From contig NZ_JHXK01000005.1 of NCBI RefSeq assembly GCF_000621745.1, positions 124,001 through 188,000 of the forward strand: a DNA stretch of 64,000 bases. The letters are read 5' to 3'. The position numbers and the translations under genes were made by a program. This stretch comes from Clostridium beijerinckii HUN142 (GTDB lineage Bacteria > Bacillota > Clostridia > Clostridiales > Clostridiaceae). The notes beneath the pieces were generated by a model. It was not told the DNA's origin and searched no databases. It saw nothing but the letters and a program-made list of their open reading frames with translations. This document shows positions 1 through 64,000 of this stretch, one piece after another (within the stretch, counting starts at the first letter, position 1; each line of letters starts with the position of its first letter).

Positions 1-1650
1 CATCTCATCGTAATATTTCTTAGTTCTGTGTTCTAAATAAATTGCTTTTTCCAGTACTCTTTGTGCTTCATTATAATTTATATAGCTATACGTATCAGGA
101 AAAGTAACCTCAGGCTTTCTCCATCCGCTCATTTTCGCATAGCTTGTTAATATACTTTCAATTCCATCTAATACATCTTCGCTTCCAGCATTTCCGAATT
201 GCTGCACAATCCACTTCTTTGTATATTCCCTAGTCTTATTTCTTCCATTAGCGCCCCAATTTTCAAAGTCATAGGCCAAATCTAAGAAGTAGGAAACAGG
301 AAATTCATTTGGTTTTAAATCTCCAATATTCGCTATCCATATATCACGTACACCATAATCATAAGCCATAGTCATCTGTTCCCATACTTTTTCAAGAGGA
401 GTTGTATTTACCCATTCATAAGAACGTGGACCTCCATGATAATCAAAATGGTAGTACATTCCCCAGCCTGTCTTACGATTTCGTTCTGCTGCCCCTGGAA
501 GGGTACGTACATTGGCAAAGTTATCATCTGCAAGCATAATTGTAACATCATCTAGCATATCCCAAGATCTTAATCCCTCTGTCTTATCTGTTCCATACCA
601 ATATTTTTCTACTTCCTTATATATAGTAAGCACCTGAGGTGCATCCTCAAGACCTTGTTCTTTTAATAAACGCTTTTGTGTTCTGATGATATCCTTTAAA
701 AGTTCGATGTTTTCTTCTTCAGAACCTTTTAATGCAGAGTCTTGCTCTCCTCTCATACCTATAGTGATTAGACTTTCAAGACCCTTGTTACGCTTAAGCC
801 CATCTTCCCAGAACTTTGTTATCGCAGATGCATTGCTGGAGAAATCCCATATTGGATTTGTACCATATTGACCATTAATATTCTTCCATTCTTCACCTGC
901 TCTAAACATTGGCTCATGATGAGATGTACCCATTACAATACCATATGCATCAGCAAGCTCCGCATTAGCTAAAGGATAGCTTTTACCATTTTCACTAAAT
1001 ACAGCACTCCACATAGCTGGCCACAAAAAGTTTCCTTTTAATCTCAAAATCAACTGGAATACCTTATCATAAAATTCTTCATTAAAATCTCCAAATGCAT
1101 TAGTTACCCATGATCCTAAAGATGGCCATTCATCATTTAAGAAAAAGCCTCTATATTTTACTGATGGTTCTTTAGAAGTAATAGTTAACTCATTTTCTGA
1201 AAAGATTAATTCAGATTTCTTTGCTGGCATAACATCTGCAAAATAAACCCATGGGCTTACTCCAATTAATTCTGAAATACGATAAATACCATAAATTGTT
1301 CCTCTCTTATCACTTCCTACAATAACAATAGCTGTATCAACACCTTCAATGGGCTTTTCAACAACCTGTACCTTATAGCATTCGCGCTTGTCCTTTATTG
1401 AAGATACATCTAGCATTCCTTTAGTAATTAACGAATCAATTATTTCGTTATTTTCTATTGAGCCTGCAATAACTACTGTTTCCTTTAATTCTCTGATATC
1501 TGTTACTACTGTTGGTGTCACTCCAATAACTAAATTAACATCTTCTGCAAAGGAATCTACTACAAGCTTTAAACCTTTATAATCTTTTCCTTTTGAATCT
1601 ATATATATGGTAGATGCTTTTCCTTCTACCGCAATTGTTACGTTTTTCAT
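1..1650 (-). CDS. GH115 xylan alpha-1,2-glucuronidase (3' end cut by window edge)
   Basis: About 550 N-terminal residues are present and the frame runs off the left edge without a stop. The protein opens with a small alpha/beta domain and continues into a (beta/alpha)8-type region with GH115-like signatures (RGFFLNDEWPSLGSW, LRLKGNFLWPAMW, GTSHHEPM, TIGMRGEQD, IMLADDNFANVRTLP). GH115 enzymes remove (4-O-methyl-)glucuronic acid from internal and terminal xylose residues of xylan. No signal peptide is visible, so it probably acts on imported oligosaccharides. ATG 1650 follows an AAGGGGGT ribosome binding site. It lies 82 bases after the ABC exporter pair and is probably co-transcribed with it. 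Family assignment is from recognised sequence patterns; the missing C-terminus cannot be judged. Confidence 0.9.
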   Translation of the reverse strand, partial: MKNVTIAVEGKASTIYIDSKGKDYKGLKLVVDSFAEDVNLVIGVTPTVVTDIRELKETVVIAGSIENNEIIDSLITKGMLDVSSIKDKRECYKVQVVEKPIEGVDTAIVIVGSDKRGTIYGIYRISELIGVSPWVYFADVMPAKKSELIFSENELTITSKEPSVKYRGFFLNDEWPSLGSWVTNAFGDFNEEFYDKVFQLILRLKGNFLWPAMWSAVFSENGKSYPLANAELADAYGIVMGTSHHEPMFRAGEEWKNINGQYGTNPIWDFSSNASAITKFWEDGLKRNKGLESLITIGMRGEQDSALKGSEEENIELLKDIIRTQKRLLKEQGLEDAPQVLTIYKEVEKYWYGTDKTEGLRSWDMLDDVTIMLADDNFANVRTLPGAAERNRKTGWGMYYHFDYHGGPRSYEWVNTTPLEKVWEQMTMAYDYGVRDIWIANIGDLKPNEFPVSYFLDLAYDFENWGANGRNKTREYTKKWIVQQFGNAGSEDVLDGIESILTSYAKMSGWRKPEVTFPDTYSYINYNEAQRVLEKAIYLEHRTKKYYDEM

Positions 1651-1732
1651 ATTTCTAATCTTACCCCCTTAATAATTGAATAAATTATTAATGTCTCTTA
1701 TATTTTTAATCTAAAAATGGTGTATATCTAAC

Positions 1733-3496
1733 CTAATTTAAACTATAATATAATCCTTTTAGCTTCATCAGCTCCTCATGAGTTCCTTCTTCAGCAATTG
1801 TATTATTGTCAATATATAGAATCCTATCAGCATTTCTTATAGTGGATAACCTATGTGCTACTATAAATGCTGTTTTATCCTTAAGGATTATATCCATTGC
1901 CTCTTTGATCAAATTCTCAGTCTCTGTATCTATAGAACTTGTTGCTTCATCTAATATAATAACCGCAGGATTTTTAAGAATAATGCGAGCAAAACTTATG
2001 AGTTGTTTTTCCCCTGCTGAAAGTCCTGCACCACGTTCCTCAAATTCTTGATAGAAGCCATCCTTCATTTTATCTATACATCTGTCTGCGAAAATAGTTT
2101 TAGCCGCCTTAATACAGTCTTCATCTGTTGCCTCTGGTCTTCCATATCGTATATTATCTATTACAGTTCCCTTAAATATAAAAGGATCTTGCATCAATAC
2201 TCCAACTTCTCTACGAAGTGACTCAAGCGTAACCTCTCTTACATCAATACCATCTATCTTGACACTACCATTATCTACATCATAAAATCTTGTAATAGTA
2301 TTAATTACTGTTGTTTTACCTGCACCTGTAGGTCCTACTAACGCAATAGTTTCTCCTGGCTTCACATGGAGATTAAAGTTCTTTAGAACATCTACTCCAT
2401 CTTCATATGCAAAAGTTACATTATCAAAATCAACCTGTCCTTTTACATTTATGAGTTCAATTCCGCTATATTTACTTTCAATCTCAACAGGATAATCAAT
2501 TGTATCAAATACCTGCTCTAAGTTAGAACTTACCTGCGCCAATTGTTGTATAATGATAGCAACCTGTGTAAGTGGACCACTGAAAAGACTCATATAGCTG
2601 ATAAAAGCAACTATTGTACCAGCATCAATATTGCTATTGCCTTGAAGTATCAAATATAATGCTGTTCCATACAAACAGAGAGTACCAATGTTCCAAAATA
2701 TTTCAACAGTTGGTGTATTAAGTTCATTTCTCATAACTATCTGCATCCACGTTCTAGCACTGATATCATGAACTTCCATATATATTTTTTCATTCATATC
2801 AATTCTGTTATAGTTCTTAACTATTTTTTCGCCCATAATTGATTCCACAAGAAATGCTGTTCTATTTGAAAGCCTTGCTCTGTGATATGCAAACAGCTTC
2901 CTTATTGAATACCTAAGTCCGAAGACACATATCATCATTGGAATAACTGCTCCAAAAACTATAGCTGTAAGCTGAGGACTTATTGCAAGCATAAAAATAG
3001 TAACAACTACTATTTTTACTATATAAATAAGAAATAACAGCAAATTGTTAGTAAAAAAGTTAGCAAGATCATTAATATAATCAGTAACACGTACAACTAT
3101 CTTTCCATCAGGTCTTGAATCAAAGTAGTCAAATGACAGCTGTTGAAGTTTATAAAATATGTCCTTCCTTATTTTCGCAATTATGTTATGCCCCGTCTTA
3201 CCCATAAGTCTTTGATGAGCAAACGTAATTCCTATTTCAATAGCTGCGAGTACCAGAAACCCAGCAACTATAAGCACCAGTTCCCCATACTCCTTAGCTA
3301 TAACTGTATGATTAATAATATATCTAAGTAATAATGGCGCCATCATTGATACTGCCGCTGAAATAAGCATCAAAAAACCTACTAGTATAAAAATATTTTT
3401 ATACGGAAGGATATACCGTATAACTCTTCTAAACTGCTTGATATCCAATTTCTTTTCTATAATTTCATCCTGAAAATACGTATTTCTCTGTGCCAT
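1733..3496 (-). CDS. ABC exporter half-transporter, consensus-site subunit
   Basis: Fused membrane domain (six predicted helices, residues ~20-310) and nucleotide-binding domain. Residue numbers count from ATG 3496: Walker A GPTGAGKTT from 388, signature LSAGEKQ near 492, Walker B ending in catalytic Glu (VIILDEATSS, E517), and switch His in AHRLST (548). An upstream in-frame GTG at 3514 is less likely, because a GAGGTGGG ribosome binding site sits just before ATG 3496, one base after the stop of the preceding gene. It pairs with the adjacent half-transporter, whose catalytic Glu is replaced, as in heterodimeric exporters of the BmrCD/TM287-288 type. Substrate unknown. Its place between an esterase and GH115 in a xylan locus suggests a role tied to xylan growth, but this is inference. 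Confidence 0.93.
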   Translation of the reverse strand: MAQRNTYFQDEIIEKKLDIKQFRRVIRYILPYKNIFILVGFLMLISAAVSMMAPLLLRYIINHTVIAKEYGELVLIVAGFLVLAAIEIGITFAHQRLMGKTGHNIIAKIRKDIFYKLQQLSFDYFDSRPDGKIVVRVTDYINDLANFFTNNLLLFLIYIVKIVVVTIFMLAISPQLTAIVFGAVIPMMICVFGLRYSIRKLFAYHRARLSNRTAFLVESIMGEKIVKNYNRIDMNEKIYMEVHDISARTWMQIVMRNELNTPTVEIFWNIGTLCLYGTALYLILQGNSNIDAGTIVAFISYMSLFSGPLTQVAIIIQQLAQVSSNLEQVFDTIDYPVEIESKYSGIELINVKGQVDFDNVTFAYEDGVDVLKNFNLHVKPGETIALVGPTGAGKTTVINTITRFYDVDNGSVKIDGIDVREVTLESLRREVGVLMQDPFIFKGTVIDNIRYGRPEATDEDCIKAAKTIFADRCIDKMKDGFYQEFEERGAGLSAGEKQLISFARIILKNPAVIILDEATSSIDTETENLIKEAMDIILKDKTAFIVAHRLSTIRNADRILYIDNNTIAEEGTHEELMKLKGLYYSLN

Positions 3497-3497
3497 C

Positions 3498-5324
3498 TTA
3501 TCTTCCCACCTCACCTGCTGCTAGAGCATCAAAGTCGATAACTGATTTTCTCTGAGCTTCTTGAATTTTATATACCTTTGCAAAATGACCTCCAAGTCTC
3601 ATAAGCTCCTCAAAGGTTCCTCTCTCTGCAATCATACCATCTTGCATATAAATTATTTCATCACAATCAATCACTGAAGACATCCTGTGGGCAGAAATAA
3701 GAATAGTTTTATTTGGATAATGCTTTTTAATATCTGAAAGAAGTCTCTTCTCTGTATCGACATCTAGGGCACTTGTTGAATCGTCAAGTATAAGTACAGG
3801 AGAATCTTTGAGAAGTGCTCTAGCTATAGAAACCCTCTGCTTTTGTCCCCCTGAAATACCCATTCCTTTCTCTCCCACAATTGTTTCATAGCCTACTGGA
3901 AGCTTTTTAACAAAACTGTGTGCTTGAGCATGTTTTGCTGCTTTTATTACCCTTTCTTTTTCAATTTCAGGCTCAGCATATGCTATATTAGAATCAATAG
4001 TGTTAGAGAAAAGAAATACTTCTTGAAATACATACGAAAAGTTACTTCTAATAGATTTAAGTGAATAGTCTCTTATATCGTTTCCATTTATCTCGATGGT
4101 TCCATCTGTTAGGTCATGGATACGCACTAAGGACTCTAAAAGTACACTTTTACCGCTTCCTGTTCCCCCTACAATACCAACCTTCTTGCCATATGGAATA
4201 TGAAGGCTGACACCTTTAAGTACCTCATTTTCCTCCATGGTAAGGTATGCATTCTTGATATAGATGTTAGGTACGCTACTTATTTTTAAATTTGCCTTAC
4301 CATCTATTATTTTAGATTCGCAGTTAATGAAATTCATCATTTTTTGTCCCGAAACAAACTGCTGCTGCATTTGGAACAAAGTGCTATTGATCTGTGATAT
4401 ATGATCCATTATTTTAAGTACATAGTTAGAACATGCAACAAGGTATCCTACCATCATATAACCTTTTATAACAAGAATTGTGCTGACTGTAATAGTCCCG
4501 ATATAGGATATCTGCTTAATTGAACTAAATATAACTTCAAACTTAGTAGATAAATTAATTTGACTGATATAAGAATTTTTCATTTTCTCGTTGGACTTAT
4601 CAAATTTTCTCTTTTCAAGCTCCTCATTAGTAAAAGAACGAACCAAACGTACCGCCTCAATATTCTCCTGAACATTCAAACTCATCTCGCTATTACTCTT
4701 TCTTATATTGCTGTAATTAGCCTTTGCTGCATTTTTAAAATTCTGCAATGCAATAACAAAAATCGGCATCATAATTAACGGAATAGCAATAAGGCTTATG
4801 TTAATACTTGATAACAAAAATATACAAGTAATGAGTACAAATATGCTATCTAGTATATTAGGAATCATTCTACAAAAAAGCTCCTTATACATGATGGTAT
4901 CAAAATTCATAGTCGTTAATAATTCGCCAGTGTTATACTTGGAAATAGATTCACTATCCAACTCCATGAGTTTACGAAAAGTAATCACTCTTAAGTCCCT
5001 CTCCAAATTGAGACCAAGACGTTGATTAGTGGTATTCTTAATATAAATAAGAATTATCCTTGCAAGAAGAAAGACTATAAACACAGTTGCTAAACTGAAA
5101 AAAAGCTTTATTGAATGAACCTCACCATATTTTCCATTAAGTACAAATGAAAATACCCCATTATTTGCAGGCTTATTATCACATATAACATAATCAATAA
5201 ACATTTCTGAAAATATAGGAATCATTAGATCTGCAACTATAGCTGCATAACTGATAAGCTGTATAATAATAGCTCCTACCAAATTTCTTTTCCAATATTT
5301 AAAACCAAACTTTAATACTTCCAT
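3498..5324 (-). CDS. ABC exporter half-transporter, degenerate-site subunit
   Basis: 608 aa, six predicted membrane helices then a nucleotide-binding domain: Walker A GGTGSGKS from 386, signature ISGGQKQ near 490, Walker B VLILDDSTS with Asp (D515) where a catalytic Glu is usual, and SAHRMSS at the switch His. The E-to-D change in one partner and the intact Glu in the other is the asymmetric pattern of heterodimeric exporters. The stop codon is one base from the partner's ATG, so the two are translationally coupled. The start has only a weak AAAAGAGTG ribosome binding site. Transcription probably begins about 410 bases upstream, near the conserved box at 5737. Substrate unknown. Confidence 0.93.
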   Translation of the reverse strand: MEVLKFGFKYWKRNLVGAIIIQLISYAAIVADLMIPIFSEMFIDYVICDNKPANNGVFSFVLNGKYGEVHSIKLFFSLATVFIVFLLARIILIYIKNTTNQRLGLNLERDLRVITFRKLMELDSESISKYNTGELLTTMNFDTIMYKELFCRMIPNILDSIFVLITCIFLLSSINISLIAIPLIMMPIFVIALQNFKNAAKANYSNIRKSNSEMSLNVQENIEAVRLVRSFTNEELEKRKFDKSNEKMKNSYISQINLSTKFEVIFSSIKQISYIGTITVSTILVIKGYMMVGYLVACSNYVLKIMDHISQINSTLFQMQQQFVSGQKMMNFINCESKIIDGKANLKISSVPNIYIKNAYLTMEENEVLKGVSLHIPYGKKVGIVGGTGSGKSVLLESLVRIHDLTDGTIEINGNDIRDYSLKSIRSNFSYVFQEVFLFSNTIDSNIAYAEPEIEKERVIKAAKHAQAHSFVKKLPVGYETIVGEKGMGISGGQKQRVSIARALLKDSPVLILDDSTSALDVDTEKRLLSDIKKHYPNKTILISAHRMSSVIDCDEIIYMQDGMIAERGTFEELMRLGGHFAKVYKIQEAQRKSVIDFDALAAGEVGR

Positions 5325-5355
5325 AAAATCACTCTTTTCTTTATGAATATGCTCC

Positions 5356-5530
5356 TTATTTACTATAATGTTTAAATGAAGTATGGTCTCTCTCTGTTTT
5401 CTTAATATTCTCTATAATTGCTTTTGCTTTAAATTTAATAGTAGGATCATTAATTTCGTTTGATAAATTTGCACTTCATCTCTATTAATTTCTTTTAATC
5501 GAGTCTTTTCTAATATTCAGGCAGAAGGCT
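5356..5530 (-). pseudogene. possible remnant of a protein C-terminus
   Basis: On the minus strand a peptide ending KAKAIIENIKKTERDHTSF...YSK-stop (stop at 5356) reads on naturally from a second frame carrying RLKEINRDEVQIYQT if one frame change near 5460 is allowed. No start codon or ribosome binding site is seen. The charged helical composition looks like decayed coding sequence rather than ordinary AT-rich spacer, but no family is recognised. It lies in the unusually long leader of the ABC exporter operon. Confidence 0.25.
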
Positions 5531-5736
5531 TATCGTTAATAAATTTTCTCAATGCTAATTATATTTTCACCTTTTAATAACAATTAACATCCCTTCTCAA
5601 AATCTATAATCAGGTTTTATACGCCACTATTCTGATAAAATGAATATAGTTCCAATAAATTTTCCTACTTCACATTAAATTACTATTTTACTAAAAACAT
5701 GTCTCCTTAAAATTTACCACTAATTAGAAATTAAAA

Positions 5737-5761
5737 AACCTAACAAATTATATAAAAAACA
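5737..5761 (-). promoter_or_regulatory. conserved upstream box, xylan locus (copy 1)
   Basis: The plus strand reads AACCTAACAAAT followed by TATATAAAAAACA. It is identical at 23 of 25 positions to 28925-28949 upstream of the ABC importer operon. It lies between the SGNH esterase terminator and the ABC exporter/GH115 genes, so it probably belongs to their promoter. A binding site for YesN is proposed by inference. Confidence 0.45.
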
Positions 5762-5817
5762 TTAATAATTATACTTTTTCAATCATTAGTTCATTTTCAA
5801 ATCATAAATTTATACTT

Positions 5818-5856
5818 AAAAAGAGCCGAGCACTAATTTAGCACAACAGCTCTTTT
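5818..5856 (-). terminator. Rho-independent terminator after the SGNH esterase
   Basis: Stem AAAAGAGC/GCTCTTTT with the T run at the minus-strand 3' end, starting 47 bases after the stop at 5903. It separates the esterase from the ABC exporter unit. Confidence 0.75.
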
Positions 5857-5902
5857 AATTTATATTGACATCTCTCAACTTCTTTAAGAAAATTAAAATA
5901 AT

Positions 5903-7618
5903 CTAATTATATCCAAAGCCAAGAATAGTAAAATATTTATCAAAACTATCTTCTGCCATCTTTATTTCTATCCTGTGTTCCATACTGCTTTCCTCTTGGT
6001 ACAAAATAACAGCATTGCAGTGTGTCCATCCTACTACTTTGGGATCTGCTGTTAACACAAACTTACCATCAACATAGACATTTGCCTTACCAAAATCCAT
6101 TCTTCCAGAATCCTTGAATACTAATAGTAAACTTCTGCTACTAACTATTAAACTGAAGCTTTCATTTCCAGATTCAGGTGTATGCATCCAATTGTATGGG
6201 AATACAGGTGTTGGGAATGGATTATCATCCATTTCCACATATTGAAGATCTTCATCTGTTTCTTTAAAACTTCCTTGTTCTATTACTGCACTACATTCAT
6301 TATCCTTCTTATCAATAAGGCGCATCCCTACAAAGGAGTTGCCTATAGCTGGTTCCTTATCTAATGAGACATCCTTCTCATCTAAAGTGCTATTTGCAGT
6401 TTGTTCAAATAAGTATGCAAGACAATCTGCCATTATTGAATGCCCGTCACTTGTAGGATGATAGATGTCATAGAAAAACTGTCTCTTGGTTATAATATTT
6501 CCTTCTTCTTTAGTTAGTTTGAATTGTTCAACTACAGCATCAGATATACTTACCATTGGCAAATCATAAAGCTTTCCAACAGGTGAAAGCCTTTCTTGTA
6601 AATTCCAGTCATTAGCAAATACACTAAATAATAAAATTACTGCCGGCTTATTTTCACTTGAAAGTGTGTTCAAAATCAAACTCTCGTAACATACACCTCT
6701 TGTCTCATCACCTTCATCATTTACTGCAAATTCAACAACTACAATGTCTGGCTTCACCTTTCCGTCTCTAAAAACATCTCTATCATATCTTATCAACCCT
6801 AGCTCAGAAGGTGTCCCACCTACCCCTGCTTTTATAAAATTAATGTTACCGCCTTCATTGCTTCCAAAAAGCTCTTTAAATTTCACATAGGATTTATAGG
6901 CATAACATGCGGTATGAATTGGTTTGGCTCCAGCTCCTTGAGTGATAGACCCACCAATATATGCAATAGTTACATCTTCTCCCCTTTTTGCCTTATCTAT
7001 AGCTGCTTTAAGCCTTCTGTTATTACCAATACTTAAAAGGGATTTTGAAATCATTGAATTATACTTATCACTTTTAAATTCCACTGGTGGATCTATTTCG
7101 ATTTCCGGTACCTTATAACCTTCATTCAAATAAACTTTTACTGTTGCCTCCGCTATTAGTCCTGGTTTTTCAAATTCAAAGGCTATTTTCCCTACTACAT
7201 CATCATCCTTTGACCACTCATAATCTTCAATCTTAAGGATTACCTCAGTTCCATCCTTCTTACAAGGCAGTTTAATTTGAGTTCCACCTCCATATCTGTC
7301 CACTTTTCCATAGTTATGAAATACAAAATCAATATTCCCTGCACCTTCAGATGCTTTTACAGAAACTCCAATACTATGAACCAGTTTGCAGAACCCATCA
7401 TATTCATTTAGCAATGTAAGAATATTTTTATCCTCAACTCCCCCCACAAATTGAGCATCAAAGGCTAGTCTTCCTTCGTCTAAATAAATTTCCTGTGAAG
7501 GTTTTCCATCTAATCGTGCAGTAGCCTCTATAATCTTATCTATCATTATATAAAAACCACTACGCTTTTTTTGTGGATCTTTGGGAGCTTTAGGCCCTGA
7601 CTGTGAATTATTAATCAT
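5903..7618 (-). CDS. SGNH/GDSL-type esterase, probable acetylxylan esterase
   Basis: 571 aa. A beta-rich N-terminal region (~30-190) is followed by an SGNH hydrolase domain: block I YIGGSITQG with nucleophile S224, block III FAVNDEG (N300) and block V DIYHPTSDGH (D384/H387). The two-part layout resembles CE2/CE3-like carbohydrate esterases. Acetyl groups on xylan are a likely target, but the exact substrate cannot be read from sequence. There is no signal peptide, so a cytosolic role on imported oligosaccharides is likely. ATG 7618 has a strong AGGAGGG site. It is probably monocistronic: a terminator follows at 5856-5818, and its own box and cre-like site lie upstream. Confidence 0.85.
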   Translation of the reverse strand: MINNSQSGPKAPKDPQKKRSGFYIMIDKIIEATARLDGKPSQEIYLDEGRLAFDAQFVGGVEDKNILTLLNEYDGFCKLVHSIGVSVKASEGAGNIDFVFHNYGKVDRYGGGTQIKLPCKKDGTEVILKIEDYEWSKDDDVVGKIAFEFEKPGLIAEATVKVYLNEGYKVPEIEIDPPVEFKSDKYNSMISKSLLSIGNNRRLKAAIDKAKRGEDVTIAYIGGSITQGAGAKPIHTACYAYKSYVKFKELFGSNEGGNINFIKAGVGGTPSELGLIRYDRDVFRDGKVKPDIVVVEFAVNDEGDETRGVCYESLILNTLSSENKPAVILLFSVFANDWNLQERLSPVGKLYDLPMVSISDAVVEQFKLTKEEGNIITKRQFFYDIYHPTSDGHSIMADCLAYLFEQTANSTLDEKDVSLDKEPAIGNSFVGMRLIDKKDNECSAVIEQGSFKETDEDLQYVEMDDNPFPTPVFPYNWMHTPESGNESFSLIVSSRSLLLVFKDSGRMDFGKANVYVDGKFVLTADPKVVGWTHCNAVILYQEESSMEHRIEIKMAEDSFDKYFTILGFGYN

Positions 7619-7690
7619 ATTTTTCTATCCCTCCTCTTGAGATAATGTAAAACAGACTGGAAATTTTCCCAGTAGTGTGTTATTATGTTT

Positions 7691-7706
7691 TAGTTTACGT
7701 TTACAA
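7691..7706 (-). promoter_or_regulatory. cre-like site upstream of the SGNH esterase
   Basis: The minus strand reads TTGTAAACGTAAACTA, close to the catabolite-responsive element consensus WTGNAARCGNWWNCA with a mismatch at the end. It lies 73 bases before the start codon. CcpA repression is inferred. Confidence 0.45.
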
Positions 7707-7718
7707 TAAAAAGTATAA

Positions 7719-7734
7719 TTATGATACATCATAA
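7719..7734. promoter_or_regulatory. 16-bp palindrome, possible operator
   Basis: TTATGATACATCATAA is a palindrome with 7-bp arms just upstream of the cre-like site. The core ATGATAC recurs (minus strand) at 8829-8837 in the AraC/GH27 divergent region, so it could be a site for the neighbouring AraC regulator. Weak evidence. Confidence 0.25.
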
Positions 7735-7830
7735 TATTAAAAATAAGCTATACTTATGCGGTCACACTACATAAGTATATTTCACTAAATTAATTCTAAA
7801 ACCATCTTACTAAAATCACTGTCAATTTAA

Positions 7831-7856
7831 AACCTATAAAATTATAGATTTTATCC
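7831..7856 (-). promoter_or_regulatory. conserved upstream box, xylan locus (copy 4, hybrid form)
   Basis: The plus strand carries AACCTA followed by AATTATAGATT. The first part matches the copies at 5737 and 28925; the second matches the copies at 28951 and 34192. It lies about 210-240 bases before the SGNH esterase start, upstream of the cre-like site, which is the same order as at the ABC importer and GH67 promoters. Confidence 0.35.
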
Positions 7857-7914
7857 AAGTTTTTATATATAATTGATTTTCCCTACTAACCATCACCCTT
7901 CTTTCACTTCTAAA

Positions 7915-8757
7915 TCAATTTCTTTCATTACGAAATTGGTATGGTGTAAGCTTTGTATTTTTCTTAAAGCACTTACTAAAATAGTTGCCACAAGAAAATC
8001 CACATTTTAAAGCTATTTCATTTATAGACAACTCTGTGTTGTGAAGCAATTTCATTGCATGTTGCATCCTAATATTTGTAAGATATTTTAATGGATTTAC
8101 TCCTGTTTCCTTAGTAAATTCTCTAGTAAAGTGACTAAGAGAAATTCCTAATCCATCAGCTAATGTGTTAATTCCTTCAAGTTTTGAAAAATCATTTTCC
8201 ATTCTTTCTATGGCTATCCTTGTTCTCATAGAATAATCATCTTGATTATAAGCAACTTTACTACATAACAAGCATAAAAAATGAAAAACTGTTTCACTTC
8301 CTACAAAGGGCTGAATATGCATTCCATTCCTTAAGTTTTCATGAAACTTTAATAAATACTGTATTACACTACTATTTTCAGAAAGTGTTATAATCTTTCC
8401 TGTCTTGTTCACTATCTTATCATAATAGGGCTTTACAGCAGTCCCTTCAAAATGAATATATAATATCTGCCACCCATCCTCATCTAAATCATCTGGACAA
8501 TAATATTTTTCGTCATCTGGAATTTCTACAAAAAACGCCTGTCCTGCCTTAATATTATATTTTTCATCTCCTGTTTCAAAAACTCCATAACCCTTTAAAG
8601 TATATTGAAACAAATATCCCTTTATATCCCTAAGATTATTATCAAAATAATAATCAGAAGTATTCCTCTTTTCAATTCCCATATCCTTCAATTCAAATGG
8701 TGGATTTGGAATTTGGTCAAAAAATACAAAACCATAAGATCCAAATTTATATGACAT
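7915..8757 (-). CDS. AraC-family transcriptional regulator
   Basis: 280 aa. The N-terminal cupin-like sugar-sensing domain (~30-150) includes KGYGVFETGDEKYNIKAGQAFFVEIPD-type beta strands. The C-terminal AraC DNA-binding domain (~180-280) has two helix-turn-helix motifs, ending INEIALKCGFSCGNYFSKCFKK and LTPYQFRNERN. ATG 8757 is preferred to the adjacent TTG 8760 because GAGGTG lies eight bases before it. It is divergent from the GH27 gene and upstream of the SGNH esterase, and probably controls one or both. Confidence 0.9.
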   Translation of the reverse strand: MSYKFGSYGFVFFDQIPNPPFELKDMGIEKRNTSDYYFDNNLRDIKGYLFQYTLKGYGVFETGDEKYNIKAGQAFFVEIPDDEKYYCPDDLDEDGWQILYIHFEGTAVKPYYDKIVNKTGKIITLSENSSVIQYLLKFHENLRNGMHIQPFVGSETVFHFLCLLCSKVAYNQDDYSMRTRIAIERMENDFSKLEGINTLADGLGISLSHFTREFTKETGVNPLKYLTNIRMQHAMKLLHNTELSINEIALKCGFSCGNYFSKCFKKNTKLTPYQFRNERN

Positions 8758-8948
8758 CAAAAATTCACCTCTTTTATCATTTTATCACTCTTGCAGCTTC
8801 AAGAAATGCTGTAATAAACTTAATATAAAGTATCATATTAATATAAAAATGTACAGTATGATTACATCAAAAAAATACGTTATTCATACAAGAGTTTAAT
8901 GGGATACTTAAGTTAATTTATAAATTTTTCATAGAAAGGATTTTTATT

Positions 8949-10256
8949 ATGCTATTAAAAAACAATTTTGCAAAAACTCCGCCAATGGGTTGGAATAGTT
9001 ATGATTATTATGATACTACAGTAAATGAAGCCGAAGTAAAAGCTAATGCAGAGTATATGGCAAAACATTTAAAAACTCATGGATATGATTATGTTGTTGT
9101 TGATATTCAATGGTCTGATCCTGATGCAGGCACCGATAGAACAAACTACCAATATATAAACTTTAGCCATTTTAATATGGATGAGTATTCTAGGCAGATT
9201 CCTGCTGAAAACAGATTTCCATCTTCTAAAAATGGTGCTGGTTTCCGTCCTCTTGCAGACTATATCCATAGCTTAGGTTTAAAATTCGGTATTCATATTA
9301 TGAGAGGTATTCCTAGATATGCTGCTCATACACATATGAAAATTAAAGGTACTGATATAACTGCTGATAAAATTGCAAACCCTTATTCTGTGTGTAAATG
9401 GAATCCTGATATGTATGGAGTTGATTGCCAGAAGCCTGGTGCTCAAGAATACTATAATTCCATTTTTGAACTATATGCGCAGTGGGGTGTTGATTTTGTA
9501 AAGGTCGATGATATATGCAACACTAATTTCTATATAGATAATCCATATTCAGCTGAAAAAGAAATCGAAATGATTCATAAGGCTATCTCAAATTCTGGAA
9601 GAGATATGGTTTTAAGTCTTTCTCCAGGACCAGCTGTTATAGAAAAGGCTTGGCATTTAGAAAAGTATGCAAATATGTGGCGTATTACTGATGACTTCTG
9701 GGATAATTGGGACTTGTTAAAAGATATGTTTAGACGTTGTGAGATTTGGCAAAACCATGTATCAACTGGCTGCTATCCGGACTGCGATATGATTCCAATT
9801 GGGTGGTTAGGCAAAGGCTTTGGTCATGAGCGTTATACCAATTTTACAATCGAAGAACAGATTACATTGATGACCCTTTGGTGCATATTCCGTTCTCCCC
9901 TAATGATTGGAGCTGAATTGACCAAATTAGATTCCCAAACTTTAGAACTTTTGACAAATGATGAAGTACTTCATTTGATAGCAAATTCACATGGAGCAAT
10001 TCAAATAGAACGTGATAATAAACATGCAATATGGTTTAGTAGAGATGTTAACTATGATAGTTGTTATTTAGCTCTATTCAATTTATCAGAAGAAAGTCAA
10101 ATTTTAGACATTTCTTTAAAAGATATTGGAATTAGTACTGAAGTTTCTCCTCGTGATTTATGGAAACATGAAAATTTACCTCTAGTTCAGAATGTACTTA
10201 TTTCTAATATTCCTCCGCATGGTGCATCATTATATAAATTGAATAAACAGCTGTAG
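8949..10256 (+). CDS. GH27 family glycosidase, alpha-galactosidase-like
   Basis: 435 aa, without signal peptide. GH27 signatures: PPMGWNSYDYY at the N-terminus, DYVVVDIQW, nucleophile region WGVDFVKVDD (D187), and acid/base region WRITDDFWDNWD (D248/D249). The C-terminal ~90 residues form the usual beta-sandwich. GH27 includes alpha-galactosidases, alpha-N-acetylgalactosaminidases and beta-L-arabinopyranosidases; the last would suit a xylan or arabinoxylan locus, but specificity cannot be decided here. It is the only plus-strand gene in the xylan region. AGAAAGGA precedes the ATG. Confidence 0.88.
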   Translation: MLLKNNFAKTPPMGWNSYDYYDTTVNEAEVKANAEYMAKHLKTHGYDYVVVDIQWSDPDAGTDRTNYQYINFSHFNMDEYSRQIPAENRFPSSKNGAGFRPLADYIHSLGLKFGIHIMRGIPRYAAHTHMKIKGTDITADKIANPYSVCKWNPDMYGVDCQKPGAQEYYNSIFELYAQWGVDFVKVDDICNTNFYIDNPYSAEKEIEMIHKAISNSGRDMVLSLSPGPAVIEKAWHLEKYANMWRITDDFWDNWDLLKDMFRRCEIWQNHVSTGCYPDCDMIPIGWLGKGFGHERYTNFTIEEQITLMTLWCIFRSPLMIGAELTKLDSQTLELLTNDEVLHLIANSHGAIQIERDNKHAIWFSRDVNYDSCYLALFNLSEESQILDISLKDIGISTEVSPRDLWKHENLPLVQNVLISNIPPHGASLYKLNKQL

Positions 10257-10272
10257 ACTAAAAAACTCAATC

Positions 10273-10341
10273 GCTCCCTGCTAAGTAGACAGCAAAAAAA
10301 TGAAAACATTTTATTACTTATTGTGTCTGCCATAAGGGAGC
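10273..10341. terminator. inverted repeat between convergent GH27 and CE4 genes
   Basis: Outer arms GCTCCCT (10273) and AGGGAGC (10335), with inner AGACA/TGTCT pairing. On the minus strand a run of six T lies seven bases past the outer arm. It is probably a bidirectional terminator, although the plus-strand tail is poor. Confidence 0.5.
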
Positions 10342-10354
10342 ATATTATTTTATA

Positions 10355-11197
10355 CTAATTTCCTATTTCTATTATTTCTCCTGCATCTATTTCAATGATC
10401 TTTTCATCATATTCAAACCATATTTTTATACTTGATGGATTCTTTATCTTCTTGCCATAAGAACTAAATATTAATCTATTATAGGCCTCAATATACTCAT
10501 AAATTTCTATGTTTGTTGCATACCAAATATCTTCTCTTTTACCTACATATTTACCAAAATCCTCAATAACATTCCAATTATCATCCGCTTCAAATTCATA
10601 GCTATGTCCCCACAGATAAAATAAATAAGGTGAATGAGTCACCTCATCTTCAACAAACTTTTTTGAAAGGTTTTCTAGTTCTGGTGACTTATGATGGCAG
10701 GTTGCGGTTAATCTCATCCAATCCCTTGGAATCCTAAAGTCATTAGTTGAAATTACAGTCCTTGCATATACAATCCCACATGCTTTAATTGCTGCAACAA
10801 CTTTATCATCAAAGGTACCATAAGGATAGGCCATTCCACGTACTATTGTATTGAATTGCCTTTCAAGGTTTTCTCTATCTTTCATTACTTCTTTAATAAC
10901 AAGATTACTTGATAATTGTTCAAGAAATGGATGTGTTAAAGAATGAACTGCCACTTCCTGACCAGAATTTTTATAAACCTCCGTAACCTGCTTTTCAGTC
11001 ATTCTACGGTGAATCTGCCCTTCTGGATAAATTGTACCTTCTTCTGCATATACTCCACTATTCAAATTAAAAGTCCCTTTTAATCCATACTTATTCATAA
11101 TTTCAATTAGACGAATATCCTGTTCTACACCATCATCATAACTTAGTGTAAGAGCCTTAGCTCTGCCTTCAGGGAACCTTAAAAATATACTTGCCAT
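10355..11197 (-). CDS. CE4 polysaccharide deacetylase, probable acetylxylan esterase
   Basis: NodB-type deacetylase of 280 aa. It has motif 1 TLSYDDG (two metal/base Asp), motif 2 HSLTHP (metal His pair) and motif 3 AYPYGTFDD. There is no signal peptide or membrane anchor, unlike typical peptidoglycan deacetylases, so deacetylation of imported xylo-oligosaccharides is the likely job. The start is set at ATG 11197, because AGGAG lies seven bases before it; an upstream in-frame TTG (11215) overlaps that ribosome binding site. It follows yesN by about 85 bases and may be the last gene of that unit. Confidence 0.85.
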   Translation of the reverse strand: MASIFLRFPEGRAKALTLSYDDGVEQDIRLIEIMNKYGLKGTFNLNSGVYAEEGTIYPEGQIHRRMTEKQVTEVYKNSGQEVAVHSLTHPFLEQLSSNLVIKEVMKDRENLERQFNTIVRGMAYPYGTFDDKVVAAIKACGIVYARTVISTNDFRIPRDWMRLTATCHHKSPELENLSKKFVEDEVTHSPYLFYLWGHSYEFEADDNWNVIEDFGKYVGKREDIWYATNIEIYEYIEAYNRLIFSSYGKKIKNPSSIKIWFEYDEKIIEIDAGEIIEIGN

Positions 11198-11283
11198 AAT
11201 ATCACTCCTGTTCAATTGTTTTACCCTGATACTTATATATTCACTAAATATTAGTGGACATCTTACCTAGAAATTACCATTAA

Positions 11284-12879
11284 TCATCTGCAGCAAAATT
11301 GTTTTCTGTATTGCAAAGGTGTCTTTTCTTTCAGCTGAACGAATTTATTGATGAAATAATCAGTATTGTTATATCCAACTTTCTCTGCAATTTTATAAAT
11401 TTTATCATCACTACGTTTTAGTAGTTCTGCTGCTTTTTCAATTCTATATGCATTTAAGTAATCCTTAAATGATATACTATACTGCTTTTTAAATATTTGA
11501 CCTAAATATGCACTATTAATATAGTATTTTTCACTTAAATATTTTAAACTTAATTTTTCCATGTAGTGTTCTGAAATCTCTTTATCAATTTGATTCAAAA
11601 TCCCTTGAAATGAGTTTTGTCTTAATTGACTTAAATATTCTGCAAATTCTAAAGAAAATGTCTTTAGATGGTTTGCACTTCCTCTGCTTATCATTTGTTC
11701 AAAAGAAACAGAACTAATATACTGCATTACTTCCTCTTGATTTATTTCTGAATCTAATTCTTTTGCAATATTAATAAGATTACATAATAAATAATTTATA
11801 TTGATTTTTATTATATCTAAATTTATTTTATATTCTCTAAAACTCGTATAAATCCTATCAACACACTTTATTATTTCTTCCTTATTATTATCCTCAATTT
11901 CATGAATTAGGTAATCCATGTACTGTTTTCCTGCATTACAGCTTAACTCTTTTCTCTTTGCCATTTCATCATAATAAGTGATATTGTTTTCAATTGAAAA
12001 ATCAGAAAATAACTTAGCCACAGTAGCAGATTTATATGATAATGATATTTCTTCAATACTATTTACTTTCTCACCTATATAAATAAAGAAATCATGTTTT
12101 TGAATCTGTTGCATACCAGATTTAAAGTTTAAAATATATTCACTCTCGTTCATTCCTTTTTCTTTTGCTAATCTTTTATCATAAATAAATCCAATATCAT
12201 AGCATTCTTTTGACTGTCCCATATCAATAATTACATTATAATAATTTTCACCCAACCAACTAATCATGTTTTGATAGAAAATTTGCTGCTGTTCCATTTT
12301 TTCATTCTCTGATATGTTAATTTCATCATTATTACAATAATTAATTTCAATGATCATATATCTGAGCTCAGAAGAAAACATTTGACGCTTTTTAATATAT
12401 TTCAGATTGGAATCATTGCATTTACCATATATAATCTCATTTAGAAATCTATCATATACAACTTTGTCTTTTATTTTCTGTACGGTATTTTGTTTTTTCT
12501 GCTTCATATACTCTTCTTTAAATGAATTTAGCACTTTAACTAGTTCATCTCTTTGAATTGGCTTTAGAATATAATCAGTTACATTACACTTTATCGCTTT
12601 CTTTGCATATTCAAACTCATAATATCCACTCAATACAATTATTTTTATCTCAGTCAATATATTTTCACGCACATACTCAATTAATTCAATTCCATTCATT
12701 TCTGGCATTTTTATATCTACAATGAGTAAGTCCACATCTTTTGTTTCTAATTCCTTTATTGCCTCAATGCCGTTAGCAGCCTCTCCAACAATTTCATAAC
12801 CATATTGTTCCCAATTAATTAGAATTTTTAACCCTTGCCTAATAAATGGTTCATCATCTACTATCAACACCCTTATCAT
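11284..12879 (-). CDS. YesN-type response regulator (REC + AraC HTH)
   Basis: 531 aa. The receiver domain (1-120) has the acidic pair DD at 8-9, phosphoacceptor D55 in LLIVDIKMPE and the KP motif in YILKPIQ. A long middle region (~140-420) is typical of YesN proteins. The C-terminal AraC-type HTH pair (~430-531) includes YLSEKYYINSAYLGQIFKKQY and IAEKVGYNNTDYFINKFVQ. It starts 14 bases after the histidine kinase stop. Such pairs sense an extracellular oligosaccharide and activate Lpl-type importers, so the importer and hydrolase genes here are the probable targets. Confidence 0.93.
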   Translation of the reverse strand: MIRVLIVDDEPFIRQGLKILINWEQYGYEIVGEAANGIEAIKELETKDVDLLIVDIKMPEMNGIELIEYVRENILTEIKIIVLSGYYEFEYAKKAIKCNVTDYILKPIQRDELVKVLNSFKEEYMKQKKQNTVQKIKDKVVYDRFLNEIIYGKCNDSNLKYIKKRQMFSSELRYMIIEINYCNNDEINISENEKMEQQQIFYQNMISWLGENYYNVIIDMGQSKECYDIGFIYDKRLAKEKGMNESEYILNFKSGMQQIQKHDFFIYIGEKVNSIEEISLSYKSATVAKLFSDFSIENNITYYDEMAKRKELSCNAGKQYMDYLIHEIEDNNKEEIIKCVDRIYTSFREYKINLDIIKININYLLCNLINIAKELDSEINQEEVMQYISSVSFEQMISRGSANHLKTFSLEFAEYLSQLRQNSFQGILNQIDKEISEHYMEKLSLKYLSEKYYINSAYLGQIFKKQYSISFKDYLNAYRIEKAAELLKRSDDKIYKIAEKVGYNNTDYFINKFVQLKEKTPLQYRKQFCCR

Positions 12880-12893
12880 AATATCCTCCCAAA

Positions 12894-14708
12894 TTAGAAA
12901 TTATTATTCTGATTCTCTTTAACAAAAGAATTGCTTACCCCTGGCTCATCAAGAAAAATCTGTATTGTAACATCCGTTCCTTCCTTTGGTTTACTGTCAA
13001 TTTCGAACTGCATATTATTATTACAATACATTTGCAAACGCATATAAGTATTAAGTACACCTGTACTTTTGCTGTTATTAAGCATATCTATTTCTGCATT
13101 TCTTAGCTTGTCTCTAATTGAATTCAACTGATCTTCCTCCATACCACTTCCTGTATCTGAAATCTCTATGAATAATCTACTATCATACTTAAATATGGAA
13201 ACATTAATACTAGCATTATGGGATACTTCTTCAATACCATGAACACAAGCATTTTCAACAAAACTTAAAATTGATAGTTTCGGAATCCTTATTCTCTTAC
13301 AATCTCCCATAACATAAAAACTAAAAGTTAATTTTTCCCCAAACCTATATTTTTGTATTTGAAGATAATTTTCCACAAAGAGCATCTCGTCTTCAATTGT
13401 AATATAATCTTCTCCCCAATTTATTGTCTTTCTTAGCAATGCTGATAAATTTTCAATTATTTCTGCTGTTTCACTTTCACCTTTAATTAAACTTCTCATT
13501 CGAATACTTTCAAGAGTATTAAACATAAAATGAGGGTTTACTTGACTTTGAAGTGCTTTTAATTCAGCCTGCTTTTTTGCAAGTTCAAGCCTTTGCTTTT
13601 CTGCATCCCTTTTAAACACTACTTCTATTAATTCCTTAATTCTTAATACCATTAAATTATAGCTGCGAATTAATTTCCCTATTTCATCTTGTCCATCATT
13701 ATACTCTATTGTTGAAAATTCCTCATTTTCTACCTTTCCTAAATATATACCAAGCAGTGTTACCCTATAACCTATAGAGTGAGATACCAAAATAATAATA
13801 ATTGTAGGCAACAATAAATTAAATATCGCTAGTCCAAATAATATTTCTTTTCTCTCTACAATTTTTGATAAAGGACTGACCTCATTTGCCGTGATAATAA
13901 TATTCCATGCTTCATTTGCTACCTTAAATCTAAAAAAGTCGTTTAACTTAACATCCTTTTCTTCTATAGAATCTATTGTGTCAAATTCTTCTGTACCAAC
14001 GTTAGATTTTTTATTAGAAAATAATATATAACTCTTATTACATACATATAAATTATCTTCCATTTTTTCATTTAAAATATCATTTAATATAACATTATAA
14101 TCAACGTCAATTTTCAAAATATTCTCATGCGTTTTGTCGAAGTTGTCTAACTTTCTTGTAATGCTAATTGTTCGTGCAGTATTATTTATTCCATAATTCT
14201 TCCTATTATCATCATAATATACTGATATAGTCATATCTTCATTATTGTTATAGAATTGCCTATACCACTCACTTTGGCGTGTTTCTGATGTTAATTTTCT
14301 AAAATTACTACTATTACTAATAGTATCATTATCGGTATATATAGTAACTTGATATACATGTTGAGAATTATAGTAGTAATTGATTACATTATTTTGTAAT
14401 AAATAATTATATCTTTCATAGTAATCAAGAAGATTATCATACCTTCTTGTAATAAAATCATTTAAAGTTATGTCATTATGCAAATGATTTGATACCAATA
14501 CACAATCATCTAAAACTGAACTCAAATTATATTTAACCCTTTCTATTGCATGCTCCATTGTTATTCTTTGCTCTCTTACCTCGTTACTTTTTATAGTTAT
14601 ATACACTATAGAGTTAGTAACTATCATAGGAATTAGAACACAGAATAAATATATTATTATTAATTTTGATCTAATACTATAATTATTCAATATTTTAAAG
14701 TTCTTCAT
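12894..14708 (-). CDS. YesM-type sensor histidine kinase
   Basis: 604 aa. Membrane helix 1 (~15-38), a ~250-residue extracellular sensor, membrane helix 2 (~289-310), a HAMP-like linker, then the His_kinase domain with phosphoacceptor H393 in QSQVNPHFMFNTLES and an ATPase domain with N-box FVENACVHG and DTGSGM. It is the partner of the YesN protein directly downstream and the likely sensor of xylan breakdown products. GAGGG precedes the ATG. A 230-base gap, with a hairpin, separates it from the upstream GH43 gene. Confidence 0.93.
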   Translation of the reverse strand: MKNFKILNNYSIRSKLIIIYLFCVLIPMIVTNSIVYITIKSNEVREQRITMEHAIERVKYNLSSVLDDCVLVSNHLHNDITLNDFITRRYDNLLDYYERYNYLLQNNVINYYYNSQHVYQVTIYTDNDTISNSSNFRKLTSETRQSEWYRQFYNNNEDMTISVYYDDNRKNYGINNTARTISITRKLDNFDKTHENILKIDVDYNVILNDILNEKMEDNLYVCNKSYILFSNKKSNVGTEEFDTIDSIEEKDVKLNDFFRFKVANEAWNIIITANEVSPLSKIVERKEILFGLAIFNLLLPTIIIILVSHSIGYRVTLLGIYLGKVENEEFSTIEYNDGQDEIGKLIRSYNLMVLRIKELIEVVFKRDAEKQRLELAKKQAELKALQSQVNPHFMFNTLESIRMRSLIKGESETAEIIENLSALLRKTINWGEDYITIEDEMLFVENYLQIQKYRFGEKLTFSFYVMGDCKRIRIPKLSILSFVENACVHGIEEVSHNASINVSIFKYDSRLFIEISDTGSGMEEDQLNSIRDKLRNAEIDMLNNSKSTGVLNTYMRLQMYCNNNMQFEIDSKPKEGTDVTIQIFLDEPGVSNSFVKENQNNNF

Positions 14709-14870
14709 TTTATTACCCTCTTAAAAAATAATACGCACTTGTATTCTATGAATATAATATAACATCATAGTAAAATAATCAAATAATTGATGTTATTTCC
14801 AATTAGTATACTCTCTTGTTACAAAAACTTTTTATTTAACTACCTTAAAATATTTATAAGTATTATTATC

Positions 14871-14929
14871 TATTTTGATTTTATATTTAATTTATCATAA
14901 CAATGCTTTTATATATCTAAATCAAAATA
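14871..14929 (-). terminator. weak hairpin after the chimeric GH43 gene
   Basis: Arms TATTTTGATTT and AAATCAAAATA (11 bp), with further AT pairing inside, lie just after the stop at 14939. There is no long T run, so termination is tentative. Confidence 0.35.
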
Positions 14930-14938
14930 TAAATAACT

Positions 14939-16750
14939 TTATATTATAATATTAATTGAAACATTTGCTAATTGGGGATTCAAGTCTTTGTCCTCTGTTA
15001 AATCTAGTACTGGATAACCATCTATATCAAAATGTACTCGACGAATTCCACTACTTCTTGGTGCATCAACTCCAGGTCTTGCATGATAAAGATTCCATAC
15101 AATTCCATCATCGTCAGTTACATATGAGTTATGTCCTGTTCCATATTCTCCGGGAACACTTCTAGCAGTTAAAAGTGGATAGTTCCCCTTTGTCCAACTG
15201 TTTGGATTTAATAAATCTGCATCTTTTTCAGCAGTTAAAAGTCCTATAACATAAGTCGAATCTATAGCTGCACTTGAAACGCTTAAAAATATCTTTTCAT
15301 CTTTAATAAGAGCAAATGGCCCTTCATCAACAAAGGTATGGTTATTTGCCCAACCATATTCTGGCTTGGAAATAATTACTAGATCACTTATTAATTTCCA
15401 CGGTTCTTTTGGATCAATCTTTGCAATATAAAGCCATGCTCCAAGATCTACAGGCAAAAACTGGCGTTGTGACCAACAAACATAGTAATCACTGCCCCAT
15501 TCAAATACGGTCATATCAAGAGATATAGTTTTTCCCGCTTCACATAATTCTGTGCCATCTTTCTTTACAATTCGCTGTGGTCTTGACCAATCTGCAGCAC
15601 ACATTGGATCACCATCTTTTTTGAGCTTCATAAAATGAGATTCTACGCAGAAAAATTCGCCTGTTGTTGCGGCATGAAAAATATATAATTCACCTTCTAT
15701 GATATGAAATTCTGGTGCCCATAATAAATTCTTGATATCATCATATGTGTCTGAATCTAGTATTAATGCTTCTTCTGCTGTTACAAGCTCAGGTATACTG
15801 TCTGCTTCTCTCATATATAATGTATGATTTTCATCAGCATCATTAGTTGCAATAAAATAATACTTTCCGTTCCATTTTATAGCACATGGATCTGCACGAT
15901 TAATAGCAATTGGAAATTCATAATGATCTTGATGTATAGTGCCTGTAATCCTATATGTTCCTTCTTTATTCCAATCTATTTCACCTGTATTCCAATCTAT
16001 AGTCTTTAAGTCAGTTGTCCCATCACTATAAATAGCAGTTGCTTTTACATCTTTTAAATCCTCTTTAGATGTCACTTTCACACTGCTTGGAATTTCAATT
16101 TTGATATTTGTTGGAGCAGTTAGTTTACAAATAATTCTATGAGCTATTTCTGTAGATACATTTATTACATTGCGTGGTACTATCCCTTCTATATCACTCT
16201 TTACACTATCTATCGCAAAAGCTTCTGTTCTTTCTGGCATTGAAGCATCCTCTAGATTTGTAATATTAGTGATGGAATTCTTATAATAGTTTCCACTTTC
16301 ATCACTCCAATGAATAAAATAAGTTTTCATTTCTTCATTATATTCGCATGCCACATCATTTACATATGCATCACTTTTTAAATTAATTAAACCTATTTCT
16401 TTATATTGCAATAAATCTGATGATGTAAATAATAAAACAGAGCCTTTACTTTGACTATCATTTTCTCCATCTTGTTTTGTGCGTACAGCTATAACTCCAA
16501 AAGTATTATCTTTCATATGAAAAATATAAGGATTTTTCAAACTCTTTGCATTAAGAGATCCGTCCTCATTTTCAGTTGCTTTAGCAAATAAAACACCTGA
16601 ATTATGATTTAAATCTTCAAACTTTATTCTATCATCGCTATAGGCAAGATGCATACTATATGCTAACTTAGTAGAATATATGTCATCTTCTTGTGGAGCT
16701 CTAGTGTAGCAAAGTATATAGTTAGCAGTTTTTTTCATTTCTGATATCAT
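14939..16750 (-). CDS. chimeric GH43 protein: beta-propeller-like N-terminus, Ig-like linker, GH43
   Basis: 603 aa, no signal peptide. Residues ~1-170 are blade-like repeats (YILCYTRAP, SGVLFAKA, NPYIFHMKDNTFGVIAVRT) suggesting a second, partial propeller. Residues ~215-275 look like a bacterial Ig-type domain (VKVTSKEDLKDVKATAIYSDGT, EGTYRITGTI). Residues ~280-603 are a GH43 catalytic domain with base region RADPCAIKWNGKYYF and general acid candidate in WAPEFHI. GH43 covers beta-xylosidases, arabinofuranosidases and exo-arabinanases; side-chain arabinose removal is plausible. It lies 57 bases after the upstream GH43 gene in the same direction. Domain limits are estimated by eye. Confidence 0.8.
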   Translation of the reverse strand: MISEMKKTANYILCYTRAPQEDDIYSTKLAYSMHLAYSDDRIKFEDLNHNSGVLFAKATENEDGSLNAKSLKNPYIFHMKDNTFGVIAVRTKQDGENDSQSKGSVLLFTSSDLLQYKEIGLINLKSDAYVNDVACEYNEEMKTYFIHWSDESGNYYKNSITNITNLEDASMPERTEAFAIDSVKSDIEGIVPRNVINVSTEIAHRIICKLTAPTNIKIEIPSSVKVTSKEDLKDVKATAIYSDGTTDLKTIDWNTGEIDWNKEGTYRITGTIHQDHYEFPIAINRADPCAIKWNGKYYFIATNDADENHTLYMREADSIPELVTAEEALILDSDTYDDIKNLLWAPEFHIIEGELYIFHAATTGEFFCVESHFMKLKKDGDPMCAADWSRPQRIVKKDGTELCEAGKTISLDMTVFEWGSDYYVCWSQRQFLPVDLGAWLYIAKIDPKEPWKLISDLVIISKPEYGWANNHTFVDEGPFALIKDEKIFLSVSSAAIDSTYVIGLLTAEKDADLLNPNSWTKGNYPLLTARSVPGEYGTGHNSYVTDDDGIVWNLYHARPGVDAPRSSGIRRVHFDIDGYPVLDLTEDKDLNPQLANVSINIII

Positions 16751-16807
16751 TTTTAATCCATCTCCTTAATTTATAATTTCCAAATAGCATTGTATAGTTA
16801 TTATCTC

Positions 16808-18346
16808 TTACTTTAAAATGCTATACTTAAACTTAGAAAACTCAGCAGTTCCACCAATTTCCTTCGTGGAAAATAAGAATAAACCAAAGCGACACCCTAC
16901 AAACTGATCCATTTTCCATACCATATTATGTGTGATACCTAATTTAATCCATTCTTCTCCATCTTGATAATAAAACTCACACTCGTCTTTATTGTCTACG
17001 AAACAGCCGTGTGCCTTAAGTACAACTTTGTTTTCCTTTATAGGAATCCTCGCATACTCAGTTCCCGGCTCATTATCTATCAAATTTCCAAAGATGGATT
17101 TGTCATCAGTTTCTCTTGCTAACATCACCAAATAATATTTGTCTTCTTCTTTGGTGAGTGCAATCAATCCGTAGGAACTGATTAGAAAGCATAAACCAGC
17201 ATAATCACCATTTTTAAGTTCACTACCATCCAAATTTACAGTAACTTCACACGCAGGTCCCATGGCACGTTGTGTAAGTGTATTTACTGCATAATTTAAA
17301 TTCGGACTTATTTTTCCTGAATGGATGCGATATGTTCCTGGCTTTTCTGTTACTGACCATAAATTATTTGACGGTATATGATTCCACTGCCAGATATCCT
17401 TTAAATGAATCTTGTGGTTATCATCCGGTTTATAAATAAAATCATCATCTCCAACAAGCGGTTTATATTCATAATCTGATCGTGTACTCGGAATCTCAAT
17501 ATGTTCAGGAGCTTTTTTATCAAATACCGGAAAGCCATTTTCAAAGCGCAGTGGTACAAGAACTGGTATACGTCCAACAGCACCATGATCTTGAAATAAC
17601 ATTGAATACCAGATACCATCAGGAGTATCTACTATTCCTCCTTGCGCTACACCTGAATTAAAATATCCCATATCATCATCAAAAACCTCTCCCCCAACAA
17701 ATTCTCCCTCTAAAGATTCTGCTACAAAGCAAGCTTGAGTTCTTCTATGATGTCCAAACTTTGGTATATGAATAAAAAATGCATAATACTTACCATTAAT
17801 TTTATAGAAATGAGCTCCTTCATACCCAAGGTAAAACTCTTGTGTCTCTCTCACAATTATTCTATTTATTCCACCTGCTCTAGGGCTTGAAAGCTCCTTA
17901 TTTAATTCTGTGAGATGAATTTCAGTGTTACCGTAAATAATATAAATTCTGTCGTCATCATCAAATAGCAATGAACAATCGTGATAGAAGCCTTCTATTA
18001 TTTGTTTTTTCCAAGGTCCAGCTATATCTGTAGCTGTAAACAGATATGTCTTTTGCGTATCATTTGCTACAAAACATACATAAAATTTTCCCTTATGATA
18101 ACGAAGGGAGGCTGCCCACATTCCTTTTCCATAGATATGTTTTTCACCTTCTAGTTTCTGACCTTGTGTATCATCTAAGGCTTCATATACATAAGTTGCT
18201 ACTTCCCAGTTTATAAGATCATAGGATTGCATAATAACGCAACCTGGCATAAAATGCATTGTTGTAGTAACCATATAGTAAGTATCATCTACTCGTATTA
18301 TATCTGGATCTGGATAGTCAGCCCAAATAATGGGATTACCTCTCAT
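16808..18346 (-). CDS. GH43 beta-xylosidase/arabinofuranosidase
   Basis: 512 aa. The five-bladed GH43 domain starts WADYPDPDIIRVDDTYYMV (catalytic base Asp in DYPDPD) and has the general acid motif YEGAHFYK. A C-terminal beta-sandwich (~320-512) is of the kind found in xylosidase-type GH43 enzymes. The start is ATG 18346: GAGGAGG lies seven bases before it and the gap to the upstream GH39 stop is then 16 bases, whereas the longer frame from 18391 would overlap GH39 and lacks a site. Cytosolic; acts on xylo-oligosaccharides together with GH39. Confidence 0.88.
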   Translation of the reverse strand: MRGNPIIWADYPDPDIIRVDDTYYMVTTTMHFMPGCVIMQSYDLINWEVATYVYEALDDTQGQKLEGEKHIYGKGMWAASLRYHKGKFYVCFVANDTQKTYLFTATDIAGPWKKQIIEGFYHDCSLLFDDDDRIYIIYGNTEIHLTELNKELSSPRAGGINRIIVRETQEFYLGYEGAHFYKINGKYYAFFIHIPKFGHHRRTQACFVAESLEGEFVGGEVFDDDMGYFNSGVAQGGIVDTPDGIWYSMLFQDHGAVGRIPVLVPLRFENGFPVFDKKAPEHIEIPSTRSDYEYKPLVGDDDFIYKPDDNHKIHLKDIWQWNHIPSNNLWSVTEKPGTYRIHSGKISPNLNYAVNTLTQRAMGPACEVTVNLDGSELKNGDYAGLCFLISSYGLIALTKEEDKYYLVMLARETDDKSIFGNLIDNEPGTEYARIPIKENKVVLKAHGCFVDNKDECEFYYQDGEEWIKLGITHNMVWKMDQFVGCRFGLFLFSTKEIGGTAEFSKFKYSILK

Positions 18347-18362
18347 ATTAGAACCTCCTCTC

Positions 18363-19856
18363 TTATTTTGAATATATATATCCTCTATCACTTTTTTGAT
18401 CTACTGGAAATACTTCAAAATATGTCAAAGCATTCTTGCTTAAATTCAGCTTAATTGTAGTCTCTTCCTTCTCTGCTGCCACTCGCTCCGTAGTAACTAA
18501 TGGCATTGAGCTTCCACGAAGTAATGCATTCTGTGCTGGCGTCGGATATGCTGGTTCTCCAATATCATGCCAAATCTTAAGAGGATTACAACACACTTCA
18601 TCAACAGTTTTTACTAATAGACATGCCTCTTTGCTCATTGGCAGTGTAAAATTCAACTCCAAGTCTCGGTCTGCCTCAACATTTTTTATTAAATTCCACG
18701 CAACACCTTTATAGCTTCCGTCTTGTGTTTTTACTATAACAGCTTCCTCAGATCGATGTACGCACTCACCTTGCAGCTCTTTAAAGAATGCAAATGTCCA
18801 AAAGGTTGGTTTTGGAATTACACCATTAGCAACAAGACCAAAACCGCCATGGAATGGAGTAAATGGAACTCCATTTTCTTCAAAAATATCTCCAAAGGTC
18901 CAATAAGAATATGAGGCATTGCAATCACCTAAGCTAGAAAGAAGCTTAGCGATATAAGCAGCATTAACATTTTGATCGTGTAGCGGACAATTGGGAATAT
19001 AAGAAGTATTAAATTCCGTTATGTGGATATCCATACCTTTATATTCTTCATAACTATCTACAATATCCCTAGTTATCTGCAATTCCTTAAGTAAATTTTC
19101 TGGCTCACGCAATTCTTGATATCCATAATGCCCAATATGTTCAGGCGCTTCTGTTGCATAAGCATGTCTTGTTACGAAATCTATTGGAGCAGAACTTTCA
19201 TGGCAAAAATTCATAAAATCCTTCATCCAGTTCACATCATCAACACCGCAAATTGCAGGCCCTCCGATTTTAAATCTTTTATCCAGCTCTTTAATGGCTT
19301 TTGCTGTGAATTCATACAATTTAAAATACTCTTGCTTGTCTGCATTTTTCCAAAAAGCATTTAAGTTTGGTTCATTCCATACCTCAATCGGCCATTTTAC
19401 CACTTCGTCTTTCCCATAACGTTCCATTAAATGTCTTAATGTTGCCTGAATAAGAGCATTCCATCCTTCATAATTTCTTGGTGGTGTCACATTTCCTTTC
19501 CAATAAAATACTGTTTGATCTCCAGAAGCTAATTTCTGTGGCATAAATCCTAATTCTAAAAATGGACGTATCCCAAGTTCAAGATAAGAATCCATAACCA
19601 TATCAAGATACGTAAAGTTATACTCTGCAGTCATATTTCCAATATCATCTTTATACTCCTGATAAATTGCCATGTCGTCAGAAAACAATCCATGCCCGCG
19701 AATATGAGAAAAATGTATGTTGTCTTGAACATATTTCAATTGTTCTTGATAAGCTTTATGAAGTGCAAGTCCCATTCTTCCCGTTCCAATGCAGAACAAT
19801 GCATTATTGTTAAATGTAATTTTCTTTCCCTTTATTATAGAATAATGTTTAATCAT
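18363..19856 (-). CDS. GH39 beta-xylosidase
   Basis: 497 aa, close in length and residue numbering to the well-known XynB of Thermoanaerobacterium. The acid/base is E162 in EVWNEPNLNAFWK and the nucleophile E281 in IHITEFNTSY. A C-terminal beta-sandwich follows the barrel. There is no signal peptide, so it hydrolyses imported xylo-oligosaccharides to xylose. It is the first gene of a GH39-GH43-GH43 run. The ribosome binding site is weak (AGAAAGG, far from the ATG). Confidence 0.93.
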   Translation of the reverse strand: MIKHYSIIKGKKITFNNNALFCIGTGRMGLALHKAYQEQLKYVQDNIHFSHIRGHGLFSDDMAIYQEYKDDIGNMTAEYNFTYLDMVMDSYLELGIRPFLELGFMPQKLASGDQTVFYWKGNVTPPRNYEGWNALIQATLRHLMERYGKDEVVKWPIEVWNEPNLNAFWKNADKQEYFKLYEFTAKAIKELDKRFKIGGPAICGVDDVNWMKDFMNFCHESSAPIDFVTRHAYATEAPEHIGHYGYQELREPENLLKELQITRDIVDSYEEYKGMDIHITEFNTSYIPNCPLHDQNVNAAYIAKLLSSLGDCNASYSYWTFGDIFEENGVPFTPFHGGFGLVANGVIPKPTFWTFAFFKELQGECVHRSEEAVIVKTQDGSYKGVAWNLIKNVEADRDLELNFTLPMSKEACLLVKTVDEVCCNPLKIWHDIGEPAYPTPAQNALLRGSSMPLVTTERVAAEKEETTIKLNLSKNALTYFEVFPVDQKSDRGYIYSK

Positions 19857-19919
19857 ATATTATCTTCTTACCTTTCTTACTTACATACTTCAAGTATATT
19901 GCTAAAACTTACTGTGCTT

Positions 19920-19950
19920 GAAGGAGTCGCTGATATCCAGCCACTCCTTC
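19920..19950. repeat. perfect inverted repeat between GH10 and GH39
   Basis: GAAGGAGT...ACTCCTTC with inner GCTG/CAGC and an ATATC loop, a compact 31-base hairpin in the 213-base gap. No T tract follows on either strand, so it could be an mRNA-stabilising or processing hairpin at the 3' end of the xylanase message, or an operator. Confidence 0.55.
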
Positions 19951-20069
19951 ATGTTAATTCTTCTTACGTTATAATCCATCAAAGTTATAATTTTAAGTAT
20001 ATATTGATTAGAATAACAATTTATTTTCTCTTTATATTTCATACTACTATTTACATTCAGTATCTAAAG

Positions 20070-22340
20070 TTAATCAACAAGTTTTAAATTACCCACATTT
20101 CTCATAGTAGACCAAGTTTGACCAGTTGAATCTGACCATATATTTATTCCGTTTCTTACACCTCCAGCAGCATCATTTACTTGAGCATCAAATCCTATAA
20201 TTTGATTAGCTACAACCTCATTGTGCAAAGGTATAGCCATTTCTACTATATATCCATTATCAGTTACTTTTGTGGCTGATTTGAATTTATCAGTAATCCT
20301 GCCTCCTCCTCCACTTTGCTCATTATCATAATTAACTCTATATTGAGCATCATCATTATCATAAGCTGAAGTTCTTGCATCATTTTCATCTATAAATACC
20401 TCAACTGAATCCTGCTCATACGCATTCTTACTAGACTTATCCAATTTGCTATCTGTTACTTCATATAATACATAAATATAATCCTTATCCCATAAAGTTC
20501 TAACTTTAGCCTTAGCTGCATTTGTACCTTGTAAACTTATATCTGTGCTTATAACATTAGCATTTCCCCATATATCATCTATATTACCATCAATAGTAGG
20601 TGTTCCTTTTCTAGTTTCTACTGATTTTGACTCTGGATTACATACCAATATTCCACCATTTTCTGGTTTCATTGTTCCACCACTTACATAATCATTCCAA
20701 ACTACTGATGAATTTAATATTCCATAAGTATCGTAATCATTAACTCTCATATCAAATTTAAGTTCAGTTCCAACTTTTGGCTCAATAGTTCCTAATGGTA
20801 ATTTGGCTTGTATTTGATACCCTTTTGATGTTGAAATAACCTTAACTGTATCAGTATTGCGTTTAACCGAATATTTTACATATTTACCTGTACCGTCATC
20901 TATAAATATATCTACTCCATCATTATTTGAAATTGTTGCATCATTTACGTCTGCAAAAACATATATATTCTTTGAATCCCACATGGTTTTCACTTTAGCT
21001 GTAGCCCCATCAATTCCGCTTATATATGAGTTAACATCAAAAGGCTTAACCATCATCCATTTTGAATCCAAAGTATTTCCAATAACAGGTGATCCATTTG
21101 AGGCACTTGTTTTTTGCTTAAAAACATTAGCCTTTGAAGGATCAACAAGTGCCCAATAAGCTGGCTTAGCCTGTAAGCTTCTATCGAAAAGTAATGGAGA
21201 ATCTGGTCTGTTCTTTGCCGGGAAATTATCTAACCATGTATCATCATCTGAACCGCCCCAAAACATGACTAAACCTAAATTACCCTTTTTAGCTTCATCT
21301 TTATAGACATCAAATATTGCTTTATATTTGCTTGCTTCCTGTGCTAAAACATCCGCTGTAACTGTTTTTGTACTTTCATTGCTACCGTTATAAATAGACA
21401 TATCTAATTCTGTAACTTGAACAGTAAACTTTGGATTATATTTCTTTAAACCTGCAAATTTCTCAATATCATCCTTGATTTGTCCAGCCGATGGATTGTA
21501 CATAGAAATGTGACTTTGAAGACCCACACCACCTACTGGAATGCCTTTTTTAAGCATTCTCTCAATTAAATTGTATAAATCATCTCTCTTTCTAGTACTT
21601 CCTTCAGTGCCGTAATCGTTTATAATCAGCGTAGCATCCGGATCAGCCTCATGAGCATATTTGAAGGCTAATTCAATATAATCATCATCATAGCCGTCGC
21701 CATCAATATCTCCTATTATAGATTTCCATTTTGATTTTTCATCATCACCTCTTAAACCACTTTTGTCTGAAATAACTTCATTTGCAACATCCCAATACTT
21801 TATCTTTCCTTTATAGCGGCCAACTACAGTTTTTATATGCTTTTCCATTCTGCTTCTTAGCTGTTCGCTTGTAGCCGGCTTAGCTTTATCAGTTGGATCT
21901 TGAAAGAACCAATCAGGTATCTGACTATGCCAAACTAAAGTATGTCCCCTTAATATCATGTTGTTTTCTTCACCAAACTTTACATACTTATCTGCATCAT
22001 CCCAATGAAAATTGCCTTCAGTTGGCTGTAGTGCATCCGGCTTCATAAAGTTACCTGGTACTAGTGCATTATATTGATATTTTATAAACCCAGAATGTGG
22101 ATTACTACTATCCATCATACTTGGATTAAGTTCTGTTCCAACAGGGAAATAATCTTTAAATACATCTTTTAATGCTGGAATATCCTTTTGATAATCTTGT
22201 TTAACTACTTGAGTCTGAGCTAATATATCTCCTGTATCTGCGAATACAGGTTTACAGCTAACGGCCGCATATATTCCACTAAGTAAAGAACCTGCAATAA
22301 TTAAACTCATCAATTTTAATCTTTTTTTCTTACTAAACAA
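20070..22340 (-). CDS. secreted GH10 endo-1,4-beta-xylanase with two CBM9 modules
   Basis: 756 aa. Signal peptide (KKKRLKL, hydrophobic core, cleavage after VFA at ~34). The GH10 barrel (~45-400) has RGHTLVWHSQ, acid/base E188 in WDVANEV and nucleophile E311 in VTELDMS. Two CBM9-like modules follow (~425-570 and ~575-756; paired TMWDSKNIYVFADVND and TLWDKDYIYVLYEVTD). It is the only clearly secreted glycanase here, so it supplies the oligosaccharides for the importer. The start is TTG 22338-22340: AAGGAGAG lies upstream and this start keeps the basic n-region. An aspartate-rich DIDGDGYDDD loop (211-220) resembles a Ca-binding loop. Confidence 0.95.
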   Translation of the reverse strand: MFSKKKRLKLMSLIIAGSLLSGIYAAVSCKPVFADTGDILAQTQVVKQDYQKDIPALKDVFKDYFPVGTELNPSMMDSSNPHSGFIKYQYNALVPGNFMKPDALQPTEGNFHWDDADKYVKFGEENNMILRGHTLVWHSQIPDWFFQDPTDKAKPATSEQLRSRMEKHIKTVVGRYKGKIKYWDVANEVISDKSGLRGDDEKSKWKSIIGDIDGDGYDDDYIELAFKYAHEADPDATLIINDYGTEGSTRKRDDLYNLIERMLKKGIPVGGVGLQSHISMYNPSAGQIKDDIEKFAGLKKYNPKFTVQVTELDMSIYNGSNESTKTVTADVLAQEASKYKAIFDVYKDEAKKGNLGLVMFWGGSDDDTWLDNFPAKNRPDSPLLFDRSLQAKPAYWALVDPSKANVFKQKTSASNGSPVIGNTLDSKWMMVKPFDVNSYISGIDGATAKVKTMWDSKNIYVFADVNDATISNNDGVDIFIDDGTGKYVKYSVKRNTDTVKVISTSKGYQIQAKLPLGTIEPKVGTELKFDMRVNDYDTYGILNSSVVWNDYVSGGTMKPENGGILVCNPESKSVETRKGTPTIDGNIDDIWGNANVISTDISLQGTNAAKAKVRTLWDKDYIYVLYEVTDSKLDKSSKNAYEQDSVEVFIDENDARTSAYDNDDAQYRVNYDNEQSGGGGRITDKFKSATKVTDNGYIVEMAIPLHNEVVANQIIGFDAQVNDAAGGVRNGINIWSDSTGQTWSTMRNVGNLKLVD

Positions 22341-22459
22341 CCTATATCTCTCCTTATTACAATATTCATATAAATAGTTTCAATTGAAAATTAACTCCTC
22401 TTATGTTTAATGTAATATCTAACTTTGTATTTTGAGAAATGGTTATATATTAAAGTATA

Positions 22460-23998
22460 TTATTTATACTCAAACCAGTAGAAATCCGCATAATTATCAG
22501 TGGTTTTTCCATTACTACTTGCATACATTCCAATTGTACATCCTACAAAGCCACCTGCTACTTCTGTACTTAAATTTTTAGTACTAACATCCTTTTGTAA
22601 TAATTTATAGCTAGTACTATCTGTTCCATAATATAAATCTAATTTTTGCCCTTTGCTTACCATTTTCAAACAAAATTTATTCGAATTTACTTCAACTTCA
22701 TTAATTAAAGTATCTTTACCCTTATTACACTCTATAATTTGTAATACTTCTCTTCCATTTCTCTTCGTACATTCATACCTAATATGATATTCATTGCTCT
22801 GGACTATAGCTATTCCTGCACTTTCGTTTTCATTATTCGGTTTAAATTCCATCATAGTAGATGCAATATAATGATACTCTTTTTGCCTAATCCCTACATA
22901 AGCCGGGTTATCTAAATCTTTTAAAGACTGCTCCTTCAAGTGCAGGCGAAGACAACCTTCTTTTTCCATTAATGAATATAAATTTTCACTTGGATTTCTT
23001 AAAAACATCCAAGTATCATCTAATTCTTTTCCATAGAAATGATAGCAAGATTCCTTAGGTTCTACTTCATATTCTGGTAATTCATGCTCTTGTTCTAATT
23101 CTAATATTCCAGAGCTTGGGTTAGCTACTGGCCATCCATCTTCCCAGATAACTTTAGCTAAAAAGGTTTCTCTTCCAGTGTTACAATATCCATCGCAGGT
23201 TCTACTTGCTAACATTACCATAAACCATTTATCATCTAGCGTTTTAACTAAGTCTCCATGTCCAACATGCTTTATTGGATAGCTTTTTCCTAAATGTCTA
23301 TGAGTAATTATAGGATTACGTGGACATCCTTCATACTTTCCATAAATTGCTGTACTTCTTGCGATAGTAACGCAGTGTTCAGGACCTGTTCCCCCTTCTG
23401 CTATCATTAAATAATAATAACCATCTTTCTTATATAAATGAGGGCCTTCAGGCCATATTACCTCCCTAAGTGCACCTTTCCATATTTTATGGCTATCGCC
23501 TATAAGACACATATCATTCAAATCTAATTCTTGAATCCATACTTCCCAATCTCCATTGTAGCGCACACCTTCTGGATTTGGTCTTGTTCCTATATAATAT
23601 GCTTTTCCATCATCATCAAAGAATAGGCTTGGATCAATTCCAATTGCTCCTTCTAACCAATACGGATCAGACCATGGCCCCTCAGGCTTTTCTGCTGTTA
23701 CAATAAAGTTTCCTCCATGAGAGATATTTGTGGTTATTAAATAATAGATTCCATTATTATAACGTAAGGTAGGTGCAAATATTCCCTGCGAATGACCTGC
23801 ACCCTCTAAATTTAATTGTGATTCTCTAGTAAGTACATTCCCAATTTGCTCCCAGTTAACTAAATCCTTGCTATGAAAAATTGGAACTCCTGGAAAATAC
23901 GCAAACGTAGATGTGACCAAATAAAAGTCCTCTCCTACCGCACATATTGATGGATCTGGATAAAATCCAGATAAAATTGGATTTTTTATTTTATTCAT
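22460..23998 (-). CDS. GH43 beta-xylosidase/alpha-L-arabinofuranosidase
   Basis: 512 aa. N-terminus NPILSGFYPDPSICAVGEDFYLVTS is typical of xylosidase-type GH43 proteins (base Asp in FYPDPS). The middle Asp is in GIDPSLFFDDDG and the general acid in WPEGPHLYKKDG. A C-terminal beta-sandwich (~325-512) includes FVGCTIGMYASSNG. No signal peptide. It starts 12 bases after the GH8 stop, so it is part of the importer operon. Specificity between xylosidase and arabinofuranosidase is open. Confidence 0.9.
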   Translation of the reverse strand: MNKIKNPILSGFYPDPSICAVGEDFYLVTSTFAYFPGVPIFHSKDLVNWEQIGNVLTRESQLNLEGAGHSQGIFAPTLRYNNGIYYLITTNISHGGNFIVTAEKPEGPWSDPYWLEGAIGIDPSLFFDDDGKAYYIGTRPNPEGVRYNGDWEVWIQELDLNDMCLIGDSHKIWKGALREVIWPEGPHLYKKDGYYYLMIAEGGTGPEHCVTIARSTAIYGKYEGCPRNPIITHRHLGKSYPIKHVGHGDLVKTLDDKWFMVMLASRTCDGYCNTGRETFLAKVIWEDGWPVANPSSGILELEQEHELPEYEVEPKESCYHFYGKELDDTWMFLRNPSENLYSLMEKEGCLRLHLKEQSLKDLDNPAYVGIRQKEYHYIASTMMEFKPNNENESAGIAIVQSNEYHIRYECTKRNGREVLQIIECNKGKDTLINEVEVNSNKFCLKMVSKGQKLDLYYGTDSTSYKLLQKDVSTKNLSTEVAGGFVGCTIGMYASSNGKTTDNYADFYWFEYK

Positions 23999-24010
23999 TT
24001 CTGCTTCCCT

Positions 24011-25147
24011 CTACTTCCAAATTCTATAATTTCCACTTAACGCCAAGAAGGCGAATAAATATAAACAGTTATCATAATATCTTCTTTCACCTGTCCTAAG
24101 AGGTATATTCCAAAATAAATCAACACATTCTTTTCTATACATCCCTTTGCTTGCTAAAGAAGCCATTGCGTTAGTTGCTATAATTGCTACTGGATGAAGG
24201 GCTTTTTCTTCAATAATTGTGCCATCTATTTCATATATTAAATCCGCTTTACCTTTAACTGTTTCACAGAAAAAAGTTTGAATTTTATCTGCACACTCAC
24301 ATTCCCACTCTGAACTTTCAAACCATTCGTAAGATAAGCCTAAATTAGCTGCTACTCTATAAGCATCACTATAGAATCTTTCATGATGGCCTTTATCCCA
24401 AGGTGAATCACATGGTACTCCATCATACTTCGAATACTCTGGTGCGAGTCCTGTAATAGGATGACAAGCTTTTTTTAGATACTCTCTGCTACACTGCGCT
24501 GCCTCTTTCCAAAATTCATGATCTTCTTCATTACACCAAAGAGAAAATAATTCATAAAAATGTGGTAAATGATATGATGGATCAGTAAAATGAAGATTTG
24601 GAACAAACTTTATTAATTTATTACTTGGCTCCCACATTGGATCTCCTGGCTCTTTTTCTCCTTTGTGGATACATTCATGAAGAAGATCTCTTGCCTCTTT
24701 TGAATAATTAAAAATTCCCTTTCCATCTCCCCATCTATTTGCCGCAAAAAATAACGCCATTGCAAAATATTCTTCTCCATCAGGTGCAGGTCCATAAGCA
24801 TTCTTCTCTCCACTTAGCTTAACAGACCATGCAAAATATCCTTTATTTAGACCTTCGCCCATATACATATAAGTTTTTGCCCATTTCCATAGCCGATCGA
24901 ATTCTCCTTTCATATTCCTTTGAACACACATCATCATGGCATAAGACATGCCCTCTGTTCTGGCATCATTATTACCTGTATCAACAAAGTAGGCCATATC
25001 ATCCCCAACGGGATGATATAACCTTTCTGATTCATTTCCATAAAAAATTGTTCTATAAATATCTTCTAATCTTTCTTCTATCTCTCTGTCTGAATGACCA
25101 CATTCTTTAAAGACATTATGATAATTATCCGTTTTATAAGCACTCAT
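24011..25147 (-). CDS. GH8 reducing-end xylose-releasing exo-oligoxylanase
   Basis: 378 aa, matching the length and motif spacing of Bacillus halodurans Rex (EC 3.2.1.156). Numbered from ATG 25147: general acid E65 in NNDARTEGMSYAMM, D123 in GPAPDGEEYF and base D261 in FYSDAYRVAANLG. It removes xylose from the reducing end of xylo-oligosaccharides, complementing GH39 and GH43, which work from the other end. ATG 25147 is chosen over ATG 25153 because AAGGAG lies eight bases before the former and only two before the latter. Cytosolic; 61 bases after the permease gene. Confidence 0.93.
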   Translation of the reverse strand: MSAYKTDNYHNVFKECGHSDREIEERLEDIYRTIFYGNESERLYHPVGDDMAYFVDTGNNDARTEGMSYAMMMCVQRNMKGEFDRLWKWAKTYMYMGEGLNKGYFAWSVKLSGEKNAYGPAPDGEEYFAMALFFAANRWGDGKGIFNYSKEARDLLHECIHKGEKEPGDPMWEPSNKLIKFVPNLHFTDPSYHLPHFYELFSLWCNEEDHEFWKEAAQCSREYLKKACHPITGLAPEYSKYDGVPCDSPWDKGHHERFYSDAYRVAANLGLSYEWFESSEWECECADKIQTFFCETVKGKADLIYEIDGTIIEEKALHPVAIIATNAMASLASKGMYRKECVDLFWNIPLRTGERRYYDNCLYLFAFLALSGNYRIWK

Positions 25148-25208
25148 TTGCATTGCTCCTTGTATAGTATAGTCTGTAAATTAAATTTTTTATTTCACTT
25201 ATTATCTT

Positions 25209-26105
25209 CTATTCCTTTACCCCTCCAATAGTAAGTCCAGATACAAAATATCTTTGTAAGAATGGATATAAGCATACTATTGGTAAAGCAGTTACGATTG
25301 TAATAGCTGCTCGAAGAGATTTTGGTGTAACCATATTACCTGCGTTCTTAACCATATCTATTGTTCCTGAGCTACCTTGTTGTGTTGATGCTGATAATAC
25401 TTTCATAAGCTCATATTGTAATGTTGTTAGTGATGGGCTTGCTGAATTATAAAGCATTGCATCAAACCATGCATTCCATTGGTCTACAGCCACGAATAGT
25501 GCAACAGTTGCAAGTACTGGTTTACACAAAGGTAATATGATTTGAATAAAAATCCTAAAATCACCTGCTCCATCAATTTTTGCTGATTCAACTAAGCTAT
25601 CTGGAAGCCCGTTTATGAAAGTTCTAATAACAATCATATTAAAAGCACTAATTAAACCTGGTAAAATATATACTAAAAAATTATTTGTTAAGTGAAGATA
25701 TTTCATCAATACATAAACTGGAATCATACCTCCACCAACATACATTGTTAGCACATAGAAAAATGAAAGTTGCTTTTTAAATAGGTAGTCTTTTCTACTA
25801 AGAACATACGCAAGCATTGCTGTTAAAAATACTTGCAGTGCTGTACCAATTACAGTTCTTGAAACCGATATAAATGCAGCTTGTATCAAGTTCTGATTAT
25901 GAAATACTGTTTGATAATTTTTTAGTGTAAACATTCTTGGCAACAGATATATTCCGCCACGCACAGAATCAATTCCATCATTAAACGAAACAGCTAGTGT
26001 ATTTAAAATTGGATACAATGTTACAATTATAAATATTACCATAAACATACCTATAAGACTGTCAAAAAAAATATCACTTTTACTTCTTCTCCTAAAACCT
26101 ACCAT
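25209..26105 (-). CDS. LplC/YtcP-type sugar ABC permease
   Basis: 298 aa with six hydrophobic segments and the EAA loop ESAKIDGAGDFRIFIQIILPLCKP. The C-terminus ends QRYFVSGLTIGGVKE, a hallmark of this branch (RYFVkGltiGavKG). It forms the membrane channel with the next permease upstream. AAGGAGGAG precedes the ATG. No ATPase gene is in the locus, so a shared MsmK-like ATPase elsewhere is presumed. Confidence 0.94.
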   Translation of the reverse strand: MVGFRRRSKSDIFFDSLIGMFMVIFIIVTLYPILNTLAVSFNDGIDSVRGGIYLLPRMFTLKNYQTVFHNQNLIQAAFISVSRTVIGTALQVFLTAMLAYVLSRKDYLFKKQLSFFYVLTMYVGGGMIPVYVLMKYLHLTNNFLVYILPGLISAFNMIVIRTFINGLPDSLVESAKIDGAGDFRIFIQIILPLCKPVLATVALFVAVDQWNAWFDAMLYNSASPSLTTLQYELMKVLSASTQQGSSGTIDMVKNAGNMVTPKSLRAAITIVTALPIVCLYPFLQRYFVSGLTIGGVKE

Positions 26106-26119
26106 TTGATGCTCCTCCT

Positions 26120-27079
26120 TTAGAATAACCTTTCTTCACCAGCTGATTTTGCGAATCGATTTGCTATATATATTAACGTTACACTGATTACGCTTTTAAA
26201 TATGCCTGCTGCTGTAGCTAATGAATAGTTATTTAAGCTAATACCATATTTTAGTACAAAAATATCTATTGTTTGCGATACATCTTGAACAAGACCATTT
26301 CCAAGTAGGTATTGCACCTCGAAACCTGCGTTAACGATATTCCCAATGTTCATTATTAGTAATATAAATATTGTTGATTTTATGCCTGGTAATGTAACAT
26401 GAAGCATCTTTTTAAATCTTCCCGCTCCATCTATTTCAGCTGCTTCATATAAATCTGGATTAATAGAAGTGATAGCTGCAAGATATATAATGCTTCCCCA
26501 TCCTACTTCTTTCCAAACATTTGTTAATCCTACTATTCCCCAGAAATATTTTGTATCAGCAAAAAAATTTATAGGTTGACTTATGATATGTAATCCAACT
26601 AAAATTTGATTAATAATACCTGTTTCTGGTGAGAGAACATCTGCAACAATTCCTGTTACAATTATCCATGAAAGAAAATGAGGTAAATAAGAAATTGTTT
26701 GTACAAATTTTTTAGCTAACATTAACCTAACTTCATTCAATAATAAAGCAAAGCCAATAGAACATATAAAACCTAATGTTAAATTAATTAAACTCATGCA
26801 TAAAGTATTTCTTATAACCTTTATAAAATTTGGATCAGAAAATAATATTTTGAATTGATCAAGACCACACCAAGTTTGGTTAAATAAACTTTTTGCAGGT
26901 TTAAATTTCTGAAATGCCATAAGCCAACCGACAAGAGGTGTATAATTAAATATGAATGTATATATTACAAATGGAATAGACATTAAAATTAACGTTTTTT
27001 GTTTTTTCATATTCTTCATTAAATTATTTTTTGTTTTTATTTCTGGATTTGGATTAATATCTTTTACTTCTAATTCCAT
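26120..27079 (-). CDS. LplB-type sugar ABC permease
   Basis: 319 aa. A cytoplasmic N-terminal extension (~1-28) is followed by six membrane helices and the EAA loop YEAAEIDGAGRFKKMLHVTLPGIKS. N-terminal features IPFVIYTFIFNYTPLVGWLMAFQKFKP are typical of LplB/YtcP importers. It ends 14 bases before the partner permease. With the lipoprotein upstream it should import xylo-oligosaccharides or aldouronates. Confidence 0.94.
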   Translation of the reverse strand: MELEVKDINPNPEIKTKNNLMKNMKKQKTLILMSIPFVIYTFIFNYTPLVGWLMAFQKFKPAKSLFNQTWCGLDQFKILFSDPNFIKVIRNTLCMSLINLTLGFICSIGFALLLNEVRLMLAKKFVQTISYLPHFLSWIIVTGIVADVLSPETGIINQILVGLHIISQPINFFADTKYFWGIVGLTNVWKEVGWGSIIYLAAITSINPDLYEAAEIDGAGRFKKMLHVTLPGIKSTIFILLIMNIGNIVNAGFEVQYLLGNGLVQDVSQTIDIFVLKYGISLNNYSLATAAGIFKSVISVTLIYIANRFAKSAGEERLF

Positions 27080-27151
27080 GTTCAGCCTCCCTTTATATGT
27101 TTTTAAAAAATTTTTAAGAATAGGGATCTAAACAGATCCCCATTTTATATA

Positions 27152-28828
27152 TCAGTTGCCTTTACCGAATTTCTCCACTCTTCTTTTCACTTCTTTAGTA
27201 AGAGCATCTTCATATGCCTTTACATCTGCTTGAGTTGTAAGCGTAGTTTGATATTGGTTCCAAGTAGAATCGAATTCATTTGGCTTAACCATGATAACCT
27301 TAGGAAGCCATTGCTTTTTGATGTCGTCCATCTTTTGCATTGCCATTTGTTCTGGCTGATCAGCCGACCATGTGCTACATGCTGAGTAAATTGGATACCA
27401 AGGTTCATTTTCTTCTGGAACCTGATTAAGGAACTCTGTCCAATTCTTAAAGCCATATGCATTTAAAACCTTTTTATCTGAATCTGTTAATGTTGCTTCA
27501 AATTCAGTCTGCTGTTGCTCTGGTAATATAGTATTAATTCCATCATCTAAATAACCTGCTGTATATTGAGGTAGATATGTGTACATACACATGTTAGCAT
27601 TTACCCAATCTTGGTTTCTTGCGTTTTCTCTTTGCTCATCTGTTCTATAGAATAAACCTTTATCATCCACTTTATAATCCTTGTCTTTTTCTCCCCAGTA
27701 TCTCAATGTTAGAACATCTGGAGATAATAAATCATTAATAGCCTTTAATGCACCATCTACATCTTTACAGCTTTTTGAAATTCCTATACCTCCACCTGCG
27801 TTAAATGCTGGCTTAGCTCTATATTGAGCCTTAACATTAGGATCTATTGTTAAACCTAATGGAACCCAAGTTCTCTCATCTAAGTGTTGTTGTTTTAATG
27901 AATTTTCTGCAGTTAAGAACTCCCAATGCTGATCTACCATTCCAAGAACTCTGCCTGTAGAAAGTTTCGATGTATATTGATCATAAGATGCTGTAAATGT
28001 TTCCTGATCTATAATTCCTTTATTATATTCATCATTTAATTTTTTGAAGTATTTTTGTGCTTCCGGAATTGTATTATAATTCTTAGCTGTCAATGTAGAC
28101 TTATCTATAATAGCCTTTCCATCATTAGGATACCCTGCTAAAAATTGAGGTGGGTTTTCCAAACAGAAATATCTCCAATCATCACTTAGAACTTCAAATC
28201 CTATGGTTGGTTGTCCATTTACTTGTGGATTTGCAGCTTTATATTTCTCGATTAAATCAAAATATTGGTCTATTGTTGTGATCTTAGGATAGTTGGCCCA
28301 TTCTAATACTGCTTTTTGAATCCAAAACGCTTCATCATTATGTTGCACTTGTGTATCTTTATTTCGAATCTGTCCAAATTGTTGTATAAAATAAATATGT
28401 CCATCTTCTTTTCTTAATTTTTCCCACTGGGTAGATGTTAAAAAGTTTTTAATATTAGGATACTTATCAATTTTATCTTCCAATGGAATGAGCGCACCAG
28501 CATCTACTAATGCTTGTGTTCCATCTCCTCCATCTATAATATCCGGATACTCACCGCCCGCAATCATTACTCCAATTCTTTCTTTAGCCGTTTGACCAGT
28601 AAGCCATTGCTCATTTATTTTTGCTCCAATCTTTTCAGCTATAACATTTTTAAGTCTGTTATTATCAGGAATTTCTTTTCCTGCTGTTGCAAAAAAGGCT
28701 GAAAATTCTTTTATTTTCCCATCACCTGATGCACTTGTTTCTTGGCTGCTACCACCACAACCTGTGAGTAAGCTCACGGCTAAAGTTCCTGCTAAAAGCA
28801 TACTTACAATTAACTTGCTCTTTCTCAT
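27152..28828 (-). CDS. sugar-binding lipoprotein of the Lpl-type importer
   Basis: 558 aa. Lipoprotein signal MRKSKL...LLTGC with lipobox Cys at 24, then a Ser/Gly-rich linker and a large extracellular solute-binding domain of the LplA/YtcQ size class. It captures oligosaccharides at the outer face of the membrane. It is first in the operon importer-GH8-GH43. A cre-like site (28871) and the conserved box (28925-28973) lie within 145 bases upstream, so it is the best candidate for direct YesN activation with CcpA repression. Ligand inferred from context. Confidence 0.93.
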   Translation of the reverse strand: MRKSKLIVSMLLAGTLAVSLLTGCGGSSQETSASGDGKIKEFSAFFATAGKEIPDNNRLKNVIAEKIGAKINEQWLTGQTAKERIGVMIAGGEYPDIIDGGDGTQALVDAGALIPLEDKIDKYPNIKNFLTSTQWEKLRKEDGHIYFIQQFGQIRNKDTQVQHNDEAFWIQKAVLEWANYPKITTIDQYFDLIEKYKAANPQVNGQPTIGFEVLSDDWRYFCLENPPQFLAGYPNDGKAIIDKSTLTAKNYNTIPEAQKYFKKLNDEYNKGIIDQETFTASYDQYTSKLSTGRVLGMVDQHWEFLTAENSLKQQHLDERTWVPLGLTIDPNVKAQYRAKPAFNAGGGIGISKSCKDVDGALKAINDLLSPDVLTLRYWGEKDKDYKVDDKGLFYRTDEQRENARNQDWVNANMCMYTYLPQYTAGYLDDGINTILPEQQQTEFEATLTDSDKKVLNAYGFKNWTEFLNQVPEENEPWYPIYSACSTWSADQPEQMAMQKMDDIKKQWLPKVIMVKPNEFDSTWNQYQTTLTTQADVKAYEDALTKEVKRRVEKFGKGN

Positions 28829-28870
28829 TTATTTTCCCCCTATTTTTATTTTAGTTAAACATTTAATTCC

Positions 28871-28884
28871 TTGTAAACGTTTCT
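28871..28884. promoter_or_regulatory. cre-like site upstream of the importer operon
   Basis: TTGTAAACGTTTCT matches the catabolite-responsive element core TGTAAACGTTT, 43 bases before the lipoprotein start. Glucose repression through CcpA is the expected effect. Confidence 0.55.
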
Positions 28885-28924
28885 TCTTACAATGTAAAGT
28901 TTATCATCATTATATTTAGTCAAC

Positions 28925-28973
28925 AACCTAACAAACTATATAAAAAATACCAAAAATTATAGATTCTAAATTT
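28925..28973 (-). promoter_or_regulatory. conserved two-part upstream box, importer promoter (copy 2)
   Basis: Part one (28925-28949) repeats the box at 5737 with two differences in 25. Part two (28949-28971, core AAAAATTATAGA) repeats 34191-34213 upstream of GH67 with two differences in 23. It carries both elements in full and lies 97-145 bases before the start, a suitable position for an activator. Confidence 0.5.
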
Positions 28974-29080
28974 GTGAAAAATCAACTTATTACTTTAGCA
29001 AAAATAATCAATATATATATCATTCTAATCCTTTTTTGTATTTATTGTAAATTTAAGAAAATTTTCCAATCTCTTAACTT

Positions 29081-30613
29081 TTAATATAGATTCTCTTCGT
29101 TCTTGAAATACTCCCTTATTAGAAATTTCATTAGATTGCTTGGTTGTTCCTTTACAAATTCAACTTTATCGCCAAATACCATTCCATACGGTTCCTTAGG
29201 TGTGTATCTTTCCCAACGCGGCATTTCCTCTCCAGTGGAATCTTTACCATTTGGATCTCCATAACTTATGAAGTTAGCCCAATAATTACACATTTGACGA
29301 GCAAGATCATAATGCTTGCCAATAAACGGTCGCCAACATTTAGCAAGTGTCTCAAAAAAGAACCAAAGATCTACAGAGTGAAATGTTCCCGGGTTATCCC
29401 AACCTGGTATTTCTGCATCAAAATTATAATAATACAAAGGCGTGTTCGCTTTTGTATCAGCATTTGACTGTCCAATAATACGAATAGCATATTCGATACT
29501 TCTTACTGAAGCTTTTTTGCGTATTTCATCAATGTCGCCTAACTGAGCTTGACAAAGTTCAATATACTCATCTGCATCATCTCCAAACATTTCAATAGCC
29601 ATATGCTTAAATTCATCAATATTTCTAACCTTTGGAACGTTAAGAAACTCAGAAGAAGTATGACCTAAAAGTACTGGCACCATTAAACGTTTATTTTGAA
29701 GAAAAAGGTTAAATGCATCTCCTACACAAAATACATTATCCTCAACAGTTCCCCAGTATTTCTTATATTCAAGTGATTTATCACGAATATATTCTGCATC
29801 GAGCCTACGTGCTTCAGCAAGTGATGAAACTCCTAAAAATCGAAAAAATTTTATTCCTTCTTGTTCAGCTTGTACTAAGTTATGCTTTTCTAAAGGCAAC
29901 GGATTTCCTTCATAAAGCGTAGTAATAATACCACTTTGAATAATAGCCTTCTGACAAAGACATTCATTTTGAGGTGAAGTAAGTTGATTTAATACACTTC
30001 CACCTCCAGCGGACTGTCCTCCAATTGTAATATTATTAGGATCACCACCGAAAGCTTCAATATTCCGTTTAACCCATAATGTGCCTGCTTGCTGATCTAG
30101 ATTTCCGAAATTAGCTGGAGTATCTGGAGCTTCTGCTGTTATTTCAGGATGACATAAAAAACCAAAAACGTTCAGACGATAGTTGATCGTTACAACCACA
30201 ATGCCCCTACGAGCAATACGCTCACCATCAAATTCCATCTCAGCTGTATTTCCAAACTGAAGTACTCCTCCAAAGTACCATACAAACACAGGTAATTTCT
30301 CATTAGTACTACATGCTGGAGTTCATACGTTTAGGTATAGGCAATCCTCATCCATAGGTATGTCTGGATCCACAGCCCATTCCCTTGTATATATATTCTT
30401 CTCAGCTATAACTGTTTTTGCCTGCATTGATATTGGTGCAAATTTAAATGCTTTTAAAACACCGTTCCAATTCTTTGCAGCCTGAGGAGCACGCCACCGA
30501 TTCTCACCTACTGGAGGTGCAGCAAATGGAATACCTTTAAAACTTGTTATACGTGGATCAGCTGCTGGCAATCCCTCTATAGTACCATTTTCAACTTTTA
30601 CTGTCCTTAACAT
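29081..30613 (-). pseudogene. type B carboxylesterase interrupted by one in-frame TGA
   Basis: The reading frame is continuous over 511 codons except for TGA at 30325-30323, at the Trp of the family motif DEDCLYLNV(W)TP. The 5' part has 96 residues (start ATG 30613 with GGGAG). The 3' part, in the same frame, keeps the oxyanion loop (YFGG), nucleophile Ser in TIGGQSAGGGS, the Glu region GHTSSEF and His in TFHSVDLWFF. All catalytic elements downstream are intact, so the mutation is recent, or a sequencing error, or the stop is read through. Reinitiation at ATG 30289 would give a 402-residue piece lacking the N-terminus. Likely role before damage: removing ester groups from xylo-oligosaccharides. 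Confidence 0.75.
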
Positions 30614-30674
30614 ACTTAACTACTCCCTTTATTAATATAAATTGAATATTATTCAAAATTAAAAATATAAACTA

Positions 30675-31757
30675 TCAATATGAATTAAGTACCATTCTAA
30701 CAATACTTGGTTCTAAGCATTCCTTCCTTTTCCCAAAAGATAAACGGATAAAATTATATGCGCCATTGTTCCATACATTAAAATCATGTACACCTCCTTC
30801 TATAAGTATTTGATAATAATTGTCCAGATTATTTCCCACAGTCTCTATAATATCTTCAATCGCTTTTTCATAGCCTTCTTGACTTGCTATTTCGTCTGCA
30901 TCGCCACAAGTAATATAAAGTAAGTTCATCCTGTAGCTACATAATGCTATACTGGAACCAAGAACCTTACCGCTGCTAGATGTAGGAGCATTTGAAAAAG
31001 CACCAACGTAAGTGAACAAATCCTCCATCCCTTTCGCTAACACAGTCTTATCAAGCCCATTGCTCCATCCCCCGTTTGTCCCTGTATGTGTTTTGGAATC
31101 GCATCTATATCCTCCAATAATCAAGTTTAAAGATTGCATTCCCCCCATGGATAAACCAGCAATGGCTCTATGAATTCGATTATATTTAATTCCTTCAGAT
31201 GAAGTATCTTTTATATCTGCATACACATTATAATTGGATTCTATAAACGGAATCAGATCATATCTTAGTTCATAATCGAAATAATAAAAACCAAGCATAT
31301 TAGTTCCCTCTACGTTAAATGAATTATCTCTCCAGTCATGTGCACTTCTCCCCTCTGGAAATACGACAATCAAAGGATCGATATCACCATTTGCAATAAG
31401 ATTATCCAATATGTTACATATAATAAAATTTCCTTGATCATTACCGCTTCCATTTAGCCATTCGTAACGATTTCCACCAACTCCATGAAGTAAATATAAT
31501 ACATTATATCTAGTATCCTTATCATATTTGTTGTACCCTGCTGGCAAATACACGTTACATTTCTTTATAATCTCTGCTCCACTAATCGTTTCTCTTCCTG
31601 CTTCTTGAAAACTAATTTCTTGATTTGTCACCAGTTGTCGTGACTTATTTATATAATTTCTCACACTATATGACACTTCAACAATATTACCCTGAATATC
31701 CTCACTAGCTGCTTTTTTATATTCATTAGGTACAGCTGTCACTTCAATATTATTCAT
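30675..31757 (-). CDS. alpha/beta-hydrolase esterase, feruloyl/acetyl-xylan esterase-like (CE1 type)
   Basis: 360 aa. Esterase D-type fold: YNVLYLLHGVGGN with the oxyanion region, VVFPEGRSAHDW, nucleophile S203 in IAGLSMGGMQSLN, and C-terminal His in GGVHDFNVWNNGAYNF. It resembles the esterase domains of clostridial xylanases Y and Z. It lacks a signal peptide, so it acts on imported feruloylated or acetylated fragments. The ~60 N-terminal residues before the fold are unassigned. It lies between GH67 and the broken carboxylesterase, all in one direction. Confidence 0.8.
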   Translation of the reverse strand: MNNIEVTAVPNEYKKAASEDIQGNIVEVSYSVRNYINKSRQLVTNQEISFQEAGRETISGAEIIKKCNVYLPAGYNKYDKDTRYNVLYLLHGVGGNRYEWLNGSGNDQGNFIICNILDNLIANGDIDPLIVVFPEGRSAHDWRDNSFNVEGTNMLGFYYFDYELRYDLIPFIESNYNVYADIKDTSSEGIKYNRIHRAIAGLSMGGMQSLNLIIGGYRCDSKTHTGTNGGWSNGLDKTVLAKGMEDLFTYVGAFSNAPTSSSGKVLGSSIALCSYRMNLLYITCGDADEIASQEGYEKAIEDIIETVGNNLDNYYQILIEGGVHDFNVWNNGAYNFIRLSFGKRKECLEPSIVRMVLNSY

Positions 31758-31921
31758 AGCTTATTCTTAATCCTTTCTCTTTAAATATAATTTATTGTTA
31801 ACATATAATTTGTCATTAAAAAACATTCTTCTATTCAACTTTAATAACAATACATTATACTTCATTACATAAATGATATATTGAATTCACTTACACTACT
31901 AATAGATATCCGTAAATTAAT

Positions 31922-34030
31922 TTAAGTATATATTTTCCTTCCTTTCTCATCCTCTATTCCAGACATTCTATAGAAATACGTATTGATTTGGTCTCTCCAA
32001 TCTCTTGCACTATCTAACTGTATATAAAGACGTTCAATAACCTGATTGTATATATTTCCATCTATAATCCCCTCCAACTCCTTCCACTTCTCAATAAACT
32101 TCTCTACTTCTTCAAAACCTTCAAAATGAGTATCATAAATATGTTGTATTACAGTTTTTCCCGATGTCAACACATGCATATATGGAACATGGTGGAAAAA
32201 TAGCAATAATTCATCTGGGCAAGTTTCTAAATTATTATATATATTCTTAAGAGGTTCATTATATTGGCTCGTATAACCTGTTCCATCTTCTAAGGTACGA
32301 TCAATTCCTATACCCTTGCAATCTGACCTATGATATGTTCCCCAAAGAGAAAACTCATAACCATCTACATCTGGGCCATAGTGATTCCCTGGTGATACCA
32401 TCCATCCGATTCCTAATGGCGACGTATATTTTTCATAAGTTTCCCATGACTTCATCAGTATATAGCACACATTTTTCATAACTAGCGTATTGTCTCCTAA
32501 TGTAAGTTGAATCCATTCTTGTACTATTTCTTCACAACTGATATCACTATTCCAAGCAAGACGTCCATACCCATATAAATTAGCTTGTGCCAGAAAATGT
32601 CCTGTCCAATTTTCATCATTTCCTACATTGACTATTGCTGCAATCCCCTTAATTCTTTTAGCAACACTATTTTCATTTGCATTGTCACTATTCGCATACG
32701 TTTGAGTGCCTAACACCTGTTTCCACCAAGGGATTAGGAAGCACACATGTTTTTGTTGACCCGTGTATTCTTGCGTTATTTGGAACTCCATTAATTTATT
32801 AGTTTTATCCATTGCTCCAAATAGTGGCGATACAGGCTCTCTAACTTGAAAATCCATTGGACCGTTTTTAATTTGCAAATATACGTTATCTAAAAATTGT
32901 CCATCTAATGGTGTAAAGCAGTCATACGCAGCCTTAGCTCTATCAATTGTGTTATCTCTCCAATCCTGTTTGCAGTTATATACAAAACATCTCCATATTA
33001 ATAGTCCTCCATACGGTGCTAAGGCACTTGCAAGCATATTTGCACCCTCTGCATGATTACGTCCATAAGTAAAAGGTCCTGGCCTTCCTTCTGAATCGGC
33101 TTTTACCATAAAACCTCCTAAGTTGGGAATTATGCTGTATACAAATTGAACTTTCTTCTTCCACCATTCCCCTACGTTTTTGTCTAGTGGATCTGAAGTT
33201 TTCAAGTCTCCAATGGTAATTGGTGCAGCAAAATTTATGCTAATGTAAGTTTTTATACCCCATCTGCCTAATATCTCACTTATTACTTTAACAATGTTTA
33301 TTTTATTATCTATAAGATATGTTTCTTCTCTATGGACATTTGTATTATTAATAACTACTCCGTTGATACCAATTGAAGAGAGTATCCTTGCATAATCATT
33401 AATTCTTCCTAAATCATCTGCTTCCTTATAATCATCATTAAATGCTTTCCTCAGAGTCTCGTTAGTCGCTGTGATGCCTCCTATTACTTCCATTATTTCT
33501 TTCATAATATTCTTATTTCTGCAGCTTTCAAATAAAATTGAACCACCTGCGAAACCACGTTCAATAGTTCCATCAATGTTATCCCAGTTATTTATCAGCC
33601 TTATAGCATTCTTTGGGTTATCTATTACTTCTATCTTCTCAATCTCCTTATTTTGCCCAAAAAGACGTAATAAAGCAAATACTCCATAAAGAATTCCATT
33701 ATCATCTTTAGCCGAAATAGTAATCCTATGTTTTTTCTGAGAAAGAATTTCATGCTTTATTTTATACCCTTCAATAGCTAACCTTTCATCATCTGATTTT
33801 TCTAATTTTATATATTTATCCCCGCAAGCTTCTTCCTTTTCGTATATCTTCTGCTCCTCATTTATATCGTGAATTTGTTCAAATGCGTTCTTCAATTCGC
33901 ATAGTGCAGATTCTACAATTTGACTTCTATAAGAAATCACAATATTTTCAAGATACTCTTTATAGTTGTTGTTTTTAATTTCTCTGTGGCTCAGCCAACA
34001 AGAATACATCTTACTATTTTTATTTACCAT
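31922..34030 (-). CDS. aguA: GH67 alpha-glucuronidase
   Basis: 702 aa, cytosolic. GH67 signatures: DNIDGTIERGFAGGSI, GINGVVINNTNV, GFMVKADSEGRPGPFTYGR (acid E314), LAPYGGLLIWRCFVY, and LDGQFLDNVYLQIKNGPMDFQVREPVSPLFGA (catalytic acidic pair region 377-398). It removes (4-O-methyl-)glucuronic acid from the non-reducing end of aldouronic acids, complementing GH115. About 30 extra residues (~172-205) appear between the FAGGSI motif and the RINDYARIL segment compared with the spacing I know for AguA. AAGGAGA precedes the ATG. Upstream are its own box and cre-like site. Confidence 0.94.
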   Translation of the reverse strand: MVNKNSKMYSCWLSHREIKNNNYKEYLENIVISYRSQIVESALCELKNAFEQIHDINEEQKIYEKEEACGDKYIKLEKSDDERLAIEGYKIKHEILSQKKHRITISAKDDNGILYGVFALLRLFGQNKEIEKIEVIDNPKNAIRLINNWDNIDGTIERGFAGGSILFESCRNKNIMKEIMEVIGGITATNETLRKAFNDDYKEADDLGRINDYARILSSIGINGVVINNTNVHREETYLIDNKINIVKVISEILGRWGIKTYISINFAAPITIGDLKTSDPLDKNVGEWWKKKVQFVYSIIPNLGGFMVKADSEGRPGPFTYGRNHAEGANMLASALAPYGGLLIWRCFVYNCKQDWRDNTIDRAKAAYDCFTPLDGQFLDNVYLQIKNGPMDFQVREPVSPLFGAMDKTNKLMEFQITQEYTGQQKHVCFLIPWWKQVLGTQTYANSDNANENSVAKRIKGIAAIVNVGNDENWTGHFLAQANLYGYGRLAWNSDISCEEIVQEWIQLTLGDNTLVMKNVCYILMKSWETYEKYTSPLGIGWMVSPGNHYGPDVDGYEFSLWGTYHRSDCKGIGIDRTLEDGTGYTSQYNEPLKNIYNNLETCPDELLLFFHHVPYMHVLTSGKTVIQHIYDTHFEGFEEVEKFIEKWKELEGIIDGNIYNQVIERLYIQLDSARDWRDQINTYFYRMSGIEDEKGRKIYT

Positions 34031-34121
34031 GTTAATTAATCTCCTTTATATATTTGTTTTGAGAATTAGTGATGTTCAAACTGAAGGTTTGCTATAAAGT
34101 TTAGTTAATTATTTAATAATA

Positions 34122-34137
34122 TACAACGTTTTCACTA
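34122..34137. promoter_or_regulatory. cre-like site upstream of GH67
   Basis: The minus strand carries TGAAAACGTTGTAT, matching the TGNAARCG half of the CcpA element well and the other half poorly. It lies 92 bases before the GH67 start. Confidence 0.35.
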
Positions 34138-34190
34138 CAATATTAAGGCTTCATGGAAAGAATTTAAACATGTATAATTATAGTATTTAT

Positions 34191-34217
34191 ACAAAAAATT
34201 ATAGAATCTAAATATTT
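34191..34217 (-). promoter_or_regulatory. conserved upstream box, GH67 promoter (copy 3)
   Basis: The plus strand reads ACAAAAAATTATAGAATCTA followed by AAT. It matches 28949-28971 at 21 of 23 positions. It lies about 160 bases upstream of GH67, before the cre-like site as at the importer promoter. Confidence 0.45.
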
Positions 34218-34341
34218 CCTATTTTCTTGCTTTCACACTTAATAATATCCAATGCTATGCTTAATTAACAAGAAACTACTTATAGAGTTGTGGACAAAAT
34301 TTATCCTTCTAAAACTAAGCAATATTACTTTATTGCAATAA

Positions 34342-34377
34342 AAATAATCAGATAAGAATATTCTTATCTGATTATTT
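34342..34377 (-). terminator. terminator after the split diguanylate cyclase
   Basis: Perfect 36-bp palindrome, arms ending GATAAGAAT/ATTCTTATC, 17 bases after the stop at 34394. The minus-strand 3' arm runs into TTTTTATTG, giving a T tract. Confidence 0.75.
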
Positions 34378-34393
34378 ACACATTTTAATACAA

Positions 34394-36166
34394 CTAATTT
34401 TCTTCAAAAATACAATAATTATTTTTACCTTTACTTTTTGCTAGATATACCGCCTTGTCCGCATTTGTAAAAAGTTCCTTAAAACTCTTACCATGCTCGG
34501 GATATTTTGCTATTCCTATACTTCCAGAAACTTTTTGACTTAAAAATTCCTCAGTATGATTACTTTTAAAACCATTCATTAGAGCTTTTGCTTTTTCAAT
34601 TAATAACTCTTCTGATGTAATATTTTTAAGAAATATTATAAATTCATCTCCACCTATTCGTCCTACAATAGAATCTTCTTTGAATGTTTCTGAAAACATT
34701 AATGAAATATCAGTCAAAACAAAATCTCCCGCTAGATGACCTAGGTTATCATTTACAGCTTTAAAATTATCAAGATCTACAACAAATAACGCTCCACTAT
34801 CGTCCTCTTTAGCATTTTTCATATATTCTTCAATCATATTTTGTGCTGTTCCTTTATTGTATAGGCTAGTTAAACTATCTCTTTGTGCCTTAAATAAAAG
34901 TTTTTCATTCTCTCTCTTTTCCTCATCAATATCAATAATTATCCCTATAGCTTTAAATATGTCTCCATTTTCATCAAACATAGCAGTTATTCTTATTTTG
35001 CACCAAATATATTCATTAGTATTTTTCTTTATTCTAATTTCAGCTTCTTTATATGCATCCCCATATATAATATCATTAAGCAATTTTCCAAAATTCTTTA
35101 TATCATCATTATAAATATAATCTGTTTTATATATAGCCTCACTAATATTATTTACAACTGATTTATAGCTAAACTTATTTTCCCAATTTCCAGAAAAATA
35201 AACAGTATCTTTTGGGATATTCCATTCAAAAATTGCATCTTCTGTCTGAGACATGATTATACGATAACGTTCCTCACTAATTCTAAGCTCTTCCTGAGTT
35301 ATTTTTGATTCAGTTGTATTTATTACTACGCTGTAACTAAATAATTTACCATCGCTATTTTTTACTATTTGACCATTATCCAATAGCCATACAATAACTC
35401 CATCACTCCTTTTAACCCTATATTCAACCGTATACTTACCATACTTACTTATTTGTTCTTTCCTATCCCTCATTACTCTTTCTCTATCAGCTTCGCAGAT
35501 TAAATCAATTAATTTTTTACGTCTTTGGTTTTCAGTAAATTCATCTTCTTTATAACCTAAAATACTTAGACATCCACTACTTACAAAATCCAAAATATAT
35601 TCTCCATTTTCTATTTTACACGTATAGACTCCTCCTGGTATATTGGATGTTAGGGATTGTAACCTTCTATTTTTTTCTTCTATATATTTTTTATTTTTTT
35701 CTATAGTGTCTATCAACTCGTTAAATGCTGTAGCTATTTCTCCAAATTCATTCTCCTTGTTATATATAAATCTATCATCCATATTTCCTTGTTTTATTTT
35801 TCTAATTACCTCTAATAGTTTATATATTGGTTTAGAAAAATAATTAACTATAAATAAATATGAAGCTGTTATTAACAATGAAATAATTATAAAAAATGTC
35901 ACAGTATTCTTTATAGTTCTATCAGTTGGGGTCTTAAATTCTGCTAATTCAATTGCACTTAATACTACCCATCCAGTATTACTAATCATTGAATAATATC
36001 CTATCTTTTCAGTATTATTAATTTTATATTCGATTATTCCATTTGGTGTACTATCAAAATCTATTTTTTCCCACTGCTCGTACAAATTATTAGCACTATT
36101 TATCTTTTTTATATTTTCTTTTATATCCTTACTAGTTCCCGCTGCAACAACGCCATTCTCATCCAT
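34394..36166 (-). CDS. C-terminal part of split diguanylate cyclase: Cache end, TM, HAMP, PAS-PAS, GGDEF
   Basis: 590 aa from ATG 36166. The opening MDENGVVAAGTS is the second half of a Cache sensor domain; the in-frame codons just upstream read FFDTGRLLI, continuing the domain. A membrane helix (~88-110), a HAMP domain (~110-160), two PAS domains (~165-295 and ~300-420) and a GGDEF domain (RDSLTSLYNKGTA, VDLDNFKAVND, RIGGDEF) follow, so the active loop is intact. On its own it lacks the first membrane helix. It might be made by frameshifting from the preceding frame, or by reinitiation, since GGGAG lies ten bases before ATG 36166. Confidence 0.85.
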   Translation of the reverse strand: MDENGVVAAGTSKDIKENIKKINSANNLYEQWEKIDFDSTPNGIIEYKINNTEKIGYYSMISNTGWVVLSAIELAEFKTPTDRTIKNTVTFFIIISLLITASYLFIVNYFSKPIYKLLEVIRKIKQGNMDDRFIYNKENEFGEIATAFNELIDTIEKNKKYIEEKNRRLQSLTSNIPGGVYTCKIENGEYILDFVSSGCLSILGYKEDEFTENQRRKKLIDLICEADRERVMRDRKEQISKYGKYTVEYRVKRSDGVIVWLLDNGQIVKNSDGKLFSYSVVINTTESKITQEELRISEERYRIIMSQTEDAIFEWNIPKDTVYFSGNWENKFSYKSVVNNISEAIYKTDYIYNDDIKNFGKLLNDIIYGDAYKEAEIRIKKNTNEYIWCKIRITAMFDENGDIFKAIGIIIDIDEEKRENEKLLFKAQRDSLTSLYNKGTAQNMIEEYMKNAKEDDSGALFVVDLDNFKAVNDNLGHLAGDFVLTDISLMFSETFKEDSIVGRIGGDEFIIFLKNITSEELLIEKAKALMNGFKSNHTEEFLSQKVSGSIGIAKYPEHGKSFKELFTNADKAVYLAKSKGKNNYCIFEEN

Positions 36167-36168
36167 TA

Positions 36169-36795
36169 TTAGTAGTCTCCCAGTATCAAAAAACTAACAT
36201 CGTTTACAAGTTTTTCAAAATAATTCATATTTATTATATTGGCTATAAAACCTTGGTATTTACCTTCTAAAAATATAGGATTTGCAATTATTGCACTTTT
36301 AGCTCCATTGTTAAAGCCTTCTCTTTCTATAATATTTGTTACAATGACTTCATTTTGCTTGAGCTTATCCACTTCATTATTAGAAATCATAGCTTTTTTA
36401 TTTATGTATTCGCTGCTATCACATGCAATAATTACACCCTCCTTATCAACAAGTACCTCTCTGCTTAAAAAGAATCGTTCTTGCTTTCTACCAGCTAAGA
36501 TCTCATTTAAAATCTGTATATCATGCCTTTTATTCTCCGCATCTTTTTTATTATTTGATGCAATTAATAATTCCTTGACCATTGGTATGTTTGTATCATT
36601 ATTAAGATTATTAATATTCTCATCAAAAAAAGCTTTTAAATGTATAGCTTGATCTTTAGAAAAGGTTTCTACATTCTGCTTAGTTAATTCTAAGTTTCTA
36701 GCATTAAAATTTGAAATACATATGCTTGTCGAAATAATTGCAGGAATTATTCCCCATAATATAGAGAAAACTATAAACTTTCTTCTTATATTCAT
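36169..36795 (-). CDS. N-terminal part of split diguanylate cyclase: TM and Cache sensor
   Basis: 208 aa. N-terminal membrane helix (~7-27) and an extracellular Cache-type sensor that stops partway through: after LVNDVS the frame reads FLILGDY-stop. If one T is added to the T6 run (36188-36193), or the ribosome slips by -1 on T-TTT-TTG (36193-36187), translation continues into FDTGRLLIMDENG and the downstream frame, giving a single ~800-residue protein. GAGGTG precedes ATG 36795. Together the two frames have the layout of an intact Cache-HAMP-PAS-GGDEF enzyme, so this is one gene, damaged or programmed. Confidence 0.8.
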   Translation of the reverse strand: MNIRRKFIVFSILWGIIPAIISTSICISNFNARNLELTKQNVETFSKDQAIHLKAFFDENINNLNNDTNIPMVKELLIASNNKKDAENKRHDIQILNEILAGRKQERFFLSREVLVDKEGVIIACDSSEYINKKAMISNNEVDKLKQNEVIVTNIIEREGFNNGAKSAIIANPIFLEGKYQGFIANIINMNYFEKLVNDVSFLILGDY

Positions 36796-37001
36796 TTTTC
36801 ACCTCATTAATATATCATTAATAGACAAATTATATATTAATTTTATCAGATTTTATAATTATTTTATATATATTATATTAATTATTATGTTTTTTTATAG
36901 TTATAGTCAAATTAATATCAATATTTTATTTTTTTACCATTTAATCATTACTTTCCAATATTCCATATCTGAATATTGCAACTTAAGCTATTGCTCTGTA
37001 A

Positions 37002-37120
37002 TAAAAAAATAATGCACAACCTATAACTGCATGATTAGAGATATTTTGGGGTTAATAAACCTTGAGTACAATCAAAGTTTATTTGCCTTATTCCTAATCA
37101 TTCAATATAAGTTATGCATT
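37002..37120 (-). terminator. 110-nt hairpin with T tract; large terminator or small RNA
   Basis: Outer arms (37011-37038 and 37094-37120) pair over about 27 bp. Inner arms GGCAAATAAACTTTGA and TCAAGGTTTATTAACC (minus strand) pair further. Several mismatches become G-U pairs only when read as minus-strand RNA, and the minus-strand 3' side runs into ATTTTTTTAT (37010-37001). It lies about 90 bases after the 88-residue gene and before the cyclase. The rest of the 415-base gap is AT-rich with nothing else recognised. Confidence 0.6.
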
Positions 37121-37210
37121 TCATATATTCAAACTTTAAAATATATTGTCTTCTATTCTACAATTACACCACTATTATTCATTTTCTTCTTTAACACAAA
37201 TATATAGTCA

Positions 37211-37477
37211 TTAGTCTCTAATGTATTTATTAATTGTAGTTGCTCCTTCTTCATTTGCATGATAATAAACTCTTAAGTTCCCTGACTCATCCATGTCAAA
37301 TCTTTTTTCTTCTAAAAGTCCATTAGCTTCTGCTGTCATTAGCGCTGAAATCACAGCGTCTCTTTTAAGGGCTTTAAATTTACCGTACTCACCTTTTAAA
37401 GCTTCAATAACGTCTTCTGCACAAGCTTCAGATACTTTCGTAAAGTATTTTAAAATAGCATAATTAAGTGGTTTCAT
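37211..37477 (-). CDS. small winged-helix-like protein, partner of the DMT permease
   Basis: 88 aa, family not recognised. Predicted mostly helical with a short beta hairpin (ANGLLEEKRFDMDESGNLRVYYHAN), the profile of a small winged-helix domain (KYFTKVSEACAEDVIEALKGEYG, LKRDAVISALMTAEANGLLEE). It starts one base after the permease stop, with its AAGGAGGT site inside the permease 3' end, so the two are co-translated. A regulatory or assembly role for the permease is inferred only from this coupling. Confidence 0.8.
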   Translation of the reverse strand: MKPLNYAILKYFTKVSEACAEDVIEALKGEYGKFKALKRDAVISALMTAEANGLLEEKRFDMDESGNLRVYYHANEEGATTINKYIRD

Positions 37478-37478
37478 A

Positions 37479-38576
37479 CTATTTTACCTCCTTTTTTCTG
37501 AATAAATCTAATGGATTCATTGCAATTACTAAGATACCAGCTATCATTAGTACTGCTGCCCCCCAAGCGATTGGAGGTAATGACCAACCATCTATTCCAA
37601 AGATTACACCAAGTAATATCCAACAGCAGAATGGTCCCCAGAATGAATATGTACCATTGCAAGCCATACCAAGTGCAGCACCACACATACTATTACCTTT
37701 ATACCATGTCATAAATGAAATAAAAGCGCAAAGACCACTTGCAGCAAACCAAATCATAGCAGAACCACTTGTAAATGCTTGAGCCACAAGTTCTGTTGAA
37801 ATATTAACTCCGCCCGCTATCATTCCTAAAATAGGAATAAAGATAATTAGGTTTGAAATGCCTGCTGTTACCTGACGAATGGTAATACCTATCTCTGAGT
37901 CAATCATAGATGTACCATAACCCGCTACACAACCTTCAAATCCCCATCCAAGAGCCGCAATGAAAGCAATGCAAATTCCTAGTAGCATACCTTTTGGTGC
38001 ATCACCCGTAATACTCGTACTTCCAATCATAAAGCTGGCACAAACGCAAATAACAATACCTAATATCATACGTTTATTTAATTCCTGCTTGAATAAAATT
38101 CTACCTAAAATAGCACCAATAGCCGGACAAAGAGCAGTAATCGGAATAACTATTGAACCTGCCATCTGAAGTCCAATAACATAAGCCGTACTAGCAATAG
38201 GTCCTCCTATAAGAGCTGCCAACATCATTACACGGCCTGGAGTAGTATTAATACATCTTAAGAAATCTCCAAACTTACCTTTAATAATTGCATAAGTCAC
38301 TGCCCATACAGCACTGCAAATATCATTTACGGCACTTCCAAGTGCCCCTAGTAAGTACGTAATAACAAAAGCGGATAAACCAGCTGAGTTTACTCCAGTC
38401 CAATCCCCCCAAACTCCTTTAGTCATGCCCAAAGTTAAAAATGCTGAATAAAATCCATACATGAGACCTGAAAATAAAGCTATCGTAATACCCTTTTTAA
38501 AAAATTGTGCTGATAATTTCTTTTTTGCAATAACCGCGGCTTCATTAACTGTGGTATTTTGTATAATATTTTGCAT
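37479..38576 (-). CDS. DMT/EamA-type 10-TM permease, possible choline importer
   Basis: 365 aa with about ten hydrophobic segments in two halves; the hydrophilic N-terminal ~30 residues are outside the fold. It belongs to the drug/metabolite transporter superfamily by overall pattern (e.g. ITALCPAIGAILGRILFKQELNKRMILGIVICV). LicB, the choline importer of lic loci, is a member of that superfamily, and the flippase and LicC/LicA-like genes follow in the same region, so choline (or a related amino alcohol) is a reasonable guess, not a demonstrated substrate. ATG 38576 is used rather than the adjacent TTG 38579; AAGGGGGAG lies upstream. GTTC/GAAC boxes crowd the promoter region. Confidence 0.75.
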   Translation of the reverse strand: MQNIIQNTTVNEAAVIAKKKLSAQFFKKGITIALFSGLMYGFYSAFLTLGMTKGVWGDWTGVNSAGLSAFVITYLLGALGSAVNDICSAVWAVTYAIIKGKFGDFLRCINTTPGRVMMLAALIGGPIASTAYVIGLQMAGSIVIPITALCPAIGAILGRILFKQELNKRMILGIVICVCASFMIGSTSITGDAPKGMLLGICIAFIAALGWGFEGCVAGYGTSMIDSEIGITIRQVTAGISNLIIFIPILGMIAGGVNISTELVAQAFTSGSAMIWFAASGLCAFISFMTWYKGNSMCGAALGMACNGTYSFWGPFCCWILLGVIFGIDGWSLPPIAWGAAVLMIAGILVIAMNPLDLFRKKEVK

Positions 38577-38726
38577 CAAAAGTCTCCCCCTTAAAATATA
38601 AGTCCGTATTAGTTATAATTTTTATGTTTTCTACCTTGCAATAATTTTCTTAAACTAAATTATTTCTTTACTATATAATAAACAAAATGAATATATATTA
38701 AACTCATTTCTGCCTTAATCTTTCTA

Positions 38727-38838
38727 GTTCATTTTGTGAACAACATTATATTATCATTGTTCACCGTTCAAATCAACACGTTCATAGAAAAATATTATAA
38801 ATTCTCGTAAAAATTTCAAACTAATTCATTCTAGTTCA
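38727..38838. promoter_or_regulatory. cluster of GTTC/GAAC boxes upstream of the permease
   Basis: A GTTC-N7-GAAC palindrome (38727-38741) is followed by direct GTTCA repeats at 38759, 38766, 38780 and 38834. A GTTC-N7-GAAC palindrome also precedes the HTH-nucleotidyltransferase-kinase gene (45263-45277). Candidate operator, 150-260 bases before the permease start. Confidence 0.45.
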
Positions 38839-38882
38839 TATTTAAAGGATTAATAATAAAAAAGTAGCAGGCAACTATGATT

Positions 38883-38930
38883 AAGTTCCGTATTGTGCTT
38901 CGCACTCTTTTCATATGTGTAGATTTTTTT
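38883..38930 (+). repeat. hairpin repeat, copy A (downstream of the flippase gene)
   Basis: Copy of 40802-40850: both start AAGTTC, contain a GNGCTTCGCNC hairpin, then a T-rich stretch with ATATGTGTA. The hairpin is GTGC/GCAC here and GCGC/GCGC in copy B, a base-pair-preserving change. It reads as a short terminator on the plus strand. Confidence 0.55.
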
Positions 38931-39011
38931 CAATCATCTGCTTTTTCCAACGAATTCAAAAAAATTAGTCAGGCGAATAGATTATTTTTTATTTTTTGGG
39001 TTCTTTCAAGC

Positions 39012-39155
39012 CTAATGGAGTAGCCTGTTATATAATTCATCCACATACTTAGCCGCATTATAATTTCCCAAATAATAAAAAATCATGCCTTTGAAAGAGC
39101 TATATCTTAGACACTTTACATGTCCATTTTCAATAACACTCGCAAATGCATGATC
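39012..39155 (-). pseudogene. 48-codon gene remnant after the flippase
   Basis: An open stretch ending ...FKGMIFYYLGNYNAAKYVDELYNRLLH-stop, preceded by an in-frame TAG and without a start codon or ribosome binding site. Composition looks like a real protein C-terminus (helical, TPR-like), but no family is recognised. Probably what is left of a gene once downstream of the flippase. The rest of the 633-base gap holds only the boxes and repeat copy A. Confidence 0.3.
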
Positions 39156-39212
39156 CTAACTCAAGAGTTCTATAATAAATACTCTTCTCTTAATACCTTA
39201 TTCAATTCCTAA

Positions 39213-40673
39213 TTATCTTTTAATTTTGAATTTTACAAGCAATTTATTTGCTAGTTCAAAAAACACTTGATCTTTAGTAATTATAAGTATTACACCATAT
39301 ATTAATCCACATGCTAATACCTCTATTAAGCACCCAAGAAGTATGTTATGTATAACAATCTTTATTCCAAACGTTACAGGAATGAATATTAAAGAATAGT
39401 AGAAATACTTTATATTTTCATAAGCAAATAAATGTATATCTAATTTTATAACTTTCTTAACCATCCTATATTCTAAACATATTACAATAAGATTTGCTAG
39501 AAGAGTCGTACTTATAGCAGTAACCATGTTAAATGTTCCTGTTAAAAATAATATTGCATTAAAAATCAAATTAAGTATTCCTCCAGCTAATACTAACATA
39601 GCATCATACTTTTCTTTTCCATGAAGATATATTATTTGATTCGCTATTACTCCTTCAACTCCAACACTTAACATATGAATTGAAAACACAACCATAACTG
39701 GAACCGCTGCTAAAAATTCTGGCCCTCCAAAAATATATATAGCCTCTTTAGAAAGACATAAAAGACCTATAGATGCCGGAAATAAAATTAAAAAATATAT
39801 CTTTATAACCCTTTTTAGTAAGACTAAATACTCCCCTTTAGATTCATTTCCCAAGTAGTTAGAAAGCCTTGGCATAGTAACTTGGATAACTGTTAGTAGT
39901 AATGTGCTTACTATAGTAGTTACCCTTTGAGCCATATAATAATAACCAACATCCGTAGTTCCACCAATACTGTCTTTTAGCATGATCTTATCAAGCTGAG
40001 TATATAAAACTCCTGTATTAGAAAGAATTACAACGTAAAGCATAGGTTTCAAATGTCTAAGAAACTCAAGATTAGAAAAATCGAACCTTACTTTTCTTTT
40101 TACGTATACGAAACTTATTATATTATTTATAAAATTGAAGCCTATAACTAAGTATAAATAAAACAGATAGTCTTCTTGTCTTCTAACAAATAGTAAAATC
40201 AGCGCAGAATATACGATTCTAACTATCATTGTTTTAATAGCAATGAAATCATAATTTTCTAATGCTTCATTAACCCATTCCACATAAAAAAGATTGAATA
40301 CCAAATTAAAGCCCATAACTATACATGTATAAAAATATGGTTCATTCTTGTAAAAAATAGCTACAAATATCATGTACGCAGCTGAAGCTAGAATATTGGT
40401 AACACTCGCAAAAAGAAATAAACTTGTAAATGTTTGCCTAAGTTTAGCTCTATCATCACGCACTTTACTTATTTCTCTTAGCCCATATTGGTAAATTCCA
40501 AAGCTTGCAAATATTAAAAAATATGCAGTTAGAGAATCTCCATATCCCATATAACCATATAATTCTTTTCCTACTGATCTAGTAACTAATGGAATTACCA
40601 AAATTGGCAAAATTATGTTAAATAAGTTAAGCATCGCCTTGAATATAGCATTTTTCGAAATAGATTTAGCCAT
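39213..40673 (-). CDS. polysaccharide/teichoic-acid precursor flippase (Wzx/TacF-like)
   Basis: 486 aa, 12-14 predicted helices, MOP-superfamily flippase starting MAKSISKNAIFKAMLNLFNIILPILVIPLVTRSVGKELYGYMGYGDS, with GIYQYGLREISKVRDD after helix 2. In pneumococcus TacF, of the same family, exports choline-decorated teichoic acid repeat units. The placement among LicC and LicA-like genes suggests the same job, though generic O-unit flippases look alike. Start at ATG 40673: GGAGGG precedes it, and the upstream in-frame ATG 40688 overlaps that site. Flanked by repeat copies A and B. Confidence 0.88.
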   Translation of the reverse strand: MAKSISKNAIFKAMLNLFNIILPILVIPLVTRSVGKELYGYMGYGDSLTAYFLIFASFGIYQYGLREISKVRDDRAKLRQTFTSLFLFASVTNILASAAYMIFVAIFYKNEPYFYTCIVMGFNLVFNLFYVEWVNEALENYDFIAIKTMIVRIVYSALILLFVRRQEDYLFYLYLVIGFNFINNIISFVYVKRKVRFDFSNLEFLRHLKPMLYVVILSNTGVLYTQLDKIMLKDSIGGTTDVGYYYMAQRVTTIVSTLLLTVIQVTMPRLSNYLGNESKGEYLVLLKRVIKIYFLILFPASIGLLCLSKEAIYIFGGPEFLAAVPVMVVFSIHMLSVGVEGVIANQIIYLHGKEKYDAMLVLAGGILNLIFNAILFLTGTFNMVTAISTTLLANLIVICLEYRMVKKVIKLDIHLFAYENIKYFYYSLIFIPVTFGIKIVIHNILLGCLIEVLACGLIYGVILIITKDQVFFELANKLLVKFKIKR

Positions 40674-40771
40674 TTGTTTACCCTCCATAAATATATTCTA
40701 ATTAGCAATGCACATTTCATGACTTTTAGGTACCTTATGGTAAAATCAGAAATCATTTTATTAAAATGCAC

Positions 40772-40787
40772 AGTTCCAATTGGAACT
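40772..40787. promoter_or_regulatory. 16-bp perfect palindrome upstream of the flippase
   Basis: AGTTCCAATTGGAACT, 99 bases before the flippase start. It has a GTTC-N6-GAAC core similar to the palindromes before the permease and the HTH-kinase fusion gene. Confidence 0.45.
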
Positions 40788-40801
40788 TATTTGTACTTAA
40801 C

Positions 40802-40850
40802 AAGTTCTTGGTTGCGCTTCGCGCTTTTTTTATATGTGTATATTTTTCAC
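40802..40850 (+). repeat. hairpin repeat, copy B (upstream of the flippase gene)
   Basis: AAGTTCTTGGTTGCGCTTCG then CGC and a T-rich run with ATATGTGTA; about 75-80% identical over 48 bases to 38883-38930. With copy A it brackets the flippase gene in direct orientation. Confidence 0.55.
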
Positions 40851-40953
40851 TTTTTCAATTGTACATTCTACTTTATTCCTTGTCAATTCACATGTAAATT
40901 CCACGGAAAACGTTGAAATTTTATGGACTTTTCTCTTACTATGGATTATAATG

Positions 40954-40973
40954 AAACTAACGATTGTTAGTTT
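40954..40973. promoter_or_regulatory. inverted repeat upstream of tetR (distal)
   Basis: AAACTAAC-GATT-GTTAGTTT, 8-bp arms, typical in size for a TetR-family operator; 146 bases before the tetR start. Confidence 0.4.
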
Positions 40974-41045
40974 GAAATTTCAAAATAGTATTGTGGTATA
41001 TTATGGCTATTTTTTCAAACTCTAATTATTATTTATATGTGTTTG

Positions 41046-41079
41046 TGTTTGATATATATTAAATTATATAAATCAAACA
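41046..41079. promoter_or_regulatory. inverted repeat upstream of tetR (proximal)
   Basis: TGTTTGAT...ATCAAACA with 8-bp arms 18 bases apart, spanning AT-rich promoter-like sequence 40 bases before the tetR start. Possible autoregulatory operator. Confidence 0.45.
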
Positions 41080-41118
41080 CTTTAAAGTTTTGCAATAATA
41101 TTTTTGTGAGGAGTTTTT

Positions 41119-41727
41119 ATGAATACAAGAGAAAAAATTATCTATGAGTCATTAAATCTTTTTTCAAGGAAAGGTTTTAATGCAATATCTGTTAGAGATA
41201 TCGCCAAAGCAGTTGGCATAAAAGCAAGTTCTCTTTATAATCACTTCAAAAACAAGCAAGATATTTTTGATACTATAATCCAAAAATATTCAGATCTAGT
41301 AAATAAGTTTTTGGACAATATAAAAATCAAGGATAATTCTGATGATAATCTGACTAATAAAACAAATTGGCTATCTGACGAGTACTTTTTCAAAAAAAGT
41401 TCATGTATCTTTAATTTTTACTTGGAAGATGAGAATATGATTAAGTTCAGAAAATTACTGACGATAGAGCAATGCAACAATTCTAAGCTTTCAGATTTAT
41501 ATAATAAGATATTTATTGATGATATATTAAATTTTCAAGCTGATTTATTTTCGAAATTAATAAATTCAAATATATTTATAAAAAAAGATCCTTATACATT
41601 AGCTCTTCAATTCTACTCTCCGGTTTTCTTACTATTTTACAAACATGAAAGCTTAACGGATAAAGAACGTATATCCCTAGAAAATCATATTTCAGAGTTT
41701 AAAGATACATATATAATGAAAGGATGA
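41119..41727 (+). CDS. TetR-family transcriptional regulator
   Basis: 202 aa. The N-terminal HTH is textbook TetR (EKIIYESLNLFSRKGFNAISVRDIAKAVGIKASSLYNHFKNKQDIFDTII); the ligand-binding part is unlike any I can name. GAGGAG precedes the ATG. The next gene starts five bases after the stop and its ribosome binding site lies in the last tetR codons, so the two form a coupled pair. It is probably autoregulated through the upstream inverted repeats. Confidence 0.92.
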   Translation: MNTREKIIYESLNLFSRKGFNAISVRDIAKAVGIKASSLYNHFKNKQDIFDTIIQKYSDLVNKFLDNIKIKDNSDDNLTNKTNWLSDEYFFKKSSCIFNFYLEDENMIKFRKLLTIEQCNNSKLSDLYNKIFIDDILNFQADLFSKLINSNIFIKKDPYTLALQFYSPVFLLFYKHESLTDKERISLENHISEFKDTYIMKG

Positions 41728-41733
41728 TCTCTT

Positions 41734-42429
41734 GTGAATGTAATCGTCATTTATGATACTTCAAGCGAAACAAGTACATATAGTTGTGTACAACTCTTAC
41801 TAAATGCTCTTAAACTTAATATAGATCTAAAAGTCACGGAATTTTTCTTATCAAAAGATTATGTTTATAATGGATGTCTTTTTTATCCTGATGTTAATTT
41901 AAACATTAATAATAGTATGGAATATATTATTAATTCGTTAGATAACTCTGATTTATTTATAATAGCTTCCCAAGTATCAAAATGTGATATTAGCAATGAA
42001 ATGAAGCTGTTCTTGCATAGGCTATGCTGCTCTTATCTGTTACGTAGTCCAAAATCGCCAATGCATAGCAAAATCGGATTATCTATATCAACAACTTCTG
42101 GTGCTGGTCTTTTCTATACTTCTAAAATTTTAAAAAGAAATCTTAATTCATTAGGAATAAAAAACACTTTAAAGTTTTGTAGAACTCTTTATGAGATAAA
42201 TTGGGAAAATGTCAGCTTAAAAGCTAAAATGAAAATAAATAAAGATATCTTCAAACTTTCCTATAAAATATTAGATCTACATAATCATACATATAATAAG
42301 AAAACATCAATTTTGAGAAAAATAGATCTTTCAAAAAATAATCATACCCTTATAGATAACAGTTCAAATGTTATACAATTTGGTTCCTGGAAATATCAAT
42401 CTCACTTGCATAATAGACATATTCAATAG
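41734..42429 (+). CDS. flavodoxin-fold protein, NADPH-dependent FMN reductase-like
   Basis: 231 aa from GTG 41734 (AAGGA about ten bases upstream). N-terminal strand-loop MNVIVIYDTSSETSTYSCVQLLL has the flavodoxin-type phosphate loop. SDLFIIASQVSKCDISNEMKLFLHRL and KIGLSISTTSGAGLFYTSKILKRNLNSLGI follow the reductase pattern. The C-terminal ~60 residues are basic and polar. It probably binds FMN; substrate unknown. It is co-transcribed with tetR and may be its only target. Confidence 0.7.
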   Translation: MNVIVIYDTSSETSTYSCVQLLLNALKLNIDLKVTEFFLSKDYVYNGCLFYPDVNLNINNSMEYIINSLDNSDLFIIASQVSKCDISNEMKLFLHRLCCSYLLRSPKSPMHSKIGLSISTTSGAGLFYTSKILKRNLNSLGIKNTLKFCRTLYEINWENVSLKAKMKINKDIFKLSYKILDLHNHTYNKKTSILRKIDLSKNNHTLIDNSSNVIQFGSWKYQSHLHNRHIQ

Positions 42430-42454
42430 CCTTTTAAACATATATTTTTACATA

Positions 42455-42512
42455 AAAAAACTACACAAAAATATACCTTGATCAAAACAAGTATATTTTA
42501 GTGTAGTTTTTC
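42455..42512. terminator. bidirectional terminator between convergent genes
   Basis: AAAAACTACAC and GTGTAGTTTTT arms with extra inner pairing AATATAC/GTATATT. Serves the flavodoxin-like gene (plus) and licC (minus). Confidence 0.8.
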
Positions 42513-42549
42513 ATAGTCCCATATTATATTCTACTTTTATATCATTAAA

Positions 42550-43245
42550 TTATAATTTCAGCTCATTTTTCAGATATGCTAAATCTTGCAATGAATCTAT
42601 TTCAAATATATCGTTTGATTGTATCTTTTCGATATGCACCTCCATGTGCTCAAGGTTATCTACTGCAATACTATCCCAATATAAATCTCTAAAATCTCCT
42701 TTATTTATTGCTCCCTCAACTTTTCGTGCTATAAGTTCCCCATCTTTCTCAGTCCAAAAAGATGCTCCAGACATTATGTAGCTTGGATTATCACCTTTTT
42801 TTCCAATATCAACGCCAAATATTCTGTCATTATCATCATACTTTAAAATCCATTCACCTTCTATATTTTCCTTACAAGCTGAATAATATATCGATGTATT
42901 AGGTTTGCTTTTTGGTAAAAAGTTTCTTGTAATATAATTATCTGCATCTATAACAAACGTATCTTTAAGATATTGTCTAACTAGATACATAGTATATATG
43001 TTATTATAAACATTATATTTATCATTAATCACTTTAATCAAATCATATTTTTTTACAATTTCATCAAACTTTTCATGTAAGTAGCCAGTTAATACTATAA
43101 TCTCGTCAATCCCAATTTCTTTTAAATTTATTATTTGCCTTTCAAGTAAAGACATTCCATTAACTTCTATTAAAGATTTTGGAGTATTTTCGGTTAATGG
43201 TCTTAATCTAGTTCCCATGCCCGCTGCCATTAAAATTGCTCTCAT
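42550..43245 (-). CDS. licC: LicC-type CTP:phosphocholine cytidylyltransferase
   Basis: 231 aa. N-terminal nucleotide loop AILMAAGMGTRLRPLTENTPKSL. The body matches pneumococcal LicC closely in pattern and order: VINDKYNVYNNIYTMYLV, TFVIDADNYI, YIMSGASFWTEKDGE, DLYWDS and FEIDSLQDL at the C-terminus. It makes CDP-choline from phosphocholine and CTP for transfer to wall or membrane polymers. The other candidate would be a sugar-phosphate nucleotidyltransferase, but the DADNY and SGxSFW motifs favour LicC. It lies 124 bases downstream of the kinase fusion gene, in the same direction. Confidence 0.85.
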   Translation of the reverse strand: MRAILMAAGMGTRLRPLTENTPKSLIEVNGMSLLERQIINLKEIGIDEIIVLTGYLHEKFDEIVKKYDLIKVINDKYNVYNNIYTMYLVRQYLKDTFVIDADNYITRNFLPKSKPNTSIYYSACKENIEGEWILKYDDNDRIFGVDIGKKGDNPSYIMSGASFWTEKDGELIARKVEGAINKGDFRDLYWDSIAVDNLEHMEVHIEKIQSNDIFEIDSLQDLAYLKNELKL

Positions 43246-43369
43246 ATCTACCTTCTCCTCAGCTAATTAAAAAATATATAAATCATTTTAAATCTTAATA
43301 CATATAAATAAACAAATTATATCCTAGACTTATGTGATATCTCACCAAACTTATAAATTTGATTTATAA

Positions 43370-45220
43370 TTAAAGTTTATTTAAATATTCCTTAGCTCTA
43401 TTATATCTATCTATTCCATAAGTACCAAAATCGTCTCCTTCTGCTTCCTTGATCAATGTCCAAACTGCCCATAAGAAATCTTGGCATATTTGATGAATTA
43501 ATAATCTTCTTCTTGAATCTTTATCAGCATCTTTTCCTTTAAAATATAATCTAAACATTAACTCGATATCATCTTCTGAAAATTCATTTTCTAAAGAAAG
43601 AGCTGCCAAATCCCACATATCATCATTAATTCCACTGTATTCCCAATCGATTAAATAAATTCTGCCTGCAGTATCCTTAACAAAGTTTTCCGAAACCAAA
43701 TCATTATGAGATGGCACATATGCTCTGTTGCATCTATTTAGTTCTTCTTCAAGAGCCATAACCTTTTCTCTTACTTCAGCATAATCCTCAAAGAAGTCTC
43801 CATTGTCTTTTCTTAAAATCCCTTCATATTTTTCAAGTTCTCTAAACATACTGAACTCATTATCCATATGAAAATCAGTACATTCATGTAGGTCTCTTAA
43901 AATAGCTGTAACTTGTTTTAAGTTTTCTTCTTTCTTAATACTTCTATGAGTTAAAGTTTCTGCATTTTCTATAAACTTAGATATTTTAACTCCAGTTTCA
44001 AGATTAAAATAAGGTACTTCTACATTATAGCCTTTCTCAGAGGCAATCGCCGAATTAAACATTTCCGTGTTTCTATTAATCATTTGTTCAGTTCCAACAC
44101 CTGCTACTCTTAAGATGTATCTATCACCTTTAACACATATTTTATAATTTTTATTTGTCATACCACCTGCTGGCTCAACTTCTGTAATATCTTCACCAGT
44201 TACCTTTAAAGATTCTCTAACAATAGATTTTATGTTACTTATCTCATAACTTAACTCTCTTCTTCTTATAGTTGGATAAAGATAATTTTTGATTTTTTCA
44301 TATTCTTTAGAACTATCTGCATCGCCCCATGCAAGATCATCTATTTTAACAAAACCGATGTTGTAATTTCTAGCAACATCCAATAGTACATATTCATAAT
44401 TTAAATACGGATTCACATTTCCTTTAAATTCTTCAAGCATCATCGTATATAATTTATAAGATATCTTAGTAAGCCCTATCATTTCTCCGTCGATTCTATT
44501 AAATTGATGAATATCTTTAGACATCTTGAATAAATGATTATCTCTTATTTCAACAAATGCTTCATCACCTGATCCACTTTCATTTGTGAAAAGAATGCAA
44601 TCACGATTTTGACTTTCCGCTAATTCCTTAATAGCTCTTTTTTCAAAAATTAAATCATTTTCAATAAGTAAAAAATCATCATCTATATAATCTTTAGCTA
44701 AAGATAATGAGTGCATTGTTCCTGTCCATTTATAAGTGTCACTCTTTACTAATATTATATTCTTACTATTTTCAAAAGCTTCTTCATAGTATTGACTTTC
44801 ATATCCAGTTACTATGATAGTCTTAGTTATTCCATTTTCTTTTAATATATTTAGAGTTCTATCGATAAGCCTAAAGTCTTCAATATCCAACATTCCTACA
44901 GGTTTCCCAAATTCCTCGGCCTTACCTGCTGCAAGTATTACAGCTTGTTTAACTATTTTTTTCTCTTCTTCATGAATCTTTAATCTAGTACTTTTTGCAG
45001 AAGCAATGTTTTCCTCTAAAAACTTCATACCTTTTTCAGTTACTTTATATAAAGTTCCTCTATTATTAGTTATTCTGTCAATAAATCCATCCATAGTGAA
45101 TTCCTTTAAAACTGCATTAACCTTCCCAAGGGATATATTAGTTCTTTTAGCCAATTCTCTTTGATTAATATTAAAATTATCATTTAACGTCTTTAAAATT
45201 TCTATCCTATCTTCTAACAT
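43370..45220 (-). CDS. three-domain protein: winged HTH, nucleotidyltransferase, LicA-like choline kinase
   Basis: 616 aa. Residues ~1-75 are a winged helix (LKTLNDNFNINQRELAKRTNISLGKVNAVLKEFTMDGFIDR). Residues ~90-325 are a LicC-like nucleotidyltransferase fold (QAVILAAGKAEEFGKPVGML, LIENDLIFEKRAI) whose nucleotide loop departs from the GxGTR consensus. Residues ~335-616 are a choline/ethanolamine kinase domain (GGMTNKNYKI, Brenner motif VPSHNDL with D507, and LIDWEYSG with D525). Kinase plus nucleotidyltransferase could make CDP-choline, while the HTH could tie expression to substrate. A GTTC-N7-GAAC palindrome lies 43 bases upstream. The degenerate loop leaves open whether domain 2 is active. 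Confidence 0.88.
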   Translation of the reverse strand: MLEDRIEILKTLNDNFNINQRELAKRTNISLGKVNAVLKEFTMDGFIDRITNNRGTLYKVTEKGMKFLEENIASAKSTRLKIHEEEKKIVKQAVILAAGKAEEFGKPVGMLDIEDFRLIDRTLNILKENGITKTIIVTGYESQYYEEAFENSKNIILVKSDTYKWTGTMHSLSLAKDYIDDDFLLIENDLIFEKRAIKELAESQNRDCILFTNESGSGDEAFVEIRDNHLFKMSKDIHQFNRIDGEMIGLTKISYKLYTMMLEEFKGNVNPYLNYEYVLLDVARNYNIGFVKIDDLAWGDADSSKEYEKIKNYLYPTIRRRELSYEISNIKSIVRESLKVTGEDITEVEPAGGMTNKNYKICVKGDRYILRVAGVGTEQMINRNTEMFNSAIASEKGYNVEVPYFNLETGVKISKFIENAETLTHRSIKKEENLKQVTAILRDLHECTDFHMDNEFSMFRELEKYEGILRKDNGDFFEDYAEVREKVMALEEELNRCNRAYVPSHNDLVSENFVKDTAGRIYLIDWEYSGINDDMWDLAALSLENEFSEDDIELMFRLYFKGKDADKDSRRRLLIHQICQDFLWAVWTLIKEAEGDDFGTYGIDRYNRAKEYLNKL

Positions 45221-45262
45221 ATTACACCTAACTCCCCTTTAAATAAATATAACTCATTTCAT

Positions 45263-45277
45263 GTTCGAAATTTGAAC
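45263..45277. promoter_or_regulatory. GTTC-N7-GAAC palindrome upstream of the HTH-kinase fusion
   Basis: GTTCGAAATTTGAAC, symmetric but for one pair, just before the gene whose N-terminus is a winged helix; the same architecture as 38727-38741. Candidate autoregulatory operator. Confidence 0.45.
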
Positions 45278-45402
45278 TACAATAATTATATTCCCTAAAA
45301 TTTCAGTTGTCAATAAAAACCACCTTATAGATCAAACTTGCTACAATATATAATTCTTTATTATTTTTACTAATAATGATTTGTTTAGGGTAATTATAAA
45401 TA

Positions 45403-45466
45403 AAAGCTGTACCGTCTTTGCCTATTCTAAATTTAAATTAAGAATACACATAAGCGATACAGCTTC
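45403..45466 (-). terminator. terminator after the 1026-residue choline-binding protein
   Basis: Arms AAGCTGTATCG and CGGTACAGCTT with an inner near-palindrome TATTCTTAATTT/AAATTTAGAATA, then TTTTATTT on the minus strand. Confidence 0.7.
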
Positions 45467-45534
45467 CACTCTTAAGAATTCATAAACAAACTCTTATTAA
45501 TTCATATATATTATCCTATTTTCTTATTACACTT

Positions 45535-48500
45535 TTAGTACATAGCCCCATCTTGTCCAAATTTATATACACCATCATCGATATACATACTTTGATTTAA
45601 TACCATTTGTCCATTTGGAGTAAAGTAATACCATTTTCCATTTAAATTTAACCAGCCTTTTTTCATTACTCCATTTAGTCCTAAGTAATACCAGCTATTA
45701 TTTAAATTCATCCATCCTTTTCTCATCTCTCCGGTTGTTGGATCTAGGTAATATGTTTGACCAGTCTTATCATCAACTTTCCATCCTGATGCTCTATATC
45801 CTAAATTATTTAGATAGTAGTACTTTCCACCAGTAGATATCCATGCATTTTTAACTTGTCTGCTCTTTTTATCAAAGTATGCTGGCTTTCCATTTACTGT
45901 TCCCCATTCATCATACTTAGTTAAATCTACCCAACAATCATTATAGTTATCATAAAATTGATCATCATCATTGCCACTATTATTGTTATCATCATCATTA
46001 TTCCAATCTGAAGAGTCGACCCTATAAACTTCTAAAGTATAAGTTTTACTTTCAGTACCATCTTCTGATTTAACTTCTATACTGATCTCAGTTTTTTGAG
46101 TTCCTTTTAAGCTCACGTTTATTGCGCTATCTGAATATTCTTCTCCATTTACACTAGCTCTAGCTTTAGAGTCTTCTGTAATTGGAGTTACCTTGATGTT
46201 ATTCACATTTTGATCAACACGCACTTTAGTTACATCTTCTTTAGGATCAAAATTATAATCTCCTACATTAAGAATTACATTTTTCAAATTTGCATTAGCA
46301 CCTTTAGAATTATTAACAATTACAATATTATATGTTTTAGTAATAGTTCCATCTTGGGCTGTGACAACTATCTTAATAGTTGTAGTTCCATTTGAATTTA
46401 ATGGAATATCAGTTGCTTGCCCTGAGACTAAATTATAAGTCGAATCACTTCCATTAATATTTGCAACAATTGATTTAATATTATCATCTTGTGCTGTAGC
46501 AGTTATTTTTTCTGTTGTATCTTCTTTAGCAACTGTAACTGTATAATCCGATTTATCACTAGAAAAGCTTGTATTTCCATCACTATCTGTTAACGTATAT
46601 CCTTTGACCTTTAATGAATTTAACAAAGCATTATTCGAATTTTGCCCTGGTGTTGGAGAACCTGAACCATTATCATTTTCCGGCAAATAAAATACATAGC
46701 TATTTCCTACTGGATAACTTCCAGATAAAACTTTTTTAGTAGTTCCATCTGCTTGCTTTTCATCTTTAAATTCATCATAATATGCCTGAACAACCATTTT
46801 CCTAGCTGTTCCTATACTAACATCAACACTAATATTCCTCTTTAAGTAATCTGGGCTAGTTGGATCATTATTATATTCATTAGCCAACGATTCTGTTGCT
46901 TCCTTAAGATTAGTACTATCTGCTGAATCTGCAAAAAAAACTTTTATATATTCATTTTTGTTACTTCTAGATCCAGAGAAAGCTACACTTACTGGATCAA
47001 TACTTCCATAATAAAGATCATATGTACGTCTAGCTGAACTAAAATCTAAGACGCTTCCCTTTACACCTGGTTGTGTCAATGTAACACCATTTCCAAATGT
47101 CAAAGCCATATTAAAGTTACCACCATTTGCATCAGGAGCTACAACATCTAGGCAATATCTAGCCAATATGTGAGACGAATCTGTCACGCTTCCATTAGAA
47201 CCTGGATAAACATCTAATTGTATCTGATTGCTGGTCGAACTAGCAAGAAAATCTACAAATTGCTTTCCGTTTTTAAGTACAGATTTTTCCGTAACAGTTT
47301 TTCCAGTGGAATCTTTATAGTTATTTGTTATAATATATCCGACAGACTCTTTTCCACATATTAATGTGGGATCAACACTCACCATTCTTGCTCGTGAATC
47401 TAATACTATTTTTCCATTATATACAGCAAAACCTTGAGCATCTTTAGTAACATTAAAAGTTTTTCCTATATAAGCCGCTACTGTATTATCATCATCATAA
47501 TCAAGTTTTGTTATTCCTGCATCTTTTATACTAAAATCCTTACTTGCATCTAATGCATTGTATTTTATTTTTATCGCATACGATTTTGCAATAATATTAT
47601 CAACTCCTGTAACCTTTAGTACAATAAGAGCTGATTCCCCTATACTTCCCAAACTACCTTGCAACGAATTACTGCTGGTGTCTATACCACTATCCTTTAC
47701 ACCGTTTTTATATACTTCCGCACTACTTAAGTCTTTTCTAAAATTTATTATATATTTTAACATATCGGTAGAATCTGGTACATAAAAACTATATCTAAGT
47801 GGCATATCTGCATCTGGTTCTCCAACTTGTGTATATAAAAATGGCGCTTTGTTATTTTTATCATTTGAGATCTCATCATTCGAACCAAAATCCGACGCTT
47901 TACCTACGTAAGATTTATACAATAATGATTGTATCTGTTGAGTAACAAATGCAGTTGCTTGTTCAATTGTCATCTTTGAATTACTAGTGCTTGCATGTTC
48001 TATCTCTTTTCCATCATCAAATGTCCCAGTTCCTGTTGGCTTTTGATTGGAATCTAATGTAGGAGTATAACTTACTGTTCGCGTTCTATATATTATCTTA
48101 TATGATATTTCATTAATACCAAGTGATAATCCTATTATTCTCTTGCCAATAACATTTTGTCCATTTAAGCCTACTCCTGAAATATCAGCATAACTTATAC
48201 CTAAGTCTTTTAGCGATACTGTATCAGTTATAGGTACATCGTTTATTGATATCAGTTGAATTTCTTGATATGTAACTCCAGTAGCTGCACCACTTTGCAT
48301 GCCATTACCTTTTGCTTGGCTTTCCAAATCTGATACGCTTTTGCTTACATTCTTAACTGTAATGTCAAATCCTTTATCTGGCTGTGAACCGTCTTGATTT
48401 AATAGCTCCGTAGTTGAATATATTACTTCCTTAGTTGTAGGATCTATTCTAGAAGTAAGTGCTGTATTTTCTCCTGTTATATTTACCGTTACTGCTTGAG

Positions 48501-48615
48501 CATCTGCAATATCATCTGCTTTAGCTACTTGTCCCAAAAAACCTAATGAGAAAAATGATGCTATACTTGTGAATACAACCAATAATGCTATAAATCTACT
48601 TTCGATTTTACCCAT
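45535..48615 (-). CDS. secreted 1026-aa protein: unknown N-terminus, two cadherin-like domains, choline-binding repeats
   Basis: Signal peptide ending QVAKA (~33). Residues ~35-650 are beta-rich with no family I recognise. Two tandem cadherin-like beta-sandwich domains follow (~662-770, LLNSLKVKGYTL...YNIVIVN; ~773-870, NANLKNVILNVGDY...YTLEVYR). An acidic Asn/Asp linker (DDDNNNSGNDDD) precedes about five C-terminal choline-binding-type repeats (GWMNLNNSWYYLGLNGVMKK, GWLNLNGKWYYFTPNGQMVL). The repeats should anchor it to phosphocholine on the wall. No catalytic motif is visible, so an adhesin or structural surface protein is likely. AGGAGG precedes ATG 48615. Confidence 0.85.
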   Translation of the reverse strand: MGKIESRFIALLVVFTSIASFFSLGFLGQVAKADDIADAQAVTVNITGENTALTSRIDPTTKEVIYSTTELLNQDGSQPDKGFDITVKNVSKSVSDLESQAKGNGMQSGAATGVTYQEIQLISINDVPITDTVSLKDLGISYADISGVGLNGQNVIGKRIIGLSLGINEISYKIIYRTRTVSYTPTLDSNQKPTGTGTFDDGKEIEHASTSNSKMTIEQATAFVTQQIQSLLYKSYVGKASDFGSNDEISNDKNNKAPFLYTQVGEPDADMPLRYSFYVPDSTDMLKYIINFRKDLSSAEVYKNGVKDSGIDTSSNSLQGSLGSIGESALIVLKVTGVDNIIAKSYAIKIKYNALDASKDFSIKDAGITKLDYDDDNTVAAYIGKTFNVTKDAQGFAVYNGKIVLDSRARMVSVDPTLICGKESVGYIITNNYKDSTGKTVTEKSVLKNGKQFVDFLASSTSNQIQLDVYPGSNGSVTDSSHILARYCLDVVAPDANGGNFNMALTFGNGVTLTQPGVKGSVLDFSSARRTYDLYYGSIDPVSVAFSGSRSNKNEYIKVFFADSADSTNLKEATESLANEYNNDPTSPDYLKRNISVDVSIGTARKMVVQAYYDEFKDEKQADGTTKKVLSGSYPVGNSYVFYLPENDNGSGSPTPGQNSNNALLNSLKVKGYTLTDSDGNTSFSSDKSDYTVTVAKEDTTEKITATAQDDNIKSIVANINGSDSTYNLVSGQATDIPLNSNGTTTIKIVVTAQDGTITKTYNIVIVNNSKGANANLKNVILNVGDYNFDPKEDVTKVRVDQNVNNIKVTPITEDSKARASVNGEEYSDSAINVSLKGTQKTEISIEVKSEDGTESKTYTLEVYRVDSSDWNNDDDNNNSGNDDDQFYDNYNDCWVDLTKYDEWGTVNGKPAYFDKKSRQVKNAWISTGGKYYYLNNLGYRASGWKVDDKTGQTYYLDPTTGEMRKGWMNLNNSWYYLGLNGVMKKGWLNLNGKWYYFTPNGQMVLNQSMYIDDGVYKFGQDGAMY

Positions 48616-48933
48616 TTTGTCATCCTCCTATATTGTATTAAAAATTAAAAACTTCAGTTAATGATCACTTCATTATGTTTATATAATCATATTATTTAAT
48701 AATCTTATTGGTTTGCCAATACCAAATTATTATTAAATTAATATGCTAAAATATTTTGCTGTTATTAAATTTGAAATTTAAGTATATCTACTATATAATT
48801 ATCGAATTATATATTTCTATCTTTAGGAATTTATATGATATTCATGAACTTAATGAATATCATTCCATGATACTTCAAATATTAGCATATGATTAAAAAA
48901 ATCATATAATCTCATGTTCATCCAAAAGATAAA

Positions 48934-48976
48934 AGTCCTCCATAATATAATACAAAACAAATATATTATGGAAGAC
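48934..48976 (-). terminator. terminator after the zinc-ribbon membrane protein
   Basis: GTCTTCCATAATATA and TATATTATGGAGGAC arms on the minus strand, followed by TTTTATCTTTT. The rest of the 391-base gap up to 48616 is the AT-rich promoter region of the 1026-residue protein's surroundings, with nothing else recognised. Confidence 0.8.
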
Positions 48977-49006
48977 CCTATATATAAATTTTAATGCAAA
49001 ATCTTT

Positions 49007-49405
49007 TTACGACTTTCCTTTAAATGAACTTTTGCATTTTGGACATGTAATAGACATTTTTCCTTTTCCTCTTGGTACCCTTAATCTCTGCTTGCAATTT
49101 GAGCAAGTGTAGTATTTAAAGTTTTTTAATGTTTTTATCCTATTTAAATTATTTTCAAACCACATTATTACTTTACTTTTAATTTTTAAATATTTATAAT
49201 TCTCGCTTCTTCTCTTATATATATTTCTTGAAAATATTCTAAAAATACATATAAGTGCCGGAACATATGCAAAAACTACTAAAATCCCTAAATATCTTGG
49301 TAAAAAGTTCATTACTAACAACAATATAAAAGATAAAACAAGTAATGCTTTAGATAATTCATCTCCGCCATATCTTCCAAACATAAATCTTCTCAGCCTA
49401 TCCAT
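49007..49405 (-). CDS. small membrane protein with C-terminal zinc ribbon
   Basis: 132 aa. Two hydrophobic segments (~20-35 and ~40-57), a basic stretch, then a zinc ribbon with two Cys pairs (YTCSNCKQRLRVPRGKGK, SITCPKCKSSF). GAGGTG precedes the ATG. No family function is known to me; similar small two-TM zinc-ribbon proteins are common in Clostridium. It is a single-gene unit between wall-protein genes, with its own terminator. Confidence 0.85.
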   Translation of the reverse strand: MDRLRRFMFGRYGGDELSKALLVLSFILLLVMNFLPRYLGILVVFAYVPALICIFRIFSRNIYKRRSENYKYLKIKSKVIMWFENNLNRIKTLKNFKYYTCSNCKQRLRVPRGKGKMSITCPKCKSSFKGKS

Positions 49406-49798
49406 TTACTTCACCTCGCTTAAATTTTATTACTATAAAAAATATAGTTTAACTAATCAAATCTATCAATATTTATATTATTAATAATCTATTAATTTTT
49501 ATTATTAGAGGTACACTTATGGCTAAATTATATAAAAGCCTATAACTTATAATTTCAAATATAGATTTATTTTTTTCTAAAAAATAAGTTTACCACATTA
49601 AATCATAGATTCTCCACATATAGTACATAAAATAAAATACAATCCAATCTCATGGTAAATACTGCCTATTGGATATAAGACAAAGCACTATCTTATTAAC
49701 TCTATTCCAATATTTTTCAATTTAAAGATGATTAGAAATGTACAAACAAATAAACTTTGTTTTTTTGTTTGTGTTTAATACTATCTCTAAAAAAAATA

Positions 49799-49848
49799 AT
49801 ACAATATACAGATTATCATAACAAGATATCATGTCCGTATATTGTATT
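49799..49848 (-). terminator. terminator after the first autolysin gene
   Basis: AATACAATATAC/GTATATTGTATT arms followed on the minus strand by ATTTTTTTT. The remaining part of the 507-base gap (49406-49798) is AT-rich with no gene or motif that I can support. Confidence 0.85.
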
Positions 49849-49912
49849 AAAATTTTACCTATTATATTTTTATAACTATTAACTTACCTCTTCTGTTTAA
49901 TAGTAAAATGAT

Positions 49913-51898
49913 TTAAATTGCTGTTGAAACTGCATTAGCAACTGCTGTCGCTTCCACATCTTGATATGATGAATCTGCACATTTCTTAGCTTCATCTGTA
50001 TTGCTTATAAATCCTAGCTCAATTAAAACAGCCGGCATTGTAGTATTTCTACATACAAATAAATTTCCATCTCTAGCGCCTCTATTTATGGCACCCGTAC
50101 TATTTGTAAGAGATGATGCTATAGACGAGGCTATACTCATACTTTTAGAAAGCCTATCGTAACTATATCCTCCACCAAAACTTTCGTCTTGTGATTTCGA
50201 ACTATAATAAACTTCAACTCCTCTTGCCGCTTCTGCATCAGCTGAATTATGATGCAAACTTATAAATAGATCAGCCTTTGAATTATTTGCTATATTAACT
50301 CTGTTGGTAAGACTTTGAGTAACTCCTAAGATTTCTCTATCAGATGATTCTCTAGTCATAATTACTGTATATCCATTTGCTTCAAGTTTTTCTTTTAGCC
50401 TGTCCGCAACCTGCATATTTAAATCTCTCTCTGCATATGTAATTCCGTTGTGCGTTGAATAAGCACCATCATCACCACCAAAGTTATGTCCTGGGTCTAT
50501 AACTATAACTTTACCATTTGTAGTCCCTGGTAGTCTATCTCCTCTTTTTCCATCTTCACCTATCTGCCATCCATTTATAACCACATTCTTAGCCATAGCT
50601 CCTGAAACTGGGAGCAAGTAATAGAATGCATTTCCAGATGAAATCCAGCCTGTCGCCATGGTGCCATTGCTTCTTAAATAATACCAAGTTCCATTAAGCT
50701 GAATCCAATTCGTTGACATAACTCCATTAGAATACAAATAGTACCAACTTCCATCTGGTTTAATCCATCCAGTAATCATACTTCCATCAGTATTGAAATA
50801 ATACCATTGTCCACTAACCGAAACCCATCCTGTCTTCATTGCTCCACTTGAATCCAAAAAGTACTTCTTACCATCAATCAAGTTAAATCCAGTAATCATA
50901 CTTCCATCACCCTGAAGATAGTACCACTTATTGCTGTCTTTTATCCACCCAAGCTGCATTGCTCCACTTGATTTAAAGTAATACCATTTTCCTCTTAAAA
51001 GGCTCCAGCCTTTTGCCATACTTCCATCACTGTATAAATAATACCAGTTACCATCAGGCTTAATCCATCCAGTAGCTTTAGATCCATCTGATTTGTAATA
51101 ATACCAAATTCCATTTTCAAATCTCCAACCTATTGCTGAAGAAATCCCATCAACCGCATCAGATGATGTTGATATTGGTTTGGTTGCCTCCATACCCGTT
51201 GGAACTGTTGAATTGGTTTGCGGATTACCAGTTCCCACATCTTTGCCTGAATCTTTATCACTACCATCATTTCCAGATGTATTAGAATCTGATTTTGATA
51301 CAATTCCTGATGAAATTAGCAAATCATTATATAACTTATTAACTTCTTCACCATATGTAAGACTCGGAGCCCACTTTCCGCCTAAAGCATTTACCGTTAC
51401 TACAGTACCTTTTATGGTGATAAAATCTCTTGGATCGTATGACTCACTCCTCGGATAACCCTCTCCACCTGCATAAAGTGCTAGATGATCTAAATGAGCT
51501 TGCACACCCTCATCCCATGTGTTGAATTTTTGATGAGCATTTGGATCATTATCCGATCCACCAGCACTTATTTTCAATCCACATGGATTATGGTAACTTT
51601 CATTTATAACTCCTCCAAACTTACCATATCCTGTTTCCTTTGCCGCTTGCACATATGCCACAGCCGGATTAACATTGCCATGTTCTGGTGAATATGTCCA
51701 ATATAACTGTGCCAGATTAATAAATGCATCGGTTGCACCTTTTGATTTAGCCCATTGTTCAGCCTGTTTTGCTGTTACTTTCGTCTCTGATACTATCTTA
51801 ATATCAGTGATAGCCGCTTTTACACTAGTAATAGGAATTAATATTAAAACTATCACAAAAGCGAAAAATAATGTAGTCGATCTCTTAATAGCCTTCAA
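49913..51898 (-). CDS. autolysin: glucosaminidase-like domain, nine choline-binding repeats, amidase_3
   Basis: 661 aa, signal peptide ending SVKA. The N-terminal domain (~35-195) resembles a glucosaminidase/lysozyme-like fold (AVAYVQAAKETGYGKFGG, NPCGLK, FNTWDEGVQAHLDHLALYAGG). Nine ~20-residue repeats of the GWxxxxGxWYYLxxxGxM type follow (~257-445). The C-terminal N-acetylmuramoyl-L-alanine amidase (~465-661) has zinc ligands in VIDPGHN, YAERDLN and SLHHNS, and catalytic Glu in AVLIELGF. It would cut peptidoglycan at two bond types while held on phosphocholine. The start is TTG 51898, with GGGGGA upstream. It is a tandem paralogue of the next gene. Confidence 0.93.
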   Translation of the reverse strand: MKAIKRSTTLFFAFVIVLILIPITSVKAAITDIKIVSETKVTAKQAEQWAKSKGATDAFINLAQLYWTYSPEHGNVNPAVAYVQAAKETGYGKFGGVINESYHNPCGLKISAGGSDNDPNAHQKFNTWDEGVQAHLDHLALYAGGEGYPRSESYDPRDFITIKGTVVTVNALGGKWAPSLTYGEEVNKLYNDLLISSGIVSKSDSNTSGNDGSDKDSGKDVGTGNPQTNSTVPTGMEATKPISTSSDAVDGISSAIGWRFENGIWYYYKSDGSKATGWIKPDGNWYYLYSDGSMAKGWSLLRGKWYYFKSSGAMQLGWIKDSNKWYYLQGDGSMITGFNLIDGKKYFLDSSGAMKTGWVSVSGQWYYFNTDGSMITGWIKPDGSWYYLYSNGVMSTNWIQLNGTWYYLRSNGTMATGWISSGNAFYYLLPVSGAMAKNVVINGWQIGEDGKRGDRLPGTTNGKVIVIDPGHNFGGDDGAYSTHNGITYAERDLNMQVADRLKEKLEANGYTVIMTRESSDREILGVTQSLTNRVNIANNSKADLFISLHHNSADAEAARGVEVYYSSKSQDESFGGGYSYDRLSKSMSIASSIASSLTNSTGAINRGARDGNLFVCRNTTMPAVLIELGFISNTDEAKKCADSSYQDVEATAVANAVSTAI

Positions 51899-52203
51899 AA
51901 CAGCTTTCCCCCGTTCTATTTAGTTCTAAAGAACAAAAATTATATGGACAAAATTTTCCGTAAAACAATTTGTCCATTATATAGTACAAGCCTTCGCTCT
52001 GTTTTAGGTACTAATATATCCAATAATATGGTATTATCTTAAATAAAATTGTCGAATATAATCATAAATTTAACAATGCATTCTTATAATATTAAATTTC
52101 TTACATTTGTTTACCCCGTAATCTACATAGATTAAGTACAAAAACAAAAGAGATTTTTATTAAAATCGATAACATAACACATGCATGATCTAGCTAAGTA
52201 AAT

Positions 52204-52490
52204 AAAAGCCTTGAAGCGTTACTAACTAACACTTCAAAGCTTTTATCTGATGTCTATCCACTGTAACACTCCAACTTTATATGAAACTCCTCTCCCTAAA
52301 ACCAGATGATTATTCACAGAGTAAATATCCCTACGAAATCATAGATTGGGACTTTTTCACTTATTTGCTTAACAGTGAGATAATAGTGGCACACCTTAGG
52401 CGTTGTGACCTTTGCGACCATAAGTTCAACTAAGATTCAGTTAGAAGATAAACTTCCACCTGAATCAGATTTCACTTTATTTTATAAAGT
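52204..52490 (-). ncRNA. candidate structured RNA downstream of the second autolysin
   Basis: A ~280-base stretch clearly richer in G and C than neighbouring spacers. On the minus strand it has a 5' hairpin GATTCAGG...CTGAATC, then CGCC-TAA-GGTG, TCACT...AGTGA, TCCC...GGGA enclosing CTATG/CGTAG, ATCTG...CAGAT around a purine-rich AGGGAGAGGAG segment, and a terminal AAGCTTTGAAG/CTTCAAGGCTT hairpin with G-U pairs running into TTTTATTT. No open frame or start site explains it. Promoter not identified; it could also be processed from the autolysin message. I cannot name the family. Its first ~75 bases recur at 56882-56953. Confidence 0.55.
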
Positions 52491-52496
52491 TATATT

Positions 52497-54764
52497 TTAA
52501 ATATTATCAGCTATAACTTCTGCTATTGCTTGAGCTACTTTTTGCTGACTAGCTGGATCAGCACATCTTGCTGCTTCTTCTTTATTTGTTATAAATCCAA
52601 CTTCAACTAAAACTGCTGGTATATTTGTATTTCTACATACAAATAAATTTTGTTCTTGACCACCTCTATTATTTAAGCCAAGCTTATTAGCAATATTACT
52701 ATTTATAAGAGTCGCAATTTGCCTGCTTTTTTCTATTCTGCTGCTATCTAACTTGCCACCAAATTTAGAGTCTTGACTTTCTGAGCTATAAAGAGTTAAT
52801 ACCCCTTTAGCTGTCTCGCTTGCTGAATTGTGGTGTATACTTATAAAGAAATCTGCATTTGCATTATTGGCAACATCAACTCTATGCGTAAGGCTTGTAA
52901 CTAATGAACCATATGAAGGCTGCTCGCCAAGATTTCTCGTCATTACTACATTGTATCCTCGACTTTGAAGTTCTGTCTTTAATTTATCTGCAACTTGCAT
53001 ATTTAAAACCGTTTCACTGTAAGTAACTCCATCAATAGTGCTTTCAGCACCATAATCTTTACCATAATCATGACCAGCATCTATTACTATGGTCTTTTTG
53101 CCATTTGAAGAATTACTTCCTGTTGAAGGGGCATTTCCCGAATTATCTTCATCGTTTTGATCTGCTGGAGTATTATTCCCTGAGTTAACTTCATCATTTT
53201 GATTGGATGAAACCTGCTTTTTCCCATCAGAGCCAATCTTAAACCCATCTATTGTTGTATTAGTAACCATTCCTCCCGTTGAAGTATCTAGGTAATAAGA
53301 ATCTCCATTAGATGTAATCCATCCCGTTGCCATAGCACCACTGTCTTTTAAATAATACCATGCTCCACCAAGATTGATCCATCCTTTAGCCATAGCTCCG
53401 GTTTCATATAAATAATAGTAAGTTCCATTATCAATAATCCATCCTGTTGCCATACTACCATCTGTATTAAAGTAATACCAGTAATTGTTTAATTTTATCC
53501 AGCCAGTAGCCATGGTTCCATTATCATTAAACATATATTTCTTATTATCTACATTTTTAAGACCAGTTACCATGCTTCCATCGCCTTGAAGATAATACCA
53601 CTTAGCATTTTCCTTGAACCATCCTGTTTTTATCTTTCCACTTTTCTCAAAATAATACCATTTACTATCTATCTTAGCCCAGCCATTATAAGTAGCCATA
53701 GCTCCAGACTCATTTAAATAATATAATCCTGATCCATCAAATTGAAATCCTGTTTCCATAGCACCTGAATCTTTTAGTAAATACCAATTGTTATCTACTT
53801 GCGTCCAGCCCTTTGCCATAGCACCTGATTTATCTAAATAGTGCCATACTCCATTATCTTTTACCCAACCAGTTGTCATTTTACCATTTTCATCATTTAA
53901 GTAATACCAATTTTTATCTGGTTTAATCCAACCAACAGCTTTAGCATTATCTGATTTATAGTAATACCAAGCTCCATCTTCATGCTTCCAACCAATGTTT
54001 GATGTTATACTAACACTATTGTCTACAGTATCATTTACATTTTGTGGCTTATTCTCTGTAATAACATCAGATGAACTTGGCGCACTAGGTTTACTTTCAG
54101 GAGTTGCTGGATTTGGCGCTGCATTTGATGATTGATTTGACGGTTTACCATTATCTTTTGGATAATCAACTCCAGCATAATCCATTAAATTCTTATATAA
54201 TGCATTGATTTCTTCTCCATATGTAGCACTAGGCGCCCATTTTCCGCCTAAAGAATTTACCGTAGTTGCTTTACCCTTAATTGTCACAAAATGTCTTGGA
54301 TCATAGGTATCCTTTCTTGGATATCCATCTGCCCCTGCATATAAAGCTAAATGATCCAAATGTGCTTGTACACCTTCATCCCAGCTATCAAATTTTTTGT
54401 GAGCGTTTTTGTCAGTATCTCCTCCACCAGATGGGTTTTTAAGTCCACATGGATTATGATAACTTTCATCTAAAACACCACCAAAATTGCCGTATCCAGT
54501 CTCTTTTGCTGCTTGCACATATGCAATTGCTGGATTTACGTCACCACATTCTGGCGCATATTTAAAGTAGAGATCCGCTAGACCCATAAAAGTATCTGTT
54601 GCTCCTTTAGACTTAGCCCAATTTTTTGCTTGTTTTGCAGTAACCTTACTGTCTGAAATTATTTTAAAATCAGTAGTCGCTGCTTGTACCCTTAATGCTG
54701 GAATTAAGCTTAATAGAACTGCAAATGCTAATGCAAACGTTGTAAGTTTCCTTTTAATATTCAA
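52497..54764 (-). CDS. autolysin: glucosaminidase-like domain, twelve choline-binding repeats, amidase_3
   Basis: 755 aa from TTG 54764. This start lies 12 bases after AGGAGG and gives MNIKRKLTT..., aligning with the paralogue's MKAIKRSTT...; a longer frame to 54800 would include the ribosome binding site. Signal peptide ending RVQA; glucosaminidase-like domain (AIAYVQAAKETGYGNFGG, FDSWDEGVQAHLDHLALYAGA); Pro/Ser linker; twelve choline-binding repeats; a second Asn/Asp-rich linker; C-terminal amidase_3 (VIDAGHD, YSETVLN, SIHHNS, AVLVEVGF). It differs from its neighbour mainly in repeat number and linkers, indicating tandem duplication. Confidence 0.92.
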   Translation of the reverse strand: MNIKRKLTTFALAFAVLLSLIPALRVQAATTDFKIISDSKVTAKQAKNWAKSKGATDTFMGLADLYFKYAPECGDVNPAIAYVQAAKETGYGNFGGVLDESYHNPCGLKNPSGGGDTDKNAHKKFDSWDEGVQAHLDHLALYAGADGYPRKDTYDPRHFVTIKGKATTVNSLGGKWAPSATYGEEINALYKNLMDYAGVDYPKDNGKPSNQSSNAAPNPATPESKPSAPSSSDVITENKPQNVNDTVDNSVSITSNIGWKHEDGAWYYYKSDNAKAVGWIKPDKNWYYLNDENGKMTTGWVKDNGVWHYLDKSGAMAKGWTQVDNNWYLLKDSGAMETGFQFDGSGLYYLNESGAMATYNGWAKIDSKWYYFEKSGKIKTGWFKENAKWYYLQGDGSMVTGLKNVDNKKYMFNDNGTMATGWIKLNNYWYYFNTDGSMATGWIIDNGTYYYLYETGAMAKGWINLGGAWYYLKDSGAMATGWITSNGDSYYLDTSTGGMVTNTTIDGFKIGSDGKKQVSSNQNDEVNSGNNTPADQNDEDNSGNAPSTGSNSSNGKKTIVIDAGHDYGKDYGAESTIDGVTYSETVLNMQVADKLKTELQSRGYNVVMTRNLGEQPSYGSLVTSLTHRVDVANNANADFFISIHHNSASETAKGVLTLYSSESQDSKFGGKLDSSRIEKSRQIATLINSNIANKLGLNNRGGQEQNLFVCRNTNIPAVLVEVGFITNKEEAARCADPASQQKVAQAIAEVIADNI

Positions 54765-55071
54765 AATAGTGTGCCACCTCCTTATATTTGATTTTAACAA
54801 AAAACGTCATGGCATTAAAGGTAAATTTCAAAAAATGAGGGCTTTTTTAGAATAAAACCATACTTATTGTTTTGTTAGCAGTAAATTTCATAACTTTAAT
54901 CAATTTCTAATAAATAAATATGTTAATTTATTACAATCATTATATATACGTTGTAATTGCAAATTTATATCTAGAATTCATCTAAACCAAGTGCTTAAGT
55001 ACAACTATAATATATAAGCTTAATTACAATTTGCTTATCTCTTCGTATAAAAATATTTTAATAAACAAATT
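54765..55071. other. intergenic, promoter region of the second autolysin
   Basis: AT-rich spacer. Apart from the AGGAGG site at its left end, the only notable element is a TTACAA...TTGTAA inverted repeat near 54930-54960. No gene seen. Confidence 0.4.
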
Positions 55072-55101
55072 AAAAGAGAGCCTGTTTTAGTGCTCTCTTT
55101 T
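55072..55101 (-). terminator. terminator overlapping the stop codon of the Cys-rich protein gene
   Basis: AAAAGAGAGC/GCTCTCTTTT stem with T tract on the minus strand. The first stem bases are part of the TAA stop at 55102-55100, an unusually tight arrangement. Confidence 0.85.
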
Positions 55102-55426
55102 AGTGACTATGATGTCTCCTACAACCTGCAAGATCGCTCTTACAGTCATTTAGGTTGTCTATTAAATTGTCTACTAATTTATCTGTAAGACACATTTGAT
55201 TACATAACAACTTTTCGTTAGTATTGATTAAATGACAAATGAAATTTTGGTTAGTAAATGCATATAGAAATAATAGTACCGTTACTAGACGACTTAATAC
55301 GGCTTCTTGATTTCCTACAACCATTGTAGACAAAGTTAAGTCACTAATTGGTTCATTACAATTTGCTCCAAGAGTGTTTGCTCCAGGACTTTCGAATCCA
55401 GAATCGCAATAGTTACAGTTACTCAT
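55100..55426 (-). CDS. small Cys/His-containing protein of unknown function
   Basis: 108 aa from ATG 55426, chosen because GGAGAGG lies upstream; the open frame extends to 55528 but those codons are Tyr/Asn-rich and lack a site. An N-terminal CNYCDSG motif, further Cys at ~22, a hydrophobic central helix (LSRLVTVLLFLYAFTNQNFICHLI), a Cys-containing helical part (LLCNQMCLTDKLVDNLIDNLNDCK) and a basic His-rich tail (CRRHHSH). No family recognised. Cys/His-rich small proteins of this kind occur among clostridial spore-coat proteins, which is only a guess here. Confidence 0.7.
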   Translation of the reverse strand: MSNCNYCDSGFESPGANTLGANCNEPISDLTLSTMVVGNQEAVLSRLVTVLLFLYAFTNQNFICHLINTNEKLLCNQMCLTDKLVDNLIDNLNDCKSDLAGCRRHHSH

Positions 55427-55607
55427 TCTCTTCCTCTCCATGTACAAAGATTTTATATAATAATAATATGAGTAATCTTGTCGTTTTGTTACTTGATAAA
55501 TAAAAGTATTATTATTGAATAAATACACAATAATAATTTGAACAGTATATTTTTTATCGGAAGTATAGATTATAACTACCAGATATGTTAGATCGAAAGG
55601 AGAATTT

Positions 55608-56678
55608 ATGCTTAAACTATTATTTGCTAACGCTGCAATGCTTATATCTTTTTTATACTTAGGAAGTCAAGTATTAAATGACGAGTTTATAAAATCGAAT
55701 TCTAAAATAAAAGTCAGGTTATACTTTGGCTTGCTATCTGGTTTATCTGGGTGTGTACTTATATTTTATGGGATTAATTTAAATCAAAATACAATAATAG
55801 ACTTCAGAATAATCCCCGTTATAATCACTTCAATTTATGGAGGATTTATATCAACTCTCATAAGTGTATTTATAATAATACTATTTAGACTTACTTTCTT
55901 TGGAATAAATTATTCTTCTTTAATTACTTCTACAAATTTATTTGTATTACTAATAATTTTTACCATTATATCAAAATATAAGATGAATTTTTCAAAGAAA
56001 TATTTTTTAATGACTGTGGTTAATATAGTATCAACAATAATTTGGATTTCACTAATTTTAAAAGATGTGAATCTTATACTACCTGCTTTAGGAAACTTTG
56101 TTGTTTCTATAATAATAGTTTCTACTATAGTTAATTATGAATTGAACTACATTTCTAAAACTAATAGAATGTATAAAAAGCTCAAAGTTGACTCTCGAAA
56201 AGATTTTCTTACAGGGCTTAATAATGTAAGAGCATTTAATGGAATATTAGATAAAACAATTAGAAATGCATTACAAAAGAAAGAAAACTTATCAATTCTT
56301 ATGATAGATATTGATTTTTTCAAGCATATTAACGATACCTACGGGCATAATTCTGGAGATTTAGTATTAAAACAACTTAGCAAAATTCTAATTGATTCTT
56401 GTAGAACTTTTGATGTTATCTCAAGAAATGGTGGCGAAGAATTCACTGCAGTTTTATTGGATTGTAATTACAAACATGCGGTTGATATTGCAGAAAAAAT
56501 AAGACAAAATGTAGAATGTAATACTTTTAAACTTGACAATAATGCCATAGCCAAAATAACTGTTTCCATCGGAATTAGTTCTTACCCTGATATAACAAAA
56601 AATATAAATACTCTTCTAAGTAAGGCTGATAATGCCTTATATTTAGCCAAACGCACAGGAAGAAATAAAGTATGTTAA
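55608..56678 (+). CDS. membrane diguanylate cyclase (5TM sensor + GGDEF)
   Basis: 356 aa. Five to six N-terminal helices (~1-185) of the 5TM-5TMR/LytS-like sensor type are followed by a complete GGDEF domain: DFLTGLNNVRAF, MIDIDFFKHINDTYGHNSGD, active loop RNGGEEF and DNALYLAKRTGRN. GGEEF is an accepted active variant, so it should make cyclic di-GMP. AAAGGAG precedes the ATG. It is divergent from the Cys-rich protein gene and stands alone. No c-di-GMP riboswitch was seen nearby. Confidence 0.92.
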   Translation: MLKLLFANAAMLISFLYLGSQVLNDEFIKSNSKIKVRLYFGLLSGLSGCVLIFYGINLNQNTIIDFRIIPVIITSIYGGFISTLISVFIIILFRLTFFGINYSSLITSTNLFVLLIIFTIISKYKMNFSKKYFLMTVVNIVSTIIWISLILKDVNLILPALGNFVVSIIIVSTIVNYELNYISKTNRMYKKLKVDSRKDFLTGLNNVRAFNGILDKTIRNALQKKENLSILMIDIDFFKHINDTYGHNSGDLVLKQLSKILIDSCRTFDVISRNGGEEFTAVLLDCNYKHAVDIAEKIRQNVECNTFKLDNNAIAKITVSIGISSYPDITKNINTLLSKADNALYLAKRTGRNKVC

Positions 56679-56881
56679 AATATAACTACTTACTATATAA
56701 TTATACTTAATAAAATTCATACATTATAAAATTGCTACATACAAAATAGGGCCTTTATAAAGATAATTATTTAAAATTTATGAAGAATACTTTTGGAACA
56801 TATATATAATACTTATAAAAATGTTAGCGACATAGTTTATACGATGCACTTCCTTAATAATGCATTATGACTATTTATATT

Positions 56882-56953
56882 ATAAGTTCAACTCAGATTC
56901 AGGTGTAGATCAAACAACTCCACCTGAATCGAGTTTTACCTTAAATATAAAGC
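56882..56953 (-). repeat. 3'-UTR hairpin element similar to the start of the candidate RNA
   Basis: On the minus strand GATTCAGGTG...CACCTGAATC (10-bp stem) is followed by GAGTTGAACTTAT. About 75% identical over 70 bases to 52425-52490, and placed at the same distance (~20 bases) after a stop codon, here that of the RpiR gene. Beyond TTGAACTTAT the two diverge, so this is a partial or decayed copy, or a shared terminator family. Confidence 0.55.
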
Positions 56954-56973
56954 TGTTGTTGGCTTTAAAATCA

Positions 56974-57720
56974 TTATCTATATTCTAAATATTTTAACAG
57001 CAGTATTTGATTTATTAGAAAAAATTGTGTAGTAGAATAAAGTTTTGTTTTATTATCGCCCACTGAAATTGGATGTGTATAAAATTGAAGGCTAATATCG
57101 CTGATAGAAGCTAATTCATTATTTCCAACCTGAGTAATAGAAATAATTTTCACACCTTTTTCCTTTAACCTTTGTGCAAACTCATTCATAAATAAATTAT
57201 TTCCAGATAGAGATAATAAGAAAAAAATATCTTTTGAAGATAAAGCACCTAAAATAATGTTAGTTTCTTCTCTTCCCTCTAGGACATATATTAGTTTATT
57301 GCCAAAAATCATACTACGCTTTAAGTCTTTTGCTGCATTTTTTTGCACTGCTCCAGATCCATAAACATAAATTTTATCTGCCTTCTCAATTAATTCAAAT
57401 ACATCATAGAAATCTCTTTCTTTCATAATTTCCATTGTCTTCTCAATATCTTTATATGTTTTTTCAATTTCTTTATTATCAAATGAATTTTGCTGCTTGT
57501 CTTCCCATTTTAAATGAATTTTCATTTCACTATATCCTTGTAATCCTAATTTATGTGTAAAACGTAAAATAGTTGTATGTGAAACATTACATTTAGAGGC
57601 CAACTCTTGTATTGAAATAGTTTGACATTCTTTTTTGTGATGTAGAATATACTTCCATATATACAAATCACTTTCATTCAGTTTTTCATAATTTTCATCA
57701 ATCAATGTTTCCAATTTCAT
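56974..57720 (-). CDS. RpiR/MurR-family regulator (HTH + SIS), second of pair
   Basis: 248 aa. N-terminal HTH_6 (ISIQELASKCNVSHTTILRFTHKLGLQGYSEMKIHLK) and C-terminal sugar isomerase-like SIS domain (~105-245; KIYVYGSGAVQKNAAKDLKRS, DIFFLLSLSGNN) that binds a phosphosugar. The start overlaps the end of the first paralogue by 23 bases, so the two are translationally coupled. It is near the GH4 and PTS genes of alpha-glucoside use, whose promoters share an operator-like sequence. Confidence 0.92.
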   Translation of the reverse strand: MKLETLIDENYEKLNESDLYIWKYILHHKKECQTISIQELASKCNVSHTTILRFTHKLGLQGYSEMKIHLKWEDKQQNSFDNKEIEKTYKDIEKTMEIMKERDFYDVFELIEKADKIYVYGSGAVQKNAAKDLKRSMIFGNKLIYVLEGREETNIILGALSSKDIFFLLSLSGNNLFMNEFAQRLKEKGVKIISITQVGNNELASISDISLQFYTHPISVGDNKTKLYSTTQFFLINQILLLKYLEYR

Positions 57721-58489
57721 GTTTTTCTTCCTTCTTATTTTTTTGTGTTTTATACTCCATATACTTTAGAAATAATATTTCAATTAGAATAAAATATGAT
57801 GTTAAAGATTCAAAATCTATATTATTAGAAATGCTAGGAATAAGTGCTGTGTATATATAGAGATTATAATCACTTAATTTAGCTAAAGAATTATCCTTTA
57901 ATTTTGTTATAGATATGATAGGAATATTTTTAATTTTCAAGTTCCTAGCAAAATCCATAATAAATTGATTTTCACCTGATACTGAAATAATTACAAAAAC
58001 ATCTTCATCCGTAGCTAAATCTAATATAGCATTTGCTTCAGTATAGCCGCTTAAGTCATAAAATACTTTTCCAGCAGTTAGAAAAGTGCGTTTAAATTCT
58101 TTTTTTATTGACGACTGCACCATTCCAATCCCATATACATAGAGAGTTCTGGACTTATCAATCACTTCAAAAATTTCTGTACAATCCTTTTCTTTTATAT
58201 TTTTTATTACTTCATTATAAACATCACAAACAGCTTCTACATTACTAACATTCTCTTTTGACTTTTCATTATCAAGCTTCAAATAAACCTTTAATTCCCC
58301 ATATCCCTTTAGAGATAACTTTTGTGCAAATCTAAGAATAGTCGTTCTAGAAACATTACATTTATGTGCTAATTGATCTATCGCAAGAGTTTCACACTCT
58401 TTTCGATGCTTAGAAATATAATTCCAAATATATAAATCATTCTCATTTAACTGTTTATGGTATTTGTTTATCAGTTCATCCAATTTCAT
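57698..58489 (-). CDS. RpiR/MurR-family regulator (HTH + SIS), first of pair
   Basis: 263 aa from ATG 58489; the in-frame GTG at 58504 is less likely since the paralogue also begins MKL(D/E)xLI and G-rich sequence before the ATG can serve as binding site. HTH (LAIDQLAHKCNVSRTTILRFAQKLSLKGYGELKVYLK) and SIS domain (TLYVYGIGMVQSSIKKEFKRT, DVFVIISVSGEN). It shares roughly 40% of residues with the downstream gene by eye, which indicates duplication; the two may form a heteromer or sense different phosphosugars. Confidence 0.92.
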   Translation of the reverse strand: MKLDELINKYHKQLNENDLYIWNYISKHRKECETLAIDQLAHKCNVSRTTILRFAQKLSLKGYGELKVYLKLDNEKSKENVSNVEAVCDVYNEVIKNIKEKDCTEIFEVIDKSRTLYVYGIGMVQSSIKKEFKRTFLTAGKVFYDLSGYTEANAILDLATDEDVFVIISVSGENQFIMDFARNLKIKNIPIISITKLKDNSLAKLSDYNLYIYTALIPSISNNIDFESLTSYFILIEILFLKYMEYKTQKNKKEEKHEIGNID

Positions 58490-58636
58490 AATATTCCCCA
58501 CCACTATTTTCTACTTTGTTTCATGTTTCTTTAAATTCTACTCTACAATTGATTTTTTGTCTATTAATGTAAATATACAATAAATTAGTTGGCAAATTCA
58601 ATTAGAATCAAAACCCAAGATTATATGATTTTTTTC

Positions 58637-58663
58637 CAAAAAAAGAGAAACAAGTCTCTTTTA
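58637..58663 (-). terminator. terminator after the GH4 gene
   Basis: AAAAGAGA-CTTGTT-TCTCTTTTTTT on the minus strand: short stem with seven T. It separates GH4 from the RpiR pair. The rest of the 347-base gap (58490-58836) is AT-rich with nothing recognised. Confidence 0.85.
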
Positions 58664-58836
58664 ACTCATTTCTCTTCATTAATAATATAGATTAAAATCT
58701 TACAAGCCATTGTTTTTTATTAATATATCATCTAATATCTATGTTTCAATAATAAAATTGCATTTAAAATTCTAGTGAAGCAGATCCTCAGTTAAGTCAA
58801 AAATGTTGAAATTGAATTATAACCTATATATTTTGA

Positions 58837-60192
<1,356 letters not shown>

Positions 60193-60297
60193 TTATTTTT
60201 TGCTTTATTATCTTTTTCTGAGTACATAATACACCCGAAAAAAGTACGTTACAATATATATAAAACCTTTAGGGAAATAAGCATTTTAACTGTATTT

Positions 60298-60323
60298 CTT
60301 CACATTTTCTGTGACTTTTCACA
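60298..60323. promoter_or_regulatory. putative RpiR operator upstream of GH4
   Basis: The plus strand starts CTTCACATTTTCTGTGAC and ends TTTTCACA. It includes the palindrome CTGTGA-CTTT-TCACAG (60309-60324). It matches 62381-62406 upstream of the PTS gene at 21 of 26 positions and lies about 130 bases before the GH4 start. Confidence 0.5.
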
Positions 60324-60441
60324 GGAAATTTTTGTTATAAAAATAAATATGTAAATTTAACTAGCTAAAACTTTCAACTATATTCTATATCGCTTTAAGC
60401 TATTTTAAATTCTTCACCGATATATGTTCTATACAAAAAAT

Positions 60442-60478
60442 AAAAAGCCAATTTCCGCTACACAGAAATCAGCTTTTG
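60442..60478 (-). terminator. terminator of the PTS unit
   Basis: AAAAGC-tg-ATTTC and GAAAT-tg-GCTTTT arms on the minus strand, followed by TATTTTTTG. Confidence 0.75.
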
Positions 60479-60500
60479 ATTTATTTGAATATATTGTTTG

Positions 60501-60710
60501 TTACATATTAATTCTAAAAGTAGTAAATAAGCAAATGCCCGCTAATGCTATTACTATAATTCCACCTAAGATAGTATTAAAAAAACTTTATTCCATTTAG
60601 CTTTAAGACATTCTTAACTGAAGAATTACATGTTTTTAATGTTCTAAATAATAGAAATCCGAGTAAAATTACATACCATACATTTTGGAGTGTAACTTCT
60701 GCAATTATCT
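60501..60710 (-). pseudogene. remnant of a small two-helix membrane protein
   Basis: Directly after the PTS gene the minus strand encodes VWYVILLGFLLFRTLK and, after one frame change at a T7 run (60585-60579), TILGGIIVIALAGICLFTTF then a stop at 60501. Both look like membrane segments. No start codon or ribosome binding site is left. The original protein cannot be named. Confidence 0.3.
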
Positions 60711-62273
60711 TTACAGCAATGCTTCAAAATCTTCTCTTACTCGCGCAACTTTCAATCCAACAATAACTTGATAAGACTTTCCATTTGCAGAACATCCATG
60801 AGCTCCAATAGATTTAAAATAAGGATCATCCTTGCAAAGAGCTGCATCTTTTACATTTACCCTTAAACGAGTTGCACAATTTGTGACATCAACAATGTTA
60901 TCTCTTCCGCCTAATCCAACTAGGATATTTTCTGCAAATGCTACCTTATTACTATCTTTTGAATCATTTTGTTTCTCTCTATACTCTGCTTTTGAACGAA
61001 ATTTTATATCGTTTTCTTCATCTTCTCTACCTGGAGTTTTAAAATTAAATTTCAAGATTAAGGTTCTAAATACTATAAACCAAATTCCTGTAAAACAAAG
61101 TCCGATAGCAAACTGGAGTAAATATTGGACCCAATGATTCCCCATTAGAGGAATCCAATTTAAAGAAGCCATTTCAATAGCTCCACCTGAGAATATTCCT
61201 ACAATACCTAAAAGATACATAGTTGTTGAAATCGTTGCCGCAAGCAGTGCATGTACTACAAATAGTACTGGTGAAATAAATAAAAATGTAAATTCAATTG
61301 GTTCTGTTACACCACACAAAATTGCAGTTAATGTAATAGGAATTAACAACGCTAATACTTTTTTTCTCTTTTCTGGTTTTGCTGTTGCATAAAATGCTAA
61401 TGCAATTCCTGGACATCCAAAAATTTTAGAGTATCCTGTAGCTGTAAATCCTGCCTCTGGTAATAACGATTTCAAGGAAGCTTTAGAAGCTGCTATTTCT
61501 GGTAACTTTGTTGCCCAATAAGAATAAAGACCTCCTGGCACCACGACATTATCATAATAAAACGGAGAATACAGTATATGATGTAATCCAAATGGAATTA
61601 ACGCACGCTCTAAGAAAATAAATACCCATACACCTAATGCCCCTGCGCCCTTTACAAACCCTTGAAAACTATGCATTCCAAGTTGAACTTTAGGCCATAT
61701 AAACGCTGCAAGAACTGCTACTGGAATCATAACAAAGAATCCAATCATAAATACAAAGGTAGATCCGCTAAACGTTCCTAACCATTCTGGTAATTCAGTA
61801 TCAAAGAAACGGTTATGTAAATAAATTACAAGTCCTGAAATAAGTAATGCACCAATCATACCCATATCCAATGTCTTAATATTGGCTATCATGGTAAGAC
61901 CACTAGTTCCTCCTATCTGAGCAGAAAAATCAACTCCAAAAAATTCGCCCCACTGTGAAATGATAGTACTTAGAAAATAATGAAATGTCAAATATAATAC
62001 GAATGCTTCCATGCAACATCTTGCATTTTGTTTCTTTGCCATTCCGATTGGAAGTCCGACTACAAATAATAATGGCAATTGATTAAATACAGTCCAGCCA
62101 CCTTGTAAAACTACATTCCAGCATTTAAACCACAAGTTGCTTGGATCCGCCAATCCTCCCATAATTGTCTGTGTAGTAAATAATGTTCCTATACCAATTA
62201 TAATACCTGCAAATGAAAAAAGTAGAACAGGTGTAAACATCGCTCCACCGAATTTTTGAATCTTCTGCATCAT
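60711..62273 (-). CDS. alpha-glucoside-specific PTS EIICB
   Basis: 520 aa. EIIC (~1-420, about ten helices; FGGAMFTPVLLFSFAGIIIGIGTLF, LGVWVFIFLERALIPFGLHHI, GVTEPIEFTFLFISP) and EIIB (~445-520) with phosphorylation site C466 in TNCATRLRV. It belongs to the glucose/maltose family of EIICB that works with a separate EIIA, here the divergent gene at 62720. It transports and phosphorylates maltose-like sugars for the GH4 enzyme. AAAGGATG precedes the ATG. An operator-like site lies 108 bases upstream. Confidence 0.93.
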   Translation of the reverse strand: MMQKIQKFGGAMFTPVLLFSFAGIIIGIGTLFTTQTIMGGLADPSNLWFKCWNVVLQGGWTVFNQLPLLFVVGLPIGMAKKQNARCCMEAFVLYLTFHYFLSTIISQWGEFFGVDFSAQIGGTSGLTMIANIKTLDMGMIGALLISGLVIYLHNRFFDTELPEWLGTFSGSTFVFMIGFFVMIPVAVLAAFIWPKVQLGMHSFQGFVKGAGALGVWVFIFLERALIPFGLHHILYSPFYYDNVVVPGGLYSYWATKLPEIAASKASLKSLLPEAGFTATGYSKIFGCPGIALAFYATAKPEKRKKVLALLIPITLTAILCGVTEPIEFTFLFISPVLFVVHALLAATISTTMYLLGIVGIFSGGAIEMASLNWIPLMGNHWVQYLLQFAIGLCFTGIWFIVFRTLILKFNFKTPGREDEENDIKFRSKAEYREKQNDSKDSNKVAFAENILVGLGGRDNIVDVTNCATRLRVNVKDAALCKDDPYFKSIGAHGCSANGKSYQVIVGLKVARVREDFEALL

Positions 62274-62380
62274 TTTTTCTTCATCCTTTCTTTGTTTTCT
62301 ACAACTTTATGTTAACATTATCATTTTTCATTATCAATATTCTACAGTACTTTAGGAATTAAGCTAATCTTTATGAAATT

Positions 62381-62406
62381 TTTCACTTTTTACGTGAATT
62401 TTCACA
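62381..62406. promoter_or_regulatory. putative RpiR operator between EIICB and EIIA
   Basis: The plus strand starts TTTCACTTTTTACGTGAA and ends TTTTCACA; pattern shared with 60298-60323 (TGTGAAAA-N-TCAC-N3-AAA-N-GTGAA on the minus strand). Positioned to act on the minus-strand EIICB promoter and possibly on the EIIA transcript. The remaining part of the 446-base gap includes a CTACTTG/CAAGTAG hairpin at 62657-62681. Confidence 0.5.
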
Positions 62407-62719
62407 CTCTTATGTAATACTATTGCTTTTAAATAAAATATAAGTAAAATTAACCTATACTATATGTAATGTAATTTATTTTAACTTTGTAATTTATTTT
62501 ACGCTTTCTATTTAGGAATACACATATTAATAGATATAGAAGATCAAGAGTATAATTCATTGAAATTATGTTAACGTTATATTAAGTATATAATAATTTG
62601 AATACACGAAAGAGAGGTGAACAGACTTTTTGAAGATTATTGTTTAGATCTGTTTTCTACTTGTATAACTTAATCAAGTAGAATGTATCTAAATTTGTCT
62701 TTAATATAGTCATATATTT

Positions 62720-63196
62720 ATGTTTAATTTTTTTAAGAAACCATTAATTATAATTGCTCCTATTTCAGGAAGAACTATAGATCTAAGTGAAGTTCCTGAC
62801 CCAGTATTTGCAGAAAAGATGGCAGGTGATGGAATTGCAATTAATTCTACTGGTGATACAGTTGTTGCACCTTGTGATGGTACTATATCATTAATAATGG
62901 ATAGTGGACATGCTTTTGCCATAACAACTAATAACGGAATTGAATTATTGGTTCATGTAGGCTTAGAAACTGTTTCATTAAATGGTGAAGGATTTGAAAT
63001 CCTAAAGTCTGTTAATACTAAAGTAACTGCTGGCACACCTATTTTAAAACTGAACAGGTCCTTTATTGAGTCAAAAGGTATATCATTAATAACACCAGTC
63101 TTAGTGGCTAACCCTGATAAGTTAAAGGAATTAAATCCAATTCTTGATAAGGAAGTTTGTTATGGTAAAGATATAGTTATGGAATGTAAAATATAA
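62720..63196 (+). CDS. PTS EIIA, glucose family (Crr-like)
   Basis: 158 aa single-domain EIIA. It opens FKKPLIIIAPISGRTIDLSEVPDPVFAEKMAGDG, has H64 in SGHAFAI and the phosphorylated H79 in LLVHVGLETVSLNGEGF. It passes phosphate from HPr to the EIIB Cys of alpha-glucoside permeases. Divergent from EIICB. No recognisable ribosome binding site precedes ATG 62720, although the protein start fits the family; a short GTG frame (62617-62673) and a hairpin lie in the leader. Translation may therefore depend on leader structure. Confidence 0.93.
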   Translation: MFNFFKKPLIIIAPISGRTIDLSEVPDPVFAEKMAGDGIAINSTGDTVVAPCDGTISLIMDSGHAFAITTNNGIELLVHVGLETVSLNGEGFEILKSVNTKVTAGTPILKLNRSFIESKGISLITPVLVANPDKLKELNPILDKEVCYGKDIVMECKI

Positions 63197-63245
63197 GAAA
63201 TATCAAATAAAAATACTTTATCTTATGATTATAAATTAGTTATAA

Positions 63246-63281
63246 ATAAAAAAATCCCAATAGGGATTTTTTTATTTATAA
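63246..63281. terminator. bidirectional terminator between EIIA and prfC
   Basis: AAAAAATCCC-AATA-GGGATTTTTTT, a short GC stem flanked by A and T runs, serving both convergent genes. Confidence 0.9.
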
Positions 63282-63314
63282 TTTATTTTTTATCAGATTC
63301 TGTTCATATAATCA

Positions 63315-64000
63315 TTATTCTTCACTTTTTCCTACACCAGATAGGATTAATCCCTTATTATGTTCTAGTGCCCAGCTTATACCCCAGTCATTTTGGAATA
63401 TAAGAAGATTTCTATCCTTAAAATCTTTAACCTTCTTAGTATCAGAAGTTAAGTTTAATGAATCCATGTTAACATCTTTATTTTCAATCCATCTTACATA
63501 TCTGTAATCTAATCTATCCATTTTAACATCAACATTATATTCACTATTTAATCTGTATTCTAATACTTCAAATTGAAGCACACCAACAACTCCAACTATT
63601 ATTTCTTCCATACCAATGTGAATTTCCTTAAATACTTGAATTGCTCCTTCTTGGGCGATTTGAGAAACACCTTTTATAAATTGTTTTCTCTTCATAGTAT
63701 CTACTGGTCTTACTCTTGCAAAATATTCTGGTGCAAAGGTTGGAATTCCTTCAAATTTAAATTTCTTTGATGGTGCACATAGTGTATCTCCAATTGAGAA
63801 TATACCTGGATCAAATACACCGATTATATCTCCTGCATAAGCTTCTTCAACAATTTCTCTATCTTGAGCCATAAATTGTTGTGGTTGAGCTAATTTAATC
63901 TTCTTTTCACCTTGCATGTGGTATACATCTTCACCTTTATTAAATTTACCTGAACAAATTCTCATAAATGCGATTCTATCTCTATGAGCCTTATTCATAT
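63315..64000 (-). CDS. prfC: peptide chain release factor 3, C-terminal part (cut by window edge)
   Basis: The last ~228 residues of RF3, a GTPase that recycles RF1/RF2 from the ribosome. Present are the domain II and III sequences HRDRIAFMRICSGKF, AQPQQFMAQDREIVEEAYAGDIIGVFD, QIAQEGAIQVF, VGVLQFEVLEYRLNSEYNVDV and the C-terminal DWGISWALEHNKGLIL. The Met at 63998 is internal (the family continues upstream of it), so the true start and GTPase domain lie beyond the right edge. Unrelated to the sugar genes. Confidence 0.95.
   Translation of the reverse strand, partial: MNKAHRDRIAFMRICSGKFNKGEDVYHMQGEKKIKLAQPQQFMAQDREIVEEAYAGDIIGVFDPGIFSIGDTLCAPSKKFKFEGIPTFAPEYFARVRPVDTMKRKQFIKGVSQIAQEGAIQVFKEIHIGMEEIIVGVVGVLQFEVLEYRLNSEYNVDVKMDRLDYRYVRWIENKDVNMDSLNLTSDTKKVKDFKDRNLLIFQNDWGISWALEHNKGLILSGVGKSEE

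Follow-up and report, generated by a model that had tools for sequence, protein, structure and literature searches.

The window analysed here is a stretch of 64 kb from a genome of 6.1 Mb, which is assembled in 53 contigs. Its central part is occupied by an operon on the minus strand (14939-28828) encoding an importer, which consists of an SBP and two permeases, and glycoside hydrolases that were assigned by Pfam to GH8, GH43, GH10, GH39, GH43 and GH43. The collinear genes yesM (12894-14708, minus strand) and yesN (11284-12879, minus strand) are located downstream. YesM is a sensor histidine kinase (Pfam His_kinase and HATPase_c), and YesN, the proposed activator, is a response regulator with an AraC-type HTH (Pfam Response_reg, HTH_18 and HTH_AraC). 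A receiver and an AraC-type HTH are found here together with the cognate kinase, and the residues D8, D9 and D55 of YesN are invariant in 23 aligned sequences. A GH67 alpha-glucuronidase is encoded at 31922-34030 on the minus strand, so that importer, GH67, GH10, GH43 and a two-component regulator lie together in the manner of an aldouronate/glucuronoxylan utilization cluster.

At the other side of the locus, the minus strand encodes an SGNH/GDSL esterase-like protein (5903-7618), two MsbA-like ABC exporter half-transporters (1733-5324; Pfam) and a GH115 protein (1-1650), which is cut by the window start. The latter shares 88% identity with the GH115 protein of genome G048 and 90% with that of G006, and Pfam GH115 was detected in the G048 protein. 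Directly upstream of the SGNH gene lies a gene for an AraC-family one-component regulator (7915-8760). Two further esterase-like genes were found in the window by Pfam. The SBP had no Pfam match at E≤0.001. NCBIfam had no match for either the SBP or the SGNH protein, and among the matches listed those for YesN, YesM and the exporters were all below the curated cut-offs.

One double DNA box is common to four promoters for xylan degradation in this window. All four sites are on the transcribed minus strand, and each consists of two direct 14-bp half-sites resembling TATAATTTNTTAGG, which are exactly 21 bp apart. The site of the importer operon, TATAATTTTTGGTAttttttaTATAGTTTGTTAGG, is located at 28927-28961, with the proximal half-site at 28927-28940 and the distal one at 28948-28961 (TATAATTTTTGGTA/TATAGTTTGTTAGG); it is the top genome match of a model built from sites of relatives only (E=1.6e-7). 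With the same model, the sites upstream of the exporter pair and GH115 (5739-5773, minus strand; half-sites TATAATTATTAATG/TATAATTTGTTAGG) and upstream of GH67 (34169-34203, minus strand; TATAATTTTTTGTA/TATAATTATACATG) had E-values of 1.3e-5 and 1.5e-5, respectively. The weakest of the four is the site upstream of the SGNH esterase-like gene (7833-7867, minus strand; TATAAAAACTTGGA/TATAATTTTATAGG; E=1.3e-4).

The first-pass annotation of this DNA had reported 23 of 25 identical bases between the boxes at 5737 and 28925, and 21 of 23 between those at 28949 and 34191. Both counts agree with our recount, and the next matches of these words in the window have 18 and 17 identities, respectively. 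However, the two boxes are not separate elements as had been claimed: the 5737-type box is the promoter-proximal half and the 28949-type box the distal half of one operator. Likewise, the region 7831-7856, which had been singled out as carrying a piece of both, does contain both, but so do all four sites. When the six pairs of spacers were compared to 30 shuffles each, the top 25-mer of the ABC-SBP and of the SBP-GH67 pair (23 each) exceeded all shuffles (maxima 21 and 20), while the four remaining pairs (19, 19, 19 and 20) were not above theirs. Judged only by such pairwise identities, the SGNH copy is therefore unremarkable, and the 21-bp tandem is the feature that unites the four sites.

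A half-site matrix derived from the four sites gave them 23.3-28.3 bits, and the next 21-bp pair in the 64 kb reached 14.4; since this matrix was fitted to its own four sites, it is the relatives-only model that provides an independent test. The sites can be separated from the background only with the full profile. The lone half-site was not enriched in the 6.1-Mb genome (23 matches, 29 with the reversed control) or in the window (23 matches, 31.7 expected), and a plain degenerate tandem pattern with two mismatches had 580 matches, compared to 571 for its reversed control.

The operators are located upstream of predicted promoters. For the importer operon, a promoter at 28898-28926 (minus strand) is predicted, with TTGTTG (28921-28926), a 17-nt spacer and TAAACT (28898-28903). 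The predicted -10 elements on the minus strand are TAATAT for GH67 (34140-34145) and TAAGAT for SGNH (7804-7809), both 23 nt after the operator, and TAAATT for exporter/GH115 (5711-5716), 22 nt after the operator. Across 34 operators, many of which are orthologs, a hexamer matching TATAAT in at least five of six positions starts 21-23 nt past the operator in 18 cases; in 1000 mononucleotide shuffles the same 21-23 nt window gave a mean of 3.6 and a maximum of 10, and any 3-nt window a maximum of 12. TTGTTG serves as the -35 in 9 of 12 importer promoters. With a spacer of 16-18 nt, the -35 directly adjoins the proximal half-site, and this placement of the -10 suggests activation from beside the -35. 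Such a geometry, in which the site abuts the -35, corresponds to class II activation by AraC-type proteins. Tandem direct repeats about two turns apart, in fixed orientation upstream of a promoter, are found here as in a YesN-type regulon.

Sites resembling cre had been noted at three of the four boxes, and CcpA had been proposed as a co-regulator. The cre-like sites exist but are weak: TGTAAACGTAAACT before SGNH (7692-7705, minus strand), which lies beyond the 110 nt searched past the operator, has one mismatch, while AAGAAACGTTTACA downstream of the importer promoter (28872-28885, minus strand) and the site before GH67 (34121-34134, plus strand), the latter alone not above chance, have two. 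At the exporter site no cre-like match was found within 110 nt past the operator. For matching we used a 14-mer and a 16-mer pattern, which we take to represent the cre consensus; with up to two mismatches they occurred 133 and 113 times in the whole window, compared to 135.6 and 98.9 in mononucleotide shuffles. A cre-like match within 110 nt past the operator was present in all 12 importer promoters (200 shuffles: mean 1.0, maximum 4), nine of which have a AAACGTTTACA-type match 37-41 nt after the box, and at the corresponding place a GGAAAGCGCTTTCY element is seen in four importer promoters of Paenibacillus. Of the other boxed promoters, however, only 4 of 20 had such a match (shuffle mean 1.6, maximum 6; 110 nt). 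Thus, control by CcpA is credible for the importer operon, and the matches at the other promoters do not support a general co-regulation of the boxed units by CcpA.

The relatives-only model (R2, a profile of 29 sites) recovered five sites in the host genome with 34.6, 28.5, 28.4, 26.6 and 25.3 bits (E 1.6e-7 to 1.3e-4), and the sixth match dropped to 16.1 bits (E 0.11). Four of the five are the sites in the window. The fifth, at C2:439256-439294, was in neither of our two models and is located 297 nt before a GH11 xylanase gene, which is followed by an FGE-sulfatase-like gene.

Among 68 genomes of the genus, a YesN ortholog (E≤1e-60) was found in 15, the host included, leaving 14 relatives. 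A sequence-only profile of 19 sites, four of them from the window (R1), was searched over all 68 genomes with stricter filters and yielded 31 sites at E<1e-3. Of these, 27 are in 13 of the 15 genomes with YesN and four in 3 of the 53 others, namely two in G031 and one partial match each in G054 and G042. G031 is a 78%-complete MAG which carries the importer operon. At 22.5 bits or more the distribution was 13 of 15 versus 1 of 53 (Fisher p 4.5e-11, with a cut chosen post hoc and phylogeny ignored). R2 was applied to 33 genomes, comprising the 15 with YesN, G031 and 17 of the 52 remaining YesN-less genomes, and found 38 sites at E<1e-3, 37 of them in 12 of the 15 YesN-bearing genomes and one in G031. 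The 17 YesN-less controls contained none at this threshold (best E 0.003), and neither did G017, G047 and G009, in which YesN is present. Two R2 training sites (that of G017 and one of G036) were missed by R2 itself, and its counts are therefore lower bounds. The sites thus track the regulator, with 12/15 versus 0/17 (R2) and 13/15 versus 3/53 (R1), in a comparison that ignores phylogeny.

Eleven of the 38 R2 sites are outside the training set. In addition to the five host sites, these are six sites in relatives, which belong to a GH67 operon with a chemoreceptor (G048), an importer fragment (G032), GH10 (G011), GH11 (G022), a chemoreceptor (G056) and a 144-aa ORF (G056). The held-out site of the G048 GH67 operon is identical in its letters to a training site, and the 144-aa ORF of G056 had no Pfam match.

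Conservation in the genus differs between the target genes. The 14 YesN-bearing relatives contain 23 SBP matches, and 22 upstream regions were scored; L036, a partial copy at a contig end, was left out. Of the 16 importer orthologs (at least 56% identity), 11 have the 21-bp operator with 19.6-28.9 bits at 82-140 nt before the start, and each of these scores above its 100 shuffles. It was not found upstream of the other five (L024, L026, L027, L030 and L031), two of which (L026 and L027, in G047 and G009) have a 22-bp tandem version according to inspection. None of the six paralogs (30-32% identity) reached the level of the orthologs; the best of them, L035 with 14.1, exceeds its own shuffles (12.2). 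In G032, the model placed a site just upstream of the partial importer copy L036. A tandem site is therefore present at an importer promoter in 14 of the 14 YesN-bearing relatives, 11 of them found by blind scan, G032 by the model and G047 and G009 by inspection, where the sites of relatives were picked with a matrix or model that included the window sites and many of the tested promoters are orthologs of one another.

The motif search in related genomes that the first-pass annotation had proposed is positive for this promoter and gives a patchy picture for the others: the exporter site was found at two of five orthologs (at least 79% identity) and none of 16 paralogs scanned, the SGNH site at one of nine orthologs (at least 72% identity) and none of eight homologs with 33-36% identity, and a GH67 site within 900 bp at one of 16 other GH67 loci. 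In several relatives the site sits ahead of added genes that precede GH67. A chemoreceptor gene lies between site and GH67 in G006, G048, G032 and G011 (Pfam on L136, L299, L139 and L145); in G032 and G011, uxuA and a gene resembling mannitol dehydrogenase come after it, and in G030 and G020 ORFs are located in between. In G048 a site is found 83 nt directly before GH115. In G007, where GH67 is present but YesN was not matched, no site lies near GH67, and the R2 search found none at E≤0.05.

More distant importer homologs were taken from 80 SBP loci, the best 80 of 120. After dropping 14 loci of the Clostridium set (L152-L163, L171 and L226) and L229, which has a short upstream region, 65 remained, among them L212 of Clostridium sp. 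E02, which was kept. A tandem with 21- or 22-bp spacing was detected in 22 of the 65 at p≤0.02 (100 dinucleotide shuffles each), where approximately one is expected, although some of these loci are near-identical to each other. The best pairs above 14 bits peak at one spacing: among the spacings from 15 to 40 bp, 22 bp accounts for nine, 21, 23 and 34 bp for one each and the others for none. The sense strand outscores the antisense strand in 51 of the 65 loci. When R2 was run over 67 distant loci, it gave seven matches at E≤2, and the best five are all 92-230 nt before the importer gene. The spacing is mostly 22 bp in Lachnospiraceae, and 21 bp in Paenibacillus and some Clostridiales; in the Bacillus, Niallia, Streptococcus, Enterococcus and Globicatella loci no box was recognised. 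Of the 22 boxed loci, 20 have a yesN homolog (35-51% identity) located ahead of the importer gene; among the 44 unboxed ones the number is 27, so that 27 distant loci carry yesN in this position and no box was recognised in them. In L211 and L221 the yesN matches are partial.

The motif, its spacing, its genome-wide specificity, its conservation at the importer promoter, its co-occurrence with YesN and its position relative to the -10 were all computed. It is probable that the four sites in the window are operators of the YesM/YesN two-component system encoded there. The proposal that one regulator acts here, most likely YesN, agrees with the five genome sites, the GH11 target, the held-out targets and the co-occurrence, and also with the conservation of the HTH of YesN, which by far exceeds that of the middle region (77% versus 33% identity in G036, 76% versus 36% in L191 and 54% versus 21% in L165). 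The boxes could also be bound by a different YesN-like or AraC-like protein, encoded at another place in the genome and inherited together with the xylan genes, while the local YesMN controls something else; a search with YesN revealed 150 regulators with a similar domain in the host genome, and in G022 a second YesMN pair itself carries a box, so that there may be cross-talk. Against this speak the conserved HTH and the linkage of the genes, because nearly all boxed distant loci have yesN ahead of the importer gene, and in 12 of the 15 genomes of the genus the two genes are no more than 20 kb apart. In G036 and G056 yesN is on a different contig; its neighbour in G032 is a second, boxless importer gene, with the boxed copy on another contig. 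We consider such a co-inherited regulator unlikely.

There is very little chance that the boxes serve the AraC-family one-component regulator at 7915-8760 as operators. Its gene adjoins one of the sites, and proteins of this family are generally held to bind similar direct repeats, but an ortholog (E≤1e-45) exists in only 6 of 68 genomes and was not found in the box-bearing G011, G022, G030, G048, G017, G036 and G059. This regulator is not present wherever the sites are and was rejected as the shared one. The sites are AT-rich and the half-site alone is not enriched, as mentioned above, which would fit the view that they are alike because promoter DNA was recently duplicated, or because promoters are AT-rich in general, with no selection for a regulator. 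However, spacing and both halves are kept while the linkers switch between T-run and A-run versions, the 21/22-bp version is present in distant genera, and the genome contains only the five sites, in addition to the held-out xylanase targets in relatives, all of which makes this view highly improbable.

For control by YesMN, we infer the identity of the regulator, the activation, the inducer, the action of CcpA and the feedback as follows. YesM would sense xylan oligosaccharides, leading to phosphorylation of YesN. A YesN dimer would occupy each operator, with one AraC-type HTH domain per half-site, the half-sites being 21 bp, or two helical turns, apart. Phosphorylated YesN could then recruit RNA polymerase in a class II-type manner at the weak -35 abutting the proximal half-site. 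The regulon would comprise five operators, those of the importer and glycosidase operon, GH67, SGNH, exporter/GH115 and the GH11 xylanase, the last of which lies on another contig. On preferred sugars, CcpA may block transcription of the importer operon by binding the conserved cre-like site that closely follows the predicted transcription start. Finally, the location of yesMN at the end of the importer operon would result in positive feedback, if there is one transcript. Terminator-like matches in 10000-29900, which would split the importer-yesN operon, are no more frequent than in shuffles (7 versus 6.7), and therefore such feedback is possible.

Taken together, this is a well-supported regulon prediction, drawn from comparative sequence data, for a known kind of gene control. 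Regulators of the YesN type are common in Bacillota that degrade plant material. With an operator defined to 35 bp and five sites in the genome, the regulon is compact and testable; the operator also helps in predicting the YesN regulons of other genomes and would account for the co-induction of xylanases which are encoded far from the locus. It is tempting to speculate, with a chance that we put a little below even, that one YesN operator design (TATAATTT-type half-sites, 21 or 22 bp apart and abutting the -35) is an old xylan switch, which was kept across Clostridium, Lachnospiraceae and Paenibacillus and was extended in Clostridium to scattered xylanases (GH10, GH11 and GH115), glucuronate catabolism, an MsbA-like exporter and a Cache-domain chemoreceptor. 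If true, digestion, uptake and swimming would all be coordinated by a single xylan sensor.

Two of the xylan systems suitable for comparison were reportedly described in 2007, the aldouronate utilization gene cluster of Paenibacillus sp. JDR-2 by Chow et al. and XynDC-XynEFG of Geobacillus by Shulami et al. The excerpts considered for the compared systems give no operator sequence for a xylan YesN-type regulator, no title or abstract found by searches of the open literature announces the operator described here, and the portion of a review that was available contains no mention of YesN (PMC10766802). The Geobacillus system resembles our locus in that a two-component system adjoins a xylotriose ABC importer (PMC4194401, in part); the comparison concerns the genes. 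XydS/XydR of Clostridium cellulolyticum likewise has a response regulator with receiver and AraC-type HTH for hemicellulase genes, and the effector domain of the 532-aa XydR binds two upstream regions in vitro. It differs from the locus here by controlling the cellulosomal xyl-doc cluster, and the excerpts of that study list short shared repeats without an identifiable family consensus and give no 21-bp TATAATTT tandem (PMC3572039).

In Caldicellulosiruptor bescii, the two-component system BxgRS is encoded beside a CUT1 importer, which is presumed to take up glucuronoxylan oligosaccharides, and has two conserved tandem-repeat sites, according to the excerpts from PMC8579813. The same source assigns tandem-repeat sites upstream of promoter elements to AraC-type regulators, to all four of the single-component and three of the five two-component ones, a location which was suggested to indicate activators. 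While BxgRS is described as exerting local control through two sites, we find five operators, including those of GH11, GH115 and SGNH units; the two systems are likened by description, not by motif letters. The cluster of Paenibacillus sp. JDR-2, as far as the excerpts describe it, combines importer, GH67, GH10, GH43, regulators and predicted cre like the locus described here, and is co-regulated with a distal xylanase, with no operator given (PMC4765114). In four other Paenibacillus importer promoters, we found a diverged 21-bp version of the operator.

In five loci from same-genus relatives, the first gene past the predicted YesN operator encodes a Cache-domain chemoreceptor (MCP; L136:570-2342, L139:4990-6744, L145:569-2332, L297:619-2379 and L299:2478-4238), and in four of these GH67 lies downstream. 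Because of this gene order, we suggest that chemotaxis would be co-induced with xylan use in these relatives. The GH67 unit of the window lacks such a Cache-domain chemoreceptor gene. A further arrangement, in which the boxed GH11 xylanase gene is followed by a gene for an FGE-sulfatase-like protein (formylglycine-generating-enzyme fold), was found in the same order in four genomes, including that of HUN142 itself (L147:3025-3855 on its contig C2; L135:1717-2598; L137:4086-4916; L296:1385-2230).

The operator is also found in additional positions. G036 (L029) and G031 (L162) harbor, besides the copy preceding the gene of the importer's binding protein (SBP), another one between this gene and the first permease gene. 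G022 carries the operator at a second, distinct YesMN pair that has a sugar-binding protein of its own (L144:2247-7142), hinting at cross-regulation.

In the window, two MsbA-like ABC exporter halves (1733-5324), unexpected members of a xylan regulon, are located between operator and GH115. For the exporter orthologs of G030 and G056, one TGA was reported within the match. Separately, the region 43370-51898 contains a choline-kinase-like gene (43370-45220) next to the genes of two large proteins with choline-binding repeats, one at 45535-48615 and the other, which also has amidase and glucosaminidase domains, at 49913-51898.

Alignment of the operator sites revealed two classes of linker between the half-sites (in the window, linkers at 28941-28947 and 34183-34189), a T-run in the importer and exporter/GH115 operators versus an A-run in those of GH67, GH11, GH10 and SGNH, which may confer different affinities or bends on the predicted operator.
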